Shown piece by piece: positions 1 to 64,000 of a stretch of 64,000 nt of DNA. The translations under genes were made by a program, and so were the position numbers. The notes under the pieces were generated by a model. That model was not told where the DNA came from. It was given only the letters and a program-made list of their open reading frames with translations, and did not search any database. Each line of letters opens with the position of its first letter. The first letter of the stretch is position 1. Source of the stretch: Martelella limonii (GTDB lineage: Bacteria > Pseudomonadota > Alphaproteobacteria > Rhizobiales > Rhizobiaceae); assembly GCF_013344475.1 (NCBI RefSeq), contig NZ_JABUOU010000011.1, positions 1 through 64,000 of the forward strand. Reading direction: 5' to 3'.

Positions 1-78
1 CAATCCTCGCTCGGCCAATCCCTAAAGTTCAGCCTGACTAAGCATCTCAGCCTGTCGGAAGATTTTTTCGAACCGTAA
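1..78 (+). CDS. 3' end of an unidentified reading frame
   Basis: Frame 1 is open from the left edge of the window to a TAA at 76-78 and would encode the last 25 residues of a protein ending in SLSEDFFEP. The composition looks coding, but the piece is too short to identify. A GC-rich inverted repeat (GCCGCC about 91-96, GGCGGC about 112-117) follows and could be a weak terminator. It may equally be a chance open frame. Confidence 0.25.
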   Translation, partial: QSSLGQSLKFSLTKHLSLSEDFFEP

Positions 79-255
79 GCCCCGCAGAAGCGCCGCCCCG
101 TCGTTCGGTGAGGCGGCTTATAGACCCCATTTCCCGATCCCGTCAACACGCTAATTCAAAAAAATGCATTTTATCCCAACCAACCAACCTCAACCATTGA
201 CCAATCAAACACTAAAACCTCTGATTCAAAGGGATTACAGACAGGGAAGGCCCCC

Positions 256-429
256 ATGAAAAATCTCATCACAGACGTCGAAGGCATTCGCGTCGGCCAT
301 GCCGACGATCTCAACCTCGCATCCGGCGTCACCGCGATCGTCTTCGAAACACCCGCCATCGCGTCCGGCCTCGCACTCGGCGGCGCTCCGGGAAGCCGCG
401 ACCAGATGCTCGCAGAGGCAGCTTCATGA
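256..429 (+). pseudogene. Truncated P1-family (DmpA-type) peptidase, N-terminal remnant
   Basis: The frame gives 57 residues beginning MKNLITDVEGIRVGHADD and continuing with SGVTAIVF and LGGAPGSRD. This is the typical N-terminus of the P1/S58 family (L-aminopeptidase/D-esterase, DmpA-like), whose full proteins are roughly 320-380 residues. The frame stops at a TGA at 427-429 just after the GAPGSRD stretch, and no continuation of the family is found in other frames downstream. The catalytic Ser/Thr autoprocessing site of the family lies far beyond the break, so the product cannot be active. An AAGG-containing ribosome site lies upstream (about 246). I read it as the surviving end of a gene cut by the insertion or rearrangement that brought in the polysaccharide genes to its right. 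Confidence 0.75.
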
Positions 430-741
430 GATGACTGAGACGTGAACTCTGGATTGGACTGCTTTCACTGTCATCAGCTCCAGCAAGTGTTTGTGAACCT
501 GTGACAGCCTAGGCATGAGCAACATGCACACCTGACGCCGCTTCGTCCGCGCGAGTTTGTCTCTTCCTCAAGTGAAGCAGATCAGATCAGCCGAATTGAA
601 CGGCAAGCAATACTCGGACAGCGATTCCATTGCGCCACCAAAGCCTGAAGCTCAGCACCCTGGCGAACGACACGTCAAGGTCGCCCGCATTGCATTATGA
701 CCAAGCGAGGGACCGATGAATTCACGATCCGCTCAAAACGC
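430..741. other. Intergenic junction, no recognisable gene
   Basis: About 310 bases between the broken peptidase and the 3' end of the leftward acyltransferase gene. A frame of about 54 codons (roughly 537-700) is open, but its translation resembles no family I know. It may be decayed coding sequence. No terminal inverted repeats or transposase motifs were found that would explain the truncation next door. Confidence 0.4.
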
Positions 742-1812
742 TTATGCTTCTCTCAGGACCGTCGCCTTCACGCGCGCTCGCCCCGGCTTTAGTTTGAGAG
801 CAGGACTTTCGACGTAATGCCAGGAAACCCATGCCACTGGAAGCACGACCAACAAAGTCAGAATGAAATTCGTGTTTGGCCGATGCGCCAGATCAAAATA
901 ATTACAGAATATCTGCTGTATCAAAAATGCATATAGGTATACACCATAAGAAATATCTCCAAACCTGCCAAGCTTGGAGAAGACAGGATTTGGGCAGAAA
1001 CCAAAGGCAAGTACTGTATAGGGGAGAACCAACAAAAGCAAAATCTCGCCACTGACCCGACCTTGGCAAATGAGCGGAGCAATTATGATGAGCGAGAATG
1101 CGACCTGCAGGTTAAAGAAATTTCTATCGACGTATACCTTGAAGGCTGCGCCAGCAAGAAAATAAGGCGCAAGCTCGAGAGCGTTTACGACATTCGTTCC
1201 ATAAAATACCATCAAAGGCGCTTCGCCGCGCATAAAATACAGCGAAAGAATGAACGAAATAAATAAAACAATTAAAACGATGTATTTGGATGGACCGCGA
1301 AAGAATATAAACGGCACCATTATATACATAAAAAACTCGACAGGAAGGGTCCATAGGGAGCCATTCACTGCCACCGGGTAAGGGTTGTTTTCAAACAACC
1401 CGGGGAGGTTGTACCTGGGAAACAGGGCAATATTCGAAAAGTACTGATAAACGGAATGGCTCGAGAAATACTGCGTGAAGTCCAGGCTCGTCACGAGCGG
1501 ACCGACCAAGAAAGCCGTTAGCGTTACAAGCACAGCCAAGCCAGGAATGATACGCAACAAGCGTTTTGAGAAATAACGCGAAAGAGAGCGATCTCTCAAC
1601 CAGCTCTCAGTGATCAGAAAACCGCTGATCACAAAGAAGATTTTGAGGGCTACCGTATGGACCCCATTTCCAAGAAATCCGGGAGCCGTGGACAGGGTGA
1701 GCCCATATGCATGGCCAAATATCACCAGAATGGCTGCGAACATGCGGAGAGCGACAAAGTTGTCCTCATGGCGAATCGCTGCCGCCTCACCCTCATTCCG
1801 GTGACCCTGCAT
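742..1812 (-). CDS. Acyltransferase family 3 (OafA/YrhL-like) membrane protein
   Basis: A 356-residue membrane protein of the acyltransferase-3 family, which moves O-acetyl or similar acyl groups onto surface sugars. After about 20 residues comes the family start region (LRMFAAILVIFGHAYG, containing the conserved His), then the FFVISGFLITES segment and several hydrophobic helices to the C-terminus. The YFSKRLLRIIPG stretch matches the conserved R-rich loop. The start chosen is the ATG at 1812, preceded by GAGGAAG that overlaps the TGA of the upstream gene, so the two are translationally coupled; an upstream in-frame extension to 1881 lacks such support. Base composition is clearly more AT-rich than in the housekeeping genes, in line with acquisition. 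It is the last gene of the leftward polysaccharide operon and probably decorates its product. Confidence 0.85.
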   Translation of the reverse strand: MQGHRNEGEAAAIRHEDNFVALRMFAAILVIFGHAYGLTLSTAPGFLGNGVHTVALKIFFVISGFLITESWLRDRSLSRYFSKRLLRIIPGLAVLVTLTAFLVGPLVTSLDFTQYFSSHSVYQYFSNIALFPRYNLPGLFENNPYPVAVNGSLWTLPVEFFMYIMVPFIFFRGPSKYIVLIVLFISFILSLYFMRGEAPLMVFYGTNVVNALELAPYFLAGAAFKVYVDRNFFNLQVAFSLIIIAPLICQGRVSGEILLLLVLPYTVLAFGFCPNPVFSKLGRFGDISYGVYLYAFLIQQIFCNYFDLAHRPNTNFILTLLVVLPVAWVSWHYVESPALKLKPGRARVKATVLREA

Positions 1813-1813
1813 C

Positions 1814-3670
1814 TCACTTCCTCTTTTTTCTGAATATCTTCGTTTTGCGCCACGAACCGCTTTTGCGCAGCTTGCCCTCAATGAAGATCAGCTGGGACTC
1901 AGGCATGTCAAAGCACTTCCTGAACTTAGGGTCTTTCCTTCCCCGAAGCCGCGCGGGCAACCTAAGGGGCTTGGTCAACCTCCAACTCCAAGAGTTCAAC
2001 ACCTCTGATATGCTCTTCAACAAGGCCAAACGTCGATCCTGAGCCTCATCCGCAGGCGGAGGCGAATAGTTCATTCCCATCAAGTGACGAATACGCCGGC
2101 TTGATCCAGGAGGGAGCAGAATCGGAAGCTGATCGAATTTCTTCAGGATGACCTCGTGGTTTAACAGCCACTCCTCATTGTTGTGATCTGTTCGAGACGA
2201 GTGATCGTTATCTGACCACCAACGATAGATACATGTAATTTCCGAGGAAGTGGCAACGCCCACAAGCAAGGCGCACCGGATCAGGAAGTCCCAGTCCTCG
2301 GTCGTGGTAAGGGTCTCGTCAAAACGAATACCGAGATCCTGGAACAGGCTCCGAGGCACGGCAAACGAAATCGGTGGCGTTTCATTGTAGGAAAGGTGGG
2401 TAAACAGATCGAAATGCGCAGGATAAGGCTCAAACCCCCCGATCGCCTTGATACCAGCGCCGGCCTTTCCTCGCTTTGCCGAAGTCACCGTCTGTTTTGC
2501 AGCGACCGAGCGGAGTACGGCGCCTGGCTTCTTCCGCGCCAATTCCCGGAAGGTCGCCGTCCAATGTGCCAGTGGCAGGTCGTCGTCGTCAAGAATGACG
2601 ATGTACTGCCCACGCGCTTCCGCAAACCCCACATTCAGCGGCCTCGTCCTGTTGCCATCATCCACGAGGACCAACCGAATGCGGTTGCGCATTCCCTCAA
2701 CGGCATCTTCGATGACGCGCTCGATTGCCTTCTGGTTTTCATATTCAAGCTTGTGGCCGACGACGATCAATTCAAAATCAGTATCTTCTTGAGCGGTTAG
2801 TGCAAGAATGACTTCTTCCAGCCCAAGAATGCGTTTGCCCTGAGTCCGGGTGATAATGGACAGGAAGGGGCGCTCCGCATCCTCTATTTTCGCAAGGGAA
2901 AATGGCTCGGGCGCAGACCGAGGCCCCGCCTGAACCAGCTGGACAAACTGGTTGATTGACGCTGTATCATCAACACCGTTGCGAATATGACTGAGAAGCT
3001 GATGCAGTTGAGATCCAGCCGAAACTGCAGGATGCCCCACAGGAAAAGCCTGGTCACTCAGCGAGATGCGCACCGGATTGCGCGCAACCGTCTGCAGTCC
3101 CGAGTGCTGGAGAAACTGCTCAAGACCCCTTTGGGTGAATAAATGCGTGTGGGTGTGATCGAGCAACCCGTCTTCTGTGTAATCCCATTCACCCATCGCA
3201 AGTCTGAAGCCGACATCACGATGAGCGACGTTGGGAACACTGATGACTGCGGGACAGGAATTCCGGGAAATCAGGGCGCGAATGGCGTTCAAGACATCGG
3301 TACCATTCGGCAGATGCTCCAAAGTGTCGAGCATCGTCAGCGAATACAACCGGCGACCGTTTAGTATTTGCTCTATATCTTGAACCAGTTGCTCTGCCGT
3401 GCCGAAGACGACCTTATGAGCCTCGAATCCACGTTCTTGCAAAGAAATCAGACCGCGATCATCGCCATCGACACCGATATAATGCAGACCCAGGCGCTCA
3501 GTAAGAGGCTCGGCAATGCGGCCAAAACCACAGCCAAGGTCGAGATGCACGCCATTTGAAGCAATATCAACGACGCGCTCCGAAAACTCGCTTAGAAGAT
3601 CAAGTGCATGGCCGTAGACATTATTGACCTCATATGCATGGTCATAAAGCGTTTTACTGTTGAAAATCAT
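1814..3670 (-). CDS. Methyltransferase-glycosyltransferase family 2 fusion protein
   Basis: A 618-residue cytoplasmic two-domain protein. Residues about 1-220 form a class I SAM-dependent methyltransferase with motif I DLGCGFG (about 44-50) and the acidic GVDGDD end of strand 2. From about residue 268 (FLSIITRTQG) a GT-A glycosyltransferase family 2 domain follows, with the nucleotide-sugar DxD region VILDDDDLP and a TTTEDWDFLIRC segment typical of the acceptor-side acidic motif. The last 100 residues are basic and unassigned. It probably both methylates and extends a polysaccharide, or caps its chain; which sugar is unknown. Its start overlaps the previous gene by ATGA, and its stop lies one base before the acyltransferase start. 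Confidence 0.85.
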   Translation of the reverse strand: MIFNSKTLYDHAYEVNNVYGHALDLLSEFSERVVDIASNGVHLDLGCGFGRIAEPLTERLGLHYIGVDGDDRGLISLQERGFEAHKVVFGTAEQLVQDIEQILNGRRLYSLTMLDTLEHLPNGTDVLNAIRALISRNSCPAVISVPNVAHRDVGFRLAMGEWDYTEDGLLDHTHTHLFTQRGLEQFLQHSGLQTVARNPVRISLSDQAFPVGHPAVSAGSQLHQLLSHIRNGVDDTASINQFVQLVQAGPRSAPEPFSLAKIEDAERPFLSIITRTQGKRILGLEEVILALTAQEDTDFELIVVGHKLEYENQKAIERVIEDAVEGMRNRIRLVLVDDGNRTRPLNVGFAEARGQYIVILDDDDLPLAHWTATFRELARKKPGAVLRSVAAKQTVTSAKRGKAGAGIKAIGGFEPYPAHFDLFTHLSYNETPPISFAVPRSLFQDLGIRFDETLTTTEDWDFLIRCALLVGVATSSEITCIYRWWSDNDHSSRTDHNNEEWLLNHEVILKKFDQLPILLPPGSSRRIRHLMGMNYSPPPADEAQDRRLALLKSISEVLNSWSWRLTKPLRLPARLRGRKDPKFRKCFDMPESQLIFIEGKLRKSGSWRKTKIFRKKRK

Positions 3671-4593
3671 AGCGCGTACCGATGTTTGGCGTAAAGGAAT
3701 CCTTCGAAGGTCGCGATCTTGTGCGATCTGTCCCTCTGCTCGGGAAGCTTGTTTTCTTCCCGCTTTGTCTGGAAATGATCGAAGGCTGCACGCTCTTGTT
3801 CGCTGCCATTCTCATAAAATGACAGAATTTTGTTGAGAAGCTTCTCGTTGGACCACTTGTACGCCATTAACAGCGCAGCTTGCGCGGAATAATAAACCTC
3901 CGCGGAAGAAGGCTGCCAGGAACCGCTCTGGCTGACACGCTTGTCATGAAAAGCGACTGCGTCAGGCAAAAAGATCACTTTCTTGCCTGCTTCACGCACA
4001 CGCCAGGAGTAATCGACATCGTCGCAGTACAGAAAGAAGGACTCTGAATCAAATCCTTCAAGCTGTCGGAACAAGTTGGTGGGCGTTATCGCGCAAGCAG
4101 TGGTTGCCCACGATGTTTCACCTGTGCGCGCGTCGTAATCCTTGGGATGCTCGATAGGCAGCTGCTTGGCCTCGGTCATTCCGACAGCACCGGATTGGAA
4201 GGGCGCAATCATGCGCTGGAGCAGGCGCGGCGAAATTACCACGTCAGGATTTAGGATCATCAAATAGTCGGTGTCCGCGTCCTCGGCCAGGAAATTATGC
4301 CCGGCCGCAGAGCCGACATTCTTGTCAAAGAAGTGGTAGTCGATCTCAATAAAGTCGCCGTACTTTTCTTTCACCTTCTCCAGCTCTTCATCGGAAAGGC
4401 AAGGTTCAGCCGACGTGTCCCCCATAAAGAAGCGCAATCGCTCAAGCACACCATCAGCGTGAGCAAGATCAAAACCTCTCCTCAGGCTTTCAATGGTGCG
4501 CCCTACCTCTTTAATACTCAGTCCGTAGAGGATCGATTGGACTTGGAGCGTCGCCCCTTCCACTGGGTATGAAGCGCTTCGTTCTTTAACCAT
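3667..4593 (-). CDS. Glycosyltransferase family 2 (rhamnosyltransferase-like)
   Basis: A GT-A fold glycosyltransferase of about 308 residues. Visible motifs are the N-terminal strand VQSILYGLS, the NVGSAAGHN stretch, the metal-binding DYLMILNPDVVIS region and the C-terminal FFLYCDDVDYSWRVREAGKK block, the arrangement of rhamnosyltransferase-type GT2 enzymes that build O-antigen or capsule from nucleotide sugars on the cytoplasmic face. The start is uncertain: the ATG at 4593 has an AAAGG about 11 bases upstream, while a TTG at 4629 would add 12 residues without a clear ribosome site. The 3' end overlaps the next gene by four bases (ATGA). The epimerase immediately upstream suggests its donor may be a 6-deoxy sugar, by inference only. 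Confidence 0.85.
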   Translation of the reverse strand: MVKERSASYPVEGATLQVQSILYGLSIKEVGRTIESLRRGFDLAHADGVLERLRFFMGDTSAEPCLSDEELEKVKEKYGDFIEIDYHFFDKNVGSAAGHNFLAEDADTDYLMILNPDVVISPRLLQRMIAPFQSGAVGMTEAKQLPIEHPKDYDARTGETSWATTACAITPTNLFRQLEGFDSESFFLYCDDVDYSWRVREAGKKVIFLPDAVAFHDKRVSQSGSWQPSSAEVYYSAQAALLMAYKWSNEKLLNKILSFYENGSEQERAAFDHFQTKREENKLPEQRDRSHKIATFEGFLYAKHRYAL

Positions 4594-4638
4594 CTGTTGC
4601 GAGACCTTTAGTTCCAAGAGAGTGACCAAAACTCAGAG

Positions 4639-5712
4639 TCAGATATATCCACGCGAAATCAGCCAACCACCGACGCGCTCGCTCCCCTCCTCGAAGCTGA
4701 CCGAAGGCTCAACGCCGATCGCTTTGAGAGCACTGATATCCGCACTGGCGCTTCTTACGTCACCATCCCGAAATTTGCCACAGATAGCTGGCTCGGGCGC
4801 ACCATGCATTGCCGCTATAATGCGGGCCGCTTCCAGAATGGACGTAGGACGACCCGTTCCGACATCAACTGGGCCCAGCTGGTCTGCAGCACCGTTGACC
4901 GCAGCGACGATCGCCTTGGCGACATCGTCAATGTGCACAAAATCCCTGATGATCTCGCCGTCTTCGTAAACGGGGATAGACTCCTTAGCATATGCGAGTT
5001 TGTGGAAAATGTTGATAATCCCGGTATAGGAATTATGGGGCGACTGCCCCTCCCCATACACATTCTGAAGACGAAGCACGGAAAGCGGCACGCCGAACGC
5101 GCCGCACCAGGCTTTCAGAATGTGCTCCTGAGTCAACTTGGTCGCGCCATAGATGCTTGTCGGATTGGGAGGCGTGGTTGACGCGTCGTGCTTCAATGCC
5201 TCGACCTTTCCGCCATAGGGGCTTAGCGGATCCCATTTGCTCGCGGCAAGCTGAGCATGGCTGCGTGGTTCAGGTAGAAAGGTTTTGTCTTCAGCTTGGT
5301 CAAGCCAAAGTCCTTCACCATAGACCGCCCGGCTTGAAGCGAGAACAATCCTCTCTGGCTTGATTGCCCGACGCGCAAAGGCGTCAAGCATTTCCGAGGT
5401 GCCCAACACATTGACCTTCGAATGCCTGACACTTTCCGTCAAAGATTGGGCTGTTCCCGTCTCAGCCGCAAGATGTACAACGATCGTCGGCGTATACTGA
5501 TCAAGGAACTCTTCCCACGTGTCGCGCTCGCTCACGTCTCGCTTGAGCAACACCACCTCCGGGTGCAGAAATTCAGATTTCGTGCCTGTCGGGTGAACTT
5601 GGCTCAGAAAGCTATCAATCGCAACAACAGTGTGTCGACCTTCGACGAGAAACTTGCTTATAGCCGAACCGATGAAACCGGCACCACCAGTAACCAGGAC
5701 GCATTCTTTCAT
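4639..5712 (-). CDS. NAD-dependent nucleotide-sugar epimerase/dehydratase (extended SDR)
   Basis: A 357-residue extended short-chain dehydrogenase acting on nucleotide-activated sugars. The N-terminal Rossmann motif is TGGAGFIGS (residues 8-16). The catalytic Ser region is LASSRAVYGEG and the YxxxK pair is in SIYGATKLTQEH. RLQNVYGEGQ and DFVHIDDVAKA are conserved sugar-binding blocks. The long loop between the Ser and the YxxxK resembles dTDP-rhamnose 4-epimerase-like proteins, so a 6-deoxy-talose or similar product is possible, but UDP-glucose 4-epimerase-type activity cannot be excluded. It is the first gene of a leftward operon with two glycosyltransferase genes and an acyltransferase; the ribosome site AAGG lies 8 bases before the ATG. 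Confidence 0.85.
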   Translation of the reverse strand: MKECVLVTGGAGFIGSAISKFLVEGRHTVVAIDSFLSQVHPTGTKSEFLHPEVVLLKRDVSERDTWEEFLDQYTPTIVVHLAAETGTAQSLTESVRHSKVNVLGTSEMLDAFARRAIKPERIVLASSRAVYGEGLWLDQAEDKTFLPEPRSHAQLAASKWDPLSPYGGKVEALKHDASTTPPNPTSIYGATKLTQEHILKAWCGAFGVPLSVLRLQNVYGEGQSPHNSYTGIINIFHKLAYAKESIPVYEDGEIIRDFVHIDDVAKAIVAAVNGAADQLGPVDVGTGRPTSILEAARIIAAMHGAPEPAICGKFRDGDVRSASADISALKAIGVEPSVSFEEGSERVGGWLISRGYI

Positions 5713-6002
5713 TTACAAAGCCTTATATTTCTTGCACATCGGATCGAATATGAGTTTGCTCACCTCTAGCCCAGCTAGCATTCCGCTGCAACAATTCGGT
5801 GAGAAGAGGAACTGATTATTCCTGAACGACTGAGAGAATCGAGACGCCAATTTTGGTGTCACTAAGAAGTCCTCTCGGCCGCGCTCAGCACCATTCCGAC
5901 GAATGGACCACGTGGCAAGGGGACAATTTCCAAAGCTGCATCATCTTATAGACGATGACACTCTCGTATTACCCTAGGTAGAAAGACCTTGATCTGGTTC
6001 CC
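5713..6002. promoter_or_regulatory. Divergent intergenic region between two polysaccharide units
   Basis: This 290-base stretch separates the leftward epimerase operon from the rightward DUF4422-GT8 gene, so it must contain promoters for both. It is moderately AT-rich next to each gene. I could not assign -35/-10 boxes or an operator with confidence, and no small reading frame stands out. Confidence 0.4.
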
Positions 6003-7784
6003 ATGACCGCGAAAAACATCTTCATCTCCGTCGTCTACTTCAAGCAAGCCCCTCTCATCCGGACAGAGCATCTGATCCCGGTGCAGGCAGGCAGGGCGCT
6101 TGGGCGGCATGTCATGGAAGGCGTGCAGGGCGACGACACGGGCAGGAATATCTCGGAAAAGAACATCGCGTGGAACGAACTCACCGCGCTCTACTGGATG
6201 CGGCACAATGTGGAAGCCGATTATTACGGGATGATGCACTACCGCAGGCTTTTGGTCTTTGCCGAGAAGAGGCCGAAGCGGCTTGCCTTTTCGGAGGTCA
6301 CCGAACGCGAGATCGAACGCTATGGCTGGCGTGACGATTTGATCGAGAAGGCCTGCGAGAGCGCCGATATCCTGATCCCCGAGATGCGCGATCTCTATCT
6401 GCCGGGCCTGCCCGACATGCCGATGGCGGTCGCAGCCTTCTATGCGCACCAGCACCACGAAGGCGATATGGCGATCGTCGAGGAGATCGTGAAGAAGCGG
6501 TTTCCGGAGATCTATCCGTTTCTCGTTCAGGTTCTTGCCGGAAGACGGGTGTTCTTCAACAGCATTTCGGTGATGCGCAAACCGCTGTTCCAGGAATATT
6601 GCGATTTCCTGTTCGGCACGCTTGAGGAGGCCGAGACCCGGATCGACACCTCGGACTACGACCCCTACCAGAAACGGATCTGGGGCTTCCTTTCGGAGTA
6701 CCTGACCAACACCTATGTGCACTATGCCAAGGCGGTGCACGGGGCGAAGGTCCGCGAGCTGCCGCTGACCTGGGGCATGCGCCCGCGCCCGCCCGTGGTG
6801 CCGGAAGATGTGCTTGGCGATGCCCGCGCCAAACGGTCGGCGATCGTGCCGCGCGCCAGCAATGGTGAAGACGACATCAATGTCGTGCTGTCCGTCGACG
6901 ATCGCTATGCCCCGCATGCCGCCGTTACCATGCTGTCCGCGCTGAAAACCAGCGAGACGCCGTCCCGGCTCCGCTTCTTCATCCTCAACGGCGGCAGCAT
7001 CTCGGCAAAAAACAGGGCGAAACTCGAACAGACCATTCATGATGCCGGCGGGCGGATCGACTTCTGCGATATCGACGATCGCGACCTGCGCTTCCTGCCG
7101 CTCAACCGCGACTATGTCTCGATCGCGACCTATTACCGCCTCGTCATGCATCGCTACCTGCCGGAATCGGTCGGCAAGGCGATCTATATCGATGCCGACA
7201 CCATCGTCGTCGATCCGCTCGAACGGCTGTGGGACATTGACCTCGAAGGCCACCCCGTGGCCGGCGCGCCGGACGATGCCGGCTTCCACCAGGCGCGGCG
7301 CCTGCAGCTTTCGGCCAACCACCGCTATTTCAATGCCGGGGTCATGGTGTTCGACATCGCCCGTTTCCGGCAGATGGACATCCAGGATGCTGTGCTGAGC
7401 GCCTACCGCAGCAAGGGTCCCGCCATCGTGTCGCAGGATCAGGACCTCCTCAACATCCTGTTCGAAAACGACACCAAGGTGCTTCCGCTGTCCTGGAATG
7501 CCGGCACGCGGATCTATCGGGCGAACCCGCTGGAGCCGTCCTATTCCGAGGACGAGGCCTATGAAGCCGCCCGGGCGCCCTCGATCGTGCATTTCACCGA
7601 TGCCAAGAAGCCCTGGCACACCAAGTGCACCCACCCCTTCACCGAGCTTTACTGGGACTATCGCAACATGACGGCCTGGGCCGAGACGGCGGGCGAGACC
7701 CGCAAGCGCCGCCTGATCCAGAAGGCCCGCCGGCTTCTGAGAGCCCGCGACCGGCGGTTCGAGCGGAAGGTCACCGACGGCTGA
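6003..7784 (+). CDS. DUF4422 domain / glycosyltransferase family 8 fusion protein
   Basis: A 593-residue two-domain glycosyltransferase. Residues about 1-270 match DUF4422, a domain common in capsule and LPS loci: GRNISEKNIAWNELTALYW followed by YYGMMHYRR. From about 295 a GT8 (galactosyl/glucosyltransferase, LPS GlcT-like) domain begins with DDINVVLSVDDRYAPHAAV and contains the metal-binding DADT motif (AIYIDADTIVVD), the NHRYFNAGVMVFD block, QDQDLLN and the C-terminal HFTDAKKPWH. All GT8 landmarks are present, so that half should be active. It stands alone, divergent from the epimerase operon. Its codon use is that of the GC-rich chromosome rather than of the AT-rich acyltransferase. Confidence 0.9.
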   Translation: MTAKNIFISVVYFKQAPLIRTEHLIPVQAGRALGRHVMEGVQGDDTGRNISEKNIAWNELTALYWMRHNVEADYYGMMHYRRLLVFAEKRPKRLAFSEVTEREIERYGWRDDLIEKACESADILIPEMRDLYLPGLPDMPMAVAAFYAHQHHEGDMAIVEEIVKKRFPEIYPFLVQVLAGRRVFFNSISVMRKPLFQEYCDFLFGTLEEAETRIDTSDYDPYQKRIWGFLSEYLTNTYVHYAKAVHGAKVRELPLTWGMRPRPPVVPEDVLGDARAKRSAIVPRASNGEDDINVVLSVDDRYAPHAAVTMLSALKTSETPSRLRFFILNGGSISAKNRAKLEQTIHDAGGRIDFCDIDDRDLRFLPLNRDYVSIATYYRLVMHRYLPESVGKAIYIDADTIVVDPLERLWDIDLEGHPVAGAPDDAGFHQARRLQLSANHRYFNAGVMVFDIARFRQMDIQDAVLSAYRSKGPAIVSQDQDLLNILFENDTKVLPLSWNAGTRIYRANPLEPSYSEDEAYEAARAPSIVHFTDAKKPWHTKCTHPFTELYWDYRNMTAWAETAGETRKRRLIQKARRLLRARDRRFERKVTDG

Positions 7785-7852
7785 AGGCTTTCTCGATCGG
7801 GAAGGCACAGCGTGCCGAGCGGCCCTTCTTCTCCGTGAAAAACGGAACCGCC

Positions 7853-8875
7853 CTAACGGGTGGCCGGGATGGCCATCGCCAGAAAGTCGCTGATCCGGCC
7901 GAGCACCTCGGCATGGATCTCCGCTCGACTGCGCGCCCCGCCGTCCCTGCATACAATCCCCTCACCAGGGTCTTCCGCCTCGATCAGCTCTGCCGCGCCC
8001 GGCTTGCAGGGCTGCATGAAGCTGAAATGGATCGCGTCCGGAATTTCGACTGAGACGGTGCTGTCTGTCGGCAGGTTTTGCGTGAGATAGCCGCTTTCCA
8101 TTTTCGCCGGCAGGTCGCCAATATCCGTGCCTGCGCCGATGACGAGGGCGGGCACGGCGATGCCTGCGAGACTTTCCGGTGAAAAGCCCCGCGCAAGCCC
8201 GATATCAAGGGAAACAATGGCACCGATGCGCGGATCGGCCATGCTTTTCGCCAGTGCGGGACGATCAAGCGCGAGTTCGTCGGCAAGGCCGCAGATACGC
8301 GGGTTCGGATGGAGGCGGCAATCTTGCGTGAACCTGTCGGCATCGAACCGCCCACCGGCGAGCGCAACCACCGTCCATCCTCCGAGCGAATGGCCGATCG
8401 CGCCAATCCTGGCGACATCCACGCTCCCGGCAAAGCCGGGATCATCGATCAGGAGATCAATCACGCGGCTGAGATCATGCGGGCGCTCCCACAGCCGGGC
8501 GGCCTCTTGCGGGCTTCGGTCGCGCGTTGTCGTTCCAGGGTGATCGGGAGCGGCGACGATATAGCCCTGGCCGGCAAGCGCGGCCGCCAGCCAGTTCAAA
8601 TTGCGCCAGTTTCCGCCATAGCCATGCGAAAGCACCACCAGCGGATGAATGCCCGTCGCGGGTGCTGCATCTCTCACCGCAGTGATGCCGAAGAATGCAG
8701 GATTTTCGCCGATCGCGACCGGATCGCCGCCAGCCTTGGCCGGATACCAGAGCGCGACATGGAGCGGCCTTGCGCCCTCAATCCCGGCATCGCGAAAGCC
8801 GACCGGCTCGGCGGAGACAGCGAATGTGGCAAGCAGCAGCCAGAGCCCGCCTGTCAGAAATAGAAACCTCGGCAT
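7853..8875 (-). CDS. Secreted alpha/beta hydrolase (dienelactone hydrolase-like)
   Basis: A 340-residue hydrolase with an N-terminal signal peptide (MPRFLFLTGGLWLLLATFAVSA, shown here to mark the cleavable segment), so it acts in the periplasm or outside. The oxyanion region is PLVVLSHGYGGN and the nucleophile elbow is GAIGHSLGG (Ser). An acid-bearing GAGTDIGD strand and the C-terminal IPDAIHFSF supply the likely Asp and His. Family members cleave esters or small amides; the substrate is unknown. The ATG at 8875 has AGGGGA 8 bases upstream and directly yields the signal peptide. A longer in-frame start at 8950 adds polar residues before it and is less likely. It appears to be monocistronic. 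Confidence 0.85.
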   Translation of the reverse strand: MPRFLFLTGGLWLLLATFAVSAEPVGFRDAGIEGARPLHVALWYPAKAGGDPVAIGENPAFFGITAVRDAAPATGIHPLVVLSHGYGGNWRNLNWLAAALAGQGYIVAAPDHPGTTTRDRSPQEAARLWERPHDLSRVIDLLIDDPGFAGSVDVARIGAIGHSLGGWTVVALAGGRFDADRFTQDCRLHPNPRICGLADELALDRPALAKSMADPRIGAIVSLDIGLARGFSPESLAGIAVPALVIGAGTDIGDLPAKMESGYLTQNLPTDSTVSVEIPDAIHFSFMQPCKPGAAELIEAEDPGEGIVCRDGGARSRAEIHAEVLGRISDFLAMAIPATR

Positions 8876-8994
8876 GGAAAATTCCCCTTGAAGATCAGAA
8901 GACCCACCTAGGCCAAAACGATCCCGGCAAGAGACCTGAAACGCGATCAAGGACCTAAAAAACGGCCGAGAAAAACCCTCTGACGTCGAAAGCT

Positions 8995-11115
8995 CTAATT
9001 GCCGCTCAGGATGTCCATCAGCGTGCGCCGCCTTGGCTCCGGCTGGGCGGGCTGGGCATTGTCCGAGGCGGGCGTCTTGATCCCGATCTCGCCGAGAAGC
9101 TCGACAAGCGTCTTCGGGTCATTGTCGTTTGAAGGCTGCTGGGCGGGTTTCGGATCGATCAGGCGACCACCGCCATAAAGCGGCTGCGGCTTCAGTCCGT
9201 GATGGGCCTTGGCCATGTAATCGTGCCAGATCTGCGCCGGCAGCTTGCCGCCGGTGACGTGCCGCATCGGCGAATTGTCGTCATTTCCGACCCAGACGCC
9301 GGTGGTGAGATTGGCGGTGAAGCCGACGAACAGGGCATCGCGCGAGGATTGCGTCGTGCCGGTCTTGCCGGCGACCTGCCAGCCCGGGATCTGGGCTGCC
9401 TTGCCCGTGCCTTCGGTCACGACCCGCATCATCATGCCGTTCATATTGGCGGCCGTCTGCGCCGAGAGCACACGCTCGGGCTGAGGCGCTGCCCGCTGGA
9501 AGAGCGACTGGCCTTCCGCGGTTTTCACGCTCTCGATCAGATAGGGCGTCGCCCTGAAACCACCATTCATGAAGGCGGTATAGGCCCCCGTCAGCTCCAG
9601 CAGCGACACTTCGGACGTGCCGAGGGCAAGCGAGGCATTGGCGGTGATATCCGACGTGATGCCGAGACGATGGGCCACATCGACGACATAGCCGGGGCTT
9701 GCCTCCATCACCAGCTGCGCGGCAATGGTGTTGACGGAATGGGCGAGCGCATTGGTGAGCGTCATCGGCCCGGAATAGGTCTTCTCGTAGTTTTCAGGCG
9801 TCCAGTCGTCGATGGTGATCGGGGCATCGTTGCGCACCGAGCCGGGCCGGTCGCCGATTTCGAGTGCTGCGGCATAGACGAAGGGCTTGAAGGCCGAGCC
9901 CGGCTGGCGCTTGGCGGTCACCGCGCGGTTGAACTGGCTCTTGGAATAATCGCGCCCGCCGACGAGCGCGCGGATGGCGCCGGTGCCATCGACGGAGACC
10001 AGCGCGCCCTGTTCGACCCGATCCTTCTCGCCGCTTGCGGCGAGCGCCTTTGACAGGCTCTCTCCGGCATCGCGTTCGAGGCCCGGATCGATCGTCGTCG
10101 CGACAACGATATCGGTCGTCACATCGCCGATCAGCGGCGTCAGCTCCTTCATCACCATGTCGGCGACATAGTTGTCCGGCCCGGTCCAGTAGCTCGGCGC
10201 CCGCGTCGGCTTGCGCGACATCGCGGTTGCCATATCGCTGTCATCGATCATGCCCTGATCATGCATCGCCGCCAAAACGACCTGGGCGCGCTCCTCAGCC
10301 GCTTCCGGATCGCGGGCGGGCGAAAGCCTGGAGGGCGCCTTCAGCAAGCCTGCAAGAAGGGCCGCCTCGCCGAGCGTGACATCACGGGCGGATTTGTCGA
10401 AATAGCGCTGCGAAGCGGCTTCCACGCCGTAGGCGCCCGAACCGAAATAGACCCGGTTCAGATACATGGCCAGAATCTGCTCCTTGCTGTATTCGTGCTC
10501 CAGCCACAGCGCCATCAGCGCTTCCTGCACCTTGCGCTCCAGCGTCTGGGCGCTGGACAGCAGCACGTTCTTTGCCAATTGCTGGGTCAGCGTCGAGCCG
10601 CCCTGGACGAGGCCGCCATGCTGGAGATTGGTGATCATGGCGCGGGAAAGGCCGATCGGATCGACGCCGAAATGGGAATAGAACCGCCGGTCCTCGATGG
10701 CGACAACGGCCATCGGAATGAAGGGCGACATTTCATCAAGGGTCAGCGCCTCGCCGCCGGTCGCACCGCGATTGGCGATCAGCGAACCGTCGGTGGCGAG
10801 GATCTTCACGTTGGGCGCCCGGTCCGGAATCGCCCATTCATCGACGGGCGGCAGCTTGGAGCCGTAATAGATGACGATGCCGGCGACGACGATCGCGCCC
10901 CAGACGGCTGCAACACAGGACCAGTAGACCAGGAAGCGCAGCATGCGCGTAAACCCGCCGCCGGAAGAGGCGCGCGACCGTTTCTTCGACGTCTTCCTGT
11001 TTTTCCCGGTGGCACGCTTCTTGGAAGGCTTCCTGGCAGGCTTCGCCGGCTCGCCGCCGCCAAGGCCGAAGAGAGAGGGTTCGGTTCTGTCGTGCTTGTT
11101 CTTCTTGCTTGCCAT
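8995..11115 (-). CDS. Class A penicillin-binding protein (PBP1A family)
   Basis: A bifunctional peptidoglycan synthase of 706 residues: transglycosylase plus DD-transpeptidase anchored in the inner membrane. The first 55 residues are strongly basic and cytoplasmic, followed by one transmembrane helix (about 58-85). The GT51 domain carries the catalytic Glu in AIEDRRFYSHFG and the conserved GGSTLTQQLAKN and RKVQEALMALWLE blocks. The transpeptidase domain has SxxK (GSAFKP), SxN (HSVNT) and KTG (GKTGTT). The C-terminal tail of about 60 residues is Pro/Gln-rich. All catalytic residues are present. It is flanked by an unrelated hydrolase and an M20 peptidase and appears to be a single-gene unit. 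Confidence 0.95.
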   Translation of the reverse strand: MASKKNKHDRTEPSLFGLGGGEPAKPARKPSKKRATGKNRKTSKKRSRASSGGGFTRMLRFLVYWSCVAAVWGAIVVAGIVIYYGSKLPPVDEWAIPDRAPNVKILATDGSLIANRGATGGEALTLDEMSPFIPMAVVAIEDRRFYSHFGVDPIGLSRAMITNLQHGGLVQGGSTLTQQLAKNVLLSSAQTLERKVQEALMALWLEHEYSKEQILAMYLNRVYFGSGAYGVEAASQRYFDKSARDVTLGEAALLAGLLKAPSRLSPARDPEAAEERAQVVLAAMHDQGMIDDSDMATAMSRKPTRAPSYWTGPDNYVADMVMKELTPLIGDVTTDIVVATTIDPGLERDAGESLSKALAASGEKDRVEQGALVSVDGTGAIRALVGGRDYSKSQFNRAVTAKRQPGSAFKPFVYAAALEIGDRPGSVRNDAPITIDDWTPENYEKTYSGPMTLTNALAHSVNTIAAQLVMEASPGYVVDVAHRLGITSDITANASLALGTSEVSLLELTGAYTAFMNGGFRATPYLIESVKTAEGQSLFQRAAPQPERVLSAQTAANMNGMMMRVVTEGTGKAAQIPGWQVAGKTGTTQSSRDALFVGFTANLTTGVWVGNDDNSPMRHVTGGKLPAQIWHDYMAKAHHGLKPQPLYGGGRLIDPKPAQQPSNDNDPKTLVELLGEIGIKTPASDNAQPAQPEPRRRTLMDILSGN

Positions 11116-11296
11116 CAGGGAGCCGTCGGCACCTTTCGTTTCCGCACCCGTTTCTAGGCCCGTCCCTTTAAGGTGGTATTAAGGCGGGGGTGGTTCGCAC
11201 CGGGCGTTTCGGCAAAAGATAGTATCGAAGGTTAACGTAAGCTGAACGGGATCGGGCGATGTCTCACCGAAGCTTCGACCCGCAACCCATCCAGTG

Positions 11297-11379
11297 GTCA
11301 TGCGCGGGCTCGACCCGAGCATTCAGGCGGCGTTCTTTCTGTGGCCTGGACCCTCGGGGCAAGCCCGAGGGTGATAGCG
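11297..11379. repeat. Palindromic intergenic repeat, copy 1
   Basis: Two GC-rich palindromes about 35 bases apart, first GGGCTCGACCCGAGC, then CCTCGGGGCAAGCCCGAGG, with the spacer ending TGGCCTGGA. The same arrangement recurs at 29431, 29643 and 35389, and in altered form at 16622, 41581 and 49440. It sits in the 313-base gap between the penicillin-binding protein and the M20 peptidase; the rest of that gap holds the leftward PBP promoter and nothing else recognised. Confidence 0.85.
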
Positions 11380-11428
11380 TTGGTTGGGAAATCTTGCCGC
11401 TCATCCGGCAAGCAGGCGACCACCCGTC

Positions 11429-12817
11429 TTATTTCGCCAGCGCGTCGAGGATCCGGATCCAGGAGCGGATGCCCTTGTGAAACGAGGTCAGCTCGTATTT
11501 TTCGTTCGGCGAATGGATGCGGTCGTCATTGAGGCCGAAACCGACCAGCAGCGAATCCATGCCGAGCTTCCTCTGGAAATCGCCGACGATCGGGATCGAG
11601 CCGCCCATGCCGATGACGACGGCGGGCTTCGGCCATTCGTCGGAAAGGGCGGCCTGCGCCTTTTTCAGGAAGGGCGCGTTGTAATCCAGATGGATCGCGG
11701 GCGAGCCGCCATGGGGGTGGAATTCGACGCTGCAATCGGACGGCAGCTTCGAGCGCACATAGGCGCGGAAGCTCTCGCGAACCTTGACCGGATCCTGGGT
11801 GCCGACGAGACGGAAGGAAACCTTGGCGGAGGCCTCAGCGGCAATCACCGTCTTGAAGCCCTCGCCCGTGTAGCCGCCGGTAATGCCGTTGACTTCGGCT
11901 GTCGGCCGCGTCCAGGTCAATTCCAGCACCGAGCGGCCCTTCTCGCCGGAAGGCTCGGAAAGGCCGATCGCGCCCAGAAAGCGGCTGTCGGTTTCGCCGA
12001 GCTGCTCCCAGCTCTTCTTCACCTCTTCGGGCGTTTCCTCGACGCCGTCGTAGAAGCCCGGCAGGGTCACCCGGCCGGTTTCGTCGTGCAGGCCCGCGAG
12101 GATGTTGGCGAGGATATGGATCGGGTTTGCTGCGGCGCCGCCGAAGAACCCGGAATGAAGATCGCGGTCGGCGGCCTTGATCACCACCTCGTCGCCCACC
12201 AGACCACGCAGCGTGGCGGCGATCGCGGGCGTCTCGCGGTCCCACATGCCGGTATCACAGACCAGCGCGAAATCGGCCTTGATCAGATCGCCATGCTCCT
12301 CGATGAAGGCCGGCAGCGATGGCGAGCCGGATTCTTCCTCGCCTTCGAACATGATGGTGATCTTCACCGGCAGCTCGGCGTTTTCCTCGCGATAGGCCCG
12401 GCAGGCCTGCAGGAAGGTCATCAGCTGGCCCTTGTCATCGCTGGTACCGCGCCCGGTGATCACCTTGGTGCCGGCGGCGCTGTCCTTGATCTTCGGGTCG
12501 AAGGGATCGTCTTCCCAGAGCGCCAGCGGATCGACCGGCTGAACGTCGTAATGGCCGTAGAAAAGCACGTGCGGCGCGCCCTCGGGGGCATTCTCGCTGG
12601 TGGCGACCACCATCGGGTGGCCCTTGGTCTTGTGGGCTTCGGCCAGAAAGCCGAGCGTCTTCAATTCCGCAACGAGCCAATCGGCCGCTTCCGCGCATTT
12701 TTCCTTGTAGGCCGGATCGGTGGAGATCGACGGAATACGCAGGAGCGAAAACAGCTTGTCGAGGCTCGAGGGCAGGTTGTCATCGGCGCGCTTCAACAGC
12801 GCTTCTAGCTGGGTCAT
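11429..12817 (-). CDS. M20 family metallopeptidase (dipeptidase)
   Basis: A 462-residue zinc-dependent exopeptidase of the M20 family that hydrolyses dipeptides or related amides in the cytoplasm. Metal and catalytic motifs are visible: FYGHYDVQP (His and Asp), GRGTSDDKGQ (bridging Asp), EGEEESGSP (catalytic and ligand Glu), the CDTGMWD block, and a late GGSIPI region before the final His-bearing IHSPNEKYEL. The dimerisation insert lies between about 215 and 370. The ATG at 12817 has GGAG about 8 bases upstream; a further upstream extension would run through the intergenic RNA candidate and is rejected. The pairing with polA across the intergenic region is the arrangement I recall from rhizobia. 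Confidence 0.92.
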   Translation of the reverse strand: MTQLEALLKRADDNLPSSLDKLFSLLRIPSISTDPAYKEKCAEAADWLVAELKTLGFLAEAHKTKGHPMVVATSENAPEGAPHVLFYGHYDVQPVDPLALWEDDPFDPKIKDSAAGTKVITGRGTSDDKGQLMTFLQACRAYREENAELPVKITIMFEGEEESGSPSLPAFIEEHGDLIKADFALVCDTGMWDRETPAIAATLRGLVGDEVVIKAADRDLHSGFFGGAAANPIHILANILAGLHDETGRVTLPGFYDGVEETPEEVKKSWEQLGETDSRFLGAIGLSEPSGEKGRSVLELTWTRPTAEVNGITGGYTGEGFKTVIAAEASAKVSFRLVGTQDPVKVRESFRAYVRSKLPSDCSVEFHPHGGSPAIHLDYNAPFLKKAQAALSDEWPKPAVVIGMGGSIPIVGDFQRKLGMDSLLVGFGLNDDRIHSPNEKYELTSFHKGIRSWIRILDALAK

Positions 12818-12904
12818 GAAAAATCTCCGGTGCAAATCATTGAGCGGACCATAGGCCAGGAGAGGCCGAATGAAAACCTGTGGGACTGCGTCAATTCCGG
12901 GCGA

Positions 12905-13055
12905 GAAAAAGCCGCCATGGCCGGGAGGGGGGACGGGCCATGGCGGCGTTTTTAGGGACAAAGGCCGGAGAGGGGGATGGAGCCTTTGTCCTTTTGTCTG
13001 ACGAGGCGGGGGACGAGCCTCTTGCCAGACAGCGGCGTGATCAGGCGCCGTTGCT
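12905..13055 (-). ncRNA. Candidate trans-acting sRNA (alpha-r7 / Smr7C-like)
   Basis: Three consecutive stem-loops lie between the divergent M20 peptidase and polA genes. Read leftward: stem GTCTG..GAGGC with a C-rich loop (12996-13030); a perfect 10-bp stem GGACAAAGGC/GCCTTTGTCC (12956-12991) with a CCATCCCCCTCTCC loop; and a perfect 12-bp stem GCCGCCATGGCC (12911-12947) with a GTCCCCCCTCCC loop, followed by TTTTT. C/U-rich loops are what anti-Shine-Dalgarno sRNAs show. A plausible promoter lies upstream on the same strand: CTTGAA (13083-13088), 16 bases, TACATT (13061-13066), giving a start near 13055 and a transcript of about 150 nt. From memory, the rhizobial alpha-r7 sRNA Smr7C lies beside polA and is of this size. 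Strand and identity are inferred, not tested. Confidence 0.55.
12906..12953. terminator. Bidirectional intrinsic terminator
   Basis: A perfect 12-bp stem (12911-12922 with 12936-12947) is flanked by five A on the left and GTTTTT on the right, so it can terminate in both directions. Because both neighbouring protein genes are transcribed away from it, it most simply ends the sRNA candidate that spans it. Confidence 0.8.
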
Positions 13056-13242
13056 AAGTAAATGTACCCTGAAATGTGTCGATTCAAGGGAAGCGGGCAC
13101 GCCGTTTCGTTACAATTCAGTAATCTGATTAAAGGCACGGGATCGCCCGATTGACGGGATCGGCCCAGCCAAGGCTTGCGAAGGGCTTGATGCGGGCGAA
13201 CGGGCCATGGACGTTTGAGCCCCGAGCGGCTATGGATTCGCC

Positions 13243-16191
13243 ATGAAAAAAGACGATCACCTTTTCCTGATTGATGGCTCCGGCTTCATCTTCCGCGCTT
13301 TCCACGCGCTGCCGCCGCTGACCCGCAAATCCGATGGCCTGCCGGTTGGCGCCGTCTCCGGCTTCTGCAACATGCTGTGGAAGCTACTGACCCAGGCGCG
13401 CGACACCTCCGTCGGCGTGACGCCCACCCATCTCGCGGTGATCTTCGACTTTTCCTCGAAAACCTTCCGCAAGGAAATCTATCCCGACTACAAGGCCCAC
13501 CGGCCGCCGCCGCCGGAAGAGCTGGTGCCGCAGTTCTCGCTGATCCGCGAGGCGACCCGCGCCTTCAACCTGCCCTGTATCGAGATGGAAGGCTATGAGG
13601 CCGACGACATCATCGCCACCTATGCAAGGATGGCGGTGGAAGCGGGCGGCGCTGCCACCATCATCTCTTCCGACAAGGATTTGATGCAGCTCGTCGGCCC
13701 GAACGTACACATGTATGACGGCATGAAGGATCGGCAGATCGGCGTTGCCGAAGTGATCGAGAAATGGGGCGTGCCGCCTGAAAAGATGATCGACCTCCAG
13801 GCGCTGACGGGCGATTCGGTCGATAATGTGCCGGGCGTCCCCGGCATCGGCCCGAAGACGGCGGCGACGCTGCTGGAGGAATTCGGCGATCTCGACAATC
13901 TTCTGGCCAATGCCAAAACGATCAAGCAGACCAAGCGCCGCGAAAACATCATTGCCAACCGGGAACTTGTGCTGGTTTCGCGCCAGTTGGTGACGCTGAA
14001 GCAGGATTGCCCGGTGGACGTGCCGCTCGACGCGCTGTCGCTGGAGCCGCAGGACGGGCCGAAGCTCGTCTCCTTCCTGAAGGCGATGGAATTCAACTCG
14101 CTGACCCGGCGCGTTTCGGAGGCGACGGGCGCCGAGGCCCAGGCGATCGAGGCGGCACCCGTCGATGTCGAATGGGGCGCCGACGCCCATGGGCCGGATC
14201 TCGATCCGGGTGAAGGCAAGTCGGCGGCAGGTACCGCTGCCCCTTCGTCAGAAGGCAACCGGCCCGCAGATCTCGCAGCAGCACGCGCCGCCCGCTTTGC
14301 AGCGCTCCCGATCAACCGCGACAGCTACGAGACGATCCGCGATCTCGAAACGCTCGAAGCCTGGATTGCCACCGCGCGCGAACGCGGCCTCGTCGCCTTT
14401 GACACCGAGACCACCTCGCTTGATGCGATGCAGGCCGAGCTCGCCGGCTTCTCGCTGGCGCTTTATGACGAGGATGCCAAGGACGACGCTTCCGTCATCC
14501 GCGCAGCCTATGTTCCGGTCGCCCACAAGGCCGGACAGGACGATCTTCTGGGCGGCGGGCTTGCGGAAGGGCAGATCCCCTTCGACAAGGCGCTTGCCGC
14601 GCTGAAGGGCCTGCTCGAGGACGAGGCAGTCAAGAAGATCGCGCAGAACCTGAAATATGACTACCTCGTGATGGCCCGCCACGGCATCACGGTGAAGAAC
14701 TTCGACGACACCATGCTGCTGTCCTATGTGCTGGATTCCGGCATGGGCGCGCATGGCATGGATGCGCTGTCGGAAAAATGGCTCGGCCACCAGCCGATCC
14801 CCTACAAGGAGGTCGCGGGGTCCGGGCGCAACATGGTGACCTTCGATCATGTCGATATCGACCGCGCCACGGCTTACGCGGCGGAAGATGCCGATGTGAC
14901 GCTGAGGCTCTGGCTGGTGCTGAAACCCCGGCTTGCCGCCGAGCGGGTGACCACCGTCTACGAGCGTCTCGAGCGCCCACTGGTGCCGGTGCTTTCGCGC
15001 ATGGAAGAGCGCGGCATCTCGGTCGACCGGCAGATCCTCTCCCGGCTTTCCGGGGAACTCGCGCAGAAGGCCGCAGCGCTCGAGGACGAAATCTACGAGC
15101 TTGCCGGCGAGCGCTTCAATATCGGGTCGCCCAAGCAGCTCGGCGACATCCTGTTCGGCAAGATGGGGCTTCCCGGCGGCAAGAAGACCAAGTCCGGGCA
15201 ATGGTCGACGGCCGTTCAGGTGCTCGACGATCTGGCGGCACAGGGCCTGCCGCTTCCCAGCCGCATCGTCGACTGGCGGCAGATGACCAAGCTGAAATCG
15301 ACCTATACCGATGCGCTGCCGGGCTATATCCACCCTCAGACCAAGCGCGTTCATACCTCCTATTCGCTGGCCTCGACCACGACAGGGCGGCTGTCTTCGT
15401 CGGAGCCGAACCTGCAGAACATTCCGGTCCGCACCGCCGAAGGCCGCAAGATCCGTACCGCCTTCATCGCCAATCCCGGCCACAAGCTGCTGTCTGCCGA
15501 CTACAGCCAAATCGAGTTGCGCGTGCTTGCCCATGTGGCCGATATTCCGCAATTGAAACAGGCCTTTGCCGACGGCATCGACATTCACGCGATGACGGCA
15601 TCGGAAATGTTCGGCGTGCCGGTGGAAGGCATGCCGGGCGATGTCAGAAGGCGCGCCAAGGCGATCAATTTCGGCATCATCTACGGCATCTCGGCCTTCG
15701 GGCTTTCCAACCAGCTCGGCATAGAGCGCTCCGAGGCGAGCGACTATATCAAGCGCTATTTCGAGCGCTTTCCGGGCATTCACGATTACATGGAAGAGAC
15801 CAAGGAAAAGGCCCGCGACAAGGGTTATGTCGAGACCATTTTCGGCCGCCGCATCCATTACCCGGAAATCAAATCCTCGAACCACCAGGTCAAAAGCTTC
15901 AACGAGCGCGCCGCGATCAACGCCCCCATCCAGGGATCGGCCGCCGATATCATCCGCCGCGCGATGATCCGGATCGAGCCGGAACTTGCGAAAGCGGGCC
16001 TTGCCGACCGGGCGAAGATGCTGCTGCAGGTTCATGACGAACTGATCTTCGAGGTCGAGGACGAGGCCGTGGAAAAGACGCAAGCCCTGGTCGTCGACAT
16101 CATGGAAAACGCGGCGATGCCCGCCGTCTCGATGGCCGTGCCGCTGAAGGTCGATGCCCGCGCCGCCCACAATTGGGACGAGGCGCATTGA
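13243..16191 (+). CDS. polA: DNA polymerase I
   Basis: A 982-residue repair and Okazaki-fragment polymerase with all three domains. The 5' nuclease (about 1-290) begins LIDGSGFIFRAFHALPP and contains GYEADDIIAT, SSDKDLMQL and the helix-hairpin-helix GVPGIGPKTA. The 3'-5' exonuclease (about 370-560) keeps FDTETTSLD, LKYDYLV and the AYAAEDADVT acidic motif, so proofreading is probably intact. The polymerase domain (about 580-982) has motif A ADYSQIELRV (about 752), motif B RRAKAINFGIIYG (about 803) and motif C QVHDELIFEV (about 928). A variable, Ala-rich linker lies near residues 300-350. Length matches other alphaproteobacterial PolA proteins. The gene starts with ATG after a long intergenic region carrying the sRNA candidate. 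Confidence 0.98.
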   Translation: MKKDDHLFLIDGSGFIFRAFHALPPLTRKSDGLPVGAVSGFCNMLWKLLTQARDTSVGVTPTHLAVIFDFSSKTFRKEIYPDYKAHRPPPPEELVPQFSLIREATRAFNLPCIEMEGYEADDIIATYARMAVEAGGAATIISSDKDLMQLVGPNVHMYDGMKDRQIGVAEVIEKWGVPPEKMIDLQALTGDSVDNVPGVPGIGPKTAATLLEEFGDLDNLLANAKTIKQTKRRENIIANRELVLVSRQLVTLKQDCPVDVPLDALSLEPQDGPKLVSFLKAMEFNSLTRRVSEATGAEAQAIEAAPVDVEWGADAHGPDLDPGEGKSAAGTAAPSSEGNRPADLAAARAARFAALPINRDSYETIRDLETLEAWIATARERGLVAFDTETTSLDAMQAELAGFSLALYDEDAKDDASVIRAAYVPVAHKAGQDDLLGGGLAEGQIPFDKALAALKGLLEDEAVKKIAQNLKYDYLVMARHGITVKNFDDTMLLSYVLDSGMGAHGMDALSEKWLGHQPIPYKEVAGSGRNMVTFDHVDIDRATAYAAEDADVTLRLWLVLKPRLAAERVTTVYERLERPLVPVLSRMEERGISVDRQILSRLSGELAQKAAALEDEIYELAGERFNIGSPKQLGDILFGKMGLPGGKKTKSGQWSTAVQVLDDLAAQGLPLPSRIVDWRQMTKLKSTYTDALPGYIHPQTKRVHTSYSLASTTTGRLSSSEPNLQNIPVRTAEGRKIRTAFIANPGHKLLSADYSQIELRVLAHVADIPQLKQAFADGIDIHAMTASEMFGVPVEGMPGDVRRRAKAINFGIIYGISAFGLSNQLGIERSEASDYIKRYFERFPGIHDYMEETKEKARDKGYVETIFGRRIHYPEIKSSNHQVKSFNERAAINAPIQGSAADIIRRAMIRIEPELAKAGLADRAKMLLQVHDELIFEVEDEAVEKTQALVVDIMENAAMPAVSMAVPLKVDARAAHNWDEAH

Positions 16192-16213
16192 ACGCTGTTA
16201 AGAAGGAACGGCC

Positions 16214-16558
16214 ATGAACCCGGCGCTTGCGGCTTACGGCATGCTCGGTATCGCGATCGTCTGCGAGGTGATCGGCTCGACGCTGCTGCAGAAATCCTAC
16301 GGCTTCACCCGGCTGATGCCGACGATCGGCGTGGCCGTGTTCTACATCATCGCCTTCTTCTGCCTGTCGCAGGCGTTGAAGACGATCCCGCTTGGCGTCG
16401 CCTATGCGATCTGGGCAGGCCTCGGCATCGTGCTGACGGCCGCCGTCAGCGTCGTCTTCCTGCGCCAGAGCCTGGACCTTGCCGCCTGGATCGGCATCAC
16501 GATGATCATCGGCGGCGTGCTGGTGATGAATCTGTTTTCGAGTGCAGCCGGGCACTGA
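16214..16558 (+). CDS. SMR-family multidrug efflux protein (EmrE-like)
   Basis: A 114-residue protein with four predicted transmembrane helices, the size of the small multidrug resistance family, which exports cationic compounds using the proton gradient as a dimer. The essential membrane Glu is in helix 1 (IVCEVIGSTLLQKS). The conserved aromatic motif AYAIWAGLGIVLTA lies in helix 3 and the GVLVMNLFS end in helix 4. These fit the EmrE/QacE branch better than the guanidinium exporter branch, but the substrate is not provable. It starts 22 bases after polA with an AAGGA ribosome site, so it may be co-transcribed with polA. Confidence 0.9.
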   Translation: MNPALAAYGMLGIAIVCEVIGSTLLQKSYGFTRLMPTIGVAVFYIIAFFCLSQALKTIPLGVAYAIWAGLGIVLTAAVSVVFLRQSLDLAAWIGITMIIGGVLVMNLFSSAAGH

Positions 16559-16621
16559 AGACCGAAAGCAAGCTGACCCACAGGATGCGGCGGCGCGAGG
16601 TCGCCGATAAAGCGCTCGCGG

Positions 16622-16735
16622 GGTATCCCCGGGCTTGACCCCGGGGATCCATGCAGATGTGAACAGCGTCGATAAACAGCGTCAATCGCCTGCTCAGTAT
16701 GGATGCTCGGGTCGAGCCCGAGCACGTGGCAAGAG
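16622..16735. repeat. Palindromic intergenic repeat, diverged copy 2
   Basis: Two palindromes of the same family, CCCCGGGCTTGACCCCGGGG (16627-16646) and CTCGGGTCGAGCCCGAG (about 16706-16722), separated by about 60 bases instead of about 35. It lies between the convergent SMR gene and xylA, where it could also act as a transcription stop. Confidence 0.75.
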
Positions 16736-16798
16736 GCTCTGAAGCCGTGGCTTGTCAAATGCCTGAGGGCCGCACGAGGCGGCCCGCGCATTCACGCC

Positions 16799-18109
16799 TC
16801 ACACGTACTTGTTGACGATGTTTTCCAGATATTCCTGGCGGCCGGACTTCGGAAGCGGGTTGATGTCTTCCTTCTCGACCATGGCCGCGATCTCTTCCAG
16901 CGTCATTTCGCCGGCGAGCATCTTCTTTGCCACATCGCCGTTCCAGCCGGCATAGCGCTCGTCGAGCGGCTTCTGCAGGGCGCCGTCCTCGAACATGCGG
17001 GCAGCGGCCTTTAGGCCACGCGCGCAGGCATCCATGCCGCCGATATGGCCATGCAGCAAGTCGGCCGCGTCGATCGACTGGCGACGGACCTTGGCGTCGA
17101 AATTGGTGCCGCCGGTCGTAAAGCCGCCGGCCTTCAGCACTTCGAGATAGGCGAGCGCCATTTCCGGAACATTGTTCGGGAACTGGTCGGTATCCCAGCC
17201 CGACTGGTAGTCGTTGCGGTTCATGTCGATGGAGCCGAAGATGCCGAGCGTGCGGGCGAGCGCCAGCTCGTGCTCGAAGGTGTGACCGGCCAGGATCGCG
17301 TGACCCTGCTCGATGTTCATCTGCACTTCCTTCTCCAGCCCGTGCTTCTGCAGGAAGCCGTAGACGGTGGCGACGTCGTAGTCATACTGGTGCTTGGAGG
17401 GCTCCTGCGGCTTCGGCTCGACCAGGATCGCGCCCTTGAAGCCGATCTTGTGCTTGTACTCGACGACCATGTGCAGCATCCGCGCCATCTGGTCGAGTTC
17501 GCGGGACAGGTCGGTGTTGAGCAGGGTCTCGTAGCCTTCGCGACCGCCCCACAGCACGTAGTTCTCGCCGCCGAGCTTCATGGTCGCGTCCATGCAGGTC
17601 TTGATGGTCGCGGCGGAGTAGGCGAAGACCTCCGGGTCCGGATTGGTCGAGGCGCCCGACATGAAGCGGCGATGGGTGAAGAGGTTGGCCGTGCCCCACA
17701 GGAGCTTCATGCCGGCTTCTTCCTGCTTCTTGGCGAAGTAGTCGACGATCTCGTTCAGGTTCTTCGTGCTTTCGGCGAAGTTCTTGCCTTCCGGGCGCAC
17801 ATCGGCGTCATGGAAGCAGTAGAACGGCGCGCCGAGCAGGGTGAAGAGTTCGAAGGCGACATCGGCCTTGAGCTTGGCCTTGTCCATCTCGCCATCATAC
17901 CACGGGCGATCGAAGGTGCGTCCGCCAAAGGGGTCGCCGCCTTCCCAGGCCAGCGAATGCCAGTAGGCGACGGCGAAGCGGAGGTGGTCCTTCAGCGTCT
18001 TGCCGAGGACGACCTCTTCCGGGTTGTAGTGCTTGAAGGCATACGGATTGTCGCTGTCCGGACCTTCATACTGGATCTTGGCGATATCGCCGAAAAAACC
18101 GGTGCTCAT
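16799..18109 (-). CDS. xylA: Xylose isomerase
   Basis: Converts D-xylose to D-xylulose in the cytoplasm with two divalent metals. The 436 residues match the long (class II) bacterial enzyme. Visible signatures are [10 protein letters not shown] with the catalytic His, [33 protein letters not shown], the metal-ligand [18 protein letters not shown] block, [36 protein letters not shown] and [15 protein letters not shown]. No key residue is missing. It lies 70 bases downstream of xylB in the same direction, and together with the LacI-type gene further upstream forms a xylose operon. Confidence 0.98.
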
Positions 18110-18179
18110 ATCAATTCTCCATTCTGTTGGATTTCAGGCACGGCCCACTCTGAAGACCGTGAATTTCATCGGCAGCGCT

Positions 18180-19637
18180 TCAGCCCTTGCGGACGCCCTT
18201 GATCGCCGGGTAGAGCGCGCGAAAACGCTGGTAGCCATCCTCGAAGGCAGCGGTGTGGGCGGCTTCGGGCTCGACCGTCTCCGCAGTCTTCGGCGGGGTG
18301 CAGACGGCAAGCGGATCGCCGCCGGCTGCCGCCAGCATGCCGAGGCGGGCGGCGCCGAAGGCCGCGCCGAAATCGCCGTCGGCGGGGATGTCGATCGGCA
18401 GGTTCAGCGCGGTCGCCACCGTCTTCAGCCAGTACCGCGAGCGCGAGCCGCCGCCGATCGCGGTGATGCGGGTGAGTTCGGTGCCGGCCGAGCGCAGCGC
18501 CTCGAGATTGTCGCGCAGCGCGAAGGCGACGCCTTCCATCACCGCGCGGGTCATGGCCGGCCGGTCGCTTTCATGGGCGAGGCCGATGAAGGCGCCGCGG
18601 ATTTCCGCATCGTTGTGCGGCGTGCGCTCGCCGGACAGATAAGGCAGGAAGGTCACATCGCCCGGGGCCTGCAGCGTATCGCCGACTTCGGTCGAAAGGT
18701 CTGCCGGGCTCTTGTCGGTGATCCGGGCATACCAGTTCAGCGTGTCGGTCGCCGACAGGATCACGCCCATCTGGTGCCAGGTGCCGGGAAGCGCATGGCA
18801 GAAGGCGTGGACGGCCGATTCCGGCTTCGGGCGGTAGCGGTCGTTCGCCGCAAACAGCACGCCGGAGGTGCCCAGCGAAACGAAGGCCGCGCCATCGGCA
18901 ACCGTGCCCATGCCGCAGGCGGACGCGGCATTGTCGCCGGCACCGCCCGCCACCACGACGGGACCGGTCATGCCCCATTCGGCGGCAAGCGCGGATTTCA
19001 GCGTACCGCCGGCTTCAGAGCCCTCGACCAGCGCCGGCATTTCGGCGCGGGAAAGCTCGGTTGCCGCCAGCAGCTCGTCGGACCAGTCGCGCTTTTCGGT
19101 ATCAAGCCAGGAGGTGCCGGCCGAATCCGACATTTCGGAGATGTATTCGCCGGTCAGCCAGTAGCGCAGATAATCCTTCGGCAGCAGCACCTTGCCGATC
19201 TTCGCAAAGATCTCCGGCTCGTTTTTCCTGACCCAGACGAGCTTGGGGGCGGTGAAGCCCGGAAACACGATATTGCCGGTGATCGCGCGGAACCGCGGAT
19301 CGCCGTCGAGCGCCGCCGCTTCCACATGCGAACGGGTGTCGTTCCAGAGAATGCAGGGCCGGAGCACCTCGCCAGCCTTGTCGAGGATCGTCGCGCCGTG
19401 CATGTGGCCGGACAGGCCGATGCCCTTCACGGCTGCCAGTTCGCCGGGATGGCGCTCGGCGAGCCTGCCGACGGCGATCCGGCAGGCATCGATCCAGTCG
19501 GCGGGGTTCTGTTCCGACCAGCCGTGATGCGGCCGTGCGACCGAAAGCGGCGCATCGGCGCTGGCAATCACGGTCTGATCGCCATCGATCAGCATCGCCT
19601 TCAGGCTGGAGGTTCCGAGGTCGAGCCCGAGATACAT
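18180..19637 (-). CDS. xylB: Xylulokinase
   Basis: Phosphorylates D-xylulose to xylulose 5-phosphate for the pentose phosphate pathway. The 485-residue protein is an FGGY-family kinase: YLGLDLGTSSLKAML at the N-terminus (phosphate 1 motif), GIGLSGHMHGATILD, PCILWNDTRS, the GGAGDNAASACGMG block with the catalytic Asp, and the C-terminal ITAIGGGSRSRYWLKTVA nucleotide-binding signature. The start is set at the ATG at 19637, which gives the usual MYLG beginning with AAAGG about 9 bases upstream; an ATG two codons earlier is also possible. It lies 22 bases after the LacI-type regulator and ahead of xylA. Confidence 0.96.
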   Translation of the reverse strand: MYLGLDLGTSSLKAMLIDGDQTVIASADAPLSVARPHHGWSEQNPADWIDACRIAVGRLAERHPGELAAVKGIGLSGHMHGATILDKAGEVLRPCILWNDTRSHVEAAALDGDPRFRAITGNIVFPGFTAPKLVWVRKNEPEIFAKIGKVLLPKDYLRYWLTGEYISEMSDSAGTSWLDTEKRDWSDELLAATELSRAEMPALVEGSEAGGTLKSALAAEWGMTGPVVVAGGAGDNAASACGMGTVADGAAFVSLGTSGVLFAANDRYRPKPESAVHAFCHALPGTWHQMGVILSATDTLNWYARITDKSPADLSTEVGDTLQAPGDVTFLPYLSGERTPHNDAEIRGAFIGLAHESDRPAMTRAVMEGVAFALRDNLEALRSAGTELTRITAIGGGSRSRYWLKTVATALNLPIDIPADGDFGAAFGAARLGMLAAAGGDPLAVCTPPKTAETVEPEAAHTAAFEDGYQRFRALYPAIKGVRKG

Positions 19638-19659
19638 GGTCATTTGCCTTTCCCGCCGG

Positions 19660-20688
19660 CTACGGCAGATTGTTCTTGATAAAGATATCGATGCGGATGC
19701 GTTCCTGCGCGGCAATCACGGGCAGGCCATCGGCCTCGGCCTTCAGCACGCGCACCGCGCTTCTGACCTCGTGACCGGCATCCTGGTTCAGCACGGCGTC
19801 AAACAGGCCGTTTTCGAGTGCTGCGCGCGAATGCTCGGAAAGCTCGTGCCCGATCGTGACGATTTCGCGGCCATTGGCGCGCGCCTTTTCCAGCGCCGCG
19901 ATCAGGCCGCGATTGCCGGCGCCGAGGCTGTAGATGCCGATGATATCGGGATCGGCGGCCAGCGCCGCGTCGACCAGACGTTCGGCAATCGCCGAATCGT
20001 CGCGGCCTTCCAAAGGGGATTTGAGCGCAAGATGGGGAAAATCGGCCGCCATCTCCTCGGAAAAGCCGGAGAGGCGGTTCTGGTGGTCGCGTACCGAGAG
20101 CGAACCGACCAGGATGGCGATGCGGCCCTTGCGCGCGCCGATGAACCGGCCAAGCAAGGTTGCCGCCGTGCGCCCCGCCGCCTGGTTGTCGACACCGGCA
20201 TAATGGTCGCGGCCGCTGTCTTCCAGATCGGAAACCAGCGTGACGACCGGTATGCCCTTTTTCTTCAACGCGCCGACGGCCTTGCGCACCGGATCGCTGT
20301 CGATTGCCACCATCGCAATGCCGGCAGGGCATTCCTCGCCCGCCTTGTGCAGGGCCCTTGCCAGCGCTTCTCCGTCAAAGGCCGGCACATCGACGATCTT
20401 GATGGCCGTGCGTTCAATGCGGCCGCGTTCGCCCGCCTGCTCGACGGCTGCGCGCAGCTCGGCCATGAACGCGTTGTCGTTGCGTGGCAGGATAAAGGTG
20501 AAGGCATAGGTCCGGCCCTTGGCGAGATTGGCGGCAGCAACATCGCGGACATAGCCCAGCTGCTGGATGGCCTCCTCGACCTTGGCCCGGGTCTTTTCGC
20601 GCACACCGGGACGGTCGTTCATGACACGGTCGACGGTGGCGAGGCTGACGCCTGCCTTCAAGGCTATATCGTGGACTGTCGGGCGCAT
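19660..20688 (-). CDS. LacI-family transcriptional regulator of the xylose genes
   Basis: A 342-residue regulator with an N-terminal LacI helix-turn-helix (TVHDIALKAGVSLATVDRVMND) and hinge (LGYVRDVAAANLAKG), followed by a periplasmic-binding-protein-like sugar-sensing domain (FTFILPRNDNAFMAEL, GVDNQAAGRTAATLLG, DPDIIGIYSLGAGN). The start is the ATG at 20688, preceded by AGGGGAGAG; a longer frame adds unlikely residues. It is the first gene of the regulator-xylB-xylA unit, so its ligand is probably xylose or a derivative, although in this family the effector cannot be read from sequence. A LacI-type palindrome lies about 75 bases upstream. Confidence 0.9.
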   Translation of the reverse strand: MRPTVHDIALKAGVSLATVDRVMNDRPGVREKTRAKVEEAIQQLGYVRDVAAANLAKGRTYAFTFILPRNDNAFMAELRAAVEQAGERGRIERTAIKIVDVPAFDGEALARALHKAGEECPAGIAMVAIDSDPVRKAVGALKKKGIPVVTLVSDLEDSGRDHYAGVDNQAAGRTAATLLGRFIGARKGRIAILVGSLSVRDHQNRLSGFSEEMAADFPHLALKSPLEGRDDSAIAERLVDAALAADPDIIGIYSLGAGNRGLIAALEKARANGREIVTIGHELSEHSRAALENGLFDAVLNQDAGHEVRSAVRVLKAEADGLPVIAAQERIRIDIFIKNNLP

Positions 20689-20762
20689 CTCTCCCCTGCC
20701 TGGCTCTTTCCCCCGGCGGTCCACTTGCGGGACCTTGTTTTGTCCCCTTATAGCGCGTCGAA

Positions 20763-20778
20763 TGATGTACGTAAATCA
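20763..20778. promoter_or_regulatory. Putative LacI-type operator
   Basis: TGATGTACGTAAATCA is palindromic at 14 of 16 positions around a central CG, the hallmark of LacI-family operators. It lies about 75 bases before the regulator start, in the only non-coding stretch upstream of the regulator-xylB-xylA genes, so autoregulation of the operon is likely. Confidence 0.6.
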
Positions 20779-20860
20779 AAAAAGGCCGACGCGGGTTTTG
20801 GACCGAGCCGCGAGCTGGTCCCAAGCGCTCCGGAAGACGTCGCGGGCCCGGTCTGCGCGC

Positions 20861-21988
20861 CTAGAAACTGTCGGCGAACAGCTTGTTGAGCCTGCCGATC
20901 ACCGCAATGGCCGGAGCATCTGTGCGCAGGGCCTCACTCAGCACATCGGATGCCTGCAGCTGGAAACGCATATAGCCGTCGTGGCGCGGGCGCATGTAGG
21001 CATGGGCAAGCGTGTTGGCCGTATTGCGGTAGAAGCCGTTGACCACGCTGTTGACCTCGGCGCTTTTCCAGGCGTCGGCATGGGCAGGCTGACCGCCGGC
21101 CTCTGCATAGATCGTCGACTGAACCTTGCCGCTGGCAAGCCAGAATGCGTGATCGATCGCAGCATCCCGGTTCTCGCTGAAGGCCGACACCGCGATGCCG
21201 GTCCCGCCGAGCGCCGAGCCTGCAGGACCGCGCTCGCCAAGCCCCGGGATATCGGTGAAGCTGAGGCGGTTGTGGCTGAAACCGTCCTGTGCGTAAAGCG
21301 CGTAGCCCGGCACATAAGGCGCAATGCTGGCCTCGACATCTGGCGCTGCAAGCGCCTCCAGCACGGCGACAGGATCCATCACCAGATTGTCTTCGGGCAC
21401 GAACCGGGCGAGCGCCAGCAAGCGTTCATAGGCGGCGATGCCGTCGTCCTCGTCGATCAGTTCGCCGGGGCCGTCATTGCGGCAGGGCGTGCCGGCATTG
21501 GCGGCGAGCGTGAAGAAGGTCAGGAGATTGTAGGGAGGCTTCAGCGGCATCAACACATGGCCCTCTTCGGCAAGCTCGAGAAGTTCATCCCAGTTGCTGG
21601 GCAAGCTCGGCGCGCGATCGGGACGGTAGGCGAGCATCTGCGCATCGACATCGATCGGCAGCGCCCATTGATGCCCCTTGAAATGAAACGCCTGGAACGC
21701 ATCGCCGATCGAGCCCTGCTGCAAGGCTGTACGCTCTTCTTGCCGCTCTTCCATATCGAGAGGCACGATGCAGTTTTCCGCCGTGATCTGGCCGAGATGC
21801 GGGTGATCGATCACGATCAGATCATATTCGTGGGCGATGTCGAGCGCAGTCATGTTTTCGAGGTCTTCGGGAACGGGCTTTTCCCACCGGATCTCGACCC
21901 CTTTTTCTTCCTGCCATTTCTCGGCGCAGGCAACCAGCGGATCATAGCCGCGCGGGTGGCTCCAGGTCATGCCCTTCAACGTCGTCAT
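20861..21988 (-). CDS. Extracellular-type solute-binding protein without a signal peptide
   Basis: A 375-residue protein resembling family 1 ABC sugar-binding proteins: EYDLIVIDHPHLGQI, the QWALPIDVDAQMLAYRPD hinge region, NWDELLELAEEGHVLMPLKPPYN, LGGTGIAVSAFSENRDAAIDHAFWLASG. The N-terminus (MTTLKGMTWSHPRGYDPLVA) begins directly with the first strand of the mature fold and has no hydrophobic export segment, lipobox or twin-arginine motif. No ATPase or permease genes adjoin it. It may therefore be a cytoplasmic ligand sensor, or the true start may encode an unseen leader, though no suitable frame was found upstream. The DeoR-family gene ends about 260 bases upstream in the same direction. Confidence 0.75.
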   Translation of the reverse strand: MTTLKGMTWSHPRGYDPLVACAEKWQEEKGVEIRWEKPVPEDLENMTALDIAHEYDLIVIDHPHLGQITAENCIVPLDMEERQEERTALQQGSIGDAFQAFHFKGHQWALPIDVDAQMLAYRPDRAPSLPSNWDELLELAEEGHVLMPLKPPYNLLTFFTLAANAGTPCRNDGPGELIDEDDGIAAYERLLALARFVPEDNLVMDPVAVLEALAAPDVEASIAPYVPGYALYAQDGFSHNRLSFTDIPGLGERGPAGSALGGTGIAVSAFSENRDAAIDHAFWLASGKVQSTIYAEAGGQPAHADAWKSAEVNSVVNGFYRNTANTLAHAYMRPRHDGYMRFQLQASDVLSEALRTDAPAIAVIGRLNKLFADSF

Positions 21989-22248
21989 AGAAACAAAGCT
22001 CCGATCCGGCGCCCGCCATGGCGGTCGCGACCCCTTTGGAAAATCCGGAAAAATTCACTGTCCCAACAAAAAGCCGAGCAGTGGCAAAATGTTCCATACC
22101 GCCTGAAATACAGGCGCTGCAGGCTTCCCGTCAGGGCGGCAGCGCCGGACGGCGCAACCGCGTCGCCTTGCACACTATGCGTGCCGCCACAACCGCCGTA
22201 AAGAGGCCCGCCGGTCGCCAGTCAAATCTGCGCGGCGTTCGCGTGAGG

Positions 22249-23028
22249 TCAGGCCCCGGAAGGCCCCTCGCCCGCGATCACCAGCTCGGTTCCCCATCCG
22301 CTGCAGTTCTGCTGAAGCTCTGGCGAAAGCGGGCGGTCGGTAAAGAAGGCACCGATATCGGAAAGCCCGGCAATGCGGGCCGGCGCCGTGCGCAGGAATT
22401 TCGAATGGTCGGCGACAAGAAATGTCCGGCGTGCGCGCCTGATCGCCGTCTGGCTGACGCCCACCTCCATCATGTCGAAATCGAGAAGATCGCCATCGCC
22501 ATCGATCGCAGAACAGCCGATCACGGCAAGATCGAACTTGAACTGCTCGACGATGCGGTTGGCAAGCGGGCCGACCAGTCCGCCATCGGCGCGCCTGAGC
22601 TGGCCGCCGGCGACCACGATCTCGCAGCCGGGATTGGCGACCAGAATATTGGCGACATTGATATTGTTGGTGACGACGACAAGGTTCTTGTGGCCGAGCA
22701 GCCGTTCGGCGACCGCCTCCACCGTGGTGCCGATATTCATGAAGATCGCGGCATTTTCCGGAATCCGGCTGGCCGCTGCCTCCGCAATCGCGGCCTTGCC
22801 GGCGGCATTCAGCGCCCGGCGGTCGTCATAGCCGATATTGGCGGTGCCCGATGGCAACACCGCGCCGCCATGGACACGGGTAAGCTTGCCCTTCTCGGCA
22901 AGCGTCAGCAGATCGCGGCGGATGGTCTGAACCGTGACGCCAAGGCGCCTTGCGGCATCCTCCGCCACAATCCGGCCCTCTTCGCGCGCCATCTGCATCA
23001 GGTCGTCAAGGCGGAATGTTTGGGACAA
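22249..23028 (-). CDS. DeoR/GlpR-family transcriptional regulator
   Basis: A sugar-phosphate-sensing repressor of about 259 residues. The N-terminal DeoR helix-turn-helix is clear (AREEGRIVAEDAARRLGVTVQTIRRDLLTLAEKG, here quoted only for its span, about residues 10-45), then RVHGGAVLP, and the effector domain with NIGTTVEAVA, NNINVANILV, GGLVGPLA and VADHSKF. The start is uncertain: a TTG at 23028 follows GGGGAAGG and gives the usual length, while an ATG upstream at 23103 adds an Arg-rich extension. GlpR-like members control glycerol or other sugar-phosphate genes; here the nearest downstream gene in the same direction is the orphan binding protein, which may be its target. Confidence 0.88.
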   Translation of the reverse strand: MSQTFRLDDLMQMAREEGRIVAEDAARRLGVTVQTIRRDLLTLAEKGKLTRVHGGAVLPSGTANIGYDDRRALNAAGKAAIAEAAASRIPENAAIFMNIGTTVEAVAERLLGHKNLVVVTNNINVANILVANPGCEIVVAGGQLRRADGGLVGPLANRIVEQFKFDLAVIGCSAIDGDGDLLDFDMMEVGVSQTAIRRARRTFLVADHSKFLRTAPARIAGLSDIGAFFTDRPLSPELQQNCSGWGTELVIAGEGPSGA

Positions 23029-23223
23029 GACCCTTCCCCGGTTTGTCTGCGTCCATGCGCGGCGCAAAGATCGTGAACCGCAAAGACGCATTTTTCGGCG
23101 CATTTTGCAACGGTTCGAAGCGCTTCTGCGTTGAAGCAGGCACGTGACGGTATTTTGCCTTGATCGGGCGACGGAAACACTGTCAAAAGCGATGATACCA
23201 TCTTCAACGGACGGGAAGACACT

Positions 23224-24486
23224 GTGAGCGGACTTGAATCAGCCATCAGGACAGCGCTGGAAAATACGGACCGGCATGACGCCAATCAACGCGCAAGGGT
23301 CTATCAATCCGCTCGTCAGGCGCTCGAAAAGGGCCTCGCCAACCAGAATATCCGGGAGCCGGGCGCCGTTGCGCGCCAGCGCCGCAGGCTCGACGACATC
23401 ATAACCGCAATCGAGCAGGAAGAGGCGGCTGCCGCCCGCAAGGCCCGCGAGGCAGCACAGGCGCGGCCGATGTTCGACGACCCATTTGCGGTCGGCCGCA
23501 CCCCGGATGCCCGCACGTCCGAGGCGCCCTCCCTCGATGACGAGATCGGGGCGATCTCACCCGGCGAGAGCTTTTCCGCCGAGCCCTCCTTCGACGCTGA
23601 ACCGGATGCGCGCTTTGCCTATCCCGAAAGCCCCGTGATTGCCTCCGAAGAGGCCGAGAATGTCGATTTCACCGAGGCCGGCTTCACCATGGCGCCGCGC
23701 GTGGAAAGCGGCCATATCGACAGCGCAGCCCTCGCTCCGGTGGGCGACATCGCGCTTTCCGGCGAGGACCGGACGCCGTTTACAGGCAGCGTCAGGTCCG
23801 ACCCGAAAAGGCGCCGCCCCACCCGCAAGGAACGCAAGGCTGCAAAACAGGCTGCGCGGGCGGAGAAAAAGCCAGTCCGCCGCCGGCGCACGCTGACCGC
23901 AGCGGTGATAACCGTGATCCTGATCGGCTTCGTCCTTCTCGCCGGCGCCTGGGTGCTCAACTCCAACTTCGCGATCAACCCCGAGAACCTGGATACGTCC
24001 GTGCCAAACCCGAGCCCGCGCATCGAGGCAGAGGATTTCGAAGGCGCGTCCGGCTGGACCCAGATCTTCCAGCCCGGCACGGCCAATGTGATGACACCGG
24101 GCGCTCAGGCGACCCTTCAGGACGTCACGTTCGCCAATGCGCCCGCCGTGGAGATTGCCTCCAATGCAGTCGGAGACGTAGGCGCTGTCGCGATCGCGCT
24201 TCCGGTTGCCGTGCGCGGCATGCTGGAAAGCGGTCCGGTTCTGATCGAGATCAGCGCGGTCTCTCCGGATGGCGCCGGGCAGGAGGTCGGCATCTATTGC
24301 GCCGATGGCACGATCGACGGTTGCCAGCGCCACCGCTTCACCACCAATGCCCACCGCGACAGCCTCGTCATCCGGCTGGACCCCGCGCGCGGCGTGGTGC
24401 CGACACGGCTGATGCTGTCATCGGATCTGACCGGCGGCGGCAAGCCGCTCGACATCTTTGCAATCCGGGCCCGCGAGGCCGAATAG
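23224..24486 (+). CDS. Conserved Rhizobiales single-pass membrane protein, function unknown
   Basis: A 420-residue protein starting with GTG. The first 80 residues are helical and charged (LESAIRTALENTDRHDANQRARVYQSARQALEKGL, a span at about 3-37) with a coiled-coil-like EQEEAAAARKAREAAQ segment. Residues about 90-190 are acidic and low in complexity. A basic RRPTRKERKAAKQAARAEKK stretch precedes one transmembrane helix (about 224-245), and about 170 residues lie beyond it, probably in the periplasm, with a beta-rich look. I recall a similar protein as widespread and uncharacterised in rhizobia. No enzyme motif was seen. It is convergent with the FAD oxidoreductase gene to its right. Confidence 0.75.
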   Translation: MSGLESAIRTALENTDRHDANQRARVYQSARQALEKGLANQNIREPGAVARQRRRLDDIITAIEQEEAAAARKAREAAQARPMFDDPFAVGRTPDARTSEAPSLDDEIGAISPGESFSAEPSFDAEPDARFAYPESPVIASEEAENVDFTEAGFTMAPRVESGHIDSAALAPVGDIALSGEDRTPFTGSVRSDPKRRRPTRKERKAAKQAARAEKKPVRRRRTLTAAVITVILIGFVLLAGAWVLNSNFAINPENLDTSVPNPSPRIEAEDFEGASGWTQIFQPGTANVMTPGAQATLQDVTFANAPAVEIASNAVGDVGAVAIALPVAVRGMLESGPVLIEISAVSPDGAGQEVGIYCADGTIDGCQRHRFTTNAHRDSLVIRLDPARGVVPTRLMLSSDLTGGGKPLDIFAIRAREAE

Positions 24487-24510
24487 ACCGCAAGCCCGGA
24501 AAGCAAACCT

Positions 24511-26088
24511 TCAGCCCGCGAGCATTTTTGCCAGCATGAAACCGGAACCGGCGCCCGTGCCAGCCCCCGGCCAGGTGGCTGCTCCGCACATGTAAAGTCC
24601 GGGAACCGGCGTCTTATAGCGGGAATAGCCCGCAACCGGGCGGAACAGGAAGTTCTGGTCGAGGTGATGCGAGCCCGACAGGCTGTCACCGCCGATGAGA
24701 TTGGGGTTTTCTCGCTCCAGATCCCGCGGGGAAAAGACCGCGCTTGACCTGATCCTTGCCCGGGTTCCCGGCGCATAGGTCTCGATGAGATCGAGCACGC
24801 GCTCGGCATAGGCATGCTTGACTGTTTCCCAGTCGGTGCCCTCGATCGTGCCTGCCGCATCGCCGATGACGTCCGCCGGCAGTACCCTGACCTGTATCCA
24901 CAGAACATGCTTGCCATCCGGCGCACGCGAAGGATCGACCGCAGACGGCTGGCCGACGACGAGCGCGGGTTCAGCCGGCAGCAGACCGTCCATCGCCTCG
25001 GCATAGAGCTTTGACATCATCTGCATGTCGGGCGCGATATGGATATAGGCATAGTCCTTCAGATGGCTGCCCGCGGACCAGTCCGGCAGATCGTCCATTG
25101 CGAGATGGATCATCATCGTGCCGGGTCCGGCGCGGAAGCGTGAGACCTTTTCGGAAAAATCGGACGCTGCATCGGGCACCAGATCGGTAAACAGCAATTT
25201 CGGATGGACATTGGCGATCACAGCCTTCTTCGCGGCAATCGTCCGGCCGGAGGCAAGCGTCACGCCGGTCGCCTTGCCGGCGCTGTCGCGCACGACACGC
25301 GCCACGCGTTCGCCCAGCACGATATCGCCATCATGCTCCCGCACCACCTTTGTCATGGCGCGGATGATGGTGTCGGCGCCGCCCTTGCCGATGACCATGC
25401 CGAAAGCCTGGTTCGCCATCGATTCCAGATAGGGGAAGAGCGCACCGCCAGCGACGTCGGGAGCAAAATCCAGATGCAGACCCCAGGTCGCCATCATCAC
25501 CTTCAGCTTCTCGCTGTCGAAATGCCGGTCCAGGAACGCGCGCGGGGTGGCGACCAGCAGCCGCGACAGCCGGTAAAGCCCCTCGGTTCCGAGCGCCCGC
25601 CAGGCCTTCCACACCGCCTTAGCGGTTTGAAACGACGGCATCGGCGCGCCGAGAAGCGCGAAAATATGCGGCGCATCGCGCGAGAAATCGGTAAGCATCT
25701 GTTCCCAGCGCGCCGCGTCCTCCGGCGACAGTTCGGCGATGGCGGCCCTTGTCTCGGCAAGGTCGGGCCCGACGCCAAGCGCGGTGCCATCGCGGAAGAC
25801 GCTGGCAAAGCAATGCGGCGCCGGCACCAGTTCGAGCCCTGCTGCGGTCAACGGATCGCGATGAGCGGCGAAAAAGGCGGAGCCCGCGAACATCGACAGG
25901 TTCATGGCGCCGAAATCGTGGCGGAAGCCCGGCTCGGTCAGCTCCTGCGTTTTCACAGCGCCGCCCGGCTCTTCAGCCGCCTCGACCACGCAGACCGACC
26001 AGCCTTTGCTGGCAAGATGCACGGCAGCTGCCAGCCCGTTATGGCCGGCACCGATGATCACCGCATCATATTCCGTCTTTTCCGTCAT
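24511..26088 (-). CDS. FAD-dependent oxidoreductase, phytoene desaturase-like (paralogue 1)
   Basis: A 525-residue flavoprotein of the CrtI/phytoene dehydrogenase-related family. The dinucleotide-binding motif is at the N-terminus (DAVIIGAGHNGLAAAVHLASKG), followed by GGAVKTQELTEPGFRHDFGA, the VIGKGGADTIIRAM segment and the C-terminal FAD motif PVPGLYMCGAATWPGAGTGAGSGF. There are no carotenoid genes nearby, so a carotenoid role is unlikely; the family also contains amine and other small-molecule oxidases. It is a paralogue of the protein at 27231: both share LPAEPxxxVGQPxAxDPxRAPxG and the same C-terminal motif. It is transcribed away from the isatin-hydrolase-like gene from a common intergenic region. 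Start ATG has GGGGAA 7 bases upstream. Confidence 0.88.
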   Translation of the reverse strand: MTEKTEYDAVIIGAGHNGLAAAVHLASKGWSVCVVEAAEEPGGAVKTQELTEPGFRHDFGAMNLSMFAGSAFFAAHRDPLTAAGLELVPAPHCFASVFRDGTALGVGPDLAETRAAIAELSPEDAARWEQMLTDFSRDAPHIFALLGAPMPSFQTAKAVWKAWRALGTEGLYRLSRLLVATPRAFLDRHFDSEKLKVMMATWGLHLDFAPDVAGGALFPYLESMANQAFGMVIGKGGADTIIRAMTKVVREHDGDIVLGERVARVVRDSAGKATGVTLASGRTIAAKKAVIANVHPKLLFTDLVPDAASDFSEKVSRFRAGPGTMMIHLAMDDLPDWSAGSHLKDYAYIHIAPDMQMMSKLYAEAMDGLLPAEPALVVGQPSAVDPSRAPDGKHVLWIQVRVLPADVIGDAAGTIEGTDWETVKHAYAERVLDLIETYAPGTRARIRSSAVFSPRDLERENPNLIGGDSLSGSHHLDQNFLFRPVAGYSRYKTPVPGLYMCGAATWPGAGTGAGSGFMLAKMLAG

Positions 26089-26111
26089 CGCCGTTCCCCG
26101 ATATACCTATA

Positions 26112-26125
26112 TGCATAGAAAATGC
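26112..26125. promoter_or_regulatory. Weak relative of the shared operator motif
   Basis: TGCATAGAAAATGC, overlapping the palindrome TATGCATA (26110-26117), lies about 25 bases before the start of the leftward FAD oxidoreductase. It resembles the 33628 copy apart from one gap and one mismatch. Offered as a possible fourth site. Confidence 0.35.
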
Positions 26126-26271
26126 GTTTTGTTCAAAAGAGCATTTTTTTCGGGGAACCTGCAATCCCTGCAAGCGAAATAGTCTTTCTGTGCTGAAAAT
26201 TTTCGGTTGCGCGCCTTTGGCCAAGATTGGCAACCGGCTGCGATCAACGCAGATGGCGGCGCCATGATCCT

Positions 26272-26287
26272 TGCATTATCATATTTT
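26272..26287. promoter_or_regulatory. Shared operator-like motif, site 1
   Basis: TGCATTATCATATTTT matches the motif upstream of the indolepyruvate oxidoreductase genes (TGCATTAGCATATTTT at 33514) at 15 of 16 bases. It lies about 100 bases upstream of the cyclase start, within the 296-base divergent region 26089-26384, which contains no gene. The locally encoded MarR protein is the most likely binder. Confidence 0.55.
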
Positions 26288-26384
26288 CTTTCATAGGCTC
26301 TCATTCAACGCCCGCAACAAGACCGGTTGAACAAGACCGCCAGATGCGCCGGCACCGGTCCGGGCGACAAAGGGGAAGAATATC

Positions 26385-27170
26385 ATGAGTGATACATCCG
26401 TGCTTGGAAGTCTCGGCGCCGCTCTGCTTTCGGGCAGCGTCAAGGTCGTCGACATCACCGCGCCGCTCGGGCCCGAGACGCCGGTCCTTTATCTGCCGCC
26501 GGAGTTCGGTCAGAACACACCGAACGTAAAGGTGCACAAGATTTCCGAGTATGACGAGAACGGGCCGTTCTGGGCCTGGAACTGGATCGAGCTCGGCGAG
26601 CATACCGGCACCCATTTCGACGCACCGTCGCACTGGATCACCGGCAAGGACAATCCGGACAACACCACGGACACCATCAAGCCGCAGAATTTCGTCGCAC
26701 CGGTCAACGTCATCGACCGGTCAAAGGAAGCCGAAGCCGATCACGATTACCTGCTGACCGTCGACAGCATCAAGGAATGGGAAGCCGAGCACGGCGAGAT
26801 CGAGGCCGGAAGCTGGGTTGTGATGCGCACCGACTGGTACAAGCGCAACGGCTCGAGCGAAACCTTCCTGAATGCCGACGAAAACGGCCCGCATTCCCCC
26901 GGCCCGACGGCGGAGGCGATCGAATACCTGATCTCCAAGGGCATTATCGGCTGGGGCCAGGAAACCATCGGCACCGATGCCGGCTCCGCCGGCGGCATGG
27001 AGCCGCCCTTCCCGGCGCACAACCTGATGCACAAGCACAACAAATATGGTCTTGCGAGCCTCTCCAACCTCGACCAGCTTCCGGCCAAGGGCGCGATCCT
27101 GATCGCGGCGCCGCTGAAGTTCGTCAAGGGCACCGGCTCTCCGGTGCGCGCCCTGGCGCTGATCGCCTGA
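26385..27170 (+). CDS. Cyclase-family metal hydrolase, isatin hydrolase-like
   Basis: A 261-residue member of the cyclase/kynurenine-formamidase superfamily. The metal-binding motif HTGTHFDAPSHW is intact, with further conserved GSWVVMRTDWYKR, HSPGPTAEAIEYL, GTDAGSAGG and PAHNLMHKHNKYGLASLSNLDQLPAKGA blocks. Length and these blocks agree closely, from memory, with characterised isatin hydrolases, which open isatin to isatinate using manganese, rather than with the shorter KynB formamidases (about 210 residues). Substrate assignment is therefore strong at family level and inferred at compound level. It leads a rightward unit with an FAD oxidoreductase and a MarR regulator; AGGGGAAG precedes the ATG. 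Confidence 0.85.
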   Translation: MSDTSVLGSLGAALLSGSVKVVDITAPLGPETPVLYLPPEFGQNTPNVKVHKISEYDENGPFWAWNWIELGEHTGTHFDAPSHWITGKDNPDNTTDTIKPQNFVAPVNVIDRSKEAEADHDYLLTVDSIKEWEAEHGEIEAGSWVVMRTDWYKRNGSSETFLNADENGPHSPGPTAEAIEYLISKGIIGWGQETIGTDAGSAGGMEPPFPAHNLMHKHNKYGLASLSNLDQLPAKGAILIAAPLKFVKGTGSPVRALALIA

Positions 27171-27230
27171 CGATCATTCCGGCGCGGCAGACCACTGCCA
27201 CGCCGTTCCTTTAGGCAGCGAGGGCTCAGC

Positions 27231-28814
27231 GTGGCGAATTACGATCACATCATCATCGGCAGCGGCATCAATGCGCTGGTTGCGGCGTCCCTTCTCGGCA
27301 AGGCCGGAAAGCGCGTGCTGGTGCTGGAACGCAATGACACGACCGGCGGCTGCCTGAAGACGGCCGAGATCACCGCGCCGGGCTACCTGCACGATGTGAT
27401 GGCGACCACCATGGTGCTGTTCCTCACCTCGCCCGCCTTTGCGGCGCTCGGCGGCGACCTTGCAGCGCGCGGCGTCGAATTCTGCCACACCGATACGCCG
27501 ACCGGCGTGTTGAGGCGTGATGGCAGCCATCTGATCTTCTCCACAGACCGCAAGCGCAACATCGCCGCATTTGCCGAAAAGGCCGATGGCGATGGCGCCG
27601 TCTTCGATGCCGAAATGGGCGCGATGGGAGGCGATGCGGACTTCGTGTTCTCCCTGCTCGGCGGCAACCTCTGGTCCGGCGCGACCATGAAGACGATGAT
27701 GAAGCAGGTGTGGAAGCGCGGCCCGCGCGGGCTCGCCGCCTGGTTCGGCGAGGCGCTGACGCCGGCGCGCGGCTATCTGGAAACGACCTACACCTCGGAA
27801 GAGGCAAAAGCGCTCTGGGCGCCCTGGGTGCTGCATTGCGGACTTTCGCCGGAGGCAAGCTATTCGGCCCAGATGCTGAAGGTGATCGGCTTTGCGATCG
27901 AGCTTGCCGGCTGCCCGATCGTCAAGGGCGGCGCGCGCAACCTCACGCTTGGCTTTGAAAAGCTGATCCGCGACCAGGGCGGCGAGATCCGGACCGGTGC
28001 GGATGTCGAGAGCATCACCCTCGACAATGCCGGCAAGGCCACCGGCGTGCGCCTTGCCGATGGCACGTCCCTTGTCGCCAAGTCCGGCGTCATTGCCTCG
28101 GTCACCCCGAACCAGCTCTACAACCGCCTGCTGGCCGGAAAGCCTGCGCCCGATGACGTTGCGAAAGGACTGAAATCCTATCGCTATGGCAAGGGCAACA
28201 TGCAGATTCACTATGCGCTGAAGGCGCCGCCGAAATGGAAGGCAGGCGCGGAGCTTGCCAATGTCGCCCTGATACACCTCACCGATGGTCTCGATGCGGT
28301 CTCGCGCTCTTCCAACGAGGCCGAGCGCGGCATGCTCCCGGCAGAACCCACGGTCTGCGTCGGCCAGCCGACCGCGCTTGATCCGACCCGGGCGCCGGAG
28401 GGCGGCGCAATCCTGTGGCTGCAGCTTCCCGATACGCCGCGCCATATCAAGGGCGATGCTGCGGGCCTCCTCGATTGCCCCGCCGACGGCCGCTGGACCG
28501 AGGCGCTGCGCGAGGCCTTTGCCGACCGCATCCATGCCATGCTTGCCGAGCGGATCGAGAATTTCGACGACATCGTGATTGCGCGCCATGCCGCGTCGCC
28601 GGCCGATCTCGAAGCCATGAACATGAACCTCGTGGGGGGCGATCCCTATGGCGGTTTCTGCGGGCTCGACCAGTTTTTCCTCTGGCGCCCGTTCAAGACT
28701 ACGTCTAACCACAAGACCCACATTCCCGGCCTCTATCACATCGGCGCATCGACCCATCCGGGTCCGGGCCTCGGTGGCGGCTCGGGCTATCTTCTGGCTT
28801 CCTCGCTGACGTAA
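27231..28814 (+). CDS. FAD-dependent oxidoreductase, phytoene desaturase-like (paralogue 2)
   Basis: A 527-residue flavoprotein with the N-terminal dinucleotide fold DHIIIGSGINALVAASLLGKAGK and GGCLKTAEITAPGYLHD, and the C-terminal IPGLYHIGASTHPGPGLGGGSGYL motif. It starts with GTG, with GAGGG 7 bases upstream, 60 bases after the cyclase gene, and is followed after 12 bases by the MarR gene. It shares extended similarity with the divergent paralogue at 24511, so the two may act in sequence or as a heteromeric pair on one substrate. The family oxidises C-C or C-N bonds using FAD; the substrate is unknown. No carotenoid pathway gene is near. Confidence 0.88.
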   Translation: MANYDHIIIGSGINALVAASLLGKAGKRVLVLERNDTTGGCLKTAEITAPGYLHDVMATTMVLFLTSPAFAALGGDLAARGVEFCHTDTPTGVLRRDGSHLIFSTDRKRNIAAFAEKADGDGAVFDAEMGAMGGDADFVFSLLGGNLWSGATMKTMMKQVWKRGPRGLAAWFGEALTPARGYLETTYTSEEAKALWAPWVLHCGLSPEASYSAQMLKVIGFAIELAGCPIVKGGARNLTLGFEKLIRDQGGEIRTGADVESITLDNAGKATGVRLADGTSLVAKSGVIASVTPNQLYNRLLAGKPAPDDVAKGLKSYRYGKGNMQIHYALKAPPKWKAGAELANVALIHLTDGLDAVSRSSNEAERGMLPAEPTVCVGQPTALDPTRAPEGGAILWLQLPDTPRHIKGDAAGLLDCPADGRWTEALREAFADRIHAMLAERIENFDDIVIARHAASPADLEAMNMNLVGGDPYGGFCGLDQFFLWRPFKTTSNHKTHIPGLYHIGASTHPGPGLGGGSGYLLASSLT

Positions 28815-28826
28815 TGGAGTGGATCG

Positions 28827-29333
28827 ATGGGTGAGCGTTTTTCAGGCTCGGTTCTCAATGATGACGGGGCCGCAGGCGAGATCGTCCGCAGCCTTGGCGA
28901 AATCGGCCTGAACGCCTTTGCGCCCTATCTGATGAACCGGGTGATGGCGCGCTACAATGCCAATCTGGCGGAAGAGCTCAAGCATCTCGGCATGAACACC
29001 GCCAAGGTGCGCACGCTTGCCGTGCTCTCGGTCACGCCGTCGGCAACCATCAACGAGCTTGCCGTCTTTGCCGTGATCGAGCAGTCGACCATGAGCCGTA
29101 CGCTCGATTCGCTCGAGGAACAGGGCTATATCCGCCGCCAGTCGCGCAATGAGGACATGCGGGTGCGCGACGTCTCGATCACCGAAGAAGGCCGCACCGC
29201 CTTCGAGGCGGCCTGGCCCACCATGTACGCCTTCCTGCTGCAGATGTTCGAGGGCATCGACGAGGACGAACACCGCGCCTTCGTGACCACACTGCAGAAG
29301 ATGCTGCGCAATGTGCGGGTGAACGAGATCTAG
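28827..29333 (+). CDS. MarR-family transcriptional regulator
   Basis: A 168-residue winged-helix regulator. The core is NTAKVRTLAVLSVTPSATI, then the recognition region LAVFAVIEQSTMSRTLDSLEEQGYIRRQ and the wing RNEDMRVRDVSITEEGRTAF. MarR proteins are usually dimeric repressors released by aromatic ligands. The 50-residue N-terminal extension is longer than usual. Co-transcription with the isatin-hydrolase-like gene and the presence of a repeated motif at three promoters of the region make it the leading candidate regulator of the whole 24.5-39.9 kb block. MarR proteins are known regulators of auxin catabolism loci in plant-associated bacteria, which fits an indole-type effector. Confidence 0.9.
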   Translation: MGERFSGSVLNDDGAAGEIVRSLGEIGLNAFAPYLMNRVMARYNANLAEELKHLGMNTAKVRTLAVLSVTPSATINELAVFAVIEQSTMSRTLDSLEEQGYIRRQSRNEDMRVRDVSITEEGRTAFEAAWPTMYAFLLQMFEGIDEDEHRAFVTTLQKMLRNVRVNEI

Positions 29334-29348
29334 AGCAGTGCAGGGTGG

Positions 29349-29752
29349 CGCTGGGCACCAAGCTTGCTGGCCGTTCGCTCAAGCCCCCGCCTCCAACCGC
29401 TCCTCTATGATCTCGCCCGACCTTCGATCGTGTCATGCTCGGGCTCGACCCGAGCATCCAGGCCACACGGAAAACGCTTCCTGGATCCTCGGGTCAAGCC
29501 CGAGGATGACGCGGACAGTGTGGAGCGGCTGTCCCAAAACTGAGCGGCAGCGCAGTTCCAGACAGGGCACCAGGCTTGGTGGCTGTCCGCATCAGCCCCC
29601 GTCTCCAATCGCTCCTCTATAGTCTCGCCCGGCCTTCGATCGGGTCATGCTCGGGCTCGACCCGAGCATCCAGGCCACACGGAGATCGCTTCCTCGATCC
29701 TCGGGTCAGGCCCGAGGACGACGCGGAAAGTGCGGAGCGGCTCCCCTAACCC
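29349..29752. repeat. Tandem duplication of a palindromic intergenic repeat (copies 3 and 4)
   Basis: Two copies of a unit of about 212 bases lie head to tail between the MarR gene and the convergent oxidoreductase beta gene. Each contains CTCCTCTAT, a TTCGATCG box, the palindrome CTCGGGCTCGACCCGAG (about 29438 and 29650) and, about 45 bases later, CCTCGGGTCAAGCCCGAGG or its variant. The copies differ by scattered point changes, so the duplication is not very recent. The 440-base gap contains no gene. Confidence 0.85.
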
Positions 29753-29773
29753 GACATGTCCGCAGCCCGTCGC

Positions 29774-31315
29774 CTAAAGCGTCGCCACCGTCTTCAGCGC
29801 GCCGTCGAGCGCGATGCCGCTTTCGTCGAGCAGGGCGGCCTGGCGCAGGCGCTTGAGCCAGGCGGCGCCATCCTCGCGGGTTTCCAGCATCGGGATCGCG
29901 GACATGACGCGATCGAATTTCGACAGGCCGCGGGCATGGGTGTCGGAGTAGCCCTTGACGAGACGGCGTGTCGCGATCGTCTCGCAGGCGAGATCGTAAT
30001 TGCGGGGCAGCACGGCGAGCGCCGTCTCGAGCCATGCCTCGCGATGCTCCGCCTCGCGGAAATGCCGCAGGCTGCCGCGACGGGTGCGCCGCATGGCGGC
30101 AAGGAGATAGAGCGAGGAGAACCAGAACAGCGTCGCGGTCTTGACCCGGCGGCCCTTGTTGATACGCCGGTCGAGCCATGCAAACAGCTTCGGGCAGTTT
30201 TCGATATAGAGCCCCAGCCCCTTCGGCAGCGTGCCGCAGACTTCCTCCATGCGCGGATGCATGTATTCGGTCATGTAGAGGATCTGGTCTTCCTTCACGC
30301 CCACCTCGTTTTCGACGCGCTTGAAACGGGTTCCGCGCACCTTGAGATCGGCAACCCGGACGACGTCGTCATAGGCCATGGCGACCGCGACATATTTGGC
30401 GGCCTCGACGGTGAAGGCAAAGCCCTTCTCCGCACCGCCATTTTCCCGGTCGGCGGAAAGAAGCGCTGCCATCCGCGTCAGATATTCGTCGGCATAGGCC
30501 GGATCCTGAAAATCGGTGAGCTTCTTCACGCCGGCAAACAGCATGGCATGGGCGACATCCGGAAATTCGCTGCGGATCCGGTTCACCAGCCTGTCGAGCA
30601 CCGGATGGCCGGCAGAGGCGGGAAGGGTATCCAGCCGCTTGACGGGCGTTGCCGAGACCTTGTCGTTTCCGCCCTGGAGCGCACGGGCATAGGCGGCATC
30701 GAACGCCTTGAGGCTCGCCGCGACGCCGCGCCCGCCGGCCTTGATCGTCTCGTGATAGGCTTCCTTTGGAAACGGCAGGGCCTTCGAGGCCGCGAACGCG
30801 CCGAACATGGCCGACGAAATCACGCTGCCATTCTTCACCGCAAGCGTATCCATGTCGAAGGCGATCGTCTTGCGGGCGGCGAAATCGGTGGCGTCGACCA
30901 CGGTTTCGGGATTGCCGATGCCATCGCCCGGCTTTTCCTTTTCGCCGACGGCGAAGGAGCGGTGGGTGGAGGCGACCAGAAGCGTCTTGTCCGGCGTCAC
31001 GAGCCCCCGCATCACGGAACGGCCGGCCTCCATCAGTTCGGCCGCAATCACCACATCCACATCGCCGGGGGTCGGCATCAGCGACAGGATCGGCGTTTCG
31101 CCATCGCGCGCGCGGATCATCTCGAGATAATAGATCGTGGCGCCGGTGCGCTGGGCAACGCCCGGCACAGAGGTTGTCTGCGCCACCCAGCCCTGGCTTT
31201 CGGCGAGATTGACGATCCAGTCGGCGAGAACCCCGCCGCCCTGTCCACCCATGGCGAGGATCGCGATCGAAAACGGCTTGTCGGCGGAAAGCGCCCGGCT
31301 ATCGGTCATCATCAT
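29774..31315 (-). CDS. iorB: Indolepyruvate ferredoxin oxidoreductase beta subunit with DUF6537-type C-terminal domain
   Basis: A 513-residue partner of the alpha subunit directly upstream. Residues about 10-210 form the pyruvate-ferredoxin-oxidoreductase gamma-type domain (SIAILAMGGQGGGVLADWIV, TSVPGVAQRTGATIYYLEM), which together with the alpha subunit oxidatively decarboxylates arylpyruvates to aryl-acetyl-CoA. The remaining 300 residues are an alpha-helical extension (GTRFKRVENEVGVKEDQILYMTEYMHPR area) that I assign to DUF6537, found on the longer proteobacterial version; archaeal IorB proteins are about 200 residues. Three consecutive ATG codons (31315, 31312, 31309) make the start ambiguous by two residues. 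It begins five bases after the alpha-subunit stop, so the two are co-translated. Confidence 0.9.
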   Translation of the reverse strand: MMMTDSRALSADKPFSIAILAMGGQGGGVLADWIVNLAESQGWVAQTTSVPGVAQRTGATIYYLEMIRARDGETPILSLMPTPGDVDVVIAAELMEAGRSVMRGLVTPDKTLLVASTHRSFAVGEKEKPGDGIGNPETVVDATDFAARKTIAFDMDTLAVKNGSVISSAMFGAFAASKALPFPKEAYHETIKAGGRGVAASLKAFDAAYARALQGGNDKVSATPVKRLDTLPASAGHPVLDRLVNRIRSEFPDVAHAMLFAGVKKLTDFQDPAYADEYLTRMAALLSADRENGGAEKGFAFTVEAAKYVAVAMAYDDVVRVADLKVRGTRFKRVENEVGVKEDQILYMTEYMHPRMEEVCGTLPKGLGLYIENCPKLFAWLDRRINKGRRVKTATLFWFSSLYLLAAMRRTRRGSLRHFREAEHREAWLETALAVLPRNYDLACETIATRRLVKGYSDTHARGLSKFDRVMSAIPMLETREDGAAWLKRLRQAALLDESGIALDGALKTVATL

Positions 31316-31320
31316 GGCCC

Positions 31321-33471
31321 TTACTCCGCGAATGCGATGCGCCGCGCCTGGCGGCGCTGCAGGAAGCCGATCACGGCGGTGCGGACGCGGTGCACGAAGC
31401 GGTCCCATCCGGTCGGATTGTGGATCACGTCGGCGCGGTAGAAGGACGGACAGAGCACCGCCGCCTCCGACACCTCGCCGCAATTGCCGCAGCCGACGCA
31501 GGAATTGTCGATTGCCGCCACCGGGTCATCCTTCAGCGGATCGTCGGTGTGCTTGACCGAGAGCGACGGACAGCCCGACAGGCGGATGCAGGCGTGATCG
31601 CCGGTGCAGACATCCTCATCGACGCCGAAACGCTCCTTGACCATGCGCTTGCCGTCCTTGACCGCCTTCGCAAATTGCGGCTTCACCCGGCGCTGCTTGT
31701 TCAACATGCATTCCGAGGAGGCGACGATGATCTTCGGCCCCTTTTCCTCGGTCGTCAGCGCCTCGCGCAGCGTGTCGCGCATCTTGGCAACGTCATAGGT
31801 GCGGTCGATCTGGCGCACCCATTTGGCGCCGACGCCCTTGACCGCATCCACGATCGAATTGTTGGTCTTGCGCCGGGCATTGTCGGCGCGCGACGAGAGA
31901 ATGTCCTGACCGCCGGTGGCCGCCGAATAGTAATTGTCGACCACCAGAATGACGCCATCCTGCTTGTTGAAGACCGCATTGCCGACGGAAGTGGCAAGCC
32001 CGTTGTGCCAGAAGCCGCCATCGCCCATGACCGAGATCGAACGCTTGTCGGCATCGACGTTGAAGGCCGAGGCGGATGCCGGGCCGAGCCCATAACCCAT
32101 CGTGGTGCCGCCGATATTGAAGGGCGGCAGGATCGAAAACAGGTGACAGCCGATATCGGCGGAGACGTGATGCTCGCCGAGTTCCTTCTCGACGAGCTTC
32201 ATCGCCGCAAAGATCGGCCGCTCCGGACAGCCGGTGCAAAAGCCTGCGGGGCGCGGCGGCACCACCTCTGCCAGCGCCTTCACCTTGGCGTTTGAAAGGA
32301 CGGGGCCCGCGTCCGGCACCGGCGGGCGGTTGCCGAGGATCTGCGGCGCATTCGCCTCGAAGAAGGCTGTCAGCCCGTTGACCAGCACCGGCGTGGTATA
32401 TTCTCCGCCGAGCGGCAGGATGTCCTTGCCGGAAACCTTGGTATTGAGATCGCGGCGGCGCATCAGCGTGTGCAGCGCCTGCTCGATATATTCCGGCGCG
32501 CCCTCTTCCAGCATGATCACCGCCTTCTTTCCGGCGGCAAAGGCGATCACCTCGTCGTCGATCATCGGATAGGCGACATTCATGCAGTAGATCGGCACCC
32601 GGGAATTGCCGTAGACATCGGCAAGGCCGAGCTGCTGCAGCGCGCGCATCGTGCTGTTGTAGAGCCCGCCCTGCATGATGATGCCGACATCGCCCTCCTC
32701 CGGGCCGAAGAATTCGTTGAGACGGTTTTCCTTCACGAAGGAAATCGCCGCAGGCCAGCGCTTCTCGAGCTTTTCCTTCTCGTGCACGAAGCTTGCAGGC
32801 GGCAACACGATGCGGGAAACGTCGCGTTTCGGGTGTTCCAGCGCCTCGCGCAGGGTGAAGGCCGGGCGCTTGTTGTCCTTGGCTTCGAAATGGCCGTGAA
32901 CATGGCAGGAGCGGATACCGACCTGCAGCATGACAGGAGTGTTGGAGGCTTCGGAGAGCTCGAACCCCTTTTCCACCGCATCGACGATCGAGGGCAGGTT
33001 CGGCCGCGGCGTCAACAGCCACATCTGCGATTTCATCGCAAAGGCATGGCTGCGCTCCTGCATGATCGAGGAGCCCTCGCCGAAATCCTCGCCGATGATG
33101 ACGAGCGCGCCGCCGGTGACGCCGCCCGAGGAAAGGTTGGAGAGCGCGTCGGAGGCGACATTGGTGCCGGCGGTGGATTTCCAGGTTACCGCGCCGCGCA
33201 CGGGATACATCACCGAGGCCGACAGCATGGCGGCGGCGGCGGCTTCGGAGGCGGAGGATTCGAAGTGAACGCCGAGATCGGCCATCACATCCTTGGCGTC
33301 GGCCAGCACATCCATCAGGTGCGAGATCGGAGACCCCTGATATCCGCCGACATAGGACACGCCGGACTGCAGCAGCGCCTTGGTGATGGCAAGGATACCT
33401 TCGCCGCGAAAGGTATCCCCCTCGCCCAGTTTCAGATCCTCGACTTCGCGAGCAAAAGAGCGCTCAGCCAT
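31321..33471 (-). CDS. iorA: Indolepyruvate ferredoxin oxidoreductase alpha subunit
   Basis: A 716-residue thiamine-diphosphate enzyme that oxidises indolepyruvate or other arylpyruvates and passes electrons to ferredoxin. The N-terminal pyrimidine-binding domain starts GEGILAITKALLQSGVSYVGGYQGSP. The TPP/Mg site is SVMGDGGFWHNGLATSVGN with ILVVDNYYSAATGGQD. Near the C-terminus two Cys clusters (DVCTGDHACIRLSGCPSL and NSCVGCGNCGEVSEAAVLCPSF) should bind [4Fe-4S] centres. Such enzymes are classically from archaea and anaerobes; longer forms occur in aerobic proteobacteria. It leads the leftward iorA-iorB pair. The operator-like motif at 33514 lies 43 bases upstream of its start. Confidence 0.93.
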   Translation of the reverse strand: MAERSFAREVEDLKLGEGDTFRGEGILAITKALLQSGVSYVGGYQGSPISHLMDVLADAKDVMADLGVHFESSASEAAAAAMLSASVMYPVRGAVTWKSTAGTNVASDALSNLSSGGVTGGALVIIGEDFGEGSSIMQERSHAFAMKSQMWLLTPRPNLPSIVDAVEKGFELSEASNTPVMLQVGIRSCHVHGHFEAKDNKRPAFTLREALEHPKRDVSRIVLPPASFVHEKEKLEKRWPAAISFVKENRLNEFFGPEEGDVGIIMQGGLYNSTMRALQQLGLADVYGNSRVPIYCMNVAYPMIDDEVIAFAAGKKAVIMLEEGAPEYIEQALHTLMRRRDLNTKVSGKDILPLGGEYTTPVLVNGLTAFFEANAPQILGNRPPVPDAGPVLSNAKVKALAEVVPPRPAGFCTGCPERPIFAAMKLVEKELGEHHVSADIGCHLFSILPPFNIGGTTMGYGLGPASASAFNVDADKRSISVMGDGGFWHNGLATSVGNAVFNKQDGVILVVDNYYSAATGGQDILSSRADNARRKTNNSIVDAVKGVGAKWVRQIDRTYDVAKMRDTLREALTTEEKGPKIIVASSECMLNKQRRVKPQFAKAVKDGKRMVKERFGVDEDVCTGDHACIRLSGCPSLSVKHTDDPLKDDPVAAIDNSCVGCGNCGEVSEAAVLCPSFYRADVIHNPTGWDRFVHRVRTAVIGFLQRRQARRIAFAE

Positions 33472-33781
33472 CTCGACATCCCCTTTTCCGTAGACCGGAT
33501 TTTTGAATTAACATGCATTAGCATATTTTTGGGAATCTCGAAATGTCAACAAAAATAGCGAATTTTTGGAGGAATCCGCGTCATCTCCGGGTTCGGCCCC
33601 GCCCGAAGTCATGCAATTGCATATTTATGCATCAGAATATGCTCAAATGGCGCTCAAAATTTTAAACCTCAAATATTTGCCTTGCCGGACCGCCCGTTTT
33701 GCTCTTAGACTTGGCACAAACAACAAGCATGACCCCGTGGACAACCATTTCTGCGGGCTCGGGAACAACTGGAGCATCATC
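33472..33781. promoter_or_regulatory. Divergent control region with clustered operator-like motifs
   Basis: This 310-base AT-rich stretch serves both the leftward iorAB genes and the rightward peptide-type ABC operon. It carries TGCATTAGCATATTTT (33514-33529) containing the inverted repeat ATGC-ATTA-GCAT, then a cluster of half sites at 33611-33642: the perfect palindrome ATGCAATTGCAT, the inverted repeat TGCATA-TT-TATGCA, and TGCATCAGAATATGC. The consensus TGCATnAnnATAT is shared with site 26272 upstream of the cyclase. No gene is seen here; a longer frame entering from 33566 lacks a ribosome site and a signal-peptide start. Confidence 0.55.
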
Positions 33782-35317
33782 ATGACGACCTTTACCCGTC
33801 GCCAAACACTTGGCCTTGGCGCAGCCGCTTTCGTTTCAGGTCTCCTCGCTGGCCGCTTGCAGGTCCTCGCCGCGGAAACCGACACGCTTACCATTGCTTT
33901 CAATGTAAACCTTCCCTCCTTCGATCCGACCGTCGGCGCCTCTGCCGTCAACCCGACGATCCAGGCGATCTACCGCTCGATCTTCAGCCAGTATGTCGGC
34001 CAGAAGCCGGATCTCTCCTTTGAGCCCGGCATCCTGACCGACTGGGGCTGGAACGAGGACAAGACCAAGGTCTGGATGGAGGTCCGCGAGGGCGCGACCT
34101 GGCATGACGGATCGCCGGTCACCCCCGAAGACGTGGTCTGGTCGCTCGAGCGCGCCGCCAACCCCGAAACCGGCAACCCGATCCAGTTCGTCTGGTCGAC
34201 GATCGGCAATTTTGCGATCGAGGGCAACAAGGTCACCGCCGACGTGCTCCGCTTCGAGCCGACGCTGTTCATGTGGATGGCGTTCCTCACCGGCTATGTC
34301 ATGCCGAAGGCCTATTACGAAAAGGTCGGCGCGGAAGGCTTCGAAAAGGCCCCGATCGGCTCCGGCCCCTATATGGTCGAGGAATATGAGGGCAACGCCT
34401 TCCTCAAGCTCAAGGCCTATCCCGGCTATTATGGCGACAAGCCCGCCTTCGACACCGTAATCTTCAAATTCGTTCCGGACACGACGAGCCGCGTTGCCGA
34501 AATCGAATCCGGCTCCTCCGACGTCACGCTCGAAATCCCCTACGAGGAATATGACCGCCTGATCGCCAAGCCCGGCCTTTCCGGCGTGGCCGAGCCGGTT
34601 TCCGACATCGGCATGATCTTCCTCAACAATATCGACGTGATGAACGACAAGAATGTCCGTCTTGCCGCCAATTACGCGATCAACAAGCAGGCGATCATAG
34701 ACCGGCTTCTGTCCGGCTATGGCGTGCCGCTCGACACGCTGGAAGCGCCGGAATATTCCGCCTTCGATCCCGACATCAAGGTGCCCTACGATCCCGAACT
34801 CGCGGTCAAGCTTCTGGCAGAGTCCGGTTACTCGGTCGACAATCCGGTGAAGTTCACGATCCAGACCACGCGCGGGCTGAAGCCCAAGGATTACGAGATG
34901 ATCCAGGCGATCGTCGGCATGTGGCGCAAGGTCGGCATCGATGCGAATATCGAGGTCTACGAGATCGCCAAGCATTACGAACTGCGCGCGGCCGACGAAC
35001 TGGCCCCTGCCGCCTTCTACAACTGGGGCAATGCCATCGGCGACCCGACCACCTCCACCGGCTTTGCCATGTTCGGCCCGTCGCCGCACTCGGTCTGGAA
35101 CACCGACGACCTCGACGGCATGATCGGCCCGCTCTGGGGCGAAATGGATGAGGAAAAGCGGATCGAAGGCTGGAAGGCGGTCAGCAAGTACATTGCCGAA
35201 CAGGGTTATGTGATTCCGCTCCTCCAGTATGTCCAGCCGATCGTGTTCAAGGACACGCTGACGGTGACGCCGAACGTTTCCGGCGCGCTCGAGCCGACGC
35301 TGGTTGCGCCGAAGTAA
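33782..35317 (+). CDS. Peptide/opine-type ABC transporter substrate-binding protein
   Basis: A 511-residue periplasmic SBP_bac_5 family protein (DppA/OppA/NikA type). The start at 33782 yields a twin-arginine-like leader (FTRRQTLGLGAAAFVSGLLAG), suggesting export by Tat. The mature fold shows TLTIAFNVNLPSFDPTVGAS, GATWHDGSPVTPEDVVWSLERA, GSGPYMVEEYEG and the DKNVRLAANYAINKQAIIDRLL block, all typical. Ligands in this family include di- and oligopeptides, opines, nickel and plant-derived small molecules. It is followed by two permease, two ATPase and one aldolase genes in the same direction, a complete importer. GGAG lies 9 bases before the ATG. Confidence 0.93.
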   Translation: MTTFTRRQTLGLGAAAFVSGLLAGRLQVLAAETDTLTIAFNVNLPSFDPTVGASAVNPTIQAIYRSIFSQYVGQKPDLSFEPGILTDWGWNEDKTKVWMEVREGATWHDGSPVTPEDVVWSLERAANPETGNPIQFVWSTIGNFAIEGNKVTADVLRFEPTLFMWMAFLTGYVMPKAYYEKVGAEGFEKAPIGSGPYMVEEYEGNAFLKLKAYPGYYGDKPAFDTVIFKFVPDTTSRVAEIESGSSDVTLEIPYEEYDRLIAKPGLSGVAEPVSDIGMIFLNNIDVMNDKNVRLAANYAINKQAIIDRLLSGYGVPLDTLEAPEYSAFDPDIKVPYDPELAVKLLAESGYSVDNPVKFTIQTTRGLKPKDYEMIQAIVGMWRKVGIDANIEVYEIAKHYELRAADELAPAAFYNWGNAIGDPTTSTGFAMFGPSPHSVWNTDDLDGMIGPLWGEMDEEKRIEGWKAVSKYIAEQGYVIPLLQYVQPIVFKDTLTVTPNVSGALEPTLVAPK

Positions 35318-35388
35318 GCTTTTAGGCACAGGCTGCAGGCATGGTGCCGCCTGTCCCTGTGTCTCAAGAGACGCCACCTTCTCATGAG

Positions 35389-35470
35389 TCATGCTCGGGC
35401 TTGACCCGAGCATCCAGGCCACACGGAAAGCGCTGCCTGGACCCTCGGGTCAAGCCCGAGGGTGACGCGG
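35389..35470. repeat. Palindromic intergenic repeat, copy 5
   Basis: CTCGGGCTTGACCCGAG (about 35394-35410) followed about 30 bases later by CCTCGGGTCAAGCCCGAGGG (35442-35462). It lies between the binding-protein gene and the first permease gene of the same operon, so the hairpins may lower expression of the membrane components relative to the binding protein. Confidence 0.85.
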
Positions 35471-35553
35471 AGAGGGGGAGAGAGCTTTAGAACAAGGCTG
35501 GAGCAGAGCACCGCTCTCCTCCTTTAAACTTGAAGAAATGCGGCGGAGTATTC

Positions 35554-36561
35554 ATGTCTGTCACCGGAATTTTCAACCGGGCCGTGATGGCGGCCGTGAC
35601 GCTGTTCGGCGTCGCGGTGATCGTCTTCTGTCTCTTGAGGGTCGTCCCCGGCGATCCGATCGCGATGATGATTTCGCCGGGCGCATCCGCCGACGACATT
35701 CTGGCGCTCAAGGTCAAATACGGGCTCGACTCCAGCATTCCCGTCCAGTTCGGCGTCTGGATCCGCGAAATGCTGACCGGCGACTTCGGCACCTCGATCT
35801 CGCTGAAGCGTCCGGTGCTGTCGCTGTTGATGGAACGCCTGCCGGCAACGCTGGAGCTCGCCTTCGCCGCCCTCGTCTTCGGCGTCATCGGCGGCGGGCT
35901 GATCGCGATCCTCGCGACGCTTGCCCGCCGCACGGCTCTGGAATCGATCATTGACGTCTTGAACGGGCTGTTTCTCGCCGTGCCGGATTTCGTCTGGGCG
36001 CTGCTGTTCGTGCTGGTGCTTGGCGTCGCGTTTCCGGTCTTCCCGACCTCGGGCCGCGTCGACCCTCAGCTTTCGGGCGATTTCAGCACCAATTTCTACC
36101 TGGTCGAAAGCCTTGTGACACTGCGCTTTTCGCTGTTTGCCAATGTGCTTTCCCATATGGTGATGCCGGTTCTGGCGCTGGGCCTTCCGCTTGCGGCCGT
36201 CATCATCCGCACGCTGAAGGAAGCCCTGAGCGAGGCGATGCTGCAGGATTACGTGCTGCTGGCGCGGCTGAAGGGCATGTCGGAAACCCGGCTCGTCGTG
36301 CAGGAGACGCTCCGCAATGCCATCGGCCCGACGCTGACGCTGACCGGTGTGCAGTTCACCTTCATGATCGGCGGCACCGTGATCGTGGAGAGAATATTTT
36401 CCTATCCCGGCATCGGCAACATGGCGATCGACGCGGTCATCAACCGCGACCTGCCGCTGATCCAGGGGATCGTGCTGATGTTCGGCCTGATCTTCGTGCT
36501 GATCAACATCGCGATAGACCTTGCCGGCAACTTCTTCAATCCGAGGCTCAGACATGGCTGA
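35554..36561 (+). CDS. ABC transporter permease, DppB/OppB type
   Basis: A 335-residue inner-membrane permease with six predicted helices. The N-terminal helix is followed by the conserved VVPGDPIAMMISPGAS, where other family members have RLxPGDP. The ATPase-contacting loop is EAMLQDYVLLARLKGMSETRLVVQETLRNA (span about residues 230-260). The C-terminal FSYPGIGNMAIDAVINRDLPLIQG motif is typical of DppB. The ATG at 35554 has GGAG 5 bases upstream; an earlier ATG at 35530 lacks a site. The 3' end overlaps the next permease gene by 8 bases. Confidence 0.93.
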   Translation: MSVTGIFNRAVMAAVTLFGVAVIVFCLLRVVPGDPIAMMISPGASADDILALKVKYGLDSSIPVQFGVWIREMLTGDFGTSISLKRPVLSLLMERLPATLELAFAALVFGVIGGGLIAILATLARRTALESIIDVLNGLFLAVPDFVWALLFVLVLGVAFPVFPTSGRVDPQLSGDFSTNFYLVESLVTLRFSLFANVLSHMVMPVLALGLPLAAVIIRTLKEALSEAMLQDYVLLARLKGMSETRLVVQETLRNAIGPTLTLTGVQFTFMIGGTVIVERIFSYPGIGNMAIDAVINRDLPLIQGIVLMFGLIFVLINIAIDLAGNFFNPRLRHG

Positions 36562-37444
36562 CACCAGCATTGCAGCAGGCGCTGCGCCCAAGAAGCGCCA
36601 TCCGGTGCTGTCGGCCCTTTTGAGCGAGCAGCGCGTGCTCTGGGGCGGCGGCATCATTCTTCTCTTGTTCCTGATCGCGATCTTCGCGCCCCTGATTGCG
36701 CCCCACAATCCGCTGGAACAGGACCTGATGCTGTCGAAGATTCCACCGGTGACGTGGCCAGGCGCCGAACCCGGCTATTATCTCGGCACCGACGATCTCG
36801 GCCGCGATGTGCTGTCGCGCCTGATCTACGGCACCCGCACGGCACTCACCGTTGCGGTGATCGCCGCAGGGCTTGCAGCGATCCTCGGTTCGCTGCTCGG
36901 CCTGCTGGCCGGCTGGTATGGCGGCTGGACCGACCGGGTGATCTCCCGCCTTGTCGATATCTGGATGGCGTTTCCGCCCGTCCTGCTGTCGGTGCTGCTG
37001 GTGGCGGTGCTTGGCGCTGGCCTTCATTCCGTGATCGCGGCGATCGTGATCATCGACTGGACCCGTTTCTGCCGGGTGGTGCGCGCCGAAACCATCGCCC
37101 AGCGCGGCATGGATTACGTGACCGCAGCGCGCACGGTCGGTTTTTCGCGGTTCGCGATCCTGACCAAGGAAATCGTCCCCAACATCCTGCCGGTCTTCGT
37201 TGCACTTTTGAGCCTTGAGATGGGCATTGCCGTGGTGGTCGAGGCGATCCTGTCCTTTGTCGGTCTGTCGGTCTCCTCCGACAGCCCGACCTGGGGCGGC
37301 ATGATCGCGGCCGGCCGCCAGACCATCCATCACACGCCCTGGGTTCTGGTGGCGCCGCTTTGCATGCTGCTCGTCACCGTGCTTTCCTTCAACCAGCTCG
37401 GCAACGGCCTGCGCCGGGCGCTCGATCCGGTGATGCGCCGATGA
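36554..37444 (+). CDS. ABC transporter permease, DppC/OppC type
   Basis: A 296-residue partner permease. The N-terminal cytoplasmic stretch and first helix (GGGIILLLFLIAIFAPLIAPHNP) are followed by the family motif YYLGTDDLGRDVLSRLIYGTRTAL. The EAA loop is RGMDYVTAARTVGFSRFAILTKEIVPN and the end is LSFNQLGNGLRRALDP. The ATG at 36554 lies within the end of the previous gene, with GAGG 7 bases upstream, giving tight coupling. The stop overlaps the first ATPase start by ATGA. It forms the channel together with the DppB-type protein. Confidence 0.93.
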   Translation: MADTSIAAGAAPKKRHPVLSALLSEQRVLWGGGIILLLFLIAIFAPLIAPHNPLEQDLMLSKIPPVTWPGAEPGYYLGTDDLGRDVLSRLIYGTRTALTVAVIAAGLAAILGSLLGLLAGWYGGWTDRVISRLVDIWMAFPPVLLSVLLVAVLGAGLHSVIAAIVIIDWTRFCRVVRAETIAQRGMDYVTAARTVGFSRFAILTKEIVPNILPVFVALLSLEMGIAVVVEAILSFVGLSVSSDSPTWGGMIAAGRQTIHHTPWVLVAPLCMLLVTVLSFNQLGNGLRRALDPVMRR

Positions 37445-38297
37445 CCCTTCTAGCAATCGACGGCCTCAGCGCCGTTTCGCTGCGCGACGGCAACCGCCCG
37501 GTTCTGTCGGATGTAGCGCTCACCCTTGAGCCCGGCGAGGTGCGCGGACTGGTGGGCGAAAGCGGCGCCGGCAAATCGACCATCGCCAAGGCGCTGCTTG
37601 CCATGCTTCCGGCAACCGTCAAGGTGACCGGCGGTCACATCCGCTTCGACGGCCGCGACCTGCTGTCGCTGCCGGGCCGGGCGCTGAAGGAGATCATGGG
37701 CAACGAGATCACCCTGATCCCGCAAGATCCGCAGACGGCGCTGAACCCCGGCCGGCGGATCGAGGCGCAGCTGACCGACGGGCTCCGGCTGAAGCGCGGC
37801 ATGAGCGCGAAGGAGGCGCGCAAGGTGGCGCTTTCCATGCTGGAGGAAGTCTATATCCGCGATCCCGAGCGGGTGATGCGCGCCTACCCGCACGAGCTTT
37901 CCGGCGGCATGCGCCAGCGCGTGCTGATTGCCGCAGCCTTTGCGATGCGGCCGAAACTGGTGGTCGCCGACGAGCCGACCACCGCCCTCGACGTGACCGT
38001 GCAGAAACAGATCCTCCGCCTGATCCGGCAGATGCAGAAGGCCCACGGCACCGCCGTCCTGTTCGTGACCCACGATCTCGGCGTCGTCGCCCAGATCTGC
38101 GACAGCGTGACCCTGCTCTATGCCGGGCGCGTGATCGAGGAGGGCCGGACCGCCGATGTGCTTTCCGATCCCGCCCATGCCTACACCCGCGCGCTGATTG
38201 CCGCCGGTCCCCGCTACGACCGGCCGGATGCGGGGCTTGAACCCGTGCCCGAGGCTATTTTCACGCAGTTGCGCGCAGAAATCGGGGAGGCTTCGCG

Positions 38298-38301
<4 letters not shown>
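37441..38301 (+). CDS. ABC transporter ATP-binding protein, DppD type
   Basis: A 286-residue ATPase. Walker A is GESGAGKST, the Q-loop lies in ITLIPQDPQTALNP, the signature is LSGGMRQRV and Walker B is LVVADEPTTALD, with the switch His in FVTHDLGVVAQI. The C-terminal segment after AYTRALIAAGP is shorter than in classical DppD and lacks the four-Cys cluster seen in some members. The ATG at 37441 overlaps the permease stop by four bases, and the gene's own stop overlaps the next ATPase in the same way, so all four membrane and ATPase genes are translationally linked. Confidence 0.94.
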
Positions 38302-39131
<830 letters not shown>

Positions 39132-39165
39132 GGCCGCGACAACCATTGATGCCGGAGGAGAATTC

Positions 39166-39921
39166 ATGAGCGGCTTTCGCAAGACCTGCATTTCGTTTGA
39201 ACGCGTGATCGGAACCTTTTCGGCGATCCCGCATCCGGTTGCCGTGGAAATCGCGGCGACAAGCGGAGCGGCGTTTCTCTGCATCGACTGCGAACACGCC
39301 CAGATCGGCCGCGAACGGGTGGAAGACATGATCCGCGCCGCAGACCTTCACCGCGTGCCTGCCATGGTGCGGGTGCCGGGCCATCAGCCGGAAGCAATTG
39401 CAAGCGCGCTCGATGCAGGCGCAGCCGGCGTGCTGGTGCCGCGCGTCTCGACCGCCGGCGAAGCCCGCGCCGCTGTTGCCGCCACGCGGTTTCCCCCCGT
39501 TGGCCGCCGCGGCGTCGGACCGGGACGGGCAGCCGGTTATGGCTACCGCATCGCCGAGACCCTGAAATCCGCCAACGAGACCGTGGTGCTCGCGATCCAG
39601 ATCGAGACCGCCGAGGGTCTTGCCAATGTCGAGGAGATCGCAGCCGTCGAAGGCATCGACGTGATCTTCATCGGCCCCGGCGATCTCTCGGTCGCCATTG
39701 ATGCCATGGGGCCGGACAATGCCGAAAAGCTCAATGCCGCGATCCGGCAGATTGCAGACACGGCGCGGGCCGCCGGCAAGGCGGTCGGCATCTTCCGTCC
39801 AGACGGCTCCGATGTCGCGGCATGGGAAACGGCCGGCATCAGCTTCTACATCATCGGCTCGGATGCAATGATGCTCGCATCCGGCCTCGCAGCCGGTCTC
39901 GGCGCGGCGCTGAGGGACTGA
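39166..39921 (+). CDS. HpcH/HpaI-family aldolase
   Basis: A 251-residue class II pyruvate aldolase of the HpaI family, which cleaves or forms 4-hydroxy-2-oxo acids using a divalent metal. The barrel shows FLCIDCEHAQIGRERVEDMIRAAD, GVLVPRVSTAGEARAAV, and the metal ligands Glu in AIQIETAEGL and Asp in IFIGPGDLSVA. The His in DCEHA corresponds to the general base. GGAGGAG lies 5 bases before the ATG. As the last gene of the ABC operon it may process a breakdown product of the imported compound into pyruvate or oxaloacetate plus an aldehyde. The exact substrate is unknown. Confidence 0.9.
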   Translation: MSGFRKTCISFERVIGTFSAIPHPVAVEIAATSGAAFLCIDCEHAQIGRERVEDMIRAADLHRVPAMVRVPGHQPEAIASALDAGAAGVLVPRVSTAGEARAAVAATRFPPVGRRGVGPGRAAGYGYRIAETLKSANETVVLAIQIETAEGLANVEEIAAVEGIDVIFIGPGDLSVAIDAMGPDNAEKLNAAIRQIADTARAAGKAVGIFRPDGSDVAAWETAGISFYIIGSDAMMLASGLAAGLGAALRD

Positions 39922-39927
39922 CCGATC

Positions 39928-40398
39928 TCAAAGACCGGCGTGACGGTGGGCTTCGGAGAGCGAATTCTCCGACTTGATGTCGCGCGTGATCATCGCCGTC
40001 ACCGTGCGGGTGACGCCGGGAAGCTGGCTGATTTCCATGCGCAGCAATCGGTCGAGGGCAGCCATGTCTGCGGCCATGATGTGGAGAAGGTAATCGGCCT
40101 CGCCCGTGGTGGCATGCGCCCGGCGCACCAGCGGATGGGCGCGCACCTCCCGTTCGAACGGCTCGAACATTTCCGGCCTTATCGACACCTGCACCAGCGC
40201 CTCGATGCCGAAGCCCATGCCGGCCGGATCGACCGCGGCGCGGTAGCCCCTGATCAGCCCTTCCGCCTCGAGCGCCTTGACCCTGTTCCAGCAGGGCGTC
40301 TTCGAAAGGCCGACGGTTTCCGCAAGCTCGGCAAATGACATGCGGGCGTCTCGCTCCAGAAGCCCGATGATCCTGCGATCGATTTCACTGATGGTCAT
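39928..40398 (-). CDS. Lrp/AsnC-family transcriptional regulator
   Basis: A 156-residue regulator with the Lrp helix-turn-helix (DRRIIGLLERDARMSFAELAETVGLSKTPCWNRVKALEAEGLI region, residues about 5-47) and a C-terminal amino-acid-binding RAM domain (VRRAHATTGEADYLLHIMAADMAALDRLL). The ATG at 40398 gives the standard length; longer frames lack a ribosome site. It is divergent from the tryptophan-dioxygenase-family gene. Lrp-type KynR proteins are known to control kynurenine-pathway genes from a similar divergent position in other proteobacteria, so it probably senses tryptophan, kynurenine or a related compound. It converges with the aldolase gene, 6 bases away. Confidence 0.9.
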   Translation of the reverse strand: MTISEIDRRIIGLLERDARMSFAELAETVGLSKTPCWNRVKALEAEGLIRGYRAAVDPAGMGFGIEALVQVSIRPEMFEPFEREVRAHPLVRRAHATTGEADYLLHIMAADMAALDRLLRMEISQLPGVTRTVTAMITRDIKSENSLSEAHRHAGL

Positions 40399-40523
40399 TC
40401 GTTCTGCCTTTTCAACCTCATTGCGAACAACGTACCGAATAATCGCCATGCCGGGCAAGCTTTGAAACAATGTTTGCGGGAAAGCCGGTAACATTGATCA
40501 AAAGCAACATTGCGGGAACCCAT

Positions 40524-41270
40524 ATGGACAAGCAGCCCTATCACGATCGCATCGAAAATCCGGTCATGCTCGATTACGGCGTCTATCTCAATGTCGAGAA
40601 GCTGCTCGACTGTCAGAAGCCGCTCGCCGAAATGGCCAATGCCGACGAGCTGCAGTTCCAGATCGTCCATCAAGTCGAAGAGCTCTGGATGAAGCTGATC
40701 GCCTACACGCTGGTCGATGTGATGGATTACATCGAGAAACAGGACACCAACCGGGTTGTGACGCTGATGGGCCGGGTCCACCGGCTGATGCGACTGATGA
40801 CGGCGCAGCTCGACGTGCTGGAGACCATGTCGCCCAAGGAGTATCAGCAGATCCGGCTGCAGCTCGGCAATGGCTCGGGCCAGGAATCGCCGGGCTTCAA
40901 GCTGCTTCTGAGACTGCCGCCCGATCTCTGGCAGATGTTCAAGGCCCATTACCTGACCGCAAAGGGTCTCACCGTGGCCGATGTCTATGACGGCAAATAC
41001 GACCACGGCGACAGCTATGTCGTGGCCGAGGCGCTGGTGGAATTCGACGAGCTGTTCCAGAAATTCCGCGCCAACCACGTCTACCTCATCCACCGCTCGA
41101 TCGGGCTCGGCTCGAAATCGCTGAAGGGCCGTCCGGTGGATCTGCTGCAGGCCGGCGCCCGCTACCGCTTCTTCCCCGAACTCTGGGACATCCGCTGCGA
41201 CATGACCGACGCCTGGGGCGCAAGCTACGGCGTTGTGCGCGAGGCAATCAGCGGGAAGGACAAGGGGTAA
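40524..41270 (+). CDS. Tryptophan 2,3-dioxygenase-family heme protein, divergent
   Basis: A 248-residue all-helical protein of the tryptophan 2,3-dioxygenase superfamily. It has the family substrate-pocket stretch FQIVHQVEELWMKL, the RLxxLMTAQLDVLETMSPKEYQQIR helix, and a His (NHVYLIHRSIG) in the position of the proximal heme ligand. The C-terminal FFPELWDIRCDM also fits. The glycine-rich GTGGSSG loop that closes over tryptophan in true KynA is replaced by SKSLKGRPVDLL, and SGFQS is replaced by SGQESPGFK. It may therefore act on another indole, or differ in chemistry, as some superfamily members do. The start at 40524 follows GGGAA; an in-frame ATG at 40470 is less likely. No other kynurenine gene is adjacent. 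Confidence 0.75.
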   Translation: MDKQPYHDRIENPVMLDYGVYLNVEKLLDCQKPLAEMANADELQFQIVHQVEELWMKLIAYTLVDVMDYIEKQDTNRVVTLMGRVHRLMRLMTAQLDVLETMSPKEYQQIRLQLGNGSGQESPGFKLLLRLPPDLWQMFKAHYLTAKGLTVADVYDGKYDHGDSYVVAEALVEFDELFQKFRANHVYLIHRSIGLGSKSLKGRPVDLLQAGARYRFFPELWDIRCDMTDAWGASYGVVREAISGKDKG

Positions 41271-41339
41271 AAGGTCTCTCCTCACCCGATCTCTCCCCTC
41301 AAAGGGCAGGGCTATCGCATAAGGCGTGGCAGCTTGCTC

Positions 41340-41480
41340 CCAATACTCTCTCCCGCTTGCGGGAGAGATGCCCCGAAAGGGGCAGTGAGGGTGATGCAGC
41401 CTCCCAGAGCTGTGAGGGCGTTCGCGGTGATATGCTCCCCCCTCACTGTCGCTGTCGCGACATCTCTCCCCTCCGGGGCG
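41340..41480. repeat. Second type of intergenic palindromic repeat
   Basis: CTCTCCCGCTTGCGGGAGAG (about 41348-41367) is a near-perfect palindrome, followed by GCCCCGAAAGGGGC and, about 90 bases on, ATCTCTCCCCTCCGGGGCGAG. CCCTCACTG/CAGTGAGGG boxes occur in opposite orientations inside it. This arrangement is familiar as a rhizobial intergenic element and differs from the CTCGGG family. Confidence 0.65.
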
Positions 41481-41580
41481 AGAAGATTGGGGGGCTATGC
41501 GGAAAAGTCATATGCGACACCCCTAGAGCGTTTCCGCATTTCATGGAAACGCAAAGGTTGCTCACAAACCTATCCCCGGA

Positions 41581-41732
41581 CGTCATCCTCGGGCTTGACC
41601 CGAGGATCTAATCACCTCTCTTTACGAGAGGAGGGTGCGGTGAACAATGATCTGTGTTTAAATGGATTTTCATCCGCCACGCCTGTCGGGCTGACATGTG
41701 CTTAGATGCTCGGGTCAAGCCCGAGCATGACG
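41581..41732. repeat. Palindromic intergenic repeat, split copy 6
   Basis: CCTCGGGCTTGACCCGAGG (about 41588-41606) and GCTCGGGTCAAGCCCGAGC (about 41709-41727) are the two palindromes of the common family, here about 100 bases apart and in the opposite order to copy 5. The whole 592-base gap 41271-41862, between the convergent dioxygenase-like and livM genes, holds only these repeats. Confidence 0.8.
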
Positions 41733-41862
41733 GAGGAGAGTGAGGCGGGTCTGTCAACAATCTGACGTTTCCGTCAAATACAGAACCGCTCTAGCCTCAA
41801 GGGGAATTTTGAAGCTGTAACGCTTCTCGAACTGGAAAGCGCGAGGTCTACGGACCGGCAGA

Positions 41863-42819
41863 TTACGCCGGTCGTGCTTTGGCCTTGCGGCGACGCCTGA
41901 TGCGCGCGCCCAGAATGCCCTCGGGGCGCACCAGCAGGATGACGCAGAGCATGACGCCGATGGCGACGATCTGCAGCGAGGCGGCGCGGGCCTGCTGATC
42001 GGTCGGCACCAGCGCCGAGAGCATCGCACCCGATCCCGCCCAGATGGCCCAGACCAGAATACTACCGAGGATGGCGCCGCGATTGCTGCCCGAACCGCCG
42101 ACGATCAGCATCACCCAGACCTGGAAGGTCAGCGTCGGCAGATAGTTTTCCGGTGCGATGAAGCCGATGAAATGGGCCTGCACCGCGCCCGCAAGCCCCA
42201 TCACCGCGCCGCCGATGGCAAAGGCCTGGACGCGGTAGAAGCGCGCGCTCTTGCCGAGCGAAACGGCCGCCGTCTCGTCTTCCCGAAGCGCCCTCAGCAC
42301 CCGGCCCCACGGGCTTTTGGAAAGATGCTCGAGTGCCAGATAGGCAATCAGCGTTACCAGCGCGACAACGCCGAGGATTGCCATGTTGAAGCGGAACGGT
42401 GTCGAAGCAAGCTCCGCGAAGGGGCGCGGGATGAAGCCGATGCCGAAGGGGCCGCCGGTAAGGCCCTGGGTATTGAGCGCCACCAGCTGGACCACGACCG
42501 CCACGCCAAACGTGGTGATCGCGAGATAATCGGCCTTGAGCCGGAGCGTGGCGAAACCGGTGATCGCAGCCGCAATGCCGGCCGTTACCATCGCCGCCAG
42601 CCAGCCAGCCAGGATCGGCCAGTCCAAACCGCCGAAACGGGCAGGATCCGGGGGCGTCGTGAAGATTGCGGAGGTATAGGCGCCGATCGCCACGAAACCC
42701 GCAACGCCGACATTGAACAGGCCCGTCAGCCCCCATTGCAGGTTGAGGCCGAGGGTGATCAGCGCAAAGATCAGGGCCGTCGTCAGGAAGAAGGCGCCGT
42801 AGCCAACAAGATCAATCAT
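41863..42819 (-). CDS. livM: Branched-chain amino-acid-type ABC permease, LivM family
   Basis: A 318-residue inner-membrane permease with about eight helices. Typical LivM blocks are LGLNLQWGLTGLFNVGVAGFVAIGAYTSA, LRLKADYLAITTFGVAVVV, LREDETAAVSLGK (ATPase contact loop) and FQVWVMLIVGGSGSNRGAILGS. It ends with a short basic tail. The start overlaps livH by ATGA. Although the family is named for leucine, isoleucine and valine, many rhizobial members import other amino acids, amides or aromatic compounds. Last gene of the leftward livG-F-H-M set; the binding protein is encoded on the other side of the regulator. Confidence 0.92.
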   Translation of the reverse strand: MIDLVGYGAFFLTTALIFALITLGLNLQWGLTGLFNVGVAGFVAIGAYTSAIFTTPPDPARFGGLDWPILAGWLAAMVTAGIAAAITGFATLRLKADYLAITTFGVAVVVQLVALNTQGLTGGPFGIGFIPRPFAELASTPFRFNMAILGVVALVTLIAYLALEHLSKSPWGRVLRALREDETAAVSLGKSARFYRVQAFAIGGAVMGLAGAVQAHFIGFIAPENYLPTLTFQVWVMLIVGGSGSNRGAILGSILVWAIWAGSGAMLSALVPTDQQARAASLQIVAIGVMLCVILLVRPEGILGARIRRRRKAKARPA

Positions 42820-43724
42820 CGTTCCTTCACTCCGAAAAGGCCGATCGGCCTGACAAACAGAACCGCCATCAGGATGATGAACGACACTGCGGCGCGCCAT
42901 TCCGCGCCGATGAGCTGCACCGCTGCGGCCTCGCTGAGACCGATGATAAGGCCGCCAATGACGGCGCCCGGCACGCTGCCGATCCCGCCGAGGATCGCGG
43001 CTGCAAACATGGGCAGAAGCATGTCGAAGCCCATCAGCGGGCGGATCTGCACCAGGATGCCGATCATGACGCCGGCGACGCAGGCAAGCGCGCCGCCCGT
43101 CATCCAGGTAAGCCGCACGACATTGCGGACATCGATGCCGACCACTTTCGCAAGCGCCGGGTTCTGGCTGACGGCCCGCATCGAACGGCCGGCATGGGTG
43201 CGGGTCATCATCAGATGCACGGCCGTCACCAGCACGACTGTCAGCGCCAGAAGCGCGATCTGATCGGGCGTGATCCTGAGGCCGAAGCCGAGCGGCATGG
43301 CGATCTGGATCGCACGGCTGAAATAGGCCGGTCGCGCGGTGAACAGGAATTCCAGCATGTTGCGCAGCGCCATCGAGGCGCCGAAACTTGCCATCACCAC
43401 GATGATCATCTGTCCCTTGGCCCGAAGCCTCGAAAACAGCACCTTGTCGAGCGCGATCGCCATCAGGCCGATCAGCGCCATCGATATGACGAGCGACAGG
43501 ATCAGCGGCCAGCCGAAGGAGAGCGGCTTGATCGGCGCCACCTTGCCGACGATCGCCCCGATGATGCCGAGCACGGTGAGCGTCGCGTAAGAGCCCCAGG
43601 CCATCAGATCGCCATGGGAGAAGTTCGAAAAACGCAGGATCGAATAGGTCAGCGTCACGCCGATGGCGCCAAGGCCGATCATCGCGCCGTTCAGCGCGCC
43701 GTCGATGAGGAATTGCGGGTTCAT
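42816..43724 (-). CDS. livH: Branched-chain amino-acid-type ABC permease, LivH family
   Basis: A 302-residue permease with the LivH start FLIDGALNGAMIGLGAIGVTLTYSILRFSNFSHGDLMAWGSY. The cytoplasmic contact loop is GRSMRAVSQNPALAKVVGIDV, and ILGGIGSVPGAVIGGLIIGLSE lies near the end. It pairs with LivM to form the channel. Both ends overlap neighbouring genes by four bases, so the four genes are translationally coupled. A long open frame on the same strand crosses this gene in another register, but it lacks any permease motif until the LivM start and is a by-product of high GC. Confidence 0.92.
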   Translation of the reverse strand: MNPQFLIDGALNGAMIGLGAIGVTLTYSILRFSNFSHGDLMAWGSYATLTVLGIIGAIVGKVAPIKPLSFGWPLILSLVISMALIGLMAIALDKVLFSRLRAKGQMIIVVMASFGASMALRNMLEFLFTARPAYFSRAIQIAMPLGFGLRITPDQIALLALTVVLVTAVHLMMTRTHAGRSMRAVSQNPALAKVVGIDVRNVVRLTWMTGGALACVAGVMIGILVQIRPLMGFDMLLPMFAAAILGGIGSVPGAVIGGLIIGLSEAAAVQLIGAEWRAAVSFIILMAVLFVRPIGLFGVKER

Positions 43725-44464
43725 GCGGGGCTCCCGTCGCGCTTTCCGCGCTGGCCAAGATAAAGTTCGGCGACCACCGGATCATTCCAGAGCTCGGAGG
43801 CCACGCCCTCATGCCGGTCCTTGCCTTCCACCAGCACATAGGCGCGATCGCCGATGGCGAGCGCCGCGCGGGCATTCTGTTCGACCAGCAGGATGGTGAC
43901 ACCATGGCCGCGGATTTCGGACAGCATGTCGAAAACCATGGTCACGAATTTGGGCGACAGGCCCGCAGACGGTTCGTCCAGCACCAGAAGCTTCGGCCGC
44001 ACGATCAGAGCGCGCGCAACCGCCAGCATCTGCCGCTGGCCCCCGGAGAGATTGCCCGCAGCCGTCCGCCGCCGTGCGGAGAGATCCGGGAAGATGTCGT
44101 AGATTTCGGCAAGGCCCGGCGCGATGTCCTTCTTCGGCAGGATGGCGGCGGCGACCTTCAGATTGTCCTCGATGCTCATCAGCGGAAAGATGTTTTCCGT
44201 CTGCGGCACGAAGGCAAGGCCCCGGCGCACCATCTCGTGGGCGGACACATCGGTGATGTCCTCACCGGCAAGATGCACGCTCCCGCCGGATTTCGGCACC
44301 AGGCCCGCAATCGCCTTGATGAAGCTCGACTTGCCCGCGCCGTTCGGCCCGAGCACGACGACGATCTCGCCCTGATCGACGCGGATCGACGCGCCGCGCA
44401 CGATCGGAACGCCCGGCTCGTAGCCGGCGACCAGTTCGTTCACCTGCAATACCGGCCCGCTCAT
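43721..44464 (-). CDS. livF: ABC transporter ATP-binding protein, LivF family
   Basis: A 247-residue ATPase. Walker A is GPNGAGKSS, the family-specific FVPQTENIFPLMSIEDNLKVAA block follows, the signature is LSGGQRQMLAVARAL and Walker B is LLVLDEPSAGLSP, with LLVEQNARAAL in place of the common H-loop, as is normal for LivF. It forms an ATPase pair with LivG. The start overlaps livG and the stop overlaps livH, four bases each. Confidence 0.94.
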   Translation of the reverse strand: MSGPVLQVNELVAGYEPGVPIVRGASIRVDQGEIVVVLGPNGAGKSSFIKAIAGLVPKSGGSVHLAGEDITDVSAHEMVRRGLAFVPQTENIFPLMSIEDNLKVAAAILPKKDIAPGLAEIYDIFPDLSARRRTAAGNLSGGQRQMLAVARALIVRPKLLVLDEPSAGLSPKFVTMVFDMLSEIRGHGVTILLVEQNARAALAIGDRAYVLVEGKDRHEGVASELWNDPVVAELYLGQRGKRDGSPA

Positions 44465-45255
44465 GCGCCACCTCCGAGATAGGCCTCGATCACGCGCGGA
44501 TCGCGGGAAATTTCATCCGGCGTACCCTCGCAGAGCAGCGCGCCACTCGCCATCACCAGAACCCGGCCGCAGAGCCGGCTGACCATGTCGATATTGTGCT
44601 CGATCAGCAGGAACGAGATGCCACGGGCGTTGATCTCGCGGATACGGTCGATGATGACTTCCAGCAGCGTGGCGTTGACGCCGGCGGCCGGCTCGTCGAG
44701 CAGCATGATCGAGGGATCGGCCATCAGCACGCGGGCAAGCTCGAGCAGCTTGCGCTGGCCGCCGGAAAGCACCTTGGCGGGCTCGTTTTCGAGATGGGAC
44801 AGCATGACGAAGGCGATCAGCTCGCGGGCCTTTTCGCGGGCACGCCGCTCTTCGGCCGCCACCTTCTTCGGCATCAGGAAATTGGCGATCACGCCCTCGC
44901 CGGTCTGGCTCTGGCGGGCGAGCATGACATTGTCGATCAGGCTCAACTCGGGAAAAGGACGCGGGATCTGGAAGGTGCGGCCCAGCCCGTGGCCGATTCG
45001 GCGCCAGGCATTCTGGCCGGAAACCTCGCGCCCATGGATCGCAATGCTGCCGGAAGTCGGTTTCTGGCTGCCGGCGACGAGATCGAACATCGTCGTCTTG
45101 CCCGCGCCGTTCGGACCGATCAGGCCGAGGATCTCGCCCTTTTTCAGCGCGAACGAAACGTCGTTGACCGCCAGCAAGCCGCCATAATTCTTGGCCGCAT
45201 GGCTCACCGTCAGGACATGGTCCGGTCCTGCCCGGCCATTTTCATCTGTCATCAT
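44461..45255 (-). CDS. livG: ABC transporter ATP-binding protein, LivG family
   Basis: A 264-residue ATPase and first gene of the leftward transporter unit. Walker A is GPNGAGKTT, the GLGRTFQIPRPFPELSLIDNVMLARQ block is diagnostic for LivG, the signature is LSGGQRKLLELARVL and Walker B is IMLLDEPAAGVN, with LIEHNIDMV. The first ATG (45255) sits close to the AGGGG ribosome site and a second ATG (45252) is better spaced, so the start is uncertain by one residue. It is divergent from the GntR gene, sharing a 104-base control region. Confidence 0.93.
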   Translation of the reverse strand: MMTDENGRAGPDHVLTVSHAAKNYGGLLAVNDVSFALKKGEILGLIGPNGAGKTTMFDLVAGSQKPTSGSIAIHGREVSGQNAWRRIGHGLGRTFQIPRPFPELSLIDNVMLARQSQTGEGVIANFLMPKKVAAEERRAREKARELIAFVMLSHLENEPAKVLSGGQRKLLELARVLMADPSIMLLDEPAAGVNATLLEVIIDRIREINARGISFLLIEHNIDMVSRLCGRVLVMASGALLCEGTPDEISRDPRVIEAYLGGGA

Positions 45256-45280
45256 TCCCCTTGCCCGCTTCGAGCTAATT

Positions 45281-45354
45281 TTGATCTGTGATCACACTTG
45301 TTTTGATCACGATATTCAGGTTTAAATATTCCCGCAACAAAAAATGCTGGCGGG
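45281..45354. promoter_or_regulatory. Divergent liv/GntR control region with TGATCA operators and a shared leader motif
   Basis: TGTGATCACA (45287-45296, a perfect palindrome) and TTTGATCACG (45302-45311) are likely regulator sites. CAACAAAAAATGCTGGCGG (45335-45353) immediately precedes the GntR start and recurs with 18 of 19 bases at 50656, upstream of the class V aminotransferase, where TGTGATCAAA also occurs. The GntR product is the obvious candidate binder. Confidence 0.6.
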
Positions 45355-45359
45355 GGACA

Positions 45360-46094
45360 ATGAAACAGAGCCTGGCAAGGACGGATGGCGAGGGATTGAG
45401 GCTTTTGCCGGTGGAGCGGGAAACCGTTCAGGACCGCGTCTACAAGGAGCTGCGCCGCGCGCTGATCGCCGGCCTGTTCGAGCCCGGACAGGTGCTGACC
45501 ATACGCGGTCTCGCCGATGCGATGATGACCAGCACCATGCCGGTGCGTGAAGCGCTGGGAAGGCTCGTCACCGAAAAGGCGCTGGAGGCGCTGCCGCAGC
45601 GTTCCGTCCGGGTGCCGCCCGTTACGCTGGAGCGGGTCGACGACCTGCTCAAGACGCGCATCCTGATCGAGGGGGAGGCGATAGCGCTTGCCTGCCCGCG
45701 TATGACCGGACGCGATATCGCCGAACTCAACCTGATCCTTGCCGAATGGGGCGAGCCGCAAGATCTCAGCGTGCCGAGCGACTTCGACCGGGAATCGACG
45801 CTGAACCAGAAATTCCACTTCGCGATCTATCGCTGCAGCGGCTCTTCGGTGCTGTTGCCGATGATCGAGAGCCTGTGGCTGCAATCCGGACCCTGCACGC
45901 GATCGGCGGCCTATGCCTTCTCGCGCGCGGCCAAGGACCGCACCAGCCCGGATGTCGGCTATTATCACCGCGCCATGGTCGAAGCGCTTGAAAGGCGCGA
46001 CGCAGACGCCGCGCGTCAGGCGCTCGTGACCGATATCAGCCGCCCCTTCACCTTTCTCAGCGCGCAGCTTCAAGAAACAGCGAGTACTCCATGA
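45360..46094 (+). CDS. GntR-family transcriptional regulator (FadR/FCD subfamily)
   Basis: A 244-residue regulator. The winged helix-turn-helix is VQDRVYKELRRALIAGLFEPGQVLTI...STMPVREALGRLVTEKALE, followed by an all-helical FCD ligand domain with the metal-site region FDRESTLNQKFHFAIYRCSGS and YYHRAMVEAL. The ATG at 45360 follows CGGGGG. It overlaps the DUF3830 gene by ATGA and is divergent from livG, so it probably governs both directions. A second regulator of the same subfamily, at 53746, shows clear similarity (PVREAL, FHFAIY). Confidence 0.92.
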   Translation: MKQSLARTDGEGLRLLPVERETVQDRVYKELRRALIAGLFEPGQVLTIRGLADAMMTSTMPVREALGRLVTEKALEALPQRSVRVPPVTLERVDDLLKTRILIEGEAIALACPRMTGRDIAELNLILAEWGEPQDLSVPSDFDRESTLNQKFHFAIYRCSGSSVLLPMIESLWLQSGPCTRSAAYAFSRAAKDRTSPDVGYYHRAMVEALERRDADAARQALVTDISRPFTFLSAQLQETASTP

Positions 46095-46579
46095 CAGACC
46101 GCATGATCCATATCCGCGAAACCGTTTCCGGCCTCGATATCAAGGCGCCTCTCCTTTCCGGCAGGGCACCGGAAAACGCCGCCTTCTTCTGGGACTATCT
46201 TGCAGAAGAGCGCACCGTGGGCGGCATGCATGCGATGTGGACGGGACCGGAAATCTCCTGCCCGATCCCCGCCGCCCATCTGGAAGGCGCTCGCTACGCA
46301 AAGCCGCTGCCGCCGGAGAATGCCACGCTCAACCCGCAGCCCGGCGACATCGTGCTCAGCTATGTGCCGGAACGGATGTGGGGCGGCAGCCCCAACCCGA
46401 TCTTCGATATCGGCCTGTTTTACGGACCGGGCGCCAGGCTTCTGTTCCCCATCGGCTGGCTTGCCGGCAGCGTGGTTGCGAAGGTGCCTGCAGCCGACCT
46501 TGAGGGCTTTGCCACGGCCTGCGGCACGATCCGCAGAAACGGCGCCTGCGAGGTCATCTTCTCAAGGAGCGGCGGATGA
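46091..46579 (+). CDS. DUF3830 family (cyclophilin-like fold) protein
   Basis: A 162-residue protein matching DUF3830, predicted to have a cyclophilin-like barrel. It carries the family layout: an early APENAAFFWDYL segment, GGMHAMWTGPEISCPIP, PENATLNPQPGDIVLSYVP, then FDIGLFYGPGARLLFPIGWLAGSVVAKV. No enzymatic role is established. In the two genes around it the same tight overlap is seen (ATGA at both ends), so its product is made together with the regulator and the TIGR04076 protein. A role in handling the ligand of the neighbouring Liv-type transporter is inferred from context alone. Confidence 0.75.
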   Translation: MTDRMIHIRETVSGLDIKAPLLSGRAPENAAFFWDYLAEERTVGGMHAMWTGPEISCPIPAAHLEGARYAKPLPPENATLNPQPGDIVLSYVPERMWGGSPNPIFDIGLFYGPGARLLFPIGWLAGSVVAKVPAADLEGFATACGTIRRNGACEVIFSRSGG

Positions 46580-46923
46580 GCGACGACAGTTTCGAGCTCT
46601 ACGATCTGAGGGTCGAGGCGATCGTGCCCGAGGGCAAGCCGATCTATTGCGGCGCAAGGCCCGGCGATCATTTCGAACTGCGCGGCGAAATGCTGCATAT
46701 GCCGGATGGCCAGGGCTTTTCGATCTATTCGCTTTCCGCCGTGCTGCCGCTGCTCGCCGCCAAGCAGCGCGACACCCACAGAAATGACTGGATGACCTCG
46801 GACGCCGAGATCGCCTGCCCCGATCCCAATTGCGCAAGCCGGCTGAAGATTACCCGGATCGGCCGCCGCCGCTTCAGCCACGCCGAGACCACTGCCGTAG
46901 CCCTGCCGAAGGATGACGCATGA
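46576..46923 (+). CDS. TIGR04076 family protein, function unknown
   Basis: A small 115-residue protein. The layout YDLRVEAIV, YCGARPGDHFELRGEMLHMPDGQGFSIYS, AVLPLLAAKQRDTHRNDWM, IACPDPNCASRLKITRIGRR fits TIGR04076. The two Cys in the ACPDPNC segment plus an earlier CG could bind a metal, which is speculation. The family is often found near short-chain metabolic enzymes and has no known reaction. The start overlaps the DUF3830 stop and the stop overlaps the aldo-keto reductase start, each by four bases. Confidence 0.72.
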   Translation: MSDDSFELYDLRVEAIVPEGKPIYCGARPGDHFELRGEMLHMPDGQGFSIYSLSAVLPLLAAKQRDTHRNDWMTSDAEIACPDPNCASRLKITRIGRRRFSHAETTAVALPKDDA

Positions 46924-47975
46924 CCAACACAACATTCGAACTCGCGCCCGGCTATACCATTCCCCGCGTGATCCGCGGCGGCTGGCAGCTTGCCGGCGGC
47001 CACGGTGAAATCGACCGGTCAAGTGCCGTAGACGATCTGATTGCCGCCTTCGATGTCGGCATCACCACCTATGACTGCGCCGATATCTATACCGGAGTCG
47101 AGGCGCTGATCGGCGCTGCACGGGAGAAGCTGAAACGGGAACGCGGCGCGGCGGAAGCTCTACGGATGCAGGTCCACACCAAGCTGGTGCCGGATCTCGA
47201 CGTGCTGCCGGTGATCAGCCGCGACTATATCCGCGGCATTGTCGACCAGTCGCTTGGGCGCCTCAAGACCGACCGGCTGGACCTCGTCCAGTTTCACTGG
47301 TGGGATTATGCCCATCCCCGCTACATCGATGCGATGCACTGGCTTCTGGAATTGAAGGGCGAGGGCAAGATCCGCAATATCGGCACCACCAATTTCGACA
47401 CCGAGAGGCTTTCCGCAATCATCGAAAGCGGCATCCCGCTGGTGAGCCAGCAGCTGCAATATTCCGTGCTCGACCAGCGCCCGGCCGGGCCGCTGACGGC
47501 GCTGGCGGAGGAAAAGGATTTCCGCTTCCTCTGTTACGGTTCGGTCGCCGGCGGCTTCCTGTCCGATAAATGGCTTGGCGTTGCCGAGCCCGACATGCCG
47601 CTCGAAAACCGCTCGCTGGTCAAGTACAAGCTGATCATCGACGATCTCGGCGGCTGGGACTATTTCCAGGCGCTGCTTGCAGCGCTGCGCGCCGTTGCGG
47701 ACCGCCACGACACCGATATCGCCACCATCGCCAGCGCCTTCATGCTGACGCGTCCGCGCGTTGCCGCCGTCATCGTCGGCGCCCGCAACCGCGCCCATGC
47801 GGAAGCGAATGCGCGGATCATGGAAATCGCGCTCACCGATCAGGACATTGCCGAAATCGAGGCCGTCATGGCGACGGCGACGCCGCTTGAAGGCGATGTC
47901 TATACGCTGGAGCGCGACCGCACCGGCCGGCATGGCAACATCATGCACTACAACCTCAACGACGGCAGGGTGTAG
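46920..47975 (+). CDS. Aldo/keto reductase
   Basis: A 351-residue NAD(P)H-dependent oxidoreductase with a TIM-barrel fold. The catalytic tetrad is visible: Asp and Tyr in TYDCADIYTGVE, Lys in VHTKLVPD, and His in LVQFHWWDYAHP. The substrate-binding NIGTTNFDTERL and SQQLQYSVLDQRP follow; cofactor-binding residues lie in PRVAAVIVGARNRAHAEAN near the C-terminus. It resembles the longer bacterial AKR branch that reduces small carbonyls. It is coupled by ATGA to the TIGR04076 gene and followed after 98 bases by the Liv-type binding protein, so it presumably acts on the imported compound or its product. Confidence 0.9.
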   Translation: MTNTTFELAPGYTIPRVIRGGWQLAGGHGEIDRSSAVDDLIAAFDVGITTYDCADIYTGVEALIGAAREKLKRERGAAEALRMQVHTKLVPDLDVLPVISRDYIRGIVDQSLGRLKTDRLDLVQFHWWDYAHPRYIDAMHWLLELKGEGKIRNIGTTNFDTERLSAIIESGIPLVSQQLQYSVLDQRPAGPLTALAEEKDFRFLCYGSVAGGFLSDKWLGVAEPDMPLENRSLVKYKLIIDDLGGWDYFQALLAALRAVADRHDTDIATIASAFMLTRPRVAAVIVGARNRAHAEANARIMEIALTDQDIAEIEAVMATATPLEGDVYTLERDRTGRHGNIMHYNLNDGRV

Positions 47976-48073
47976 CGCCGCCAGACATACCGGCGGCCAG
48001 AGCCTGGCGGCCGCCGGAACAAGACAGGCAGAACCGCAATTTTGAACGTCCATTCCATAAAAGGGGAACGACA

Positions 48074-49336
48074 ATGAAAAGGACATTTGCATATCTGACC
48101 ACCGCCCTCGGGCTGGTGATGGCCGTAGGCCACGCCAACGCTGCCGATTGCGAGATCACCGTCGGCATGGTGATGGAACTGACCGGCCCCGCCGGCGAAT
48201 ACGGCCAGGCCGGCGCCAAGTCGGTCGAGATGGCATTCAACGATATCAACGAGGCCGGCGGCGTGCGCGGCTGCGATCTCGTGACCGACACACGCGACAG
48301 CCAGAGCCAGGGCAATGTCGCCGTCGATTCCGCCACCCAGTTGGTTCAGGTCAAGAAGGTGCCGGTCATCATCGGCGGCATCATCTCGTCGGTCTCGATC
48401 CCGATCCTCACCTCCGTCACCGGTCCGGCGAAGGTGGTGCAGGTCTCGCCCGCCTCGTCCTCGCCGACGCTGACGGCGCTCGGCCGCGAGGGCAAGACCA
48501 ACGGCATCTTCTTCCGCACCATCACATCCGATGCGCTGCAGGGCGTGGCGGCGGCCAAATACGCCATGGATCAGGGCCTCACCAAGCTTTCGATCATCTA
48601 CGTCAACAACGACTTCGGCGTGAACATGTTCAAGGAGTTCTCCCGCGCCTATGAGGCCCTTGGCGGCGAGATCGTTGCCGAAACGCCCTATAACGAGAAG
48701 CAGTCGAGCTACCAGTCGGAAGTCACTGCCGCACTCGAAGGCAATCCGGATGCGCTCTACCTGATCTCCTATCCGATCGACGGCGCCACGATCGCACGCT
48801 CCTGGATCTCGCAGGGCGGCCCGCAGAAATTCCTGCTCAATGACGGCATGAACAGCCCGGACTTCATCGAATCCGTCGGCGCGGACTATCTGAACGACGC
48901 CTATGGCACCTCGTCCGGCACCAATCCGACCCAGTCGACGGAATATTTCAACGCCAATTACGAGGCGTTTTCCGGCGGCATCGCGCCCACCAACCCGGCC
49001 GCCGACCGCTCCTATGATGCCGGTGCGATCGTGGGCCTTGCGATTGCCGCTGCGGGCTCGGAAGACCCGGCCGCGATCCGCGATGCGATCTACAAGGTCA
49101 CCGATCCTGAGGGCGAGCCGATCTTTGCCGGTAAGGAAGAGTTCGAAAAGGCGCTCGCGCTGATCAAGGACGGCAAGACGATCCGCTACGAGGGCGTCAT
49201 CGGCCCGGTCAGCTTCGACCAATATGGCGACATCACCGGCCCGTTCCGCCTCTGGAAGATCACCGACGGCAGCGTGGAGACTGTTGGCGAGATGACCACG
49301 GACGACGTCGCCAAGCTGCAGAGCGAACTCGAATAG
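48074..49336 (+). CDS. Branched-chain amino-acid-type ABC substrate-binding protein, LivK family
   Basis: A 420-residue periplasmic protein with a Sec signal peptide (MKRTFAYLTTALGLVMAVG, cleaved near HANA-AD). The mature fold begins CEITVGMVMELTGPAGEYGQAGAKSVEMAFNDINEAGG and continues with SSVSIPILTSVTGPAKVVQVSPASSSPTLT and IYVNNDFGVNMFKEF, a class I periplasmic-binding fold. It most likely serves the LivGFHM proteins encoded on the other side of the GntR gene. A GC-rich inverted repeat (about 47975-48020) in the gap before it may modulate read-through from the aldo-keto reductase; AGGGGAA precedes the ATG. Confidence 0.92.
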   Translation: MKRTFAYLTTALGLVMAVGHANAADCEITVGMVMELTGPAGEYGQAGAKSVEMAFNDINEAGGVRGCDLVTDTRDSQSQGNVAVDSATQLVQVKKVPVIIGGIISSVSIPILTSVTGPAKVVQVSPASSSPTLTALGREGKTNGIFFRTITSDALQGVAAAKYAMDQGLTKLSIIYVNNDFGVNMFKEFSRAYEALGGEIVAETPYNEKQSSYQSEVTAALEGNPDALYLISYPIDGATIARSWISQGGPQKFLLNDGMNSPDFIESVGADYLNDAYGTSSGTNPTQSTEYFNANYEAFSGGIAPTNPAADRSYDAGAIVGLAIAAAGSEDPAAIRDAIYKVTDPEGEPIFAGKEEFEKALALIKDGKTIRYEGVIGPVSFDQYGDITGPFRLWKITDGSVETVGEMTTDDVAKLQSELE

Positions 49337-49352
49337 TTCAGGCCTGTGCAGA

Positions 49353-49379
49353 GAAGGGCGTCGGGTCTCCGGCGCCCTT
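49353..49379 (+). terminator. Terminator-like hairpin after the binding-protein gene, first copy
   Basis: GAAGGGCG...CGCCCTTC forms an interrupted GC-rich stem just after the livK-type stop. It has no T-run of its own. An identical 27-base copy with a T-run lies at 49572. Confidence 0.65.
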
Positions 49380-49439
49380 CAGGCTGCTGAAAAATCACCA
49401 AGCTTTGACCATCGTGTGTCATCGCCCCTTCGTTCTTGT

Positions 49440-49553
49440 GTCATGCTCGGACCGAGCATCCGGGCGAGTTAACGCGCTGAATTTGCAAGATTTATAACGA
49501 GACTTCGCCGGGCGGCCTGGATCCTCGGGTCAAGCCCGAGGATGACCCCGGGG
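49440..49553. repeat. Palindromic intergenic repeat, rearranged copy 7
   Basis: A shortened first palindrome (GCTCGGACCGAGC, about 49444-49456), about 55 AT-richer bases, then the usual second palindrome CCTCGGGTCAAGCCCGAGG (about 49523-49541). It lies between the two copies of the 27-base hairpin. The 349-base gap 49337-49685 otherwise contains only the terminators and the ArsR control region. Confidence 0.75.
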
Positions 49554-49571
49554 GACATTTGTCAACAAGCT

Positions 49572-49605
49572 GAAGGGCGTCGGGTCTCCGGCGCCCTTTT
49601 TTTGC
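49572..49605 (+). terminator. Intrinsic terminator, second copy of the hairpin
   Basis: The same 27-base hairpin sequence as at 49353, here followed by a run of seven or more T. It looks like the complete original terminator of the livK-type gene, with the first copy lacking the T-run. Confidence 0.8.
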
Positions 49606-49613
49606 TGCCAGAA

Positions 49614-49658
49614 AATGCAGGTAAATAACTGCCCTTTACATGCAGGCAAATACCTGCA
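49614..49658. promoter_or_regulatory. Putative ArsR operator with repeated TGCAGG units
   Basis: TGCAGG-TAAATA-ACTGCC (49616-49633) and TGCAGG-CAAATA-CCTGCA (49641-49658) are two inverted-repeat units in direct tandem, 25 bases apart; the second is a perfect palindrome. They lie just before the ArsR start, the usual place for autoregulation. Confidence 0.65.
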
Positions 49659-49685
49659 TAATGAAGCGTGTTGAAAGTGAGACCC

Positions 49686-50006
49686 ATGGATACCGATACC
49701 GTTTTCAAGGCCCTGGCCGATCCGACACGCCGCAAGCTGCTCGACCTCTTATGCGCGCAGAACGGACAAACGCTTGGCCAGCTTTGCGAACACCTCGACA
49801 TGACCCGCCAGTCGGCGACCCAGCATCTGGGCCTGCTGGAGGCCGCAAATCTGGTCTCGAGCACCCGGCGCGGGCGCGAAAAGCTGCATTTCATCAACCC
49901 CGTGCCGCTCTACGAAGTCTATGAGCGGTGGATCCGCAAATTCGAACATCAGCGGCTCACCCTGCTGCATGATCTCAAGACAGAACTCGAAGGAGACAGC
50001 AAATGA
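49686..50006 (+). CDS. ArsR-family transcriptional regulator
   Basis: A 106-residue winged-helix regulator. It shows the family core VFKALADPTRRKLLDLLCAQNGQTLGQLCEHLDMTRQSATQHLGLLEAANLV (residues about 6-57) and the wing STRRGREKLHFIN. It lacks the metal-binding ELCVCDL box of arsenic or zinc sensors, so it is the metal-independent type usually paired with an SRPBCC protein, as here. The ATG at 49686 gives the canonical length. It overlaps the SRPBCC gene by ATGA. Confidence 0.92.
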   Translation: MDTDTVFKALADPTRRKLLDLLCAQNGQTLGQLCEHLDMTRQSATQHLGLLEAANLVSSTRRGREKLHFINPVPLYEVYERWIRKFEHQRLTLLHDLKTELEGDSK

Positions 50007-50467
50007 ACGAAGAGAAGACCAGTTTCGTTTACGTGACCTACATCGTCTCGACACCCGAGAAAGTGTTCGAGGCGATCACCAAGCCGGAGATGGCAAGCCG
50101 CTACTGGGGACACGAAAACGTTTCCGAGTGGAAGCAGGGTTCAAGCTGGCAGCACGTCAGGGCGAATGAGACACGAAAGGTCCAGCTCGTCGGCAAGGTC
50201 ATCGAGATCAACCCGCCGTCCCGCCTCGTCATCAGCTGGGCCAATGAATCGCAATCGGCCGATCCCGAGGCCTACAGCCGGGTGACTTTTGAAATCGAAC
50301 CCTATGACGACATGGTGCGGCTCACTGTAACCCATGACGATCTGGTGGTCGGCAGCGGCATGGCCAACGGCGTCATCAAGGGCTGGCCGATCGTGCTGTC
50401 CAGCATGAAATCCTATCTGGAAACCGGCCAGGGCCTCGACATCTTCGCCAAGCCGAAAGCGGCCTGA
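50003..50467 (+). CDS. SRPBCC/AHSA1 domain protein
   Basis: A 154-residue START-like hydrophobic-pocket protein. Landmarks are FVYVTYIVSTPEKVFEAITKPEMASRYWGH, the EIDPPxRL-like VIEINPPSRLVISW strand and the C-terminal helix GWPIVLSSMKSYLETGQ. Such proteins bind hydrophobic ligands; the Aha1-like branch has no assigned catalytic role. It is co-transcribed with the ArsR gene, and the pair is a common two-gene unit that probably responds to a small hydrophobic compound. Confidence 0.9.
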   Translation: MNEEKTSFVYVTYIVSTPEKVFEAITKPEMASRYWGHENVSEWKQGSSWQHVRANETRKVQLVGKVIEINPPSRLVISWANESQSADPEAYSRVTFEIEPYDDMVRLTVTHDDLVVGSGMANGVIKGWPIVLSSMKSYLETGQGLDIFAKPKAA

Positions 50468-50636
50468 GCCAGCTGTCGCAGGTCATCTTTCTCCGGCGCG
50501 GCTTGCAAAGGCACCCGCATCAATGGCCGCGGCCGGGGTCTCCGGCGCGCCGCTCCGGAACCAGCATCCGCCTTCATAACCTGTGCGCAGACAATCACCC
50601 CGGAGGCAAAACTAATAGTTGAACTTTAAAATACTC

Positions 50637-50674
50637 TGTGATCAAATAATCAAAACAACAAAATATGCTGGCGG
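50637..50674. promoter_or_regulatory. TGTGATCA site and shared leader motif before the aminotransferase gene
   Basis: TGTGATCAAA (50637-50646) is followed by CAACAAAATATGCTGGCGG (50656-50674), 18 of 19 bases identical to the sequence just before the GntR gene at 45360. TTGAAC around 50610 could be a -35 element. The remainder of the 246-base gap shows no gene. Confidence 0.55.
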
Positions 50675-50713
50675 CGGTGCGCGTCGCCAGCCGGGAACGA
50701 CACAGGAAAATCC

Positions 50714-51991
50714 ATGAACCGGCAGACCGAATCCACCCCGCTCAGCAACGGCTTTCCCGTCGAGGAGATCCGGAAACAGTTTCCTGCCATCGTCAAGGCC
50801 GGTGAGTTCATCTTTCTCGAAAACGCCGGCGGCTCCCAGGTGCCCCAGAGCGTCGTTGACGCCGTCACCAACCACCTGATCGATGCCAATGTCCAGCGGA
50901 TGGCGAGCTATGAGCACAGCGCCCGCGTGGATGCCGGCCTCGAGGCCGCCCGCGAAAGCGTTGCCATTTTGATCAATGCCTCTCGGCCGGAGGAGATCTC
51001 CTTCGGGCTCAACGCCACCTCCTTCATCCGCCTCGTCAGCCTCGGCATCGCCAAGATGCTCGACACCCGCAACGAGATCGTGGTCACCGACATGGATCAC
51101 GACGCCAACATCGCCACCTGGATGGCGCTGGAGGCGAACGGCGCGAAGATCGTCTGGTGGCATATGCGCGAGGATGGCACGCTTGATCCCGAAGATCTGA
51201 AACCGCTGGTCAACGATCGCACCCGGCTCGTTGCCTGCACCGCAACCGCGCATTCGATCGGCACGATCGTCGATGTTGCCGCCGTCTCCCGCATCGCCCA
51301 TGAAGCAGGCGCCGAAGTGTTCATCGACAGCGTCCATTTCGGTCCGCACGGGCTGATCGACGTTCAGGCCTGGGACTGCGACTATCTGGTCTGCTCCGGC
51401 TACAAGAATTTCTCGCCCCATATGGGCTTTCTCTGGGGCCGGTATGAAGCGCTCTGCGCGCTGCCCACCTTCAAGGAAGACTTCATTCCGGACGTTCCTC
51501 CCTACAAGATCGAGGTCGGCACCTTCCCGTATGAAAACGTCGCCGGCATGGATGCGGCGGTGCGCTATCTCGAAAGCGTGGGCGAACGCTTTCTCGCCGG
51601 CGGCACACATACGCGCCGAGAGGCGATCATCGCGGCGATGGCGGCGATCCGCGATTACGAACGCATCCTGATGGCCGAGATGATCGCCGTGCTGAAGCGC
51701 CATGACGCCGTGATCTACGGCATTTCCGACGAGGCCAATTTCGACCGCCGGGTGCCGACGATCTGCTTCAACATTCCCCATCTTGCACCGAAGACGCTGT
51801 CTGAAGAAATGGGCAAGGCGCGCATCGGCATCCGCGACGGCCACATGTTCGCGCCGCGCCTGATGAAGCGGCTCGGCCTTTCGATGGATACGGGCGCCGT
51901 GCGCGTCTCGCTGCTCCACTACAACACGCTTGCAGAAATCCGACGCTTTGACAAAGTGCTGGGCGAGATCATCGCGGCCCATGCAGGCTGA
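50714..51991 (+). CDS. Class V aminotransferase (cysteine desulfurase-like)
   Basis: A 425-residue PLP enzyme of the aminotransferase class V fold. The N-terminus has the substrate-side [18 protein letters not shown]; the cofactor region shows [25 protein letters not shown] (Asp) and the Schiff-base Lys in [19 protein letters not shown]. The C-terminus [15 protein letters not shown] and [13 protein letters not shown] is typical of the CsdA-like group. It lacks an obvious catalytic Cys loop of true desulfurases, so desulfurase, lyase or epimerase activity cannot be separated. It is followed by genes for an amino-acid binding protein and permease, so it probably acts on an imported amino compound. 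Confidence 0.85.
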
Positions 51992-52081
51992 AGCGTTGCG
52001 ACAAGGGCGGCGTTTGAAGCGCGCCGCCACTCATCCGCCTGCGCAACAGCATGCGGGTTCCACCAGAGGGAGAATGATAAA

Positions 52082-52873
52082 ATGATGCTTACCCGTCGCC
52101 ACGTCATCATGCTCGCAACGGCATTCGGCCTTGCCGCCGGCAGCCTTTCGGCTGCATCCGCCGAAACGATCGCGATCGGCGCCTACCCCAGCAATCCGCC
52201 TTTCGAATTCAAGGATGCCAGCGGCAGCTTTGAAGGCTTCGAGGTCGATATTGCCACCGAAGCCGCCAAGCGCGCCGGCTTCGAGCCGGAAATTGCCGAT
52301 TACGGCTTCCAGGCGCTGTTTGCCGCCACCACGTCCGGCCGGATCGATGTCGCGATCTCCTCGATCACGATCACGGCCGAGCGCCTCCAGTCGCAGTCCT
52401 TCACCCAGCCCTATTACGATTCCGACATGGGCATCGCGGTCAAGGAAGGCGTCACGCTTTCCGGAACCGAGGGCCTGAAGGGCAAGGCCGTCGGCGTGCT
52501 ATCCGGCTCGACCGGCGAGAAATGGGTGAAGGAAAACGAGACCGCGCTCGGCATCAAGGCGGTCAAGGGCTACAACGCCCAGCAGGACATGTTCCTCGAC
52601 CTCGGCGCCGGCCGGGTCGATGCCGTGGTCTCCGACGTGCCCGGCATGGAGTACCTGTTCACCAAGATGAAGGGCTTCGAAGTTGCCGACCGGATCAAGA
52701 CCGGCGAGCAATACGGGCTGATGATGGCGAAGGATTCGCCCAAGCTCGACGCCATGAACGAGGCGATCACGACGATGAAGGAAGACGGCACCATGGCCAA
52801 GATCCACGAAAAGTGGTTCGGCTCCGAGCCGCCGGCCGGGTCTTCGACCGTCACCGTCTTCGCGATGCCCTGA
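52082..52873 (+). CDS. Polar amino-acid ABC transporter substrate-binding protein
   Basis: A 263-residue periplasmic protein of the family 3 binding proteins. A signal peptide (LTRRHVIMLATAFGLAAGS, ending SAASA-ET) is followed by IAIGAYPSNPPFEFKDASGSFEGFEVDIATEAAKRAGFEPEI, AISSITITAERLQSQSFTQPYYDS, VGVLSGSTGEKW and the C-terminal AITTMKEDGTMAKIHEKWFG. Members bind single amino acids or opines. A strong terminator follows, then the permease gene. The aminotransferase gene 90 bases upstream may be in the same unit. Confidence 0.93.
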   Translation: MMLTRRHVIMLATAFGLAAGSLSAASAETIAIGAYPSNPPFEFKDASGSFEGFEVDIATEAAKRAGFEPEIADYGFQALFAATTSGRIDVAISSITITAERLQSQSFTQPYYDSDMGIAVKEGVTLSGTEGLKGKAVGVLSGSTGEKWVKENETALGIKAVKGYNAQQDMFLDLGAGRVDAVVSDVPGMEYLFTKMKGFEVADRIKTGEQYGLMMAKDSPKLDAMNEAITTMKEDGTMAKIHEKWFGSEPPAGSSTVTVFAMP

Positions 52874-52880
52874 CGGATTG

Positions 52881-52909
52881 GGGGCGTGGCTGAAGCCGCG
52901 CCCCTTTTT
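52881..52909 (+). terminator. Intrinsic terminator between binding protein and permease
   Basis: GGGGCGTGGC-TGAA-GCCGCGCCCC (one G-U pair) followed by TTTTT. It lies between two genes of one transporter, so it probably works as a partial terminator that keeps binding-protein levels above permease levels. Confidence 0.85.
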
Positions 52910-52998
52910 CCTGCTGCCGCCCAAAGCCCCTGACGGGCGCCGTCCCGCGCCGGGGCGCGCGCGCTGTTTCATGCGCATATTACCGGGAGTTGCCGCCC

Positions 52999-53673
52999 AT
53001 GACACTGGTCGAAACCTTCTTCAACACCGAGGTTCTGGTCGCGAGCATTCCGCTCCTGTTGCGCGGCCTCAGGAACACGCTGGTTCTCGGCATCCTTGCC
53101 ATCATCTTCGGCGTCAGCACAGGCCTCCTGATCTGCGTCCTGCGCCTTTATGCGCCGAAACCGATCCGGTTTCTGACGGTCGCCTATATCGATGTGTTCC
53201 GCGCCATGCCGGTGCTTGTGGTGCTGATCCTCGTCTACTACGCGCTGCCCTTCGTCGGCATCCGCTTTTCCGCCTGGACCTCCGCGATCCTGTCCTTCTC
53301 GCTGGTGATGGCTGCCTATTCGGCGGAAGTGTTCCGCTCCGGCATCGAAAGCGTTCCGAACGGCCAGTTCGAGGCAGCAGCAGCCCTCGGCCTGCCCTTT
53401 CCGATCACGCTCTGGAAGGTGATCCTGCCGCAGGCGATCCGGATCGTCATTCCGCCGACCACCAGCAATTGCGTATCGATGTTCAAGGATACCGCGCTCG
53501 CCTCCACCGTGGCGCTGCCGGAACTTCTCAAACAGGCGCAGGACCAGCAGGCCTTCTATGCCAATCCAACGCCGCTGATCGGCGCTGCGATCATCTATCT
53601 TCTCTTCCTGCTGCCACTCGTGCGGCTGGTCGGCGTGCTGGAGCAGCACTTCCGCAGGGCGAAAACCCGCTAA
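52999..53673 (+). CDS. Amino-acid ABC transporter permease (HisM/GlnP family)
   Basis: A 224-residue inner-membrane permease with five helices. It has the family blocks LLLRGLRNTLVLGILAIIFG, YIDVFRAMPVLVVLILVYYALP, the contact loop AEVFRSGIESVPNGQFEAAAALGLP and FKDTALASTVALPELL. The ATG at 52999 is preceded by GGGAG. Such transporters normally need one ATPase and often a second permease. No ATPase gene is found in this cluster, so the protein must borrow one from elsewhere or the system is reduced. Confidence 0.92.
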   Translation: MTLVETFFNTEVLVASIPLLLRGLRNTLVLGILAIIFGVSTGLLICVLRLYAPKPIRFLTVAYIDVFRAMPVLVVLILVYYALPFVGIRFSAWTSAILSFSLVMAAYSAEVFRSGIESVPNGQFEAAAALGLPFPITLWKVILPQAIRIVIPPTTSNCVSMFKDTALASTVALPELLKQAQDQQAFYANPTPLIGAAIIYLLFLLPLVRLVGVLEQHFRRAKTR

Positions 53674-53745
53674 AACGGGGCATACGCTTGACATTGACGG
53701 CCCCTGCCCCGACAGACGAAGAGCGCCAATCAAGAGAGATGCACG

Positions 53746-54432
53746 ATGATCGAAAGAGGACTTTCCAAGGTTTCCTCAAGAGTGACGGTTCAGGACGGGG
53801 TCTATGAGCAGTTGCGACACGCGCTGATGTGGGGCCAGTTCGAGCCCGAACAGGTCACCACCATCTCCTCGCTCGCCGCCGAATTCGGCACCAGCCACAT
53901 GCCGGTGCGCGAAGCCCTCAGGCGGCTTGCTGCCGAAAAGGGACTGGAAATCAGCCGCAGCGGCTCTGCCCGGGTGCCGGCGGTATCGCGCGAGCGGCTC
54001 GACGATCTCTGCCGCGCGCGCAAGGCGATCGAGGGTCTGGCGACCAAGCTTGCCGCAACGCGGATGACCGCAGAAGACATCGCGCTTTGCCTGAGGCTTG
54101 CCAAGGAGCACGAAACCCTCGGCAAGCAGGGCCAGGTCTACGATATGCTGCGCAAGAACCAGGAATTCCACTTCGCGATCTATGAACGCTCCGGCTCGGA
54201 AGTGCTGCCGCAGATGATCGAGACGCTGTGGCTCAGGCTTGGTCCCTACATGCGCATCCTCTCCGACCTCGTGGTCCGCCAGATCAACGAGGGCACAATC
54301 CACCCCTATTCGACCTATCACTACGAGATGATCGAGGCCTTCAAGGCCGGTGAGGCTGAGCGGGCCGGAGAGCTGATGGTGAAGGACATCGACTCGACCC
54401 AGGTTCTCCTGCAGGAAATGTGCCCGGCCTGA
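53746..54432 (+). CDS. GntR-family transcriptional regulator (FadR/FCD subfamily)
   Basis: A 228-residue regulator with the GntR helix-turn-helix (VYEQLRHALMWGQFEPEQVTTI...SHMPVREALRRLAAEKGLE) and an FCD domain (LRKNQEFHFAIYERSGSEVLPQMIETLWLRLGPYM). It resembles the regulator at 45360 in both halves, so the two are paralogues and may recognise similar sites. Located 72 bases after the permease gene in the same direction, it probably controls the aminotransferase-transporter unit. It converges with the XRE-cupin gene. Confidence 0.9.
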   Translation: MIERGLSKVSSRVTVQDGVYEQLRHALMWGQFEPEQVTTISSLAAEFGTSHMPVREALRRLAAEKGLEISRSGSARVPAVSRERLDDLCRARKAIEGLATKLAATRMTAEDIALCLRLAKEHETLGKQGQVYDMLRKNQEFHFAIYERSGSEVLPQMIETLWLRLGPYMRILSDLVVRQINEGTIHPYSTYHYEMIEAFKAGEAERAGELMVKDIDSTQVLLQEMCPA

Positions 54433-54467
54433 GCTTCGGCATAGGCAGAACGTCTTCTTTCGAGCGC

Positions 54468-55034
54468 TCAGAATGACGGCGGCGTACAGGCGCTGACGAC
54501 AACGCACCGCCCGTTTCGCAGCGCCCTGAAACGGTGCGGTCGGCGGCTCTTGAACAGATAGGCATCGCCCGGTCCGAGGATCTTGCGCTCGCCTTCCACC
54601 GTCAGTTCCAGATGGCCCTCGATGACGATGCCCGCCTCCTCGCCATCATGGCTCAGCATCACCCGGCCGGTATCGGCGCCAGGCTCGTAGACCTCGTAGA
54701 GCATCTGCAGGTCATGGCCGAGAAGATTGCCGCCGACCTGTCTATAGGAGATGCGGCCCCTGCCGATCTCGACCAGCTCCTCCGCCTGATAGAATACCCT
54801 GTCCTTTCGCTCCGGCTCATAGGCGAAGAACTCCGACAACCCGATCGGAATGCCGTCGAGCACGCGTTTCAGCGCGCTGAGCGAGGTATTGATCTTCGCC
54901 GCTTCAAGCTGGGAGATGAAACCGTTGGTGACGCCGGCGCGGCGCGCGAGCTCGCGCTGCGAATAGCCGTGGGCCTCGCGCACCGCCCTGAGTCTCACGC
55001 CGACATCGATGGAGAGCGCATCCGTGTTCTGCAT
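54468..55034 (-). CDS. XRE-cupin transcriptional regulator
   Basis: A 188-residue regulator with an N-terminal XRE helix-turn-helix (GVRLRAVREAHGYSQRELARRAGVTNGFISQLE region, about 10-45) and a C-terminal cupin barrel (GADTGRVMLSHDGEEAGIVIEGHLELTVEGE, then GDAYLFKSRRPHRF). This is the PuuR-type architecture used to sense polyamines or amino acids. The start codon is uncertain: ATG at 55034, or GTG at 55052, which would lie inside the palindrome TGTTTACGATTGTAAACA. No ribosome site is seen for either, so the message may be leaderless. It is divergent from the class III aminotransferase gene, its likely target. Confidence 0.88.
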   Translation of the reverse strand: MQNTDALSIDVGVRLRAVREAHGYSQRELARRAGVTNGFISQLEAAKINTSLSALKRVLDGIPIGLSEFFAYEPERKDRVFYQAEELVEIGRGRISYRQVGGNLLGHDLQMLYEVYEPGADTGRVMLSHDGEEAGIVIEGHLELTVEGERKILGPGDAYLFKSRRPHRFRALRNGRCVVVSACTPPSF

Positions 55035-55074
55035 GTTTACGATTGTAAACACAACGATTTCATTTTCAATGAAA
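55034..55074. promoter_or_regulatory. Two adjacent operator palindromes between XRE-cupin and aminotransferase genes
   Basis: TGTTTACGATTGTAAACA (55034-55051; arms GTTTAC/GTAAAC around GATT) abuts the regulator start codon, and TTTCATTTTCAATGAAA (55058-55074; arms TTTCATT/AATGAAA around TTC) lies six bases further on. Both are exact inverted repeats, and they probably bind the XRE-cupin protein to control both directions. Confidence 0.65.
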
Positions 55075-55153
55075 ACAAGGACCTACCGCAGAAAACAAAC
55101 AGACTTTTCTCCGCTCGCAATCGGTGCGCAAATCGCTGCAAAGGAGAACGCTC

Positions 55154-56473
55154 ATGAACATACGCACGAACCAGGCGCTCGACGCCTACTGGATGCCCTT
55201 CACCGCCAACCGCCAGTTCAAGGAAACGCCGCGCATGCTGGTTGGCGCGCGCGGCATGCATTACCGCAGCGAAGACGGGCGCACGATTCTCGACGGCACC
55301 GCCGGGCTCTGGTGCTGCAATGCCGGCCATGGCCATCGCAGCATTGCAGAGGCCGTGATGCGCCAGCTTGAGGAGATGGATTATGCGCCCTCTTTCCAGA
55401 TGGGCCACCCGGCGGCCTTCGCCTTCGCCGAACGGCTGAAGGCACTTGCGCCGGAAGGCTTCGACCATGTGTTCTTCACCGGCTCCGGATCGGAATCGGT
55501 TGACACGGCGCTCAAGATCGCGCTCGCCTATCACCGCGTCCGGGGCGAAGCATCGCGCACCCGGCTGATCGGCCGCGAGCGCGGCTATCACGGTGTCGGC
55601 TTCGGCGGCATTTCGGTTGGCGGCATCGTCAACAACCGCCGCCATTTCGGCGCGCTTCTGACCGGTGTCGATCACCTGCCGCACACGCATGACCTTGAAG
55701 CCAACGCCTTCACCCGCGGGGAGCCGGAGACGGGCGCAACGCTTGCCGACGATCTGGAGCGGATCGTGGCGCTGCATGGCGCGGAAACGATCGCGGCCGT
55801 GATCGTCGAGCCGGTTGCCGGTTCGACAGGCGTGCTGATTCCGCCGAAGGGCTATCTGGAAAGGCTGCGGGCGATCTGCGACCGGCACGGCATCCTGCTG
55901 ATATTCGATGAAGTGATCACCGGTTTCGGCAGGCTCGGCACGCCGTTCGCGGTCGACTATTTCGGGGTGAAGCCTGATCTCTACACCACCGCCAAGGGCA
56001 TCACCAACGGCACGGTGCCCATGGGCGCAGTCTTTGCGCAGAACCACATCCACGACGCCTTCATGACCGGCCCTGAAGAAACGATCGAGCTCTTCCACGG
56101 CTATACCTATTCCGGCCATCCGGTGGGATGCGCGGCCGGCATGGCGACACTCGACATCTATGAAAGCCAGGGCCTCCTGACCCGCGCCGCAAGCCTTTCA
56201 GCACCCTTCGAAGACGCCGTCCATTCGCTTCGCGATGCGCCCTTCGTCAAGGATATCCGCAATCTCGGCCTGATGGCCGGCATCGAACTCCAGTCGCGCG
56301 ACGGCGCCGTCGGCAAGCGCGCCTATGAGACCTTCGTGAAATGCTTCGAGGCGGGGCTCCTGATCCGGGTCACCGGCGACATCATCGCGCTCTCGCCGCC
56401 GCTGATCGTCGAGGAAGACCAGATCGGGCAGATGGTGGCAACGCTTCGCAGCGTGCTTTCGACCATCGAATAG
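55154..56473 (+). CDS. Class III omega-aminotransferase (beta-alanine:pyruvate type)
   Basis: A 439-residue PLP-dependent aminotransferase. N-terminal YWMPFTANRQFKETPRMLVGARGMHYRSEDGR is typical of omega-amino-acid:pyruvate transaminases. Further landmarks are LWCCNAGHGH, FFTGSGSESVDTALKIALAYH (cofactor phosphate site), GRERGYHGVGFGGISVGG, ILLIFDEVITGFGRLG and the Schiff-base Lys in LYTTAKGITNGTVPMG. It transfers the terminal amino group of beta-alanine, taurine-like compounds or aliphatic amines to pyruvate. AAGGAG precedes the ATG at 55154. Regulated in all likelihood by the divergent XRE-cupin protein. Confidence 0.93.
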   Translation: MNIRTNQALDAYWMPFTANRQFKETPRMLVGARGMHYRSEDGRTILDGTAGLWCCNAGHGHRSIAEAVMRQLEEMDYAPSFQMGHPAAFAFAERLKALAPEGFDHVFFTGSGSESVDTALKIALAYHRVRGEASRTRLIGRERGYHGVGFGGISVGGIVNNRRHFGALLTGVDHLPHTHDLEANAFTRGEPETGATLADDLERIVALHGAETIAAVIVEPVAGSTGVLIPPKGYLERLRAICDRHGILLIFDEVITGFGRLGTPFAVDYFGVKPDLYTTAKGITNGTVPMGAVFAQNHIHDAFMTGPEETIELFHGYTYSGHPVGCAAGMATLDIYESQGLLTRAASLSAPFEDAVHSLRDAPFVKDIRNLGLMAGIELQSRDGAVGKRAYETFVKCFEAGLLIRVTGDIIALSPPLIVEEDQIGQMVATLRSVLSTIE

Positions 56474-56499
56474 CAACAGGACCCCGCTTGTAAAAACCC

Positions 56500-56529
56500 G
56501 ATCCGCAGGCGAAAAACAGCCTGCGGATC
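56500..56529. terminator. Perfect stem-loop after the aminotransferase gene
   Basis: GATCCGCAGGC-GAAAAACA-GCCTGCGGATC is an exact 11-bp stem about 25 bases after the aminotransferase stop. The T-run lies on the leftward strand (GGGTTTTTAC), so it is a better terminator for transcripts from the right, though it could stop or stabilise the rightward message as well. Confidence 0.55.
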
Positions 56530-56614
56530 GATTGCCGTCGTGGCTTCATCCAACCGTCAACGATTGCCGCTATTCACCGCGGCGCACGCCAGCGATGAAA
56601 GCGACACGGACCCC

Positions 56615-57457
56615 ATGACAGACGGACTTTACCTTGAGCACAACGGCCGTCGCACACGGCTGAAATGGCATCAGCTGCGCCGCCGGCTTGCTGATCCGGT
56701 ATTTTCGCCCGCCGTCATGGCGCAAGGTTTCGAGACCGGCGCATCGATGGAGATCGACCTCAGGGTGCGCGCCGATTTCGGCTTTGCCGTCATTCACGAC
56801 GCCACGCTTGAACGCGAGACCAGCGGCCACGGCCCCGTTTTCGCCCATGAGCGCGCAGACCTTGCTGCCCTCCGCTACCGCGACAGTGGCGAGGCGCTGA
56901 CCCTTTCCGAAGATCTCGGCCGCATGCTGCGCAGCGCGCACCCCGACACCGTCCTGCAGTTCGACATGAAATCGGGGCTCTCCGAAATCGGCGAGGCGGG
57001 GCTTTCCCACCTTGCCGACATCATCGGCGTAAACGGGAAAAACGTCATCGTGTCGGCGAAAGATCTTCAGCTGATGACCGCCATGCGCGACAGGCTGCCG
57101 GGGGTTGCGCGCGGCATCGACCCGTCGGACGAGATTGAGGAAGCGTGGCAGGACGGCGGCCTTTCTGCCGCGAGGGAAGCGCTTTCGCGCGCGCTTCGCG
57201 CGCCAACCGATGCCGGAACGATCTATCTGCACTATCCGCTGATCCTGAGGGCCGACGATCAGGGCTTCGACATGATTGCCGCCTGCCATGAGGCCGGCCT
57301 TCTGGTTGACGCCTGGACCTTCAACCCGGCCGATCCGGACGCCGGACTGGCGGCCCAGGAACGCGCCACGATCCGCCGCCTCGTTGCCTGCGGCGCCGAC
57401 CAGATCACCACCGATGAAGCGCTCCTGATTGCCGCAAGTTTCCAAGCCGAGGGATAG
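56615..57457 (+). CDS. Glycerophosphodiester phosphodiesterase family protein
   Basis: A 280-residue protein of the GDPD/PI-PLC-like TIM barrel superfamily, which splits glycerophosphodiesters into glycerol 3-phosphate and an alcohol. The second half of the active site is visible: MEIDLRVRADFGFAVIHDATLERETSGHGPV (Glu-Asp and His), then the FDMKSG metal-ligand strand, and the DAWTFN and DQITTDEALL strands near the end. The first catalytic His, usually in an N-terminal AHRG motif, is not obvious: the N-terminus reads LADPVFSPAVMAQGFETGASMEID. It may therefore have altered or no activity. No signal peptide, so it is cytoplasmic. The ATG at 56615 is favoured by length; the ribosome site is weak. 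Confidence 0.82.
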   Translation: MTDGLYLEHNGRRTRLKWHQLRRRLADPVFSPAVMAQGFETGASMEIDLRVRADFGFAVIHDATLERETSGHGPVFAHERADLAALRYRDSGEALTLSEDLGRMLRSAHPDTVLQFDMKSGLSEIGEAGLSHLADIIGVNGKNVIVSAKDLQLMTAMRDRLPGVARGIDPSDEIEEAWQDGGLSAAREALSRALRAPTDAGTIYLHYPLILRADDQGFDMIAACHEAGLLVDAWTFNPADPDAGLAAQERATIRRLVACGADQITTDEALLIAASFQAEG

Positions 57458-57504
57458 CGGCGTCGCGCCGGGACGGGCCGGAGCCGGCCGGGATGATACG
57501 CCCG

Positions 57505-58296
57505 CTAGGCGGAGACTGCGCCCGCGCGGCCGGCGATGTCGAGCGTCGCGCCGCCTGCCTCAAGCGCGGCAAGCACCTCCGGCGCCGCTGCCTCGTCAAG
57601 GACGATCCGGTCGAAATCGGCAAGGCCCGCAAACAGGCAGAGCGACCTTCTGGGAAACTTGGTGCAGTCCGCCACCAGAACGCAAACCTCTCCCGCCGCC
57701 ACAAAGGCCCGCTTGATTTCGGCAAGCTCGGCCGATGTGTCGGACACGCCCTCCGCACTGCCCGCATGTGTGCCCACGAATGACAGATCGGCGCGGATGC
57801 GGGCAATCCCTGAAAGCGCCTGCGCGCCCATCAGGGTTGTCGTGCCGGGACGAACCCGTCCGGCGAAGACATCGACGGAGACCCTTTCCGATGCCGACAG
57901 TAGCTCCGCGATCGCAATGTCGTTGGTAAAGGCTGCAAAGGGGATATTGCGCGCGAGCGCCGCCCGGGCAACCGCGCGCGTGGTCGTGCCGCTGTCGAAC
58001 AGCACGGTCTGTCCCGGCACAATCAGCTCCGCCGCATGCCTGCCGATCACCGCCTTGGCATCGGCCGCAAGCTCGGAGGCGATTGCGTTGCCCGGCTCGA
58101 AGCGCATCGCGTCCGCGGGATTGAGAACCGCCCCGCCATGGGTGCGCGTCACCGGACCGATCTCGGCCAGATGATCGATGTCCCGCCGGATCGTCGAAAC
58201 CGATGTGTCGAGGCGGTCGGCAATGTCGCCGAGCGAGGCGAAGCCTTCCTCCCTCAGGATCTCGATGATGCGCGCCAGGCGCCGGGCCTTCAACAA
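57505..58296 (-). CDS. DeoR-family transcriptional regulator
   Basis: A 263-residue sugar-phosphate-type repressor. The helix-turn-helix spans RLARIIEILREEGFASLGDIADRLDTSVSTIRRDI, then RTHGGAVLN, and the effector domain with VLFDSGTTTRAVA, FTNDIAIAELL, TLMGAQAL, FVGTHAG and LVADCTKF. It starts with TTG (58296), with AGGAG 8 bases upstream. It is divergent from the PdxA-family gene and ends about 50 bases from the convergent phosphodiesterase gene. The shared intergenic region with the PdxA-family gene suggests it controls that gene, with a phosphorylated sugar acid as a likely effector. Confidence 0.88.
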   Translation of the reverse strand: MLKARRLARIIEILREEGFASLGDIADRLDTSVSTIRRDIDHLAEIGPVTRTHGGAVLNPADAMRFEPGNAIASELAADAKAVIGRHAAELIVPGQTVLFDSGTTTRAVARAALARNIPFAAFTNDIAIAELLSASERVSVDVFAGRVRPGTTTLMGAQALSGIARIRADLSFVGTHAGSAEGVSDTSAELAEIKRAFVAAGEVCVLVADCTKFPRRSLCLFAGLADFDRIVLDEAAAPEVLAALEAGGATLDIAGRAGAVSA

Positions 58297-58442
58297 GGGA
58301 TCACTCCTGCAAGAAATCTACCACAGCTTTCCAACATAACGCGAAACGGGCCTGAACTTGCCATAATTTGATATTTACCTTCCATTTTCCACCGGAATGT
58401 GCCATTTCGGTGCCTCAAGACCGGGCAGGAGAGGAATCTGCG

Positions 58443-59450
58443 ATGAAAACGAGAATTGGCGTCACCATGGGCGATGTCTGTGGCATAGGGCCGGAGGTCA
58501 TTGCCCGCGCCGTGGTTGATCCGGACGTGCTTGAATCGGCCGAGATCGTCGTGATCGGCGATGCGAAAGCCCTTGCCCGCGCACGCGATATCGTCGGCGC
58601 GTCTTTCGAGATCGTGCCCTTCCGTCCGGGCGCCGATATCCCGGACGTGCCCGTGGGTTCGGTCGCCTGCGCGGATCCCGAACTTGACGTTTCGGACCTC
58701 GCCTATGGCAAGGTCGATGCGCGTGCGGGGGACGCCGCCTACCAGTTTTTGAAGGCCGCCGTCGAGATGGCCAAGGCCGGACAGATCGACGCCATCGCCA
58801 CCGCCCCCCTCAGCAAGGAAGCGCTTCACGCCGGCGGCCACATCTATCCCGGCCATACCGAAATCCTTGCCGATCTCACCGGCACCGAAACCTATTCGAT
58901 GATGCTGGCCACGCCGAAGATGAAGGTCATTCATCTCACCACCCATATCGGCCTGATCGAGGCAATCCGCCGGATCACGCCCGAGCGGACCTATCAGGTG
59001 ATCAGGCTTGCCCATGACACGCTGTCGCGGGCCGGTAACCCGAAGCCCCGGATCGCCGTCTGCGGCATCAATCCGCATGCCGGCGAAAACGGCCTGTTCG
59101 GAGAAGGCGAGGAAGAGGAAAAGCTGATCCCCGGCATCGAGCGTGCGGTCGGCGAAGGCATCGACGCCAGCGGCCCGTTTCCCGCCGATACGCTGTTCTA
59201 CCGCGCCTCGCGCGGCGATTTCGATGTGGTTATCGCGTGCTACCACGACCAGGGCCACGCCCCGGTGAAGGTCATGTCCTTCGACGAGGGCGTCAACATC
59301 ACCGTTGGGCTGAAGGGCGGCGTGATCCGCACCTCCGTCGACCACGGCACGGCGTTCGACATTGCCGGCAAGGGGATTGCACGCGCGCAGAGCATGGTTG
59401 CGGCAATCCGCTATGCCGTGGAACTGGCGCCGCAGCGCGAAAAGGCCTGA
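58443..59450 (+). CDS. PdxA-family 4-phospho-hydroxy-acid dehydrogenase (PdxA2-like)
   Basis: A 335-residue NAD-dependent dehydrogenase of the PdxA superfamily. It has the N-terminal GVTMGDVCGIGPEVIARA, PLSKEALHAGGHIYPGHTEIL, the metal-site His residues in HLTTHIGL, GINPHAGENGLFGEGEEE, CYHDQGHAPVKV and the end GTAFDIAGKG. True PdxA has GDPAGIGPE; here it is GDVCGIGPE. Together with the divergent DeoR-type regulator and the absence of pdxJ or ksgA nearby, this points to the catabolic PdxA2 branch (4-phospho-D-threonate or erythronate dehydrogenases) rather than vitamin B6 synthesis. The ATG at 58443 gives the standard start. Confidence 0.87.
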   Translation: MKTRIGVTMGDVCGIGPEVIARAVVDPDVLESAEIVVIGDAKALARARDIVGASFEIVPFRPGADIPDVPVGSVACADPELDVSDLAYGKVDARAGDAAYQFLKAAVEMAKAGQIDAIATAPLSKEALHAGGHIYPGHTEILADLTGTETYSMMLATPKMKVIHLTTHIGLIEAIRRITPERTYQVIRLAHDTLSRAGNPKPRIAVCGINPHAGENGLFGEGEEEEKLIPGIERAVGEGIDASGPFPADTLFYRASRGDFDVVIACYHDQGHAPVKVMSFDEGVNITVGLKGGVIRTSVDHGTAFDIAGKGIARAQSMVAAIRYAVELAPQREKA

Positions 59451-59478
59451 AGGGATTGAACGGCAAGGCCGAACGGCC

Positions 59479-60363
59479 TCAGGCCTTGCCGGCCTCCCAG
59501 CCAAGCATGGCGCGCTTGCGCGTCACGCCCCAGTGATAGCCCGTGAGCGCGCCGGATTTGCCGAGCGCGCGGTGGCAGGGCACCACGAAGGAGACCGGGT
59601 TTCGGCCGATGGCGGCGCCAACGGCGCGCGAGGCCTTCGGGCAGCCGATCTCGGCTGCGATATCGGAATAGGACTTGGCCTTGCCGAACGGTATCTTCAA
59701 AAGCGTTTCCCAGACCTTGATCTGAAAATCCGTTCCGATCAGGACCACCTTGAGCGGACGGTCGGACGACCATTCCGCGGGGTCGAATATGCGCTTGGCA
59801 TAGGCCGCCGTTGCCTGCTGGTCCTCCACGTAGCGCGCCTTCGGCCAGCGCGCCGACATGTCCTCGAACGCGGTCTGCTCCTTGCCCTCGTCGGCAAAGG
59901 CGACGCCTGCAAGGCCGCGATCGGTGATCATCACCAGCGAGCGTCCGAAGGGTGAGGGATGGAAGCCGTGGCGGATCACCAGCCCCTCGCCGCCGCTCTT
60001 CCATTCGCCCGGCGACATCGCCTCATGGGTGACGAACAGGTCATGCAGCCGGCCGGGGCCGGAAAGGCCCAGCTCATAGGATGTGTCGAGCAGCGGCAGC
60101 TGCTCGCGGCCGAGAAGCGTCTTGGCATGATCGAGCGTGATCGCCTGAAGGAATGCCTTGGGTGAGAGCCCGGCCCAGCGGGTGAAGGTCTTCTGCAGCC
60201 CGGTCGGCGACATGCCGAGCTCACCGGCAATGGTTTCCAGTCCCGGCTGGTCGCGATAGTCCTCGCTCAGCATGGTAATGACCTTGCGGACCGTTTCGTA
60301 ATCGTGACCGCCAGGCGTCACGTCAACGGCGCTTTCGGAAATGGTGTCAAACAGGGCGTTCAT
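59479..60363 (-). CDS. AraC-type HTH / methylated-DNA cysteine S-methyltransferase (Ada-like)
   Basis: A 294-residue DNA repair protein that takes alkyl groups from O6-alkylguanine onto its own Cys. The N-terminal third is an AraC-like helix-turn-helix (GLETIAGELGMSPTGLQKTFTRWAGLSPKAFLQAI). The C-terminal domain has FQIKVWETLLKIPFGKAKSYSDIAAEIG, RAVGAAIGRNPVSFVVPCHR (active Cys) and SGALTGYHWG. The zinc-binding N-terminal Ada domain, which accepts methylphosphotriesters and triggers the adaptive response, is absent, so it is a shortened Ada. The ATG at 60363 lies about 12 bases after AAGGAG, slightly far. It is downstream of the DUF2244 gene, possibly co-transcribed. Confidence 0.93.
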   Translation of the reverse strand: MNALFDTISESAVDVTPGGHDYETVRKVITMLSEDYRDQPGLETIAGELGMSPTGLQKTFTRWAGLSPKAFLQAITLDHAKTLLGREQLPLLDTSYELGLSGPGRLHDLFVTHEAMSPGEWKSGGEGLVIRHGFHPSPFGRSLVMITDRGLAGVAFADEGKEQTAFEDMSARWPKARYVEDQQATAAYAKRIFDPAEWSSDRPLKVVLIGTDFQIKVWETLLKIPFGKAKSYSDIAAEIGCPKASRAVGAAIGRNPVSFVVPCHRALGKSGALTGYHWGVTRKRAMLGWEAGKA

Positions 60364-60439
60364 CGGCTTCGGGCTCCTTCTTGACGCCAAGCAAGCCCTG
60401 TTTTCGCGGTGTCCGCCACCCGATTCTTGCCCCGCGCGC

Positions 60440-60925
60440 TCATATGCGCTGTTTTACGGTGGCAAGAGCCTGGCGAAAGGCACTGGCAAAGCTCTCCCGG
60501 TCATCCGGATTGAGAAAGGCGCCGATTTCCGTCCGCTGTCCACCGCCTGCAAGCGCCATCCGGGTGATCCCGAATTCGGCGTGTCGGTCGACGGTGAAGC
60601 GGGTCCAGAACGGATTGTAGTGCACCTCGAACCGCCTGCCGGAAGGCGTGACCTTCGTCACCGACACATCGAGCCTGGAGACAGACACCAGTTCGCGCGT
60701 GAGCGCGGCCCGATAGGAGAGCCTGAAGGCGAGATAGAGACCCGCAAAGGCCGCAAGGCAATAGAGCACGATCGGCCAGGCGCCATTGGCCGCGAAATAG
60801 ATCACATTGGGCACGAAGCCAAGCGCCGCCAGAAAAAGCAGCACGCAAAACCCCTTGCGCCCTAAAGAGCGATGGGGGAAAAGTTCAGCCGAAAAGACCG
60901 GCTTGTCATCAGGCGCTTCGGTCAT
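60440..60925 (-). CDS. DUF2244 family membrane protein
   Basis: A protein of about 161 residues with two transmembrane helices (about 30-50 and 54-74), in the DUF2244 family, which is widespread in alphaproteobacteria and of unknown function. Landmarks are FSAELFPHRSLGRKGF, the helices, RRFEVHYNPFWTRFTV and GAFLNPDDRESFASAFRQAL. It is next to nth, as is common in the group. The chosen ATG (60925) gives the usual start, MTEAPDDKPVFSAEL, but no clear ribosome site; longer starts exist at 60946 or 61012 and would overlap nth. Confidence 0.8.
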   Translation of the reverse strand: MTEAPDDKPVFSAELFPHRSLGRKGFCVLLFLAALGFVPNVIYFAANGAWPIVLYCLAAFAGLYLAFRLSYRAALTRELVSVSRLDVSVTKVTPSGRRFEVHYNPFWTRFTVDRHAEFGITRMALAGGGQRTEIGAFLNPDDRESFASAFRQALATVKQRI

Positions 60926-60947
60926 CGCGCGGCGGGCCAGATTGAAC

Positions 60948-61685
60948 ATGACAAAAACCAAGACCACAGTCAGCACCCAAAGGCGCAAAAAGTCAAACGT
61001 GTCGAAACGCACAGCCTATAGCAGGGAAGAGATCGAGGAGATTTTCCGGAGGTTTTCGATCCAGCGGCCGGAGCCCAAGGGCGAGCTCGAACACACAAAC
61101 CCCTTCACCCTGCTGGTGGCGGTTGCCCTTTCCGCCCAGGCCACCGATGTCGGCGTCAACAAGGCAACGCGCGCGCTGTTTGCAGACGTGGAAACCCCGG
61201 AACAGATGGTGGAGCTCGGCGAAGAGCGGCTGATTGACCATATCAAGACGATCGGGCTCTACCGGAACAAGGCGAAGAATGTGATCGCGCTCAGCCAAAA
61301 GCTGATCGACGACTTCGGCGGCGCGGTGCCGCGCACGCGCGAAGAGCTGGTGACGCTGCCGGGCGTTGGCCGCAAGACCGCCAATGTGGTGATGTCGATG
61401 GCGTTCGGTGAGGCGACGATCGCCGTTGATACGCACATTTTCCGGATCGCCAACCGCCTCGGTCTCGCGCCGGGCAAGACGCCGGATCAGGTCGAGGAAA
61501 AGCTCGAAAAGATCATTCCCGACCAATACCTGTTCCACGCCCACCACTGGCTAATCCTGCACGGCCGCTACGTCTGCAAGGCCCGCAAGCCGGACTGTCC
61601 GGCCTGCGTGATCGCCGATATCTGCAAGGCCGCAGAAAAGACCTCCGAGATGCCGGCGCCGCTGGTGCCGATCGAGACGGACTGA
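60948..61685 (+). CDS. nth: Endonuclease III
   Basis: A base-excision repair enzyme of 245 residues with DNA glycosylase and AP-lyase activity against oxidised pyrimidines. The core shows NPFTLLVAVALSAQATDVGVNKATRALF, the helix-hairpin-helix with catalytic Lys in LPGVGRKTANVVMSMAFG, the catalytic Asp in VDTHIFRIANRLGL, and the [4Fe-4S] cluster Cys-X6-Cys-X2-Cys-X5-Cys in CKARKPDCPACVIADIC. The basic N-terminal extension (TKTKTTVSTQRRKKSNVSKR) is as in other rhizobial Nth proteins. The start at 60948 fits these; only 22 bases separate it from the divergent DUF2244 start. Confidence 0.96.
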   Translation: MTKTKTTVSTQRRKKSNVSKRTAYSREEIEEIFRRFSIQRPEPKGELEHTNPFTLLVAVALSAQATDVGVNKATRALFADVETPEQMVELGEERLIDHIKTIGLYRNKAKNVIALSQKLIDDFGGAVPRTREELVTLPGVGRKTANVVMSMAFGEATIAVDTHIFRIANRLGLAPGKTPDQVEEKLEKIIPDQYLFHAHHWLILHGRYVCKARKPDCPACVIADICKAAEKTSEMPAPLVPIETD

Positions 61686-61728
61686 TTGGCTTTCTACCGG
61701 CCAAATGGAACGCCGCGTTTGAACGTCC

Positions 61729-62586
61729 CTAGATCGCGTTCGCCAAGCGGTCGGCAATATAAAGATCGCGCAGTTTCAGGCTGATCTCGCCGGGCTTGCC
61801 GCTGCCGACCTTCTGTCCGTCGATTTCGACGACGGGGGTGACGAAATTGCTCGCGGAGGTGAAGAAGGCTTCCTTGGCATTCAACGCCTCTTCCACGCTG
61901 AAGGCGCGCTCTTCCACCTTGAAGCCGTTGCGGGCGGCGATTTCCAGTGCGGTGGCGCGGGTGATGCCCGGCAGGATCTCGCGCGACAGCGGACGCGTGA
62001 CGACGACGTCGTCAGCGGTCACGATATAGGCGGTCGCCGAGGTCTGTTCGGTAATGAAGCCGTCCTTGACGAGCCAGGCGTCATCGGCACCCTTTTCATG
62101 CGCTTCCATCTTGGCAAGGCTCGGATAGAGCAGCTGAACCGTCTTGATGTCGCAGCGCCCCCAGCGCAGGTCCTCGAGCGTCACCACGGTGATGCCGTTC
62201 TTGCCGGTCGGCGCATCGGTCACCTTCTTCTTCTGGGTGAACATCGAGAAGGTCGGCGTCATGTCCTTCTCGAACATGAAGTCGCGGTCGCCGGGATTGC
62301 CGCGCGAGACCTGGAGATAGATCAGACCTTCGGTCATGTCGTTGCGCGCGGCGATTTCGCGATGGAGCGCGAGCAGCGTCTCGTCATCGGTTGGCATGGC
62401 AATGCCGATCGCCGCCGTCGAGCGCTTCAGCCGCGCCGCATGCCCATCATAATCGAGGAGCTTGCCGTCGAGAACGCAGGTGACCTCATAGATCGCATCG
62501 GCAAAGACATAGCCGCGATCGAAGATGGAGACTCTGGCGTCTTTCTCGTCCAGCCACTCTCCGTTGAGATATACGATACGGCCCAT
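61729..62586 (-). CDS. dat: D-amino-acid transaminase
   Basis: A 285-residue fold-type IV PLP enzyme that transfers amino groups between D-amino acids and 2-oxo acids, supplying D-alanine or D-glutamate for peptidoglycan. It starts GRIVYLNGEWLDEKDARVSIFDRGYVFADAIYEV. The Schiff-base Lys is in RWGRCDIKTVQLLYPSLAKMEA. The cofactor-binding blocks ITEQTSATAYIV and ILPGITRATALEIA follow, and FFTSASNFVTPVVEIDGQKVGSGKPGEIS ends it. The RGY and FVTPV features favour the D-specific branch over branched-chain or 4-amino-4-deoxychorismate enzymes. GGAGAG lies about 7 bases upstream. Convergent with nth. Confidence 0.93.
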   Translation of the reverse strand: MGRIVYLNGEWLDEKDARVSIFDRGYVFADAIYEVTCVLDGKLLDYDGHAARLKRSTAAIGIAMPTDDETLLALHREIAARNDMTEGLIYLQVSRGNPGDRDFMFEKDMTPTFSMFTQKKKVTDAPTGKNGITVVTLEDLRWGRCDIKTVQLLYPSLAKMEAHEKGADDAWLVKDGFITEQTSATAYIVTADDVVVTRPLSREILPGITRATALEIAARNGFKVEERAFSVEEALNAKEAFFTSASNFVTPVVEIDGQKVGSGKPGEISLKLRDLYIADRLANAI

Positions 62587-62689
62587 GCTGCGCTCTCCGC
62601 GATTTCGTGATGCTCAAACGGTCATATCCGCTTCGAGGCTTCGATTCAATAGGGAGAATTTCGTGATTTCTTGCGCGTGCGGTGCAAAT

Positions 62690-63403
62690 TTACGCACGAA
62701 CAACGGCTTTCGGCATCTGCATCCGTTTGAACAGATGCATCATGAAGGCGGTTGCAAACAGCGGCGTGGCAAGATTGACGATCGGGATCGCCACGAAGCC
62801 CGCAACGATCAGGCCCGCCGCGAACACCGTGAACGACCGCTGCCGCCGCAAGGCCCGCGCCTCTTCCGGCGACATGAACCGCATCGCCGCGAATTCGAAG
62901 AACTCGCGGCCAAGCAGGTAGCCATTGACGATGAAGAAGGCAATCAGATTGACGCCCGGCACCAGCAGCAAAAGCAGCGCGAAGATGTTGCCGATGATGA
63001 CGACACCGAGAAATTTCAGCGCCTCTTTCAGCGCGACGAATGTCGGCAGCGCGCGCCCCGGCGGGTCCCCGGGATAGCGGTTTTGTTCGATGTGCTCGGC
63101 AGCATCATCGAGAAAGATGCCGGCGACCAGGGCCGAAACCGGCGCCATCAACAGCGCGAGCCCGAGCGCAAGCCCGATGGCTGCCAGGAGCAGCAGCAGG
63201 AAGCTGATCCAGCCGGTCCACTCCGGCATGGTCGGGAACAGGTCCTGCAGCCAGGGAAAAGCAAGCCAGAAGAACAGGCCGCGGATTGCGAACCACAGGC
63301 CGATCAGACAGAGAAGCGAAAGGCCGAGAACCTTCCAGAGAATGCCGCGCATCCTCGGATCGATCAGATCGGAGAGCGCCTTCTTGGCGGAACTTATCAA
63401 CAT
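62690..63403 (-). CDS. EI24-domain membrane protein (CysZ-like)
   Basis: A 237-residue inner-membrane protein with four to five hydrophobic segments. It matches the EI24/CysZ family: SSAKKALSDLIDPRMRGILWKVLGLSLL near the start, ALFMAPVSALVAG-like ALLMAPVSALVAGIFLDDAAEHIEQ, LVPGVNLIAFFIVNGYLLGREFFEFAAMRF and VAIPIVNLATPLFATAFMMHLFKRM at the end. CysZ proteins import sulfate in enterobacteria, but no sulfur genes are near, so the role here is open. The ATG at 63403 has GGAG 6 bases upstream. Confidence 0.88.
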   Translation of the reverse strand: MLISSAKKALSDLIDPRMRGILWKVLGLSLLCLIGLWFAIRGLFFWLAFPWLQDLFPTMPEWTGWISFLLLLLAAIGLALGLALLMAPVSALVAGIFLDDAAEHIEQNRYPGDPPGRALPTFVALKEALKFLGVVIIGNIFALLLLLVPGVNLIAFFIVNGYLLGREFFEFAAMRFMSPEEARALRRQRSFTVFAAGLIVAGFVAIPIVNLATPLFATAFMMHLFKRMQMPKAVVRA

Positions 63404-63621
63404 GGTCGGCTCCGGTGGGAGAAAGGGGGCCGGCCTCACGCCTGCAGCGCGAAAGGCTCATCTCGCGATGTAGGGTTGTTTCTCGTTCAAGACAAGCGCT
63501 CGGCGGGCCTCGCGAGCGTGGGTTCCTCCCGCATTCGCGCGGTCCCTGCCGCCAGGTCTGGGAAGCCGGGGGCCCGCGCGGCAGGCACAGCCCCTGGCAT
63601 TGAGCGCAGCCCGCCGCGCCG

Positions 63622-64000
63622 TCAGGCGGCGTCCTTCGCCTTCAGCTCCAGACGGCGGCGGTGCAGGACCGGCTCGGTATAGCCGTTCGGCTGTTCGCGG
63701 CCCTTCAGCACCAGGTCGAGCGCGGCCTGGAAGGCGATCGAACCATCGAAGTTGCCGGCCATGGGGCGGTAAAGCGGATCGCCCTCGTTCTGGCGGTCGA
63801 CGACGGCGGCCATCTTCTTCATGGTGGCAAGAATCTGCTCCTCGCTGACGACGCCGTGATAGAGCCAGTTGGCCATGTGCTGGGAGGAGATGCGCAGCGT
63901 GGCGCGGTCTTCCATCAGGCCGACATCGTTGATGTCCGGCACCTTGGAGCAGCCGACGCCCTGATCGACCCAGCGCACGACATAACCGAGGATCCCCTGC
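63622..64000 (-). CDS. glcB: Malate synthase G, C-terminal part (runs off the right edge)
   Basis: The last 125 or so residues of malate synthase G, which condenses glyoxylate and acetyl-CoA to malate. Present are [62 protein letters not shown], and the C-terminal helix [30 protein letters not shown], all characteristic of the family's end. The catalytic residues and most of the roughly 720-residue protein lie beyond 64000. The 218-base gap 63404-63621 between this gene and the CysZ-like gene holds nothing recognised. Confidence 0.93.

What the first reader, a model, noticed from the sequence alone, without database searches (positions are those of the whole stretch)
24511..41270. A possible indole/arylpyruvate catabolic regulon with its own importer
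Seen: an isatin-hydrolase-like cyclase, two paralogous FAD oxidoreductases, a MarR regulator, iorA-iorB, a complete Dpp-type ABC importer, an HpaI-type aldolase, an Lrp regulator and a divergent tryptophan-dioxygenase-family protein in one 17-kb run. Known: isatin hydrolase, IorAB and the dioxygenase superfamily each handle indoles or arylpyruvates; MarR proteins regulate auxin catabolism. Inferred: the genes form one uptake and breakdown pathway, perhaps via isatin-like intermediates. No Rieske or iac/iad oxygenase set was found, so it would not be a known auxin route.
Basis: partly seen in the sequence, partly recalled or inferred. Interest (0 to 1): 0.72.

Follow-up and report, generated by a model that had tools for sequence, protein, structure and literature searches.

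The report
Isatin breakdown regulon with importer
A bacterium carries a jointly controlled gene set that appears to import and break down indole-type compounds through isatin, and its conserved partners suggest that an enzyme labelled as acting on indolepyruvate instead turns the ring-opened product, isatinate, into an activated benzoate.

Summary
In detail: the named genes are there. The cyclase is an isatin hydrolase (closest solved structure LaIHB; both signature motifs present). An operator-like motif, TGCANNNNCATATTT, occurs 4 times in the 4.54-Mb genome, 3 of them in this locus; in 80 relatives' loci all 57 copies (in 36 loci) lie just upstream of genes of this set or its partners. Membership of TDO, Lrp and HpaI is not supported.

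Of 151 family genomes, 46 have the cyclase; all 46 have IorA and a 2-aminobenzoyl-CoA-monooxygenase/reductase-like gene (ABM), within 20 kb in 24. All 43 ABM genomes without cyclase have a CoA ligase for ABM's substrate; 9 of 46 cyclase genomes lack it. Best reading: oxindole-type substrate -> isatin (FAD2) -> isatinate (cyclase) -> 2-aminobenzoyl-CoA (IorAB acting on isatinate, an aryl-glyoxylate, not arylpyruvates) -> ABM. The regulon is strongly supported; every substrate except isatin is inferred. It would also suggest a role for IadAB, markers of auxin iad loci.

The parts
24511..26088 (-). FAD1, CrtO/phytoene-desaturase-like FAD oxidoreductase
   Evidence: in other genomes on the same strand next to the binding-protein gene
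26108..26118 (.). candidate regulator site in front of FAD1 (TATATGCATAG; relatives ATATGCATACAT)
   Evidence: conserved in many relatives' FAD1/cyclase intergenic regions; does not match the full motif
26272..26286 (+). operator-like motif TGCATTATCATATTT upstream of the cyclase
26385..27170 (+). isatin hydrolase (cyclase family, LaIHB type)
   Evidence: PDB 4j0n 6e-128; HTGTHFDAPSH and GLAS motifs (against PMC6117287 passages)
27231..28814 (+). FAD2, paralogue of FAD1; predicted to supply isatin to the hydrolase
   Evidence: same strand and next to the cyclase in 61 of 80 named loci
28827..29333 (+). MarR-family regulator
   Evidence: closest solved: 3cjn, then 7kym, one of the structures of the auxin-locus MarR study
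29774..31315 (-). iorB (POR gamma domain + DUF6537)
   Evidence: the only DUF6537 match in the genome
31321..33471 (-). iorA (TPP enzyme, Cys-rich C-terminal ferredoxin-like region)
33514..33528 (+). operator-like motif between iorA and the binding-protein gene, iorA side
33612..33626 (+). operator-like motif between iorA and the binding-protein gene, importer side
33782..35317 (+). periplasmic binding protein (SBP_bac_5) with Tat-like leader
35554..36561 (+). DppB-type permease
   Evidence: start
36554..37444 (+). DppC-type permease
   Evidence: start
37441..38301 (+). DppD-type ATPase
   Evidence: start
38298..39131 (+). DppF-type ATPase
39166..39921 (+). HpaI/HpcH-type aldolase; membership of the module doubtful
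   Evidence: in 5 of 80 named loci, at other places

Best explanation
The locus is a regulon, probably MarR-controlled, that imports an indole- or oxindole-type compound (or a conjugate of one) and breaks it down through isatin to 2-aminobenzoyl-CoA. Proposed steps: (1) the Dpp-type importer takes up the substrate; (2) FAD1, beside the importer genes in other genomes, makes the first oxidation; (3) FAD2, beside the hydrolase, yields isatin, probably from dioxindole; (4) the cyclase hydrolyses isatin to isatinate (2-aminophenylglyoxylate); (5) IorAB oxidatively decarboxylates this 2-oxoacid with CoA and ferredoxin to 2-aminobenzoyl-CoA and CO2; (6) a two-domain flavoenzyme encoded at contig position 79.6 kb (ABM, outside the window) dearomatises 2-aminobenzoyl-CoA for beta-oxidation. 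A styrene/indole-monooxygenase-like cluster elsewhere in the genome may feed it from indole. The regulator acts through TGCANNNNCATATTT sites in front of the cyclase operon, iorAB and the importer operon. Shown by computation: genes, isatin-hydrolase identity, shared sites, co-occurrence. Inferred: all other substrates, above all steps 1-3 and 5, and which regulator binds the sites.
For: Isatin hydrolase: LaIHB 6e-128 against kynurenine formamidases at 5e-05 or weaker; KynB model 40 bits against cut-off 223; signature HxGTHxDxPxH and GLAS. Regulon: 3 motif copies in the window, 0.02 expected; 4 in the whole genome, reversed control 0; in 80 named loci 57 of 57 copies (in 36 loci), and 125 of 129 of the shorter TGCANNNNCATAT, lie within 350 bp upstream of cyclase, FAD1, binding protein, iorA, ABM or a second MarR; reversed patterns 0, changed spacings 3 and 3. 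Co-occurrence in the same 151 genomes: cyclase 46, IorA in 46 of those 46 (4 others), ABM in 46 of 46 (43 others), FAD2 34 and StyA 15, all within the 46. Cyclase-IorA within 20 kb in 40 of 46; ABM within 20 kb of one of them in 24 of 46. Ligase: 43 of 43 ABM genomes without cyclase have it, 37 of 46 with cyclase do, p 0.0026. Anthranilate-dioxygenase-like hits in 2 of 46. iorA-iorB-thioesterase-ABM in a row in Caballeronia; iorA and ABM divergent over motif copies in L102, L106, L111; full set with ABM in Alloyangia, most of it in Tsukamurella. Published: C8H7NO3, the formula of isatinic acid, accumulates strongly only in Variovorax strains overexpressing iadC-K2, a region without iadAB; the overexpression strains are in a locus-deletion background (PMC12633357 passages; formula from PMC8383072).
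Against: No enzyme assay. The own genome keeps an AMP ligase beside ABM (C3:82839-84458), so ABM there can be fed by anthranilate; ABM also occurs in 43 genomes without cyclase. ABM's curated name is salicylyl-CoA 5-hydroxylase/oxidoreductase; equating it with 2-aminobenzoyl-CoA monooxygenase/reductase rests on its two-domain architecture and recall. The stretches fetched around the own ABM and StyA carry no exact motif copy. 12 of 46 cyclase genomes have no FAD2 and 31 no StyA, so the upstream steps vary. A second, amino-acid-type importer pair lies near the cyclase in about 20 of 80 named loci and an aminotransferase in 10, so the imported substrate and even the importer may differ. Published iad work reports anthranilate as end product without needing iadAB. 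No solved structure matched IorA at E 0.001. The genomes are related, so p-values overstate independence.
Confidence: 0.66

Rival explanations
1. IorAB is a genuine arylpyruvate:ferredoxin oxidoreductase, and the locus degrades indolepyruvate, phenylpyruvate or aromatic amino acids, the cyclase acting on a by-product.
For: Family names of IorA and IorB; it holds the only DUF6537 match in the genome, so no other IorB of that type would do this job; an aminotransferase lies near 10 of 80 named loci and an amino-acid-type importer pair near about 20.
Against: IorA of this type is found in 46 of 46 cyclase genomes and in only 4 of 105 others; where annotated its neighbours are isatin hydrolase and often ABM. 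IorA scores 276.6 bits against the curated cut-off 650.9 for the arylpyruvate enzyme's alpha subunit.
Confidence: 0.14
2. Isatinate is converted to anthranilate by another or a chemical route, and the AMP ligase then makes 2-aminobenzoyl-CoA; IorAB has some unrelated role under the same regulator.
For: Ligase present in 37 of 46 cyclase genomes; anthranilate is the reported product in Bradyrhizobium, Variovorax and Pseudomonas LY1 (PMC9613470, PMC12633357, PMC8383072; passages read).
Against: Ligase not found in 9 of 46 cyclase genomes, six genus labels, while 43 of 43 ABM genomes without cyclase have it; no ligase within 8 kb of ABM in G016, G106 and G047, where iorA and ABM are divergent neighbours, and none annotated in the Caballeronia stretch L115. 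G016, G106 and G047 do have the ligase elsewhere.
Confidence: 0.14
3. The locus is an auxin (IAA) iad locus that has lost its Rieske oxygenase genes.
For: Shares iorA/iorB, a cyclase-family hydrolase, a MarR and an ABC importer with iad loci; MarR is similar to 7kym, one of the structures of the auxin-locus MarR study.
Against: Clusters with Rieske, ligase, thiolase and SDR genes in Roseibium and Ruegeria, and a ligase-thiolase-SDR cluster without a Rieske gene in the stretch shown in Shinella, carry a different cyclase paralogue (50.8-55.0% identical to the window's); the window's cyclase is of the IHB type and goes with FAD1/FAD2; the IAA-binding IadK2 is of SBP subclass B-III, the window's binding protein is SBP_bac_5, another class (recalled).
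Confidence: 0.05

Closest known systems
iad auxin-degradation loci (Variovorax, Bradyrhizobium, Achromobacter)
   Same: iorA/iorB homologues (iadA/iadB), cyclase-family hydrolase (IadI, annotated as kynurenine formamidase), MarR repressor, ABC binding proteins, intermediates reported to include dioxindole, isatin and isatinic acid (PMC9613470, PMC12633357, PMC10374108 passages)
   Different: no IadCDE-like Rieske subunit found; LaIHB-type cyclase; FAD1/FAD2 instead of oxygenase/ligase/thiolase steps; Dpp-type importer; linked to 2-aminobenzoyl-CoA-type genes. No iad locus of those three genera was itself aligned here
Isatin hydrolase LaIHB of Labrenzia aggregata (PDB 4j0n)
   Same: same enzyme type by ungapped alignment over residues 1-260 and signature motifs
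   Different: nothing that was tested; metal and activity not measured here
iif indole-degradation clusters (PMC12538310 passages)
   Same: a StyA-like monooxygenase with SDR and flavin-reductase-like neighbours occurs in this genome (C35) and near the isatin module in relatives
   Different: IifA was not searched for; in Azospirillum FAD2 and cyclase stand in the same run of genes
2-aminobenzoyl-CoA pathway of Azoarcus evansii
   Same: two-domain flavoenzyme plus ligase-like and beta-oxidation-like genes (pathway from PMC4539516 passages)
   Different: here predicted to be fed by IorAB from isatinate as well as, or instead of, by the ligase
Phenylglyoxylate oxidoreductases (recalled, not from a call)
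   Same: aryl-glyoxylate + CoA to aroyl-CoA, the chemistry proposed for IorAB
   Different: recalled as a multi-subunit enzyme; IorAB here is a two-subunit IOR-type protein

Membership tests
Isatin hydrolase | metal motif HxG[T/A]HxDxPxH | tested here: met
   HTGTHFDAPSH in P0001; motif from PMC6117287
Isatin hydrolase | GLAS or GLQC signature | tested here: met
   GLAS in P0001; signature from PMC6117287
Isatin hydrolase | closer to isatin hydrolases than to kynurenine formamidase | tested here: met
   4j0n 429 bits against 26.3 bits or less for solved kynurenine formamidases; TIGR03035 40 bits, cut-off 223
Isatin hydrolase | Mn-dependent hydrolysis of isatin | not testable with these tools
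   needs enzyme assay
iad auxin locus | iorA/iadA and iorB/iadB homologues | tested here: met
   families; marker status from PMC9613470; the iadAB sequences themselves were not compared
iad auxin locus | IadDE Rieske oxygenase, necessary and sufficient for IAA loss | tested here: not met
   best hit in the genome to the Rieske alpha subunit of the Roseibium cluster is 29% identical over residues 17-217 of 436
Indolepyruvate:ferredoxin oxidoreductase | IorA + IorB domain content with Cys-rich C-terminal region | tested here: met
   NF006179 for IorB above its cut-off
Indolepyruvate:ferredoxin oxidoreductase | curated equivalog scores of the alpha and beta subunits | tested here: not met
   TIGR03336 276.6 bits, cut-off 650.9; TIGR03334 35.2 bits, cut-off 205.8
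Indolepyruvate:ferredoxin oxidoreductase | activity on arylpyruvates | not testable with these tools
   context argues against it
2-aminobenzoyl-CoA monooxygenase/reductase (ABM, outside the window) | FAD monooxygenase domain fused to an OYE-type reductase domain (recalled as defining) | tested here: met
   VioD-like residues 1-358 and xenobiotic-reductase-like residues 395-740; NF006101 above cut-off but named for salicylyl-CoA
Tryptophan 2,3-dioxygenase (P0002) | curated equivalog score | tested here: not met
   TIGR03036 128.6 bits, cut-off 390.7; Pfam Trp_dioxygenase is above its cut-off; histidines aligned with the haem ligand and distal site and the Arg of EYQQIR are kept (their roles are recalled)

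The most novel reading that the evidence does not exclude
IorA/IorB of this clade are isatinate:ferredoxin oxidoreductases (2-aminobenzoyl-CoA forming), an activity not described in the papers that the searches listed, as far as listings and passages show. The enzyme would link isatin hydrolysis directly to the 2-aminobenzoyl-CoA pathway across Alphaproteobacteria, Betaproteobacteria and Actinomycetota, take over from the ATP-dependent ligase in some lineages, and be the function of IadAB in auxin-degrading iad loci.
Probability: 0.55. Interest if true: 0.8.

Novelty: new variant of a known kind. Interest (0 to 1): 0.7.

Why it matters
Isatin and isatinic acid are reported intermediates of bacterial auxin and indole breakdown, but the passages read name no enzyme for what follows isatinate. 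This locus gives a concrete, easily testable candidate, a short operator-like motif that marks the regulon in other genomes, and a prediction about IadAB, marker genes of the auxin-degrading loci for which the passages read give no function. If true it would also correct a misleading annotation (indolepyruvate oxidoreductase) in rhizobia and marine bacteria.

Tried and rejected
Not accepted as members: TDO, Lrp and (probably) HpaI. TDO occurs in 4 of 151 genomes, all with cyclase (p 0.0078, suggestive), but only 1 of 4 within 20 kb of the cyclase (this genome; G102 at 22 kb). It pairs with Lrp in 7 of 7 loci looked at and, in G102 and partly G009, with ABC-transporter and other genes like those at window 41.9-49.3 kb. 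A caution against a clean split: homologues of the amino-acid-type importer pair found near the cyclase in about 20 named loci lie at window 52082-53673, near TDO in Alloyangia, and between TDO and iorB in G102. Rejected: kynurenine formamidase for the cyclase. The fourth genome copy of the motif overlaps the start of an unidentified 334-aa ORF and is treated as chance, untested.

Weak: the Variovorax boronicumulans cluster (IorAB with an alpha-hydroxyacid oxidase and an enolase-superfamily protein) suggested aryl-glyoxylate chemistry, but NCBIfam names those two only as lactate-dehydrogenase-like and talarate-dehydratase-like, below cut-offs, so it is not counted as evidence. The FAD2 model (mean pLDDT 67.8) matched carotenoid desaturases and flavin amine oxidases including nicotine oxidases: the fold only, no substrate. 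The IorA tree (26 rows) is midpoint-rooted with two long branches and was not used for a claim. Pseudomonas LY1 mutants in genes called iadA and iadB do not grow on IAA (PMC8383072 passages), but that paper's gene order and naming differ and I could not tell whether those genes are iorAB; not used.

Papers: 9 full-text searches; of every paper cited only passages were seen.

Limits: one search kept the best 80 of 219 confirmed relatives, 35 of them titled Mesorhizobium; flanks of 10 kb cut the importer on one side in many loci and would not reach a TDO placed as in the window. Thresholds: cyclase 1e-60, IorA 1e-120, ABM 1e-100, StyA 1e-60, ligase 1e-120, FAD2 1e-120; two StyA hits (G007, G112) are only 36-38% identical, and one IorA hit (G066) and some ligase, FAD2 and ABM hits are partial. 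In one search a site between divergent genes counts for both, and gene starts are extrapolated from alignments. Permuted patterns gave 21 and 7 copies besides the zeros and threes.


Full report
WHAT IS THERE. The region holds, left to right, FAD1 (-), cyclase, FAD2, MarR (+), iorB and iorA (-), a Dpp/Opp-type binding protein, two permeases and two ATPases (+), an HpaI-type aldolase (+), Lrp (-) and a TDO-family protein (+). All are confirmed; several mechanical ORF starts are longer than the likely genes. The nearest named relative of the cyclase is from Martelella mediterranea, 97% identical. The window is the first 64 kb of a 148-kb contig, C3.

THE CYCLASE IS AN ISATIN HYDROLASE. Its best solved relative is isatin hydrolase B (4j0n, E 6e-128, ungapped over residues 1-260), next other isatin hydrolases (1.3e-90 to 6.2e-89); kynurenine formamidases come at 5e-05 and weaker. 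The paper on isatin hydrolases (PMC6117287, passages read) names the metal motif HxG[T/A]HxDxPxH and a GLAS or GLQC signature; both are present (HTGTHFDAPSH, GLAS).

THE GENES STAY TOGETHER. Of 219 confirmed cyclase relatives in named genomes the best 80 were kept with up to 10 kb on each side. At 45% identity or more the stretches hold MarR in 65 of 80, iorA in 65, FAD2 in 62, iorB in 61, FAD1 in 58, binding protein in 46, ABM in 45, HpaI in 5, Lrp and TDO in 0 (several stretches are cut short). In Mesorhizobium and Nitratireductor the same genes are arranged differently: importer and FAD1 on one strand, cyclase-FAD2-MarR-iorA-iorB on the other. Some loci have cyclase, MarR and IorAB without FAD1/FAD2 (for example L012, L016), and some Brucella/Ochrobactrum loci have no IorA within 10 kb. 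Tritonibacter and Alloyangia plasmids keep the whole set, Sulfitobacter indolifex has cyclase-MarR-iorA-iorB at that place, Caballeronia, a betaproteobacterium, iorAB, ABM, MarR and cyclase without FAD or Dpp genes in the stretch, and Tsukamurella, an actinomycete, two FAD proteins, iorAB, cyclase, ABM and a ligase-like gene without MarR or Dpp importer. FAD1 lies on the same strand next to the binding protein in 35 of 80 loci, all among L043-L081, and FAD2 next to the cyclase in 61 of 80. Hence the inference that FAD1 acts early and FAD2 just before the hydrolase.

A SHARED OPERATOR-LIKE MOTIF. Aligning intergenic regions of relatives showed a conserved block, TGCANNNNCATATTT. The window has 3 copies, 0.02 expected from shuffles: upstream of the cyclase (26272) and twice between iorA and the binding protein (33514, 33612). 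The whole genome has 4, and the reversed control 0; the fourth overlaps the start of an unidentified ORF. In the 80 loci (1.56 Mb) there are 57 copies in 36 loci, all 57 within 350 bp upstream of cyclase, FAD1, binding protein, iorA, ABM or a second MarR; of 129 copies of the shorter TGCANNNNCATAT, 125 are so placed and 4 are elsewhere, and 76 of 80 loci have one in front of the cyclase. Reversed patterns occur 0 times, altered spacings 3 and 3 times, two permuted patterns 21 and 7 times. FAD1 in the window has only a partial site. The Lrp/TDO intergenic region has no copy but a 21-nt imperfect inverted repeat of its own. Which protein binds the motif was not tested.

THE PARTNER: 2-AMINOBENZOYL-COA. 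Alloyangia, Caballeronia and Tsukamurella carry, beside the set, a protein annotated bifunctional salicylyl-CoA 5-hydroxylase/oxidoreductase. Its two domains, a VioD-like FAD monooxygenase and an old-yellow-enzyme-like reductase (own-genome homologue), are those recalled for 2-aminobenzoyl-CoA monooxygenase/reductase; a review describes that enzyme and the following beta-oxidation in Azoarcus evansii (PMC4539516 passages). I call it ABM. In the own genome ABM is on the same contig at 79639-81915, 80% identical to Alloyangia's, with a benzoate-CoA-ligase-like gene at 82839-84458 (the ligase was scanned as a partial protein and scored below the curated cut-off). In 151 family genomes (the same set each time) the cyclase is in 46, IorA in 50 including all 46, ABM in 89 including all 46, FAD2 in 34 and StyA in 15, all inside the 46 (Fisher p for IorA, ABM, FAD2, StyA: 1.6e-34, 3.4e-14, 5.3e-24, 2.8e-9). 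All 15 StyA genomes have FAD2. An anthranilate-dioxygenase-type protein is in 7 of 151, 2 of them in the 46, none above the curated cut-off. Cyclase and IorA lie within 20 kb in 40 of 46; ABM lies within 20 kb of one of them in 24 of 46. In L102, L106 and L111 iorA and ABM face away from each other over one or two motif copies. ECH-, acyl-CoA-dehydrogenase- and hydroxyacyl-CoA-dehydrogenase-like genes follow ABM in L102 and L106, as the beta-oxidation route would need.

WHY ISATINATE FOR IORAB. Isatinate is 2-aminophenylglyoxylate, a 2-oxoacid; oxidative decarboxylation with CoA would give exactly 2-aminobenzoyl-CoA (established chemistry of the 2-oxoacid:ferredoxin oxidoreductase superfamily). 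If IorAB makes that thioester, the ligase becomes dispensable. All 43 ABM genomes without cyclase have the ligase; 9 of 46 cyclase genomes lack it at the threshold used (G002, G009, G014, G023, G031, G084, G113, G117, G130; six genus labels), Fisher p 0.0026. Where ABM is near the cyclase or IorA the ligase is within 8 kb of ABM in 6 of 24, against 28 of 43 in cyclase-free genomes, p 0.0022. Counter-evidence: the ligase is present in 37 of 46, in the own genome it sits beside ABM, and the threshold was 1e-120, so other ligases could be missed.

LINK TO AUXIN LOCI. iorA/iorB are published as exclusive markers of iad loci, and isatin and isatinic acid as intermediates (PMC9613470 passages). In the passages read of a 2025 preprint (PMC12633357) a nine-gene region without iadAB suffices for anthranilate, and C8H7NO3 and C7H7NO accumulate strongly only in strains overexpressing that region; overexpression strains were built in the locus-deletion background. 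C8H7NO3 is the formula of isatinic acid (PMC8383072 passages). That is what one would expect if IadAB normally consumes it, but the authors do not say so and the compound's identity was not settled in what I read. Rieske/ligase/thiolase/SDR clusters in Roseibium and Ruegeria, and a similar cluster without a Rieske gene in the stretch shown in Shinella, carry a cyclase 50.8-55.0% identical to the window's. The genome here has no IadD-like Rieske subunit by the search. In the listings I saw nothing that assigns isatinate to IorAB.

WHAT DOES NOT SEEM TO BELONG. See Tried and rejected for TDO, Lrp and HpaI and for the caution about the amino-acid-type importer pair. The closest solved MarR structures are 3cjn and 7kym, the latter from the auxin-locus MarR study, compatible with an indole-type ligand, no more.

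VERDICT. A real, conserved regulon for isatin-centred catabolism; a new variant of a known kind. The new claim is the role of IorAB. My confidence is about 0.95 that the genes form a regulon, about 0.6 that IorAB acts on isatinate, and low for the identity of the imported substrate.

Noticed in passing
window 39928-49336: A second set: TDO-family protein divergent from Lrp, then a branched-chain-type ABC transporter, GntR/FCD regulator, DUF3830 protein, aldo-keto reductase and Peripla_BP_6 binding protein. Relatives of several of these genes sit beside TDO/Lrp in L104 (G102) and partly in L124 (G009); TDO is in 4 of 151 family genomes.
   Followed up: partly
window 52082-53673: Amino-acid-type binding protein and permease, 68% and 71% identical to a pair (L006) whose clusters lie near the cyclase in about 20 of 80 named loci; perhaps an alternative importer for the same pathway.
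   Followed up: partly
L085:16106-17248, L087:10669-11877, L104:14660-15790: Related ORFs lie near TDO/Lrp in three of seven loci; the one in L085 is annotated as a class-V PLP enzyme, which could make a kynurenine-like pathway.
   Followed up: no
L121:10998-21574 (Variovorax boronicumulans plasmid): IorAB of the same type beside an alpha-hydroxyacid oxidase, a branched-chain-type ABC importer and an enolase-superfamily protein: possibly a mandelate-like to aryl-glyoxylate route using the same enzyme.
   Followed up: partly
L082:375-6342 and L118:1478-7473: In Tritonibacter and Sulfitobacter indolifex a further importer set with a gamma-glutamyltransferase and DUF1028 protein lies beside the isatin module, perhaps hinting at peptide- or glutamyl-linked substrates.
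   Followed up: no
G020:C23:13578-16732, G002:C21, G027:C33, G037:C7: A second cyclase paralogue (50-52% identical) lies within about 4 kb of ABM in four genomes, so ABM is tied to both cyclase types.
   Followed up: partly
window 26093-26158: A perfect 9-bp inverted repeat (GTTCCCCGA / TCGGGGAAC, 48 bp apart) just upstream of FAD1, between FAD1 and the cyclase.
   Followed up: no
G000:C35:159491-160717: Styrene/indole-monooxygenase-like gene with SDR and flavin-reductase-like neighbours in the same genome; a candidate entry point from indole.
   Followed up: partly
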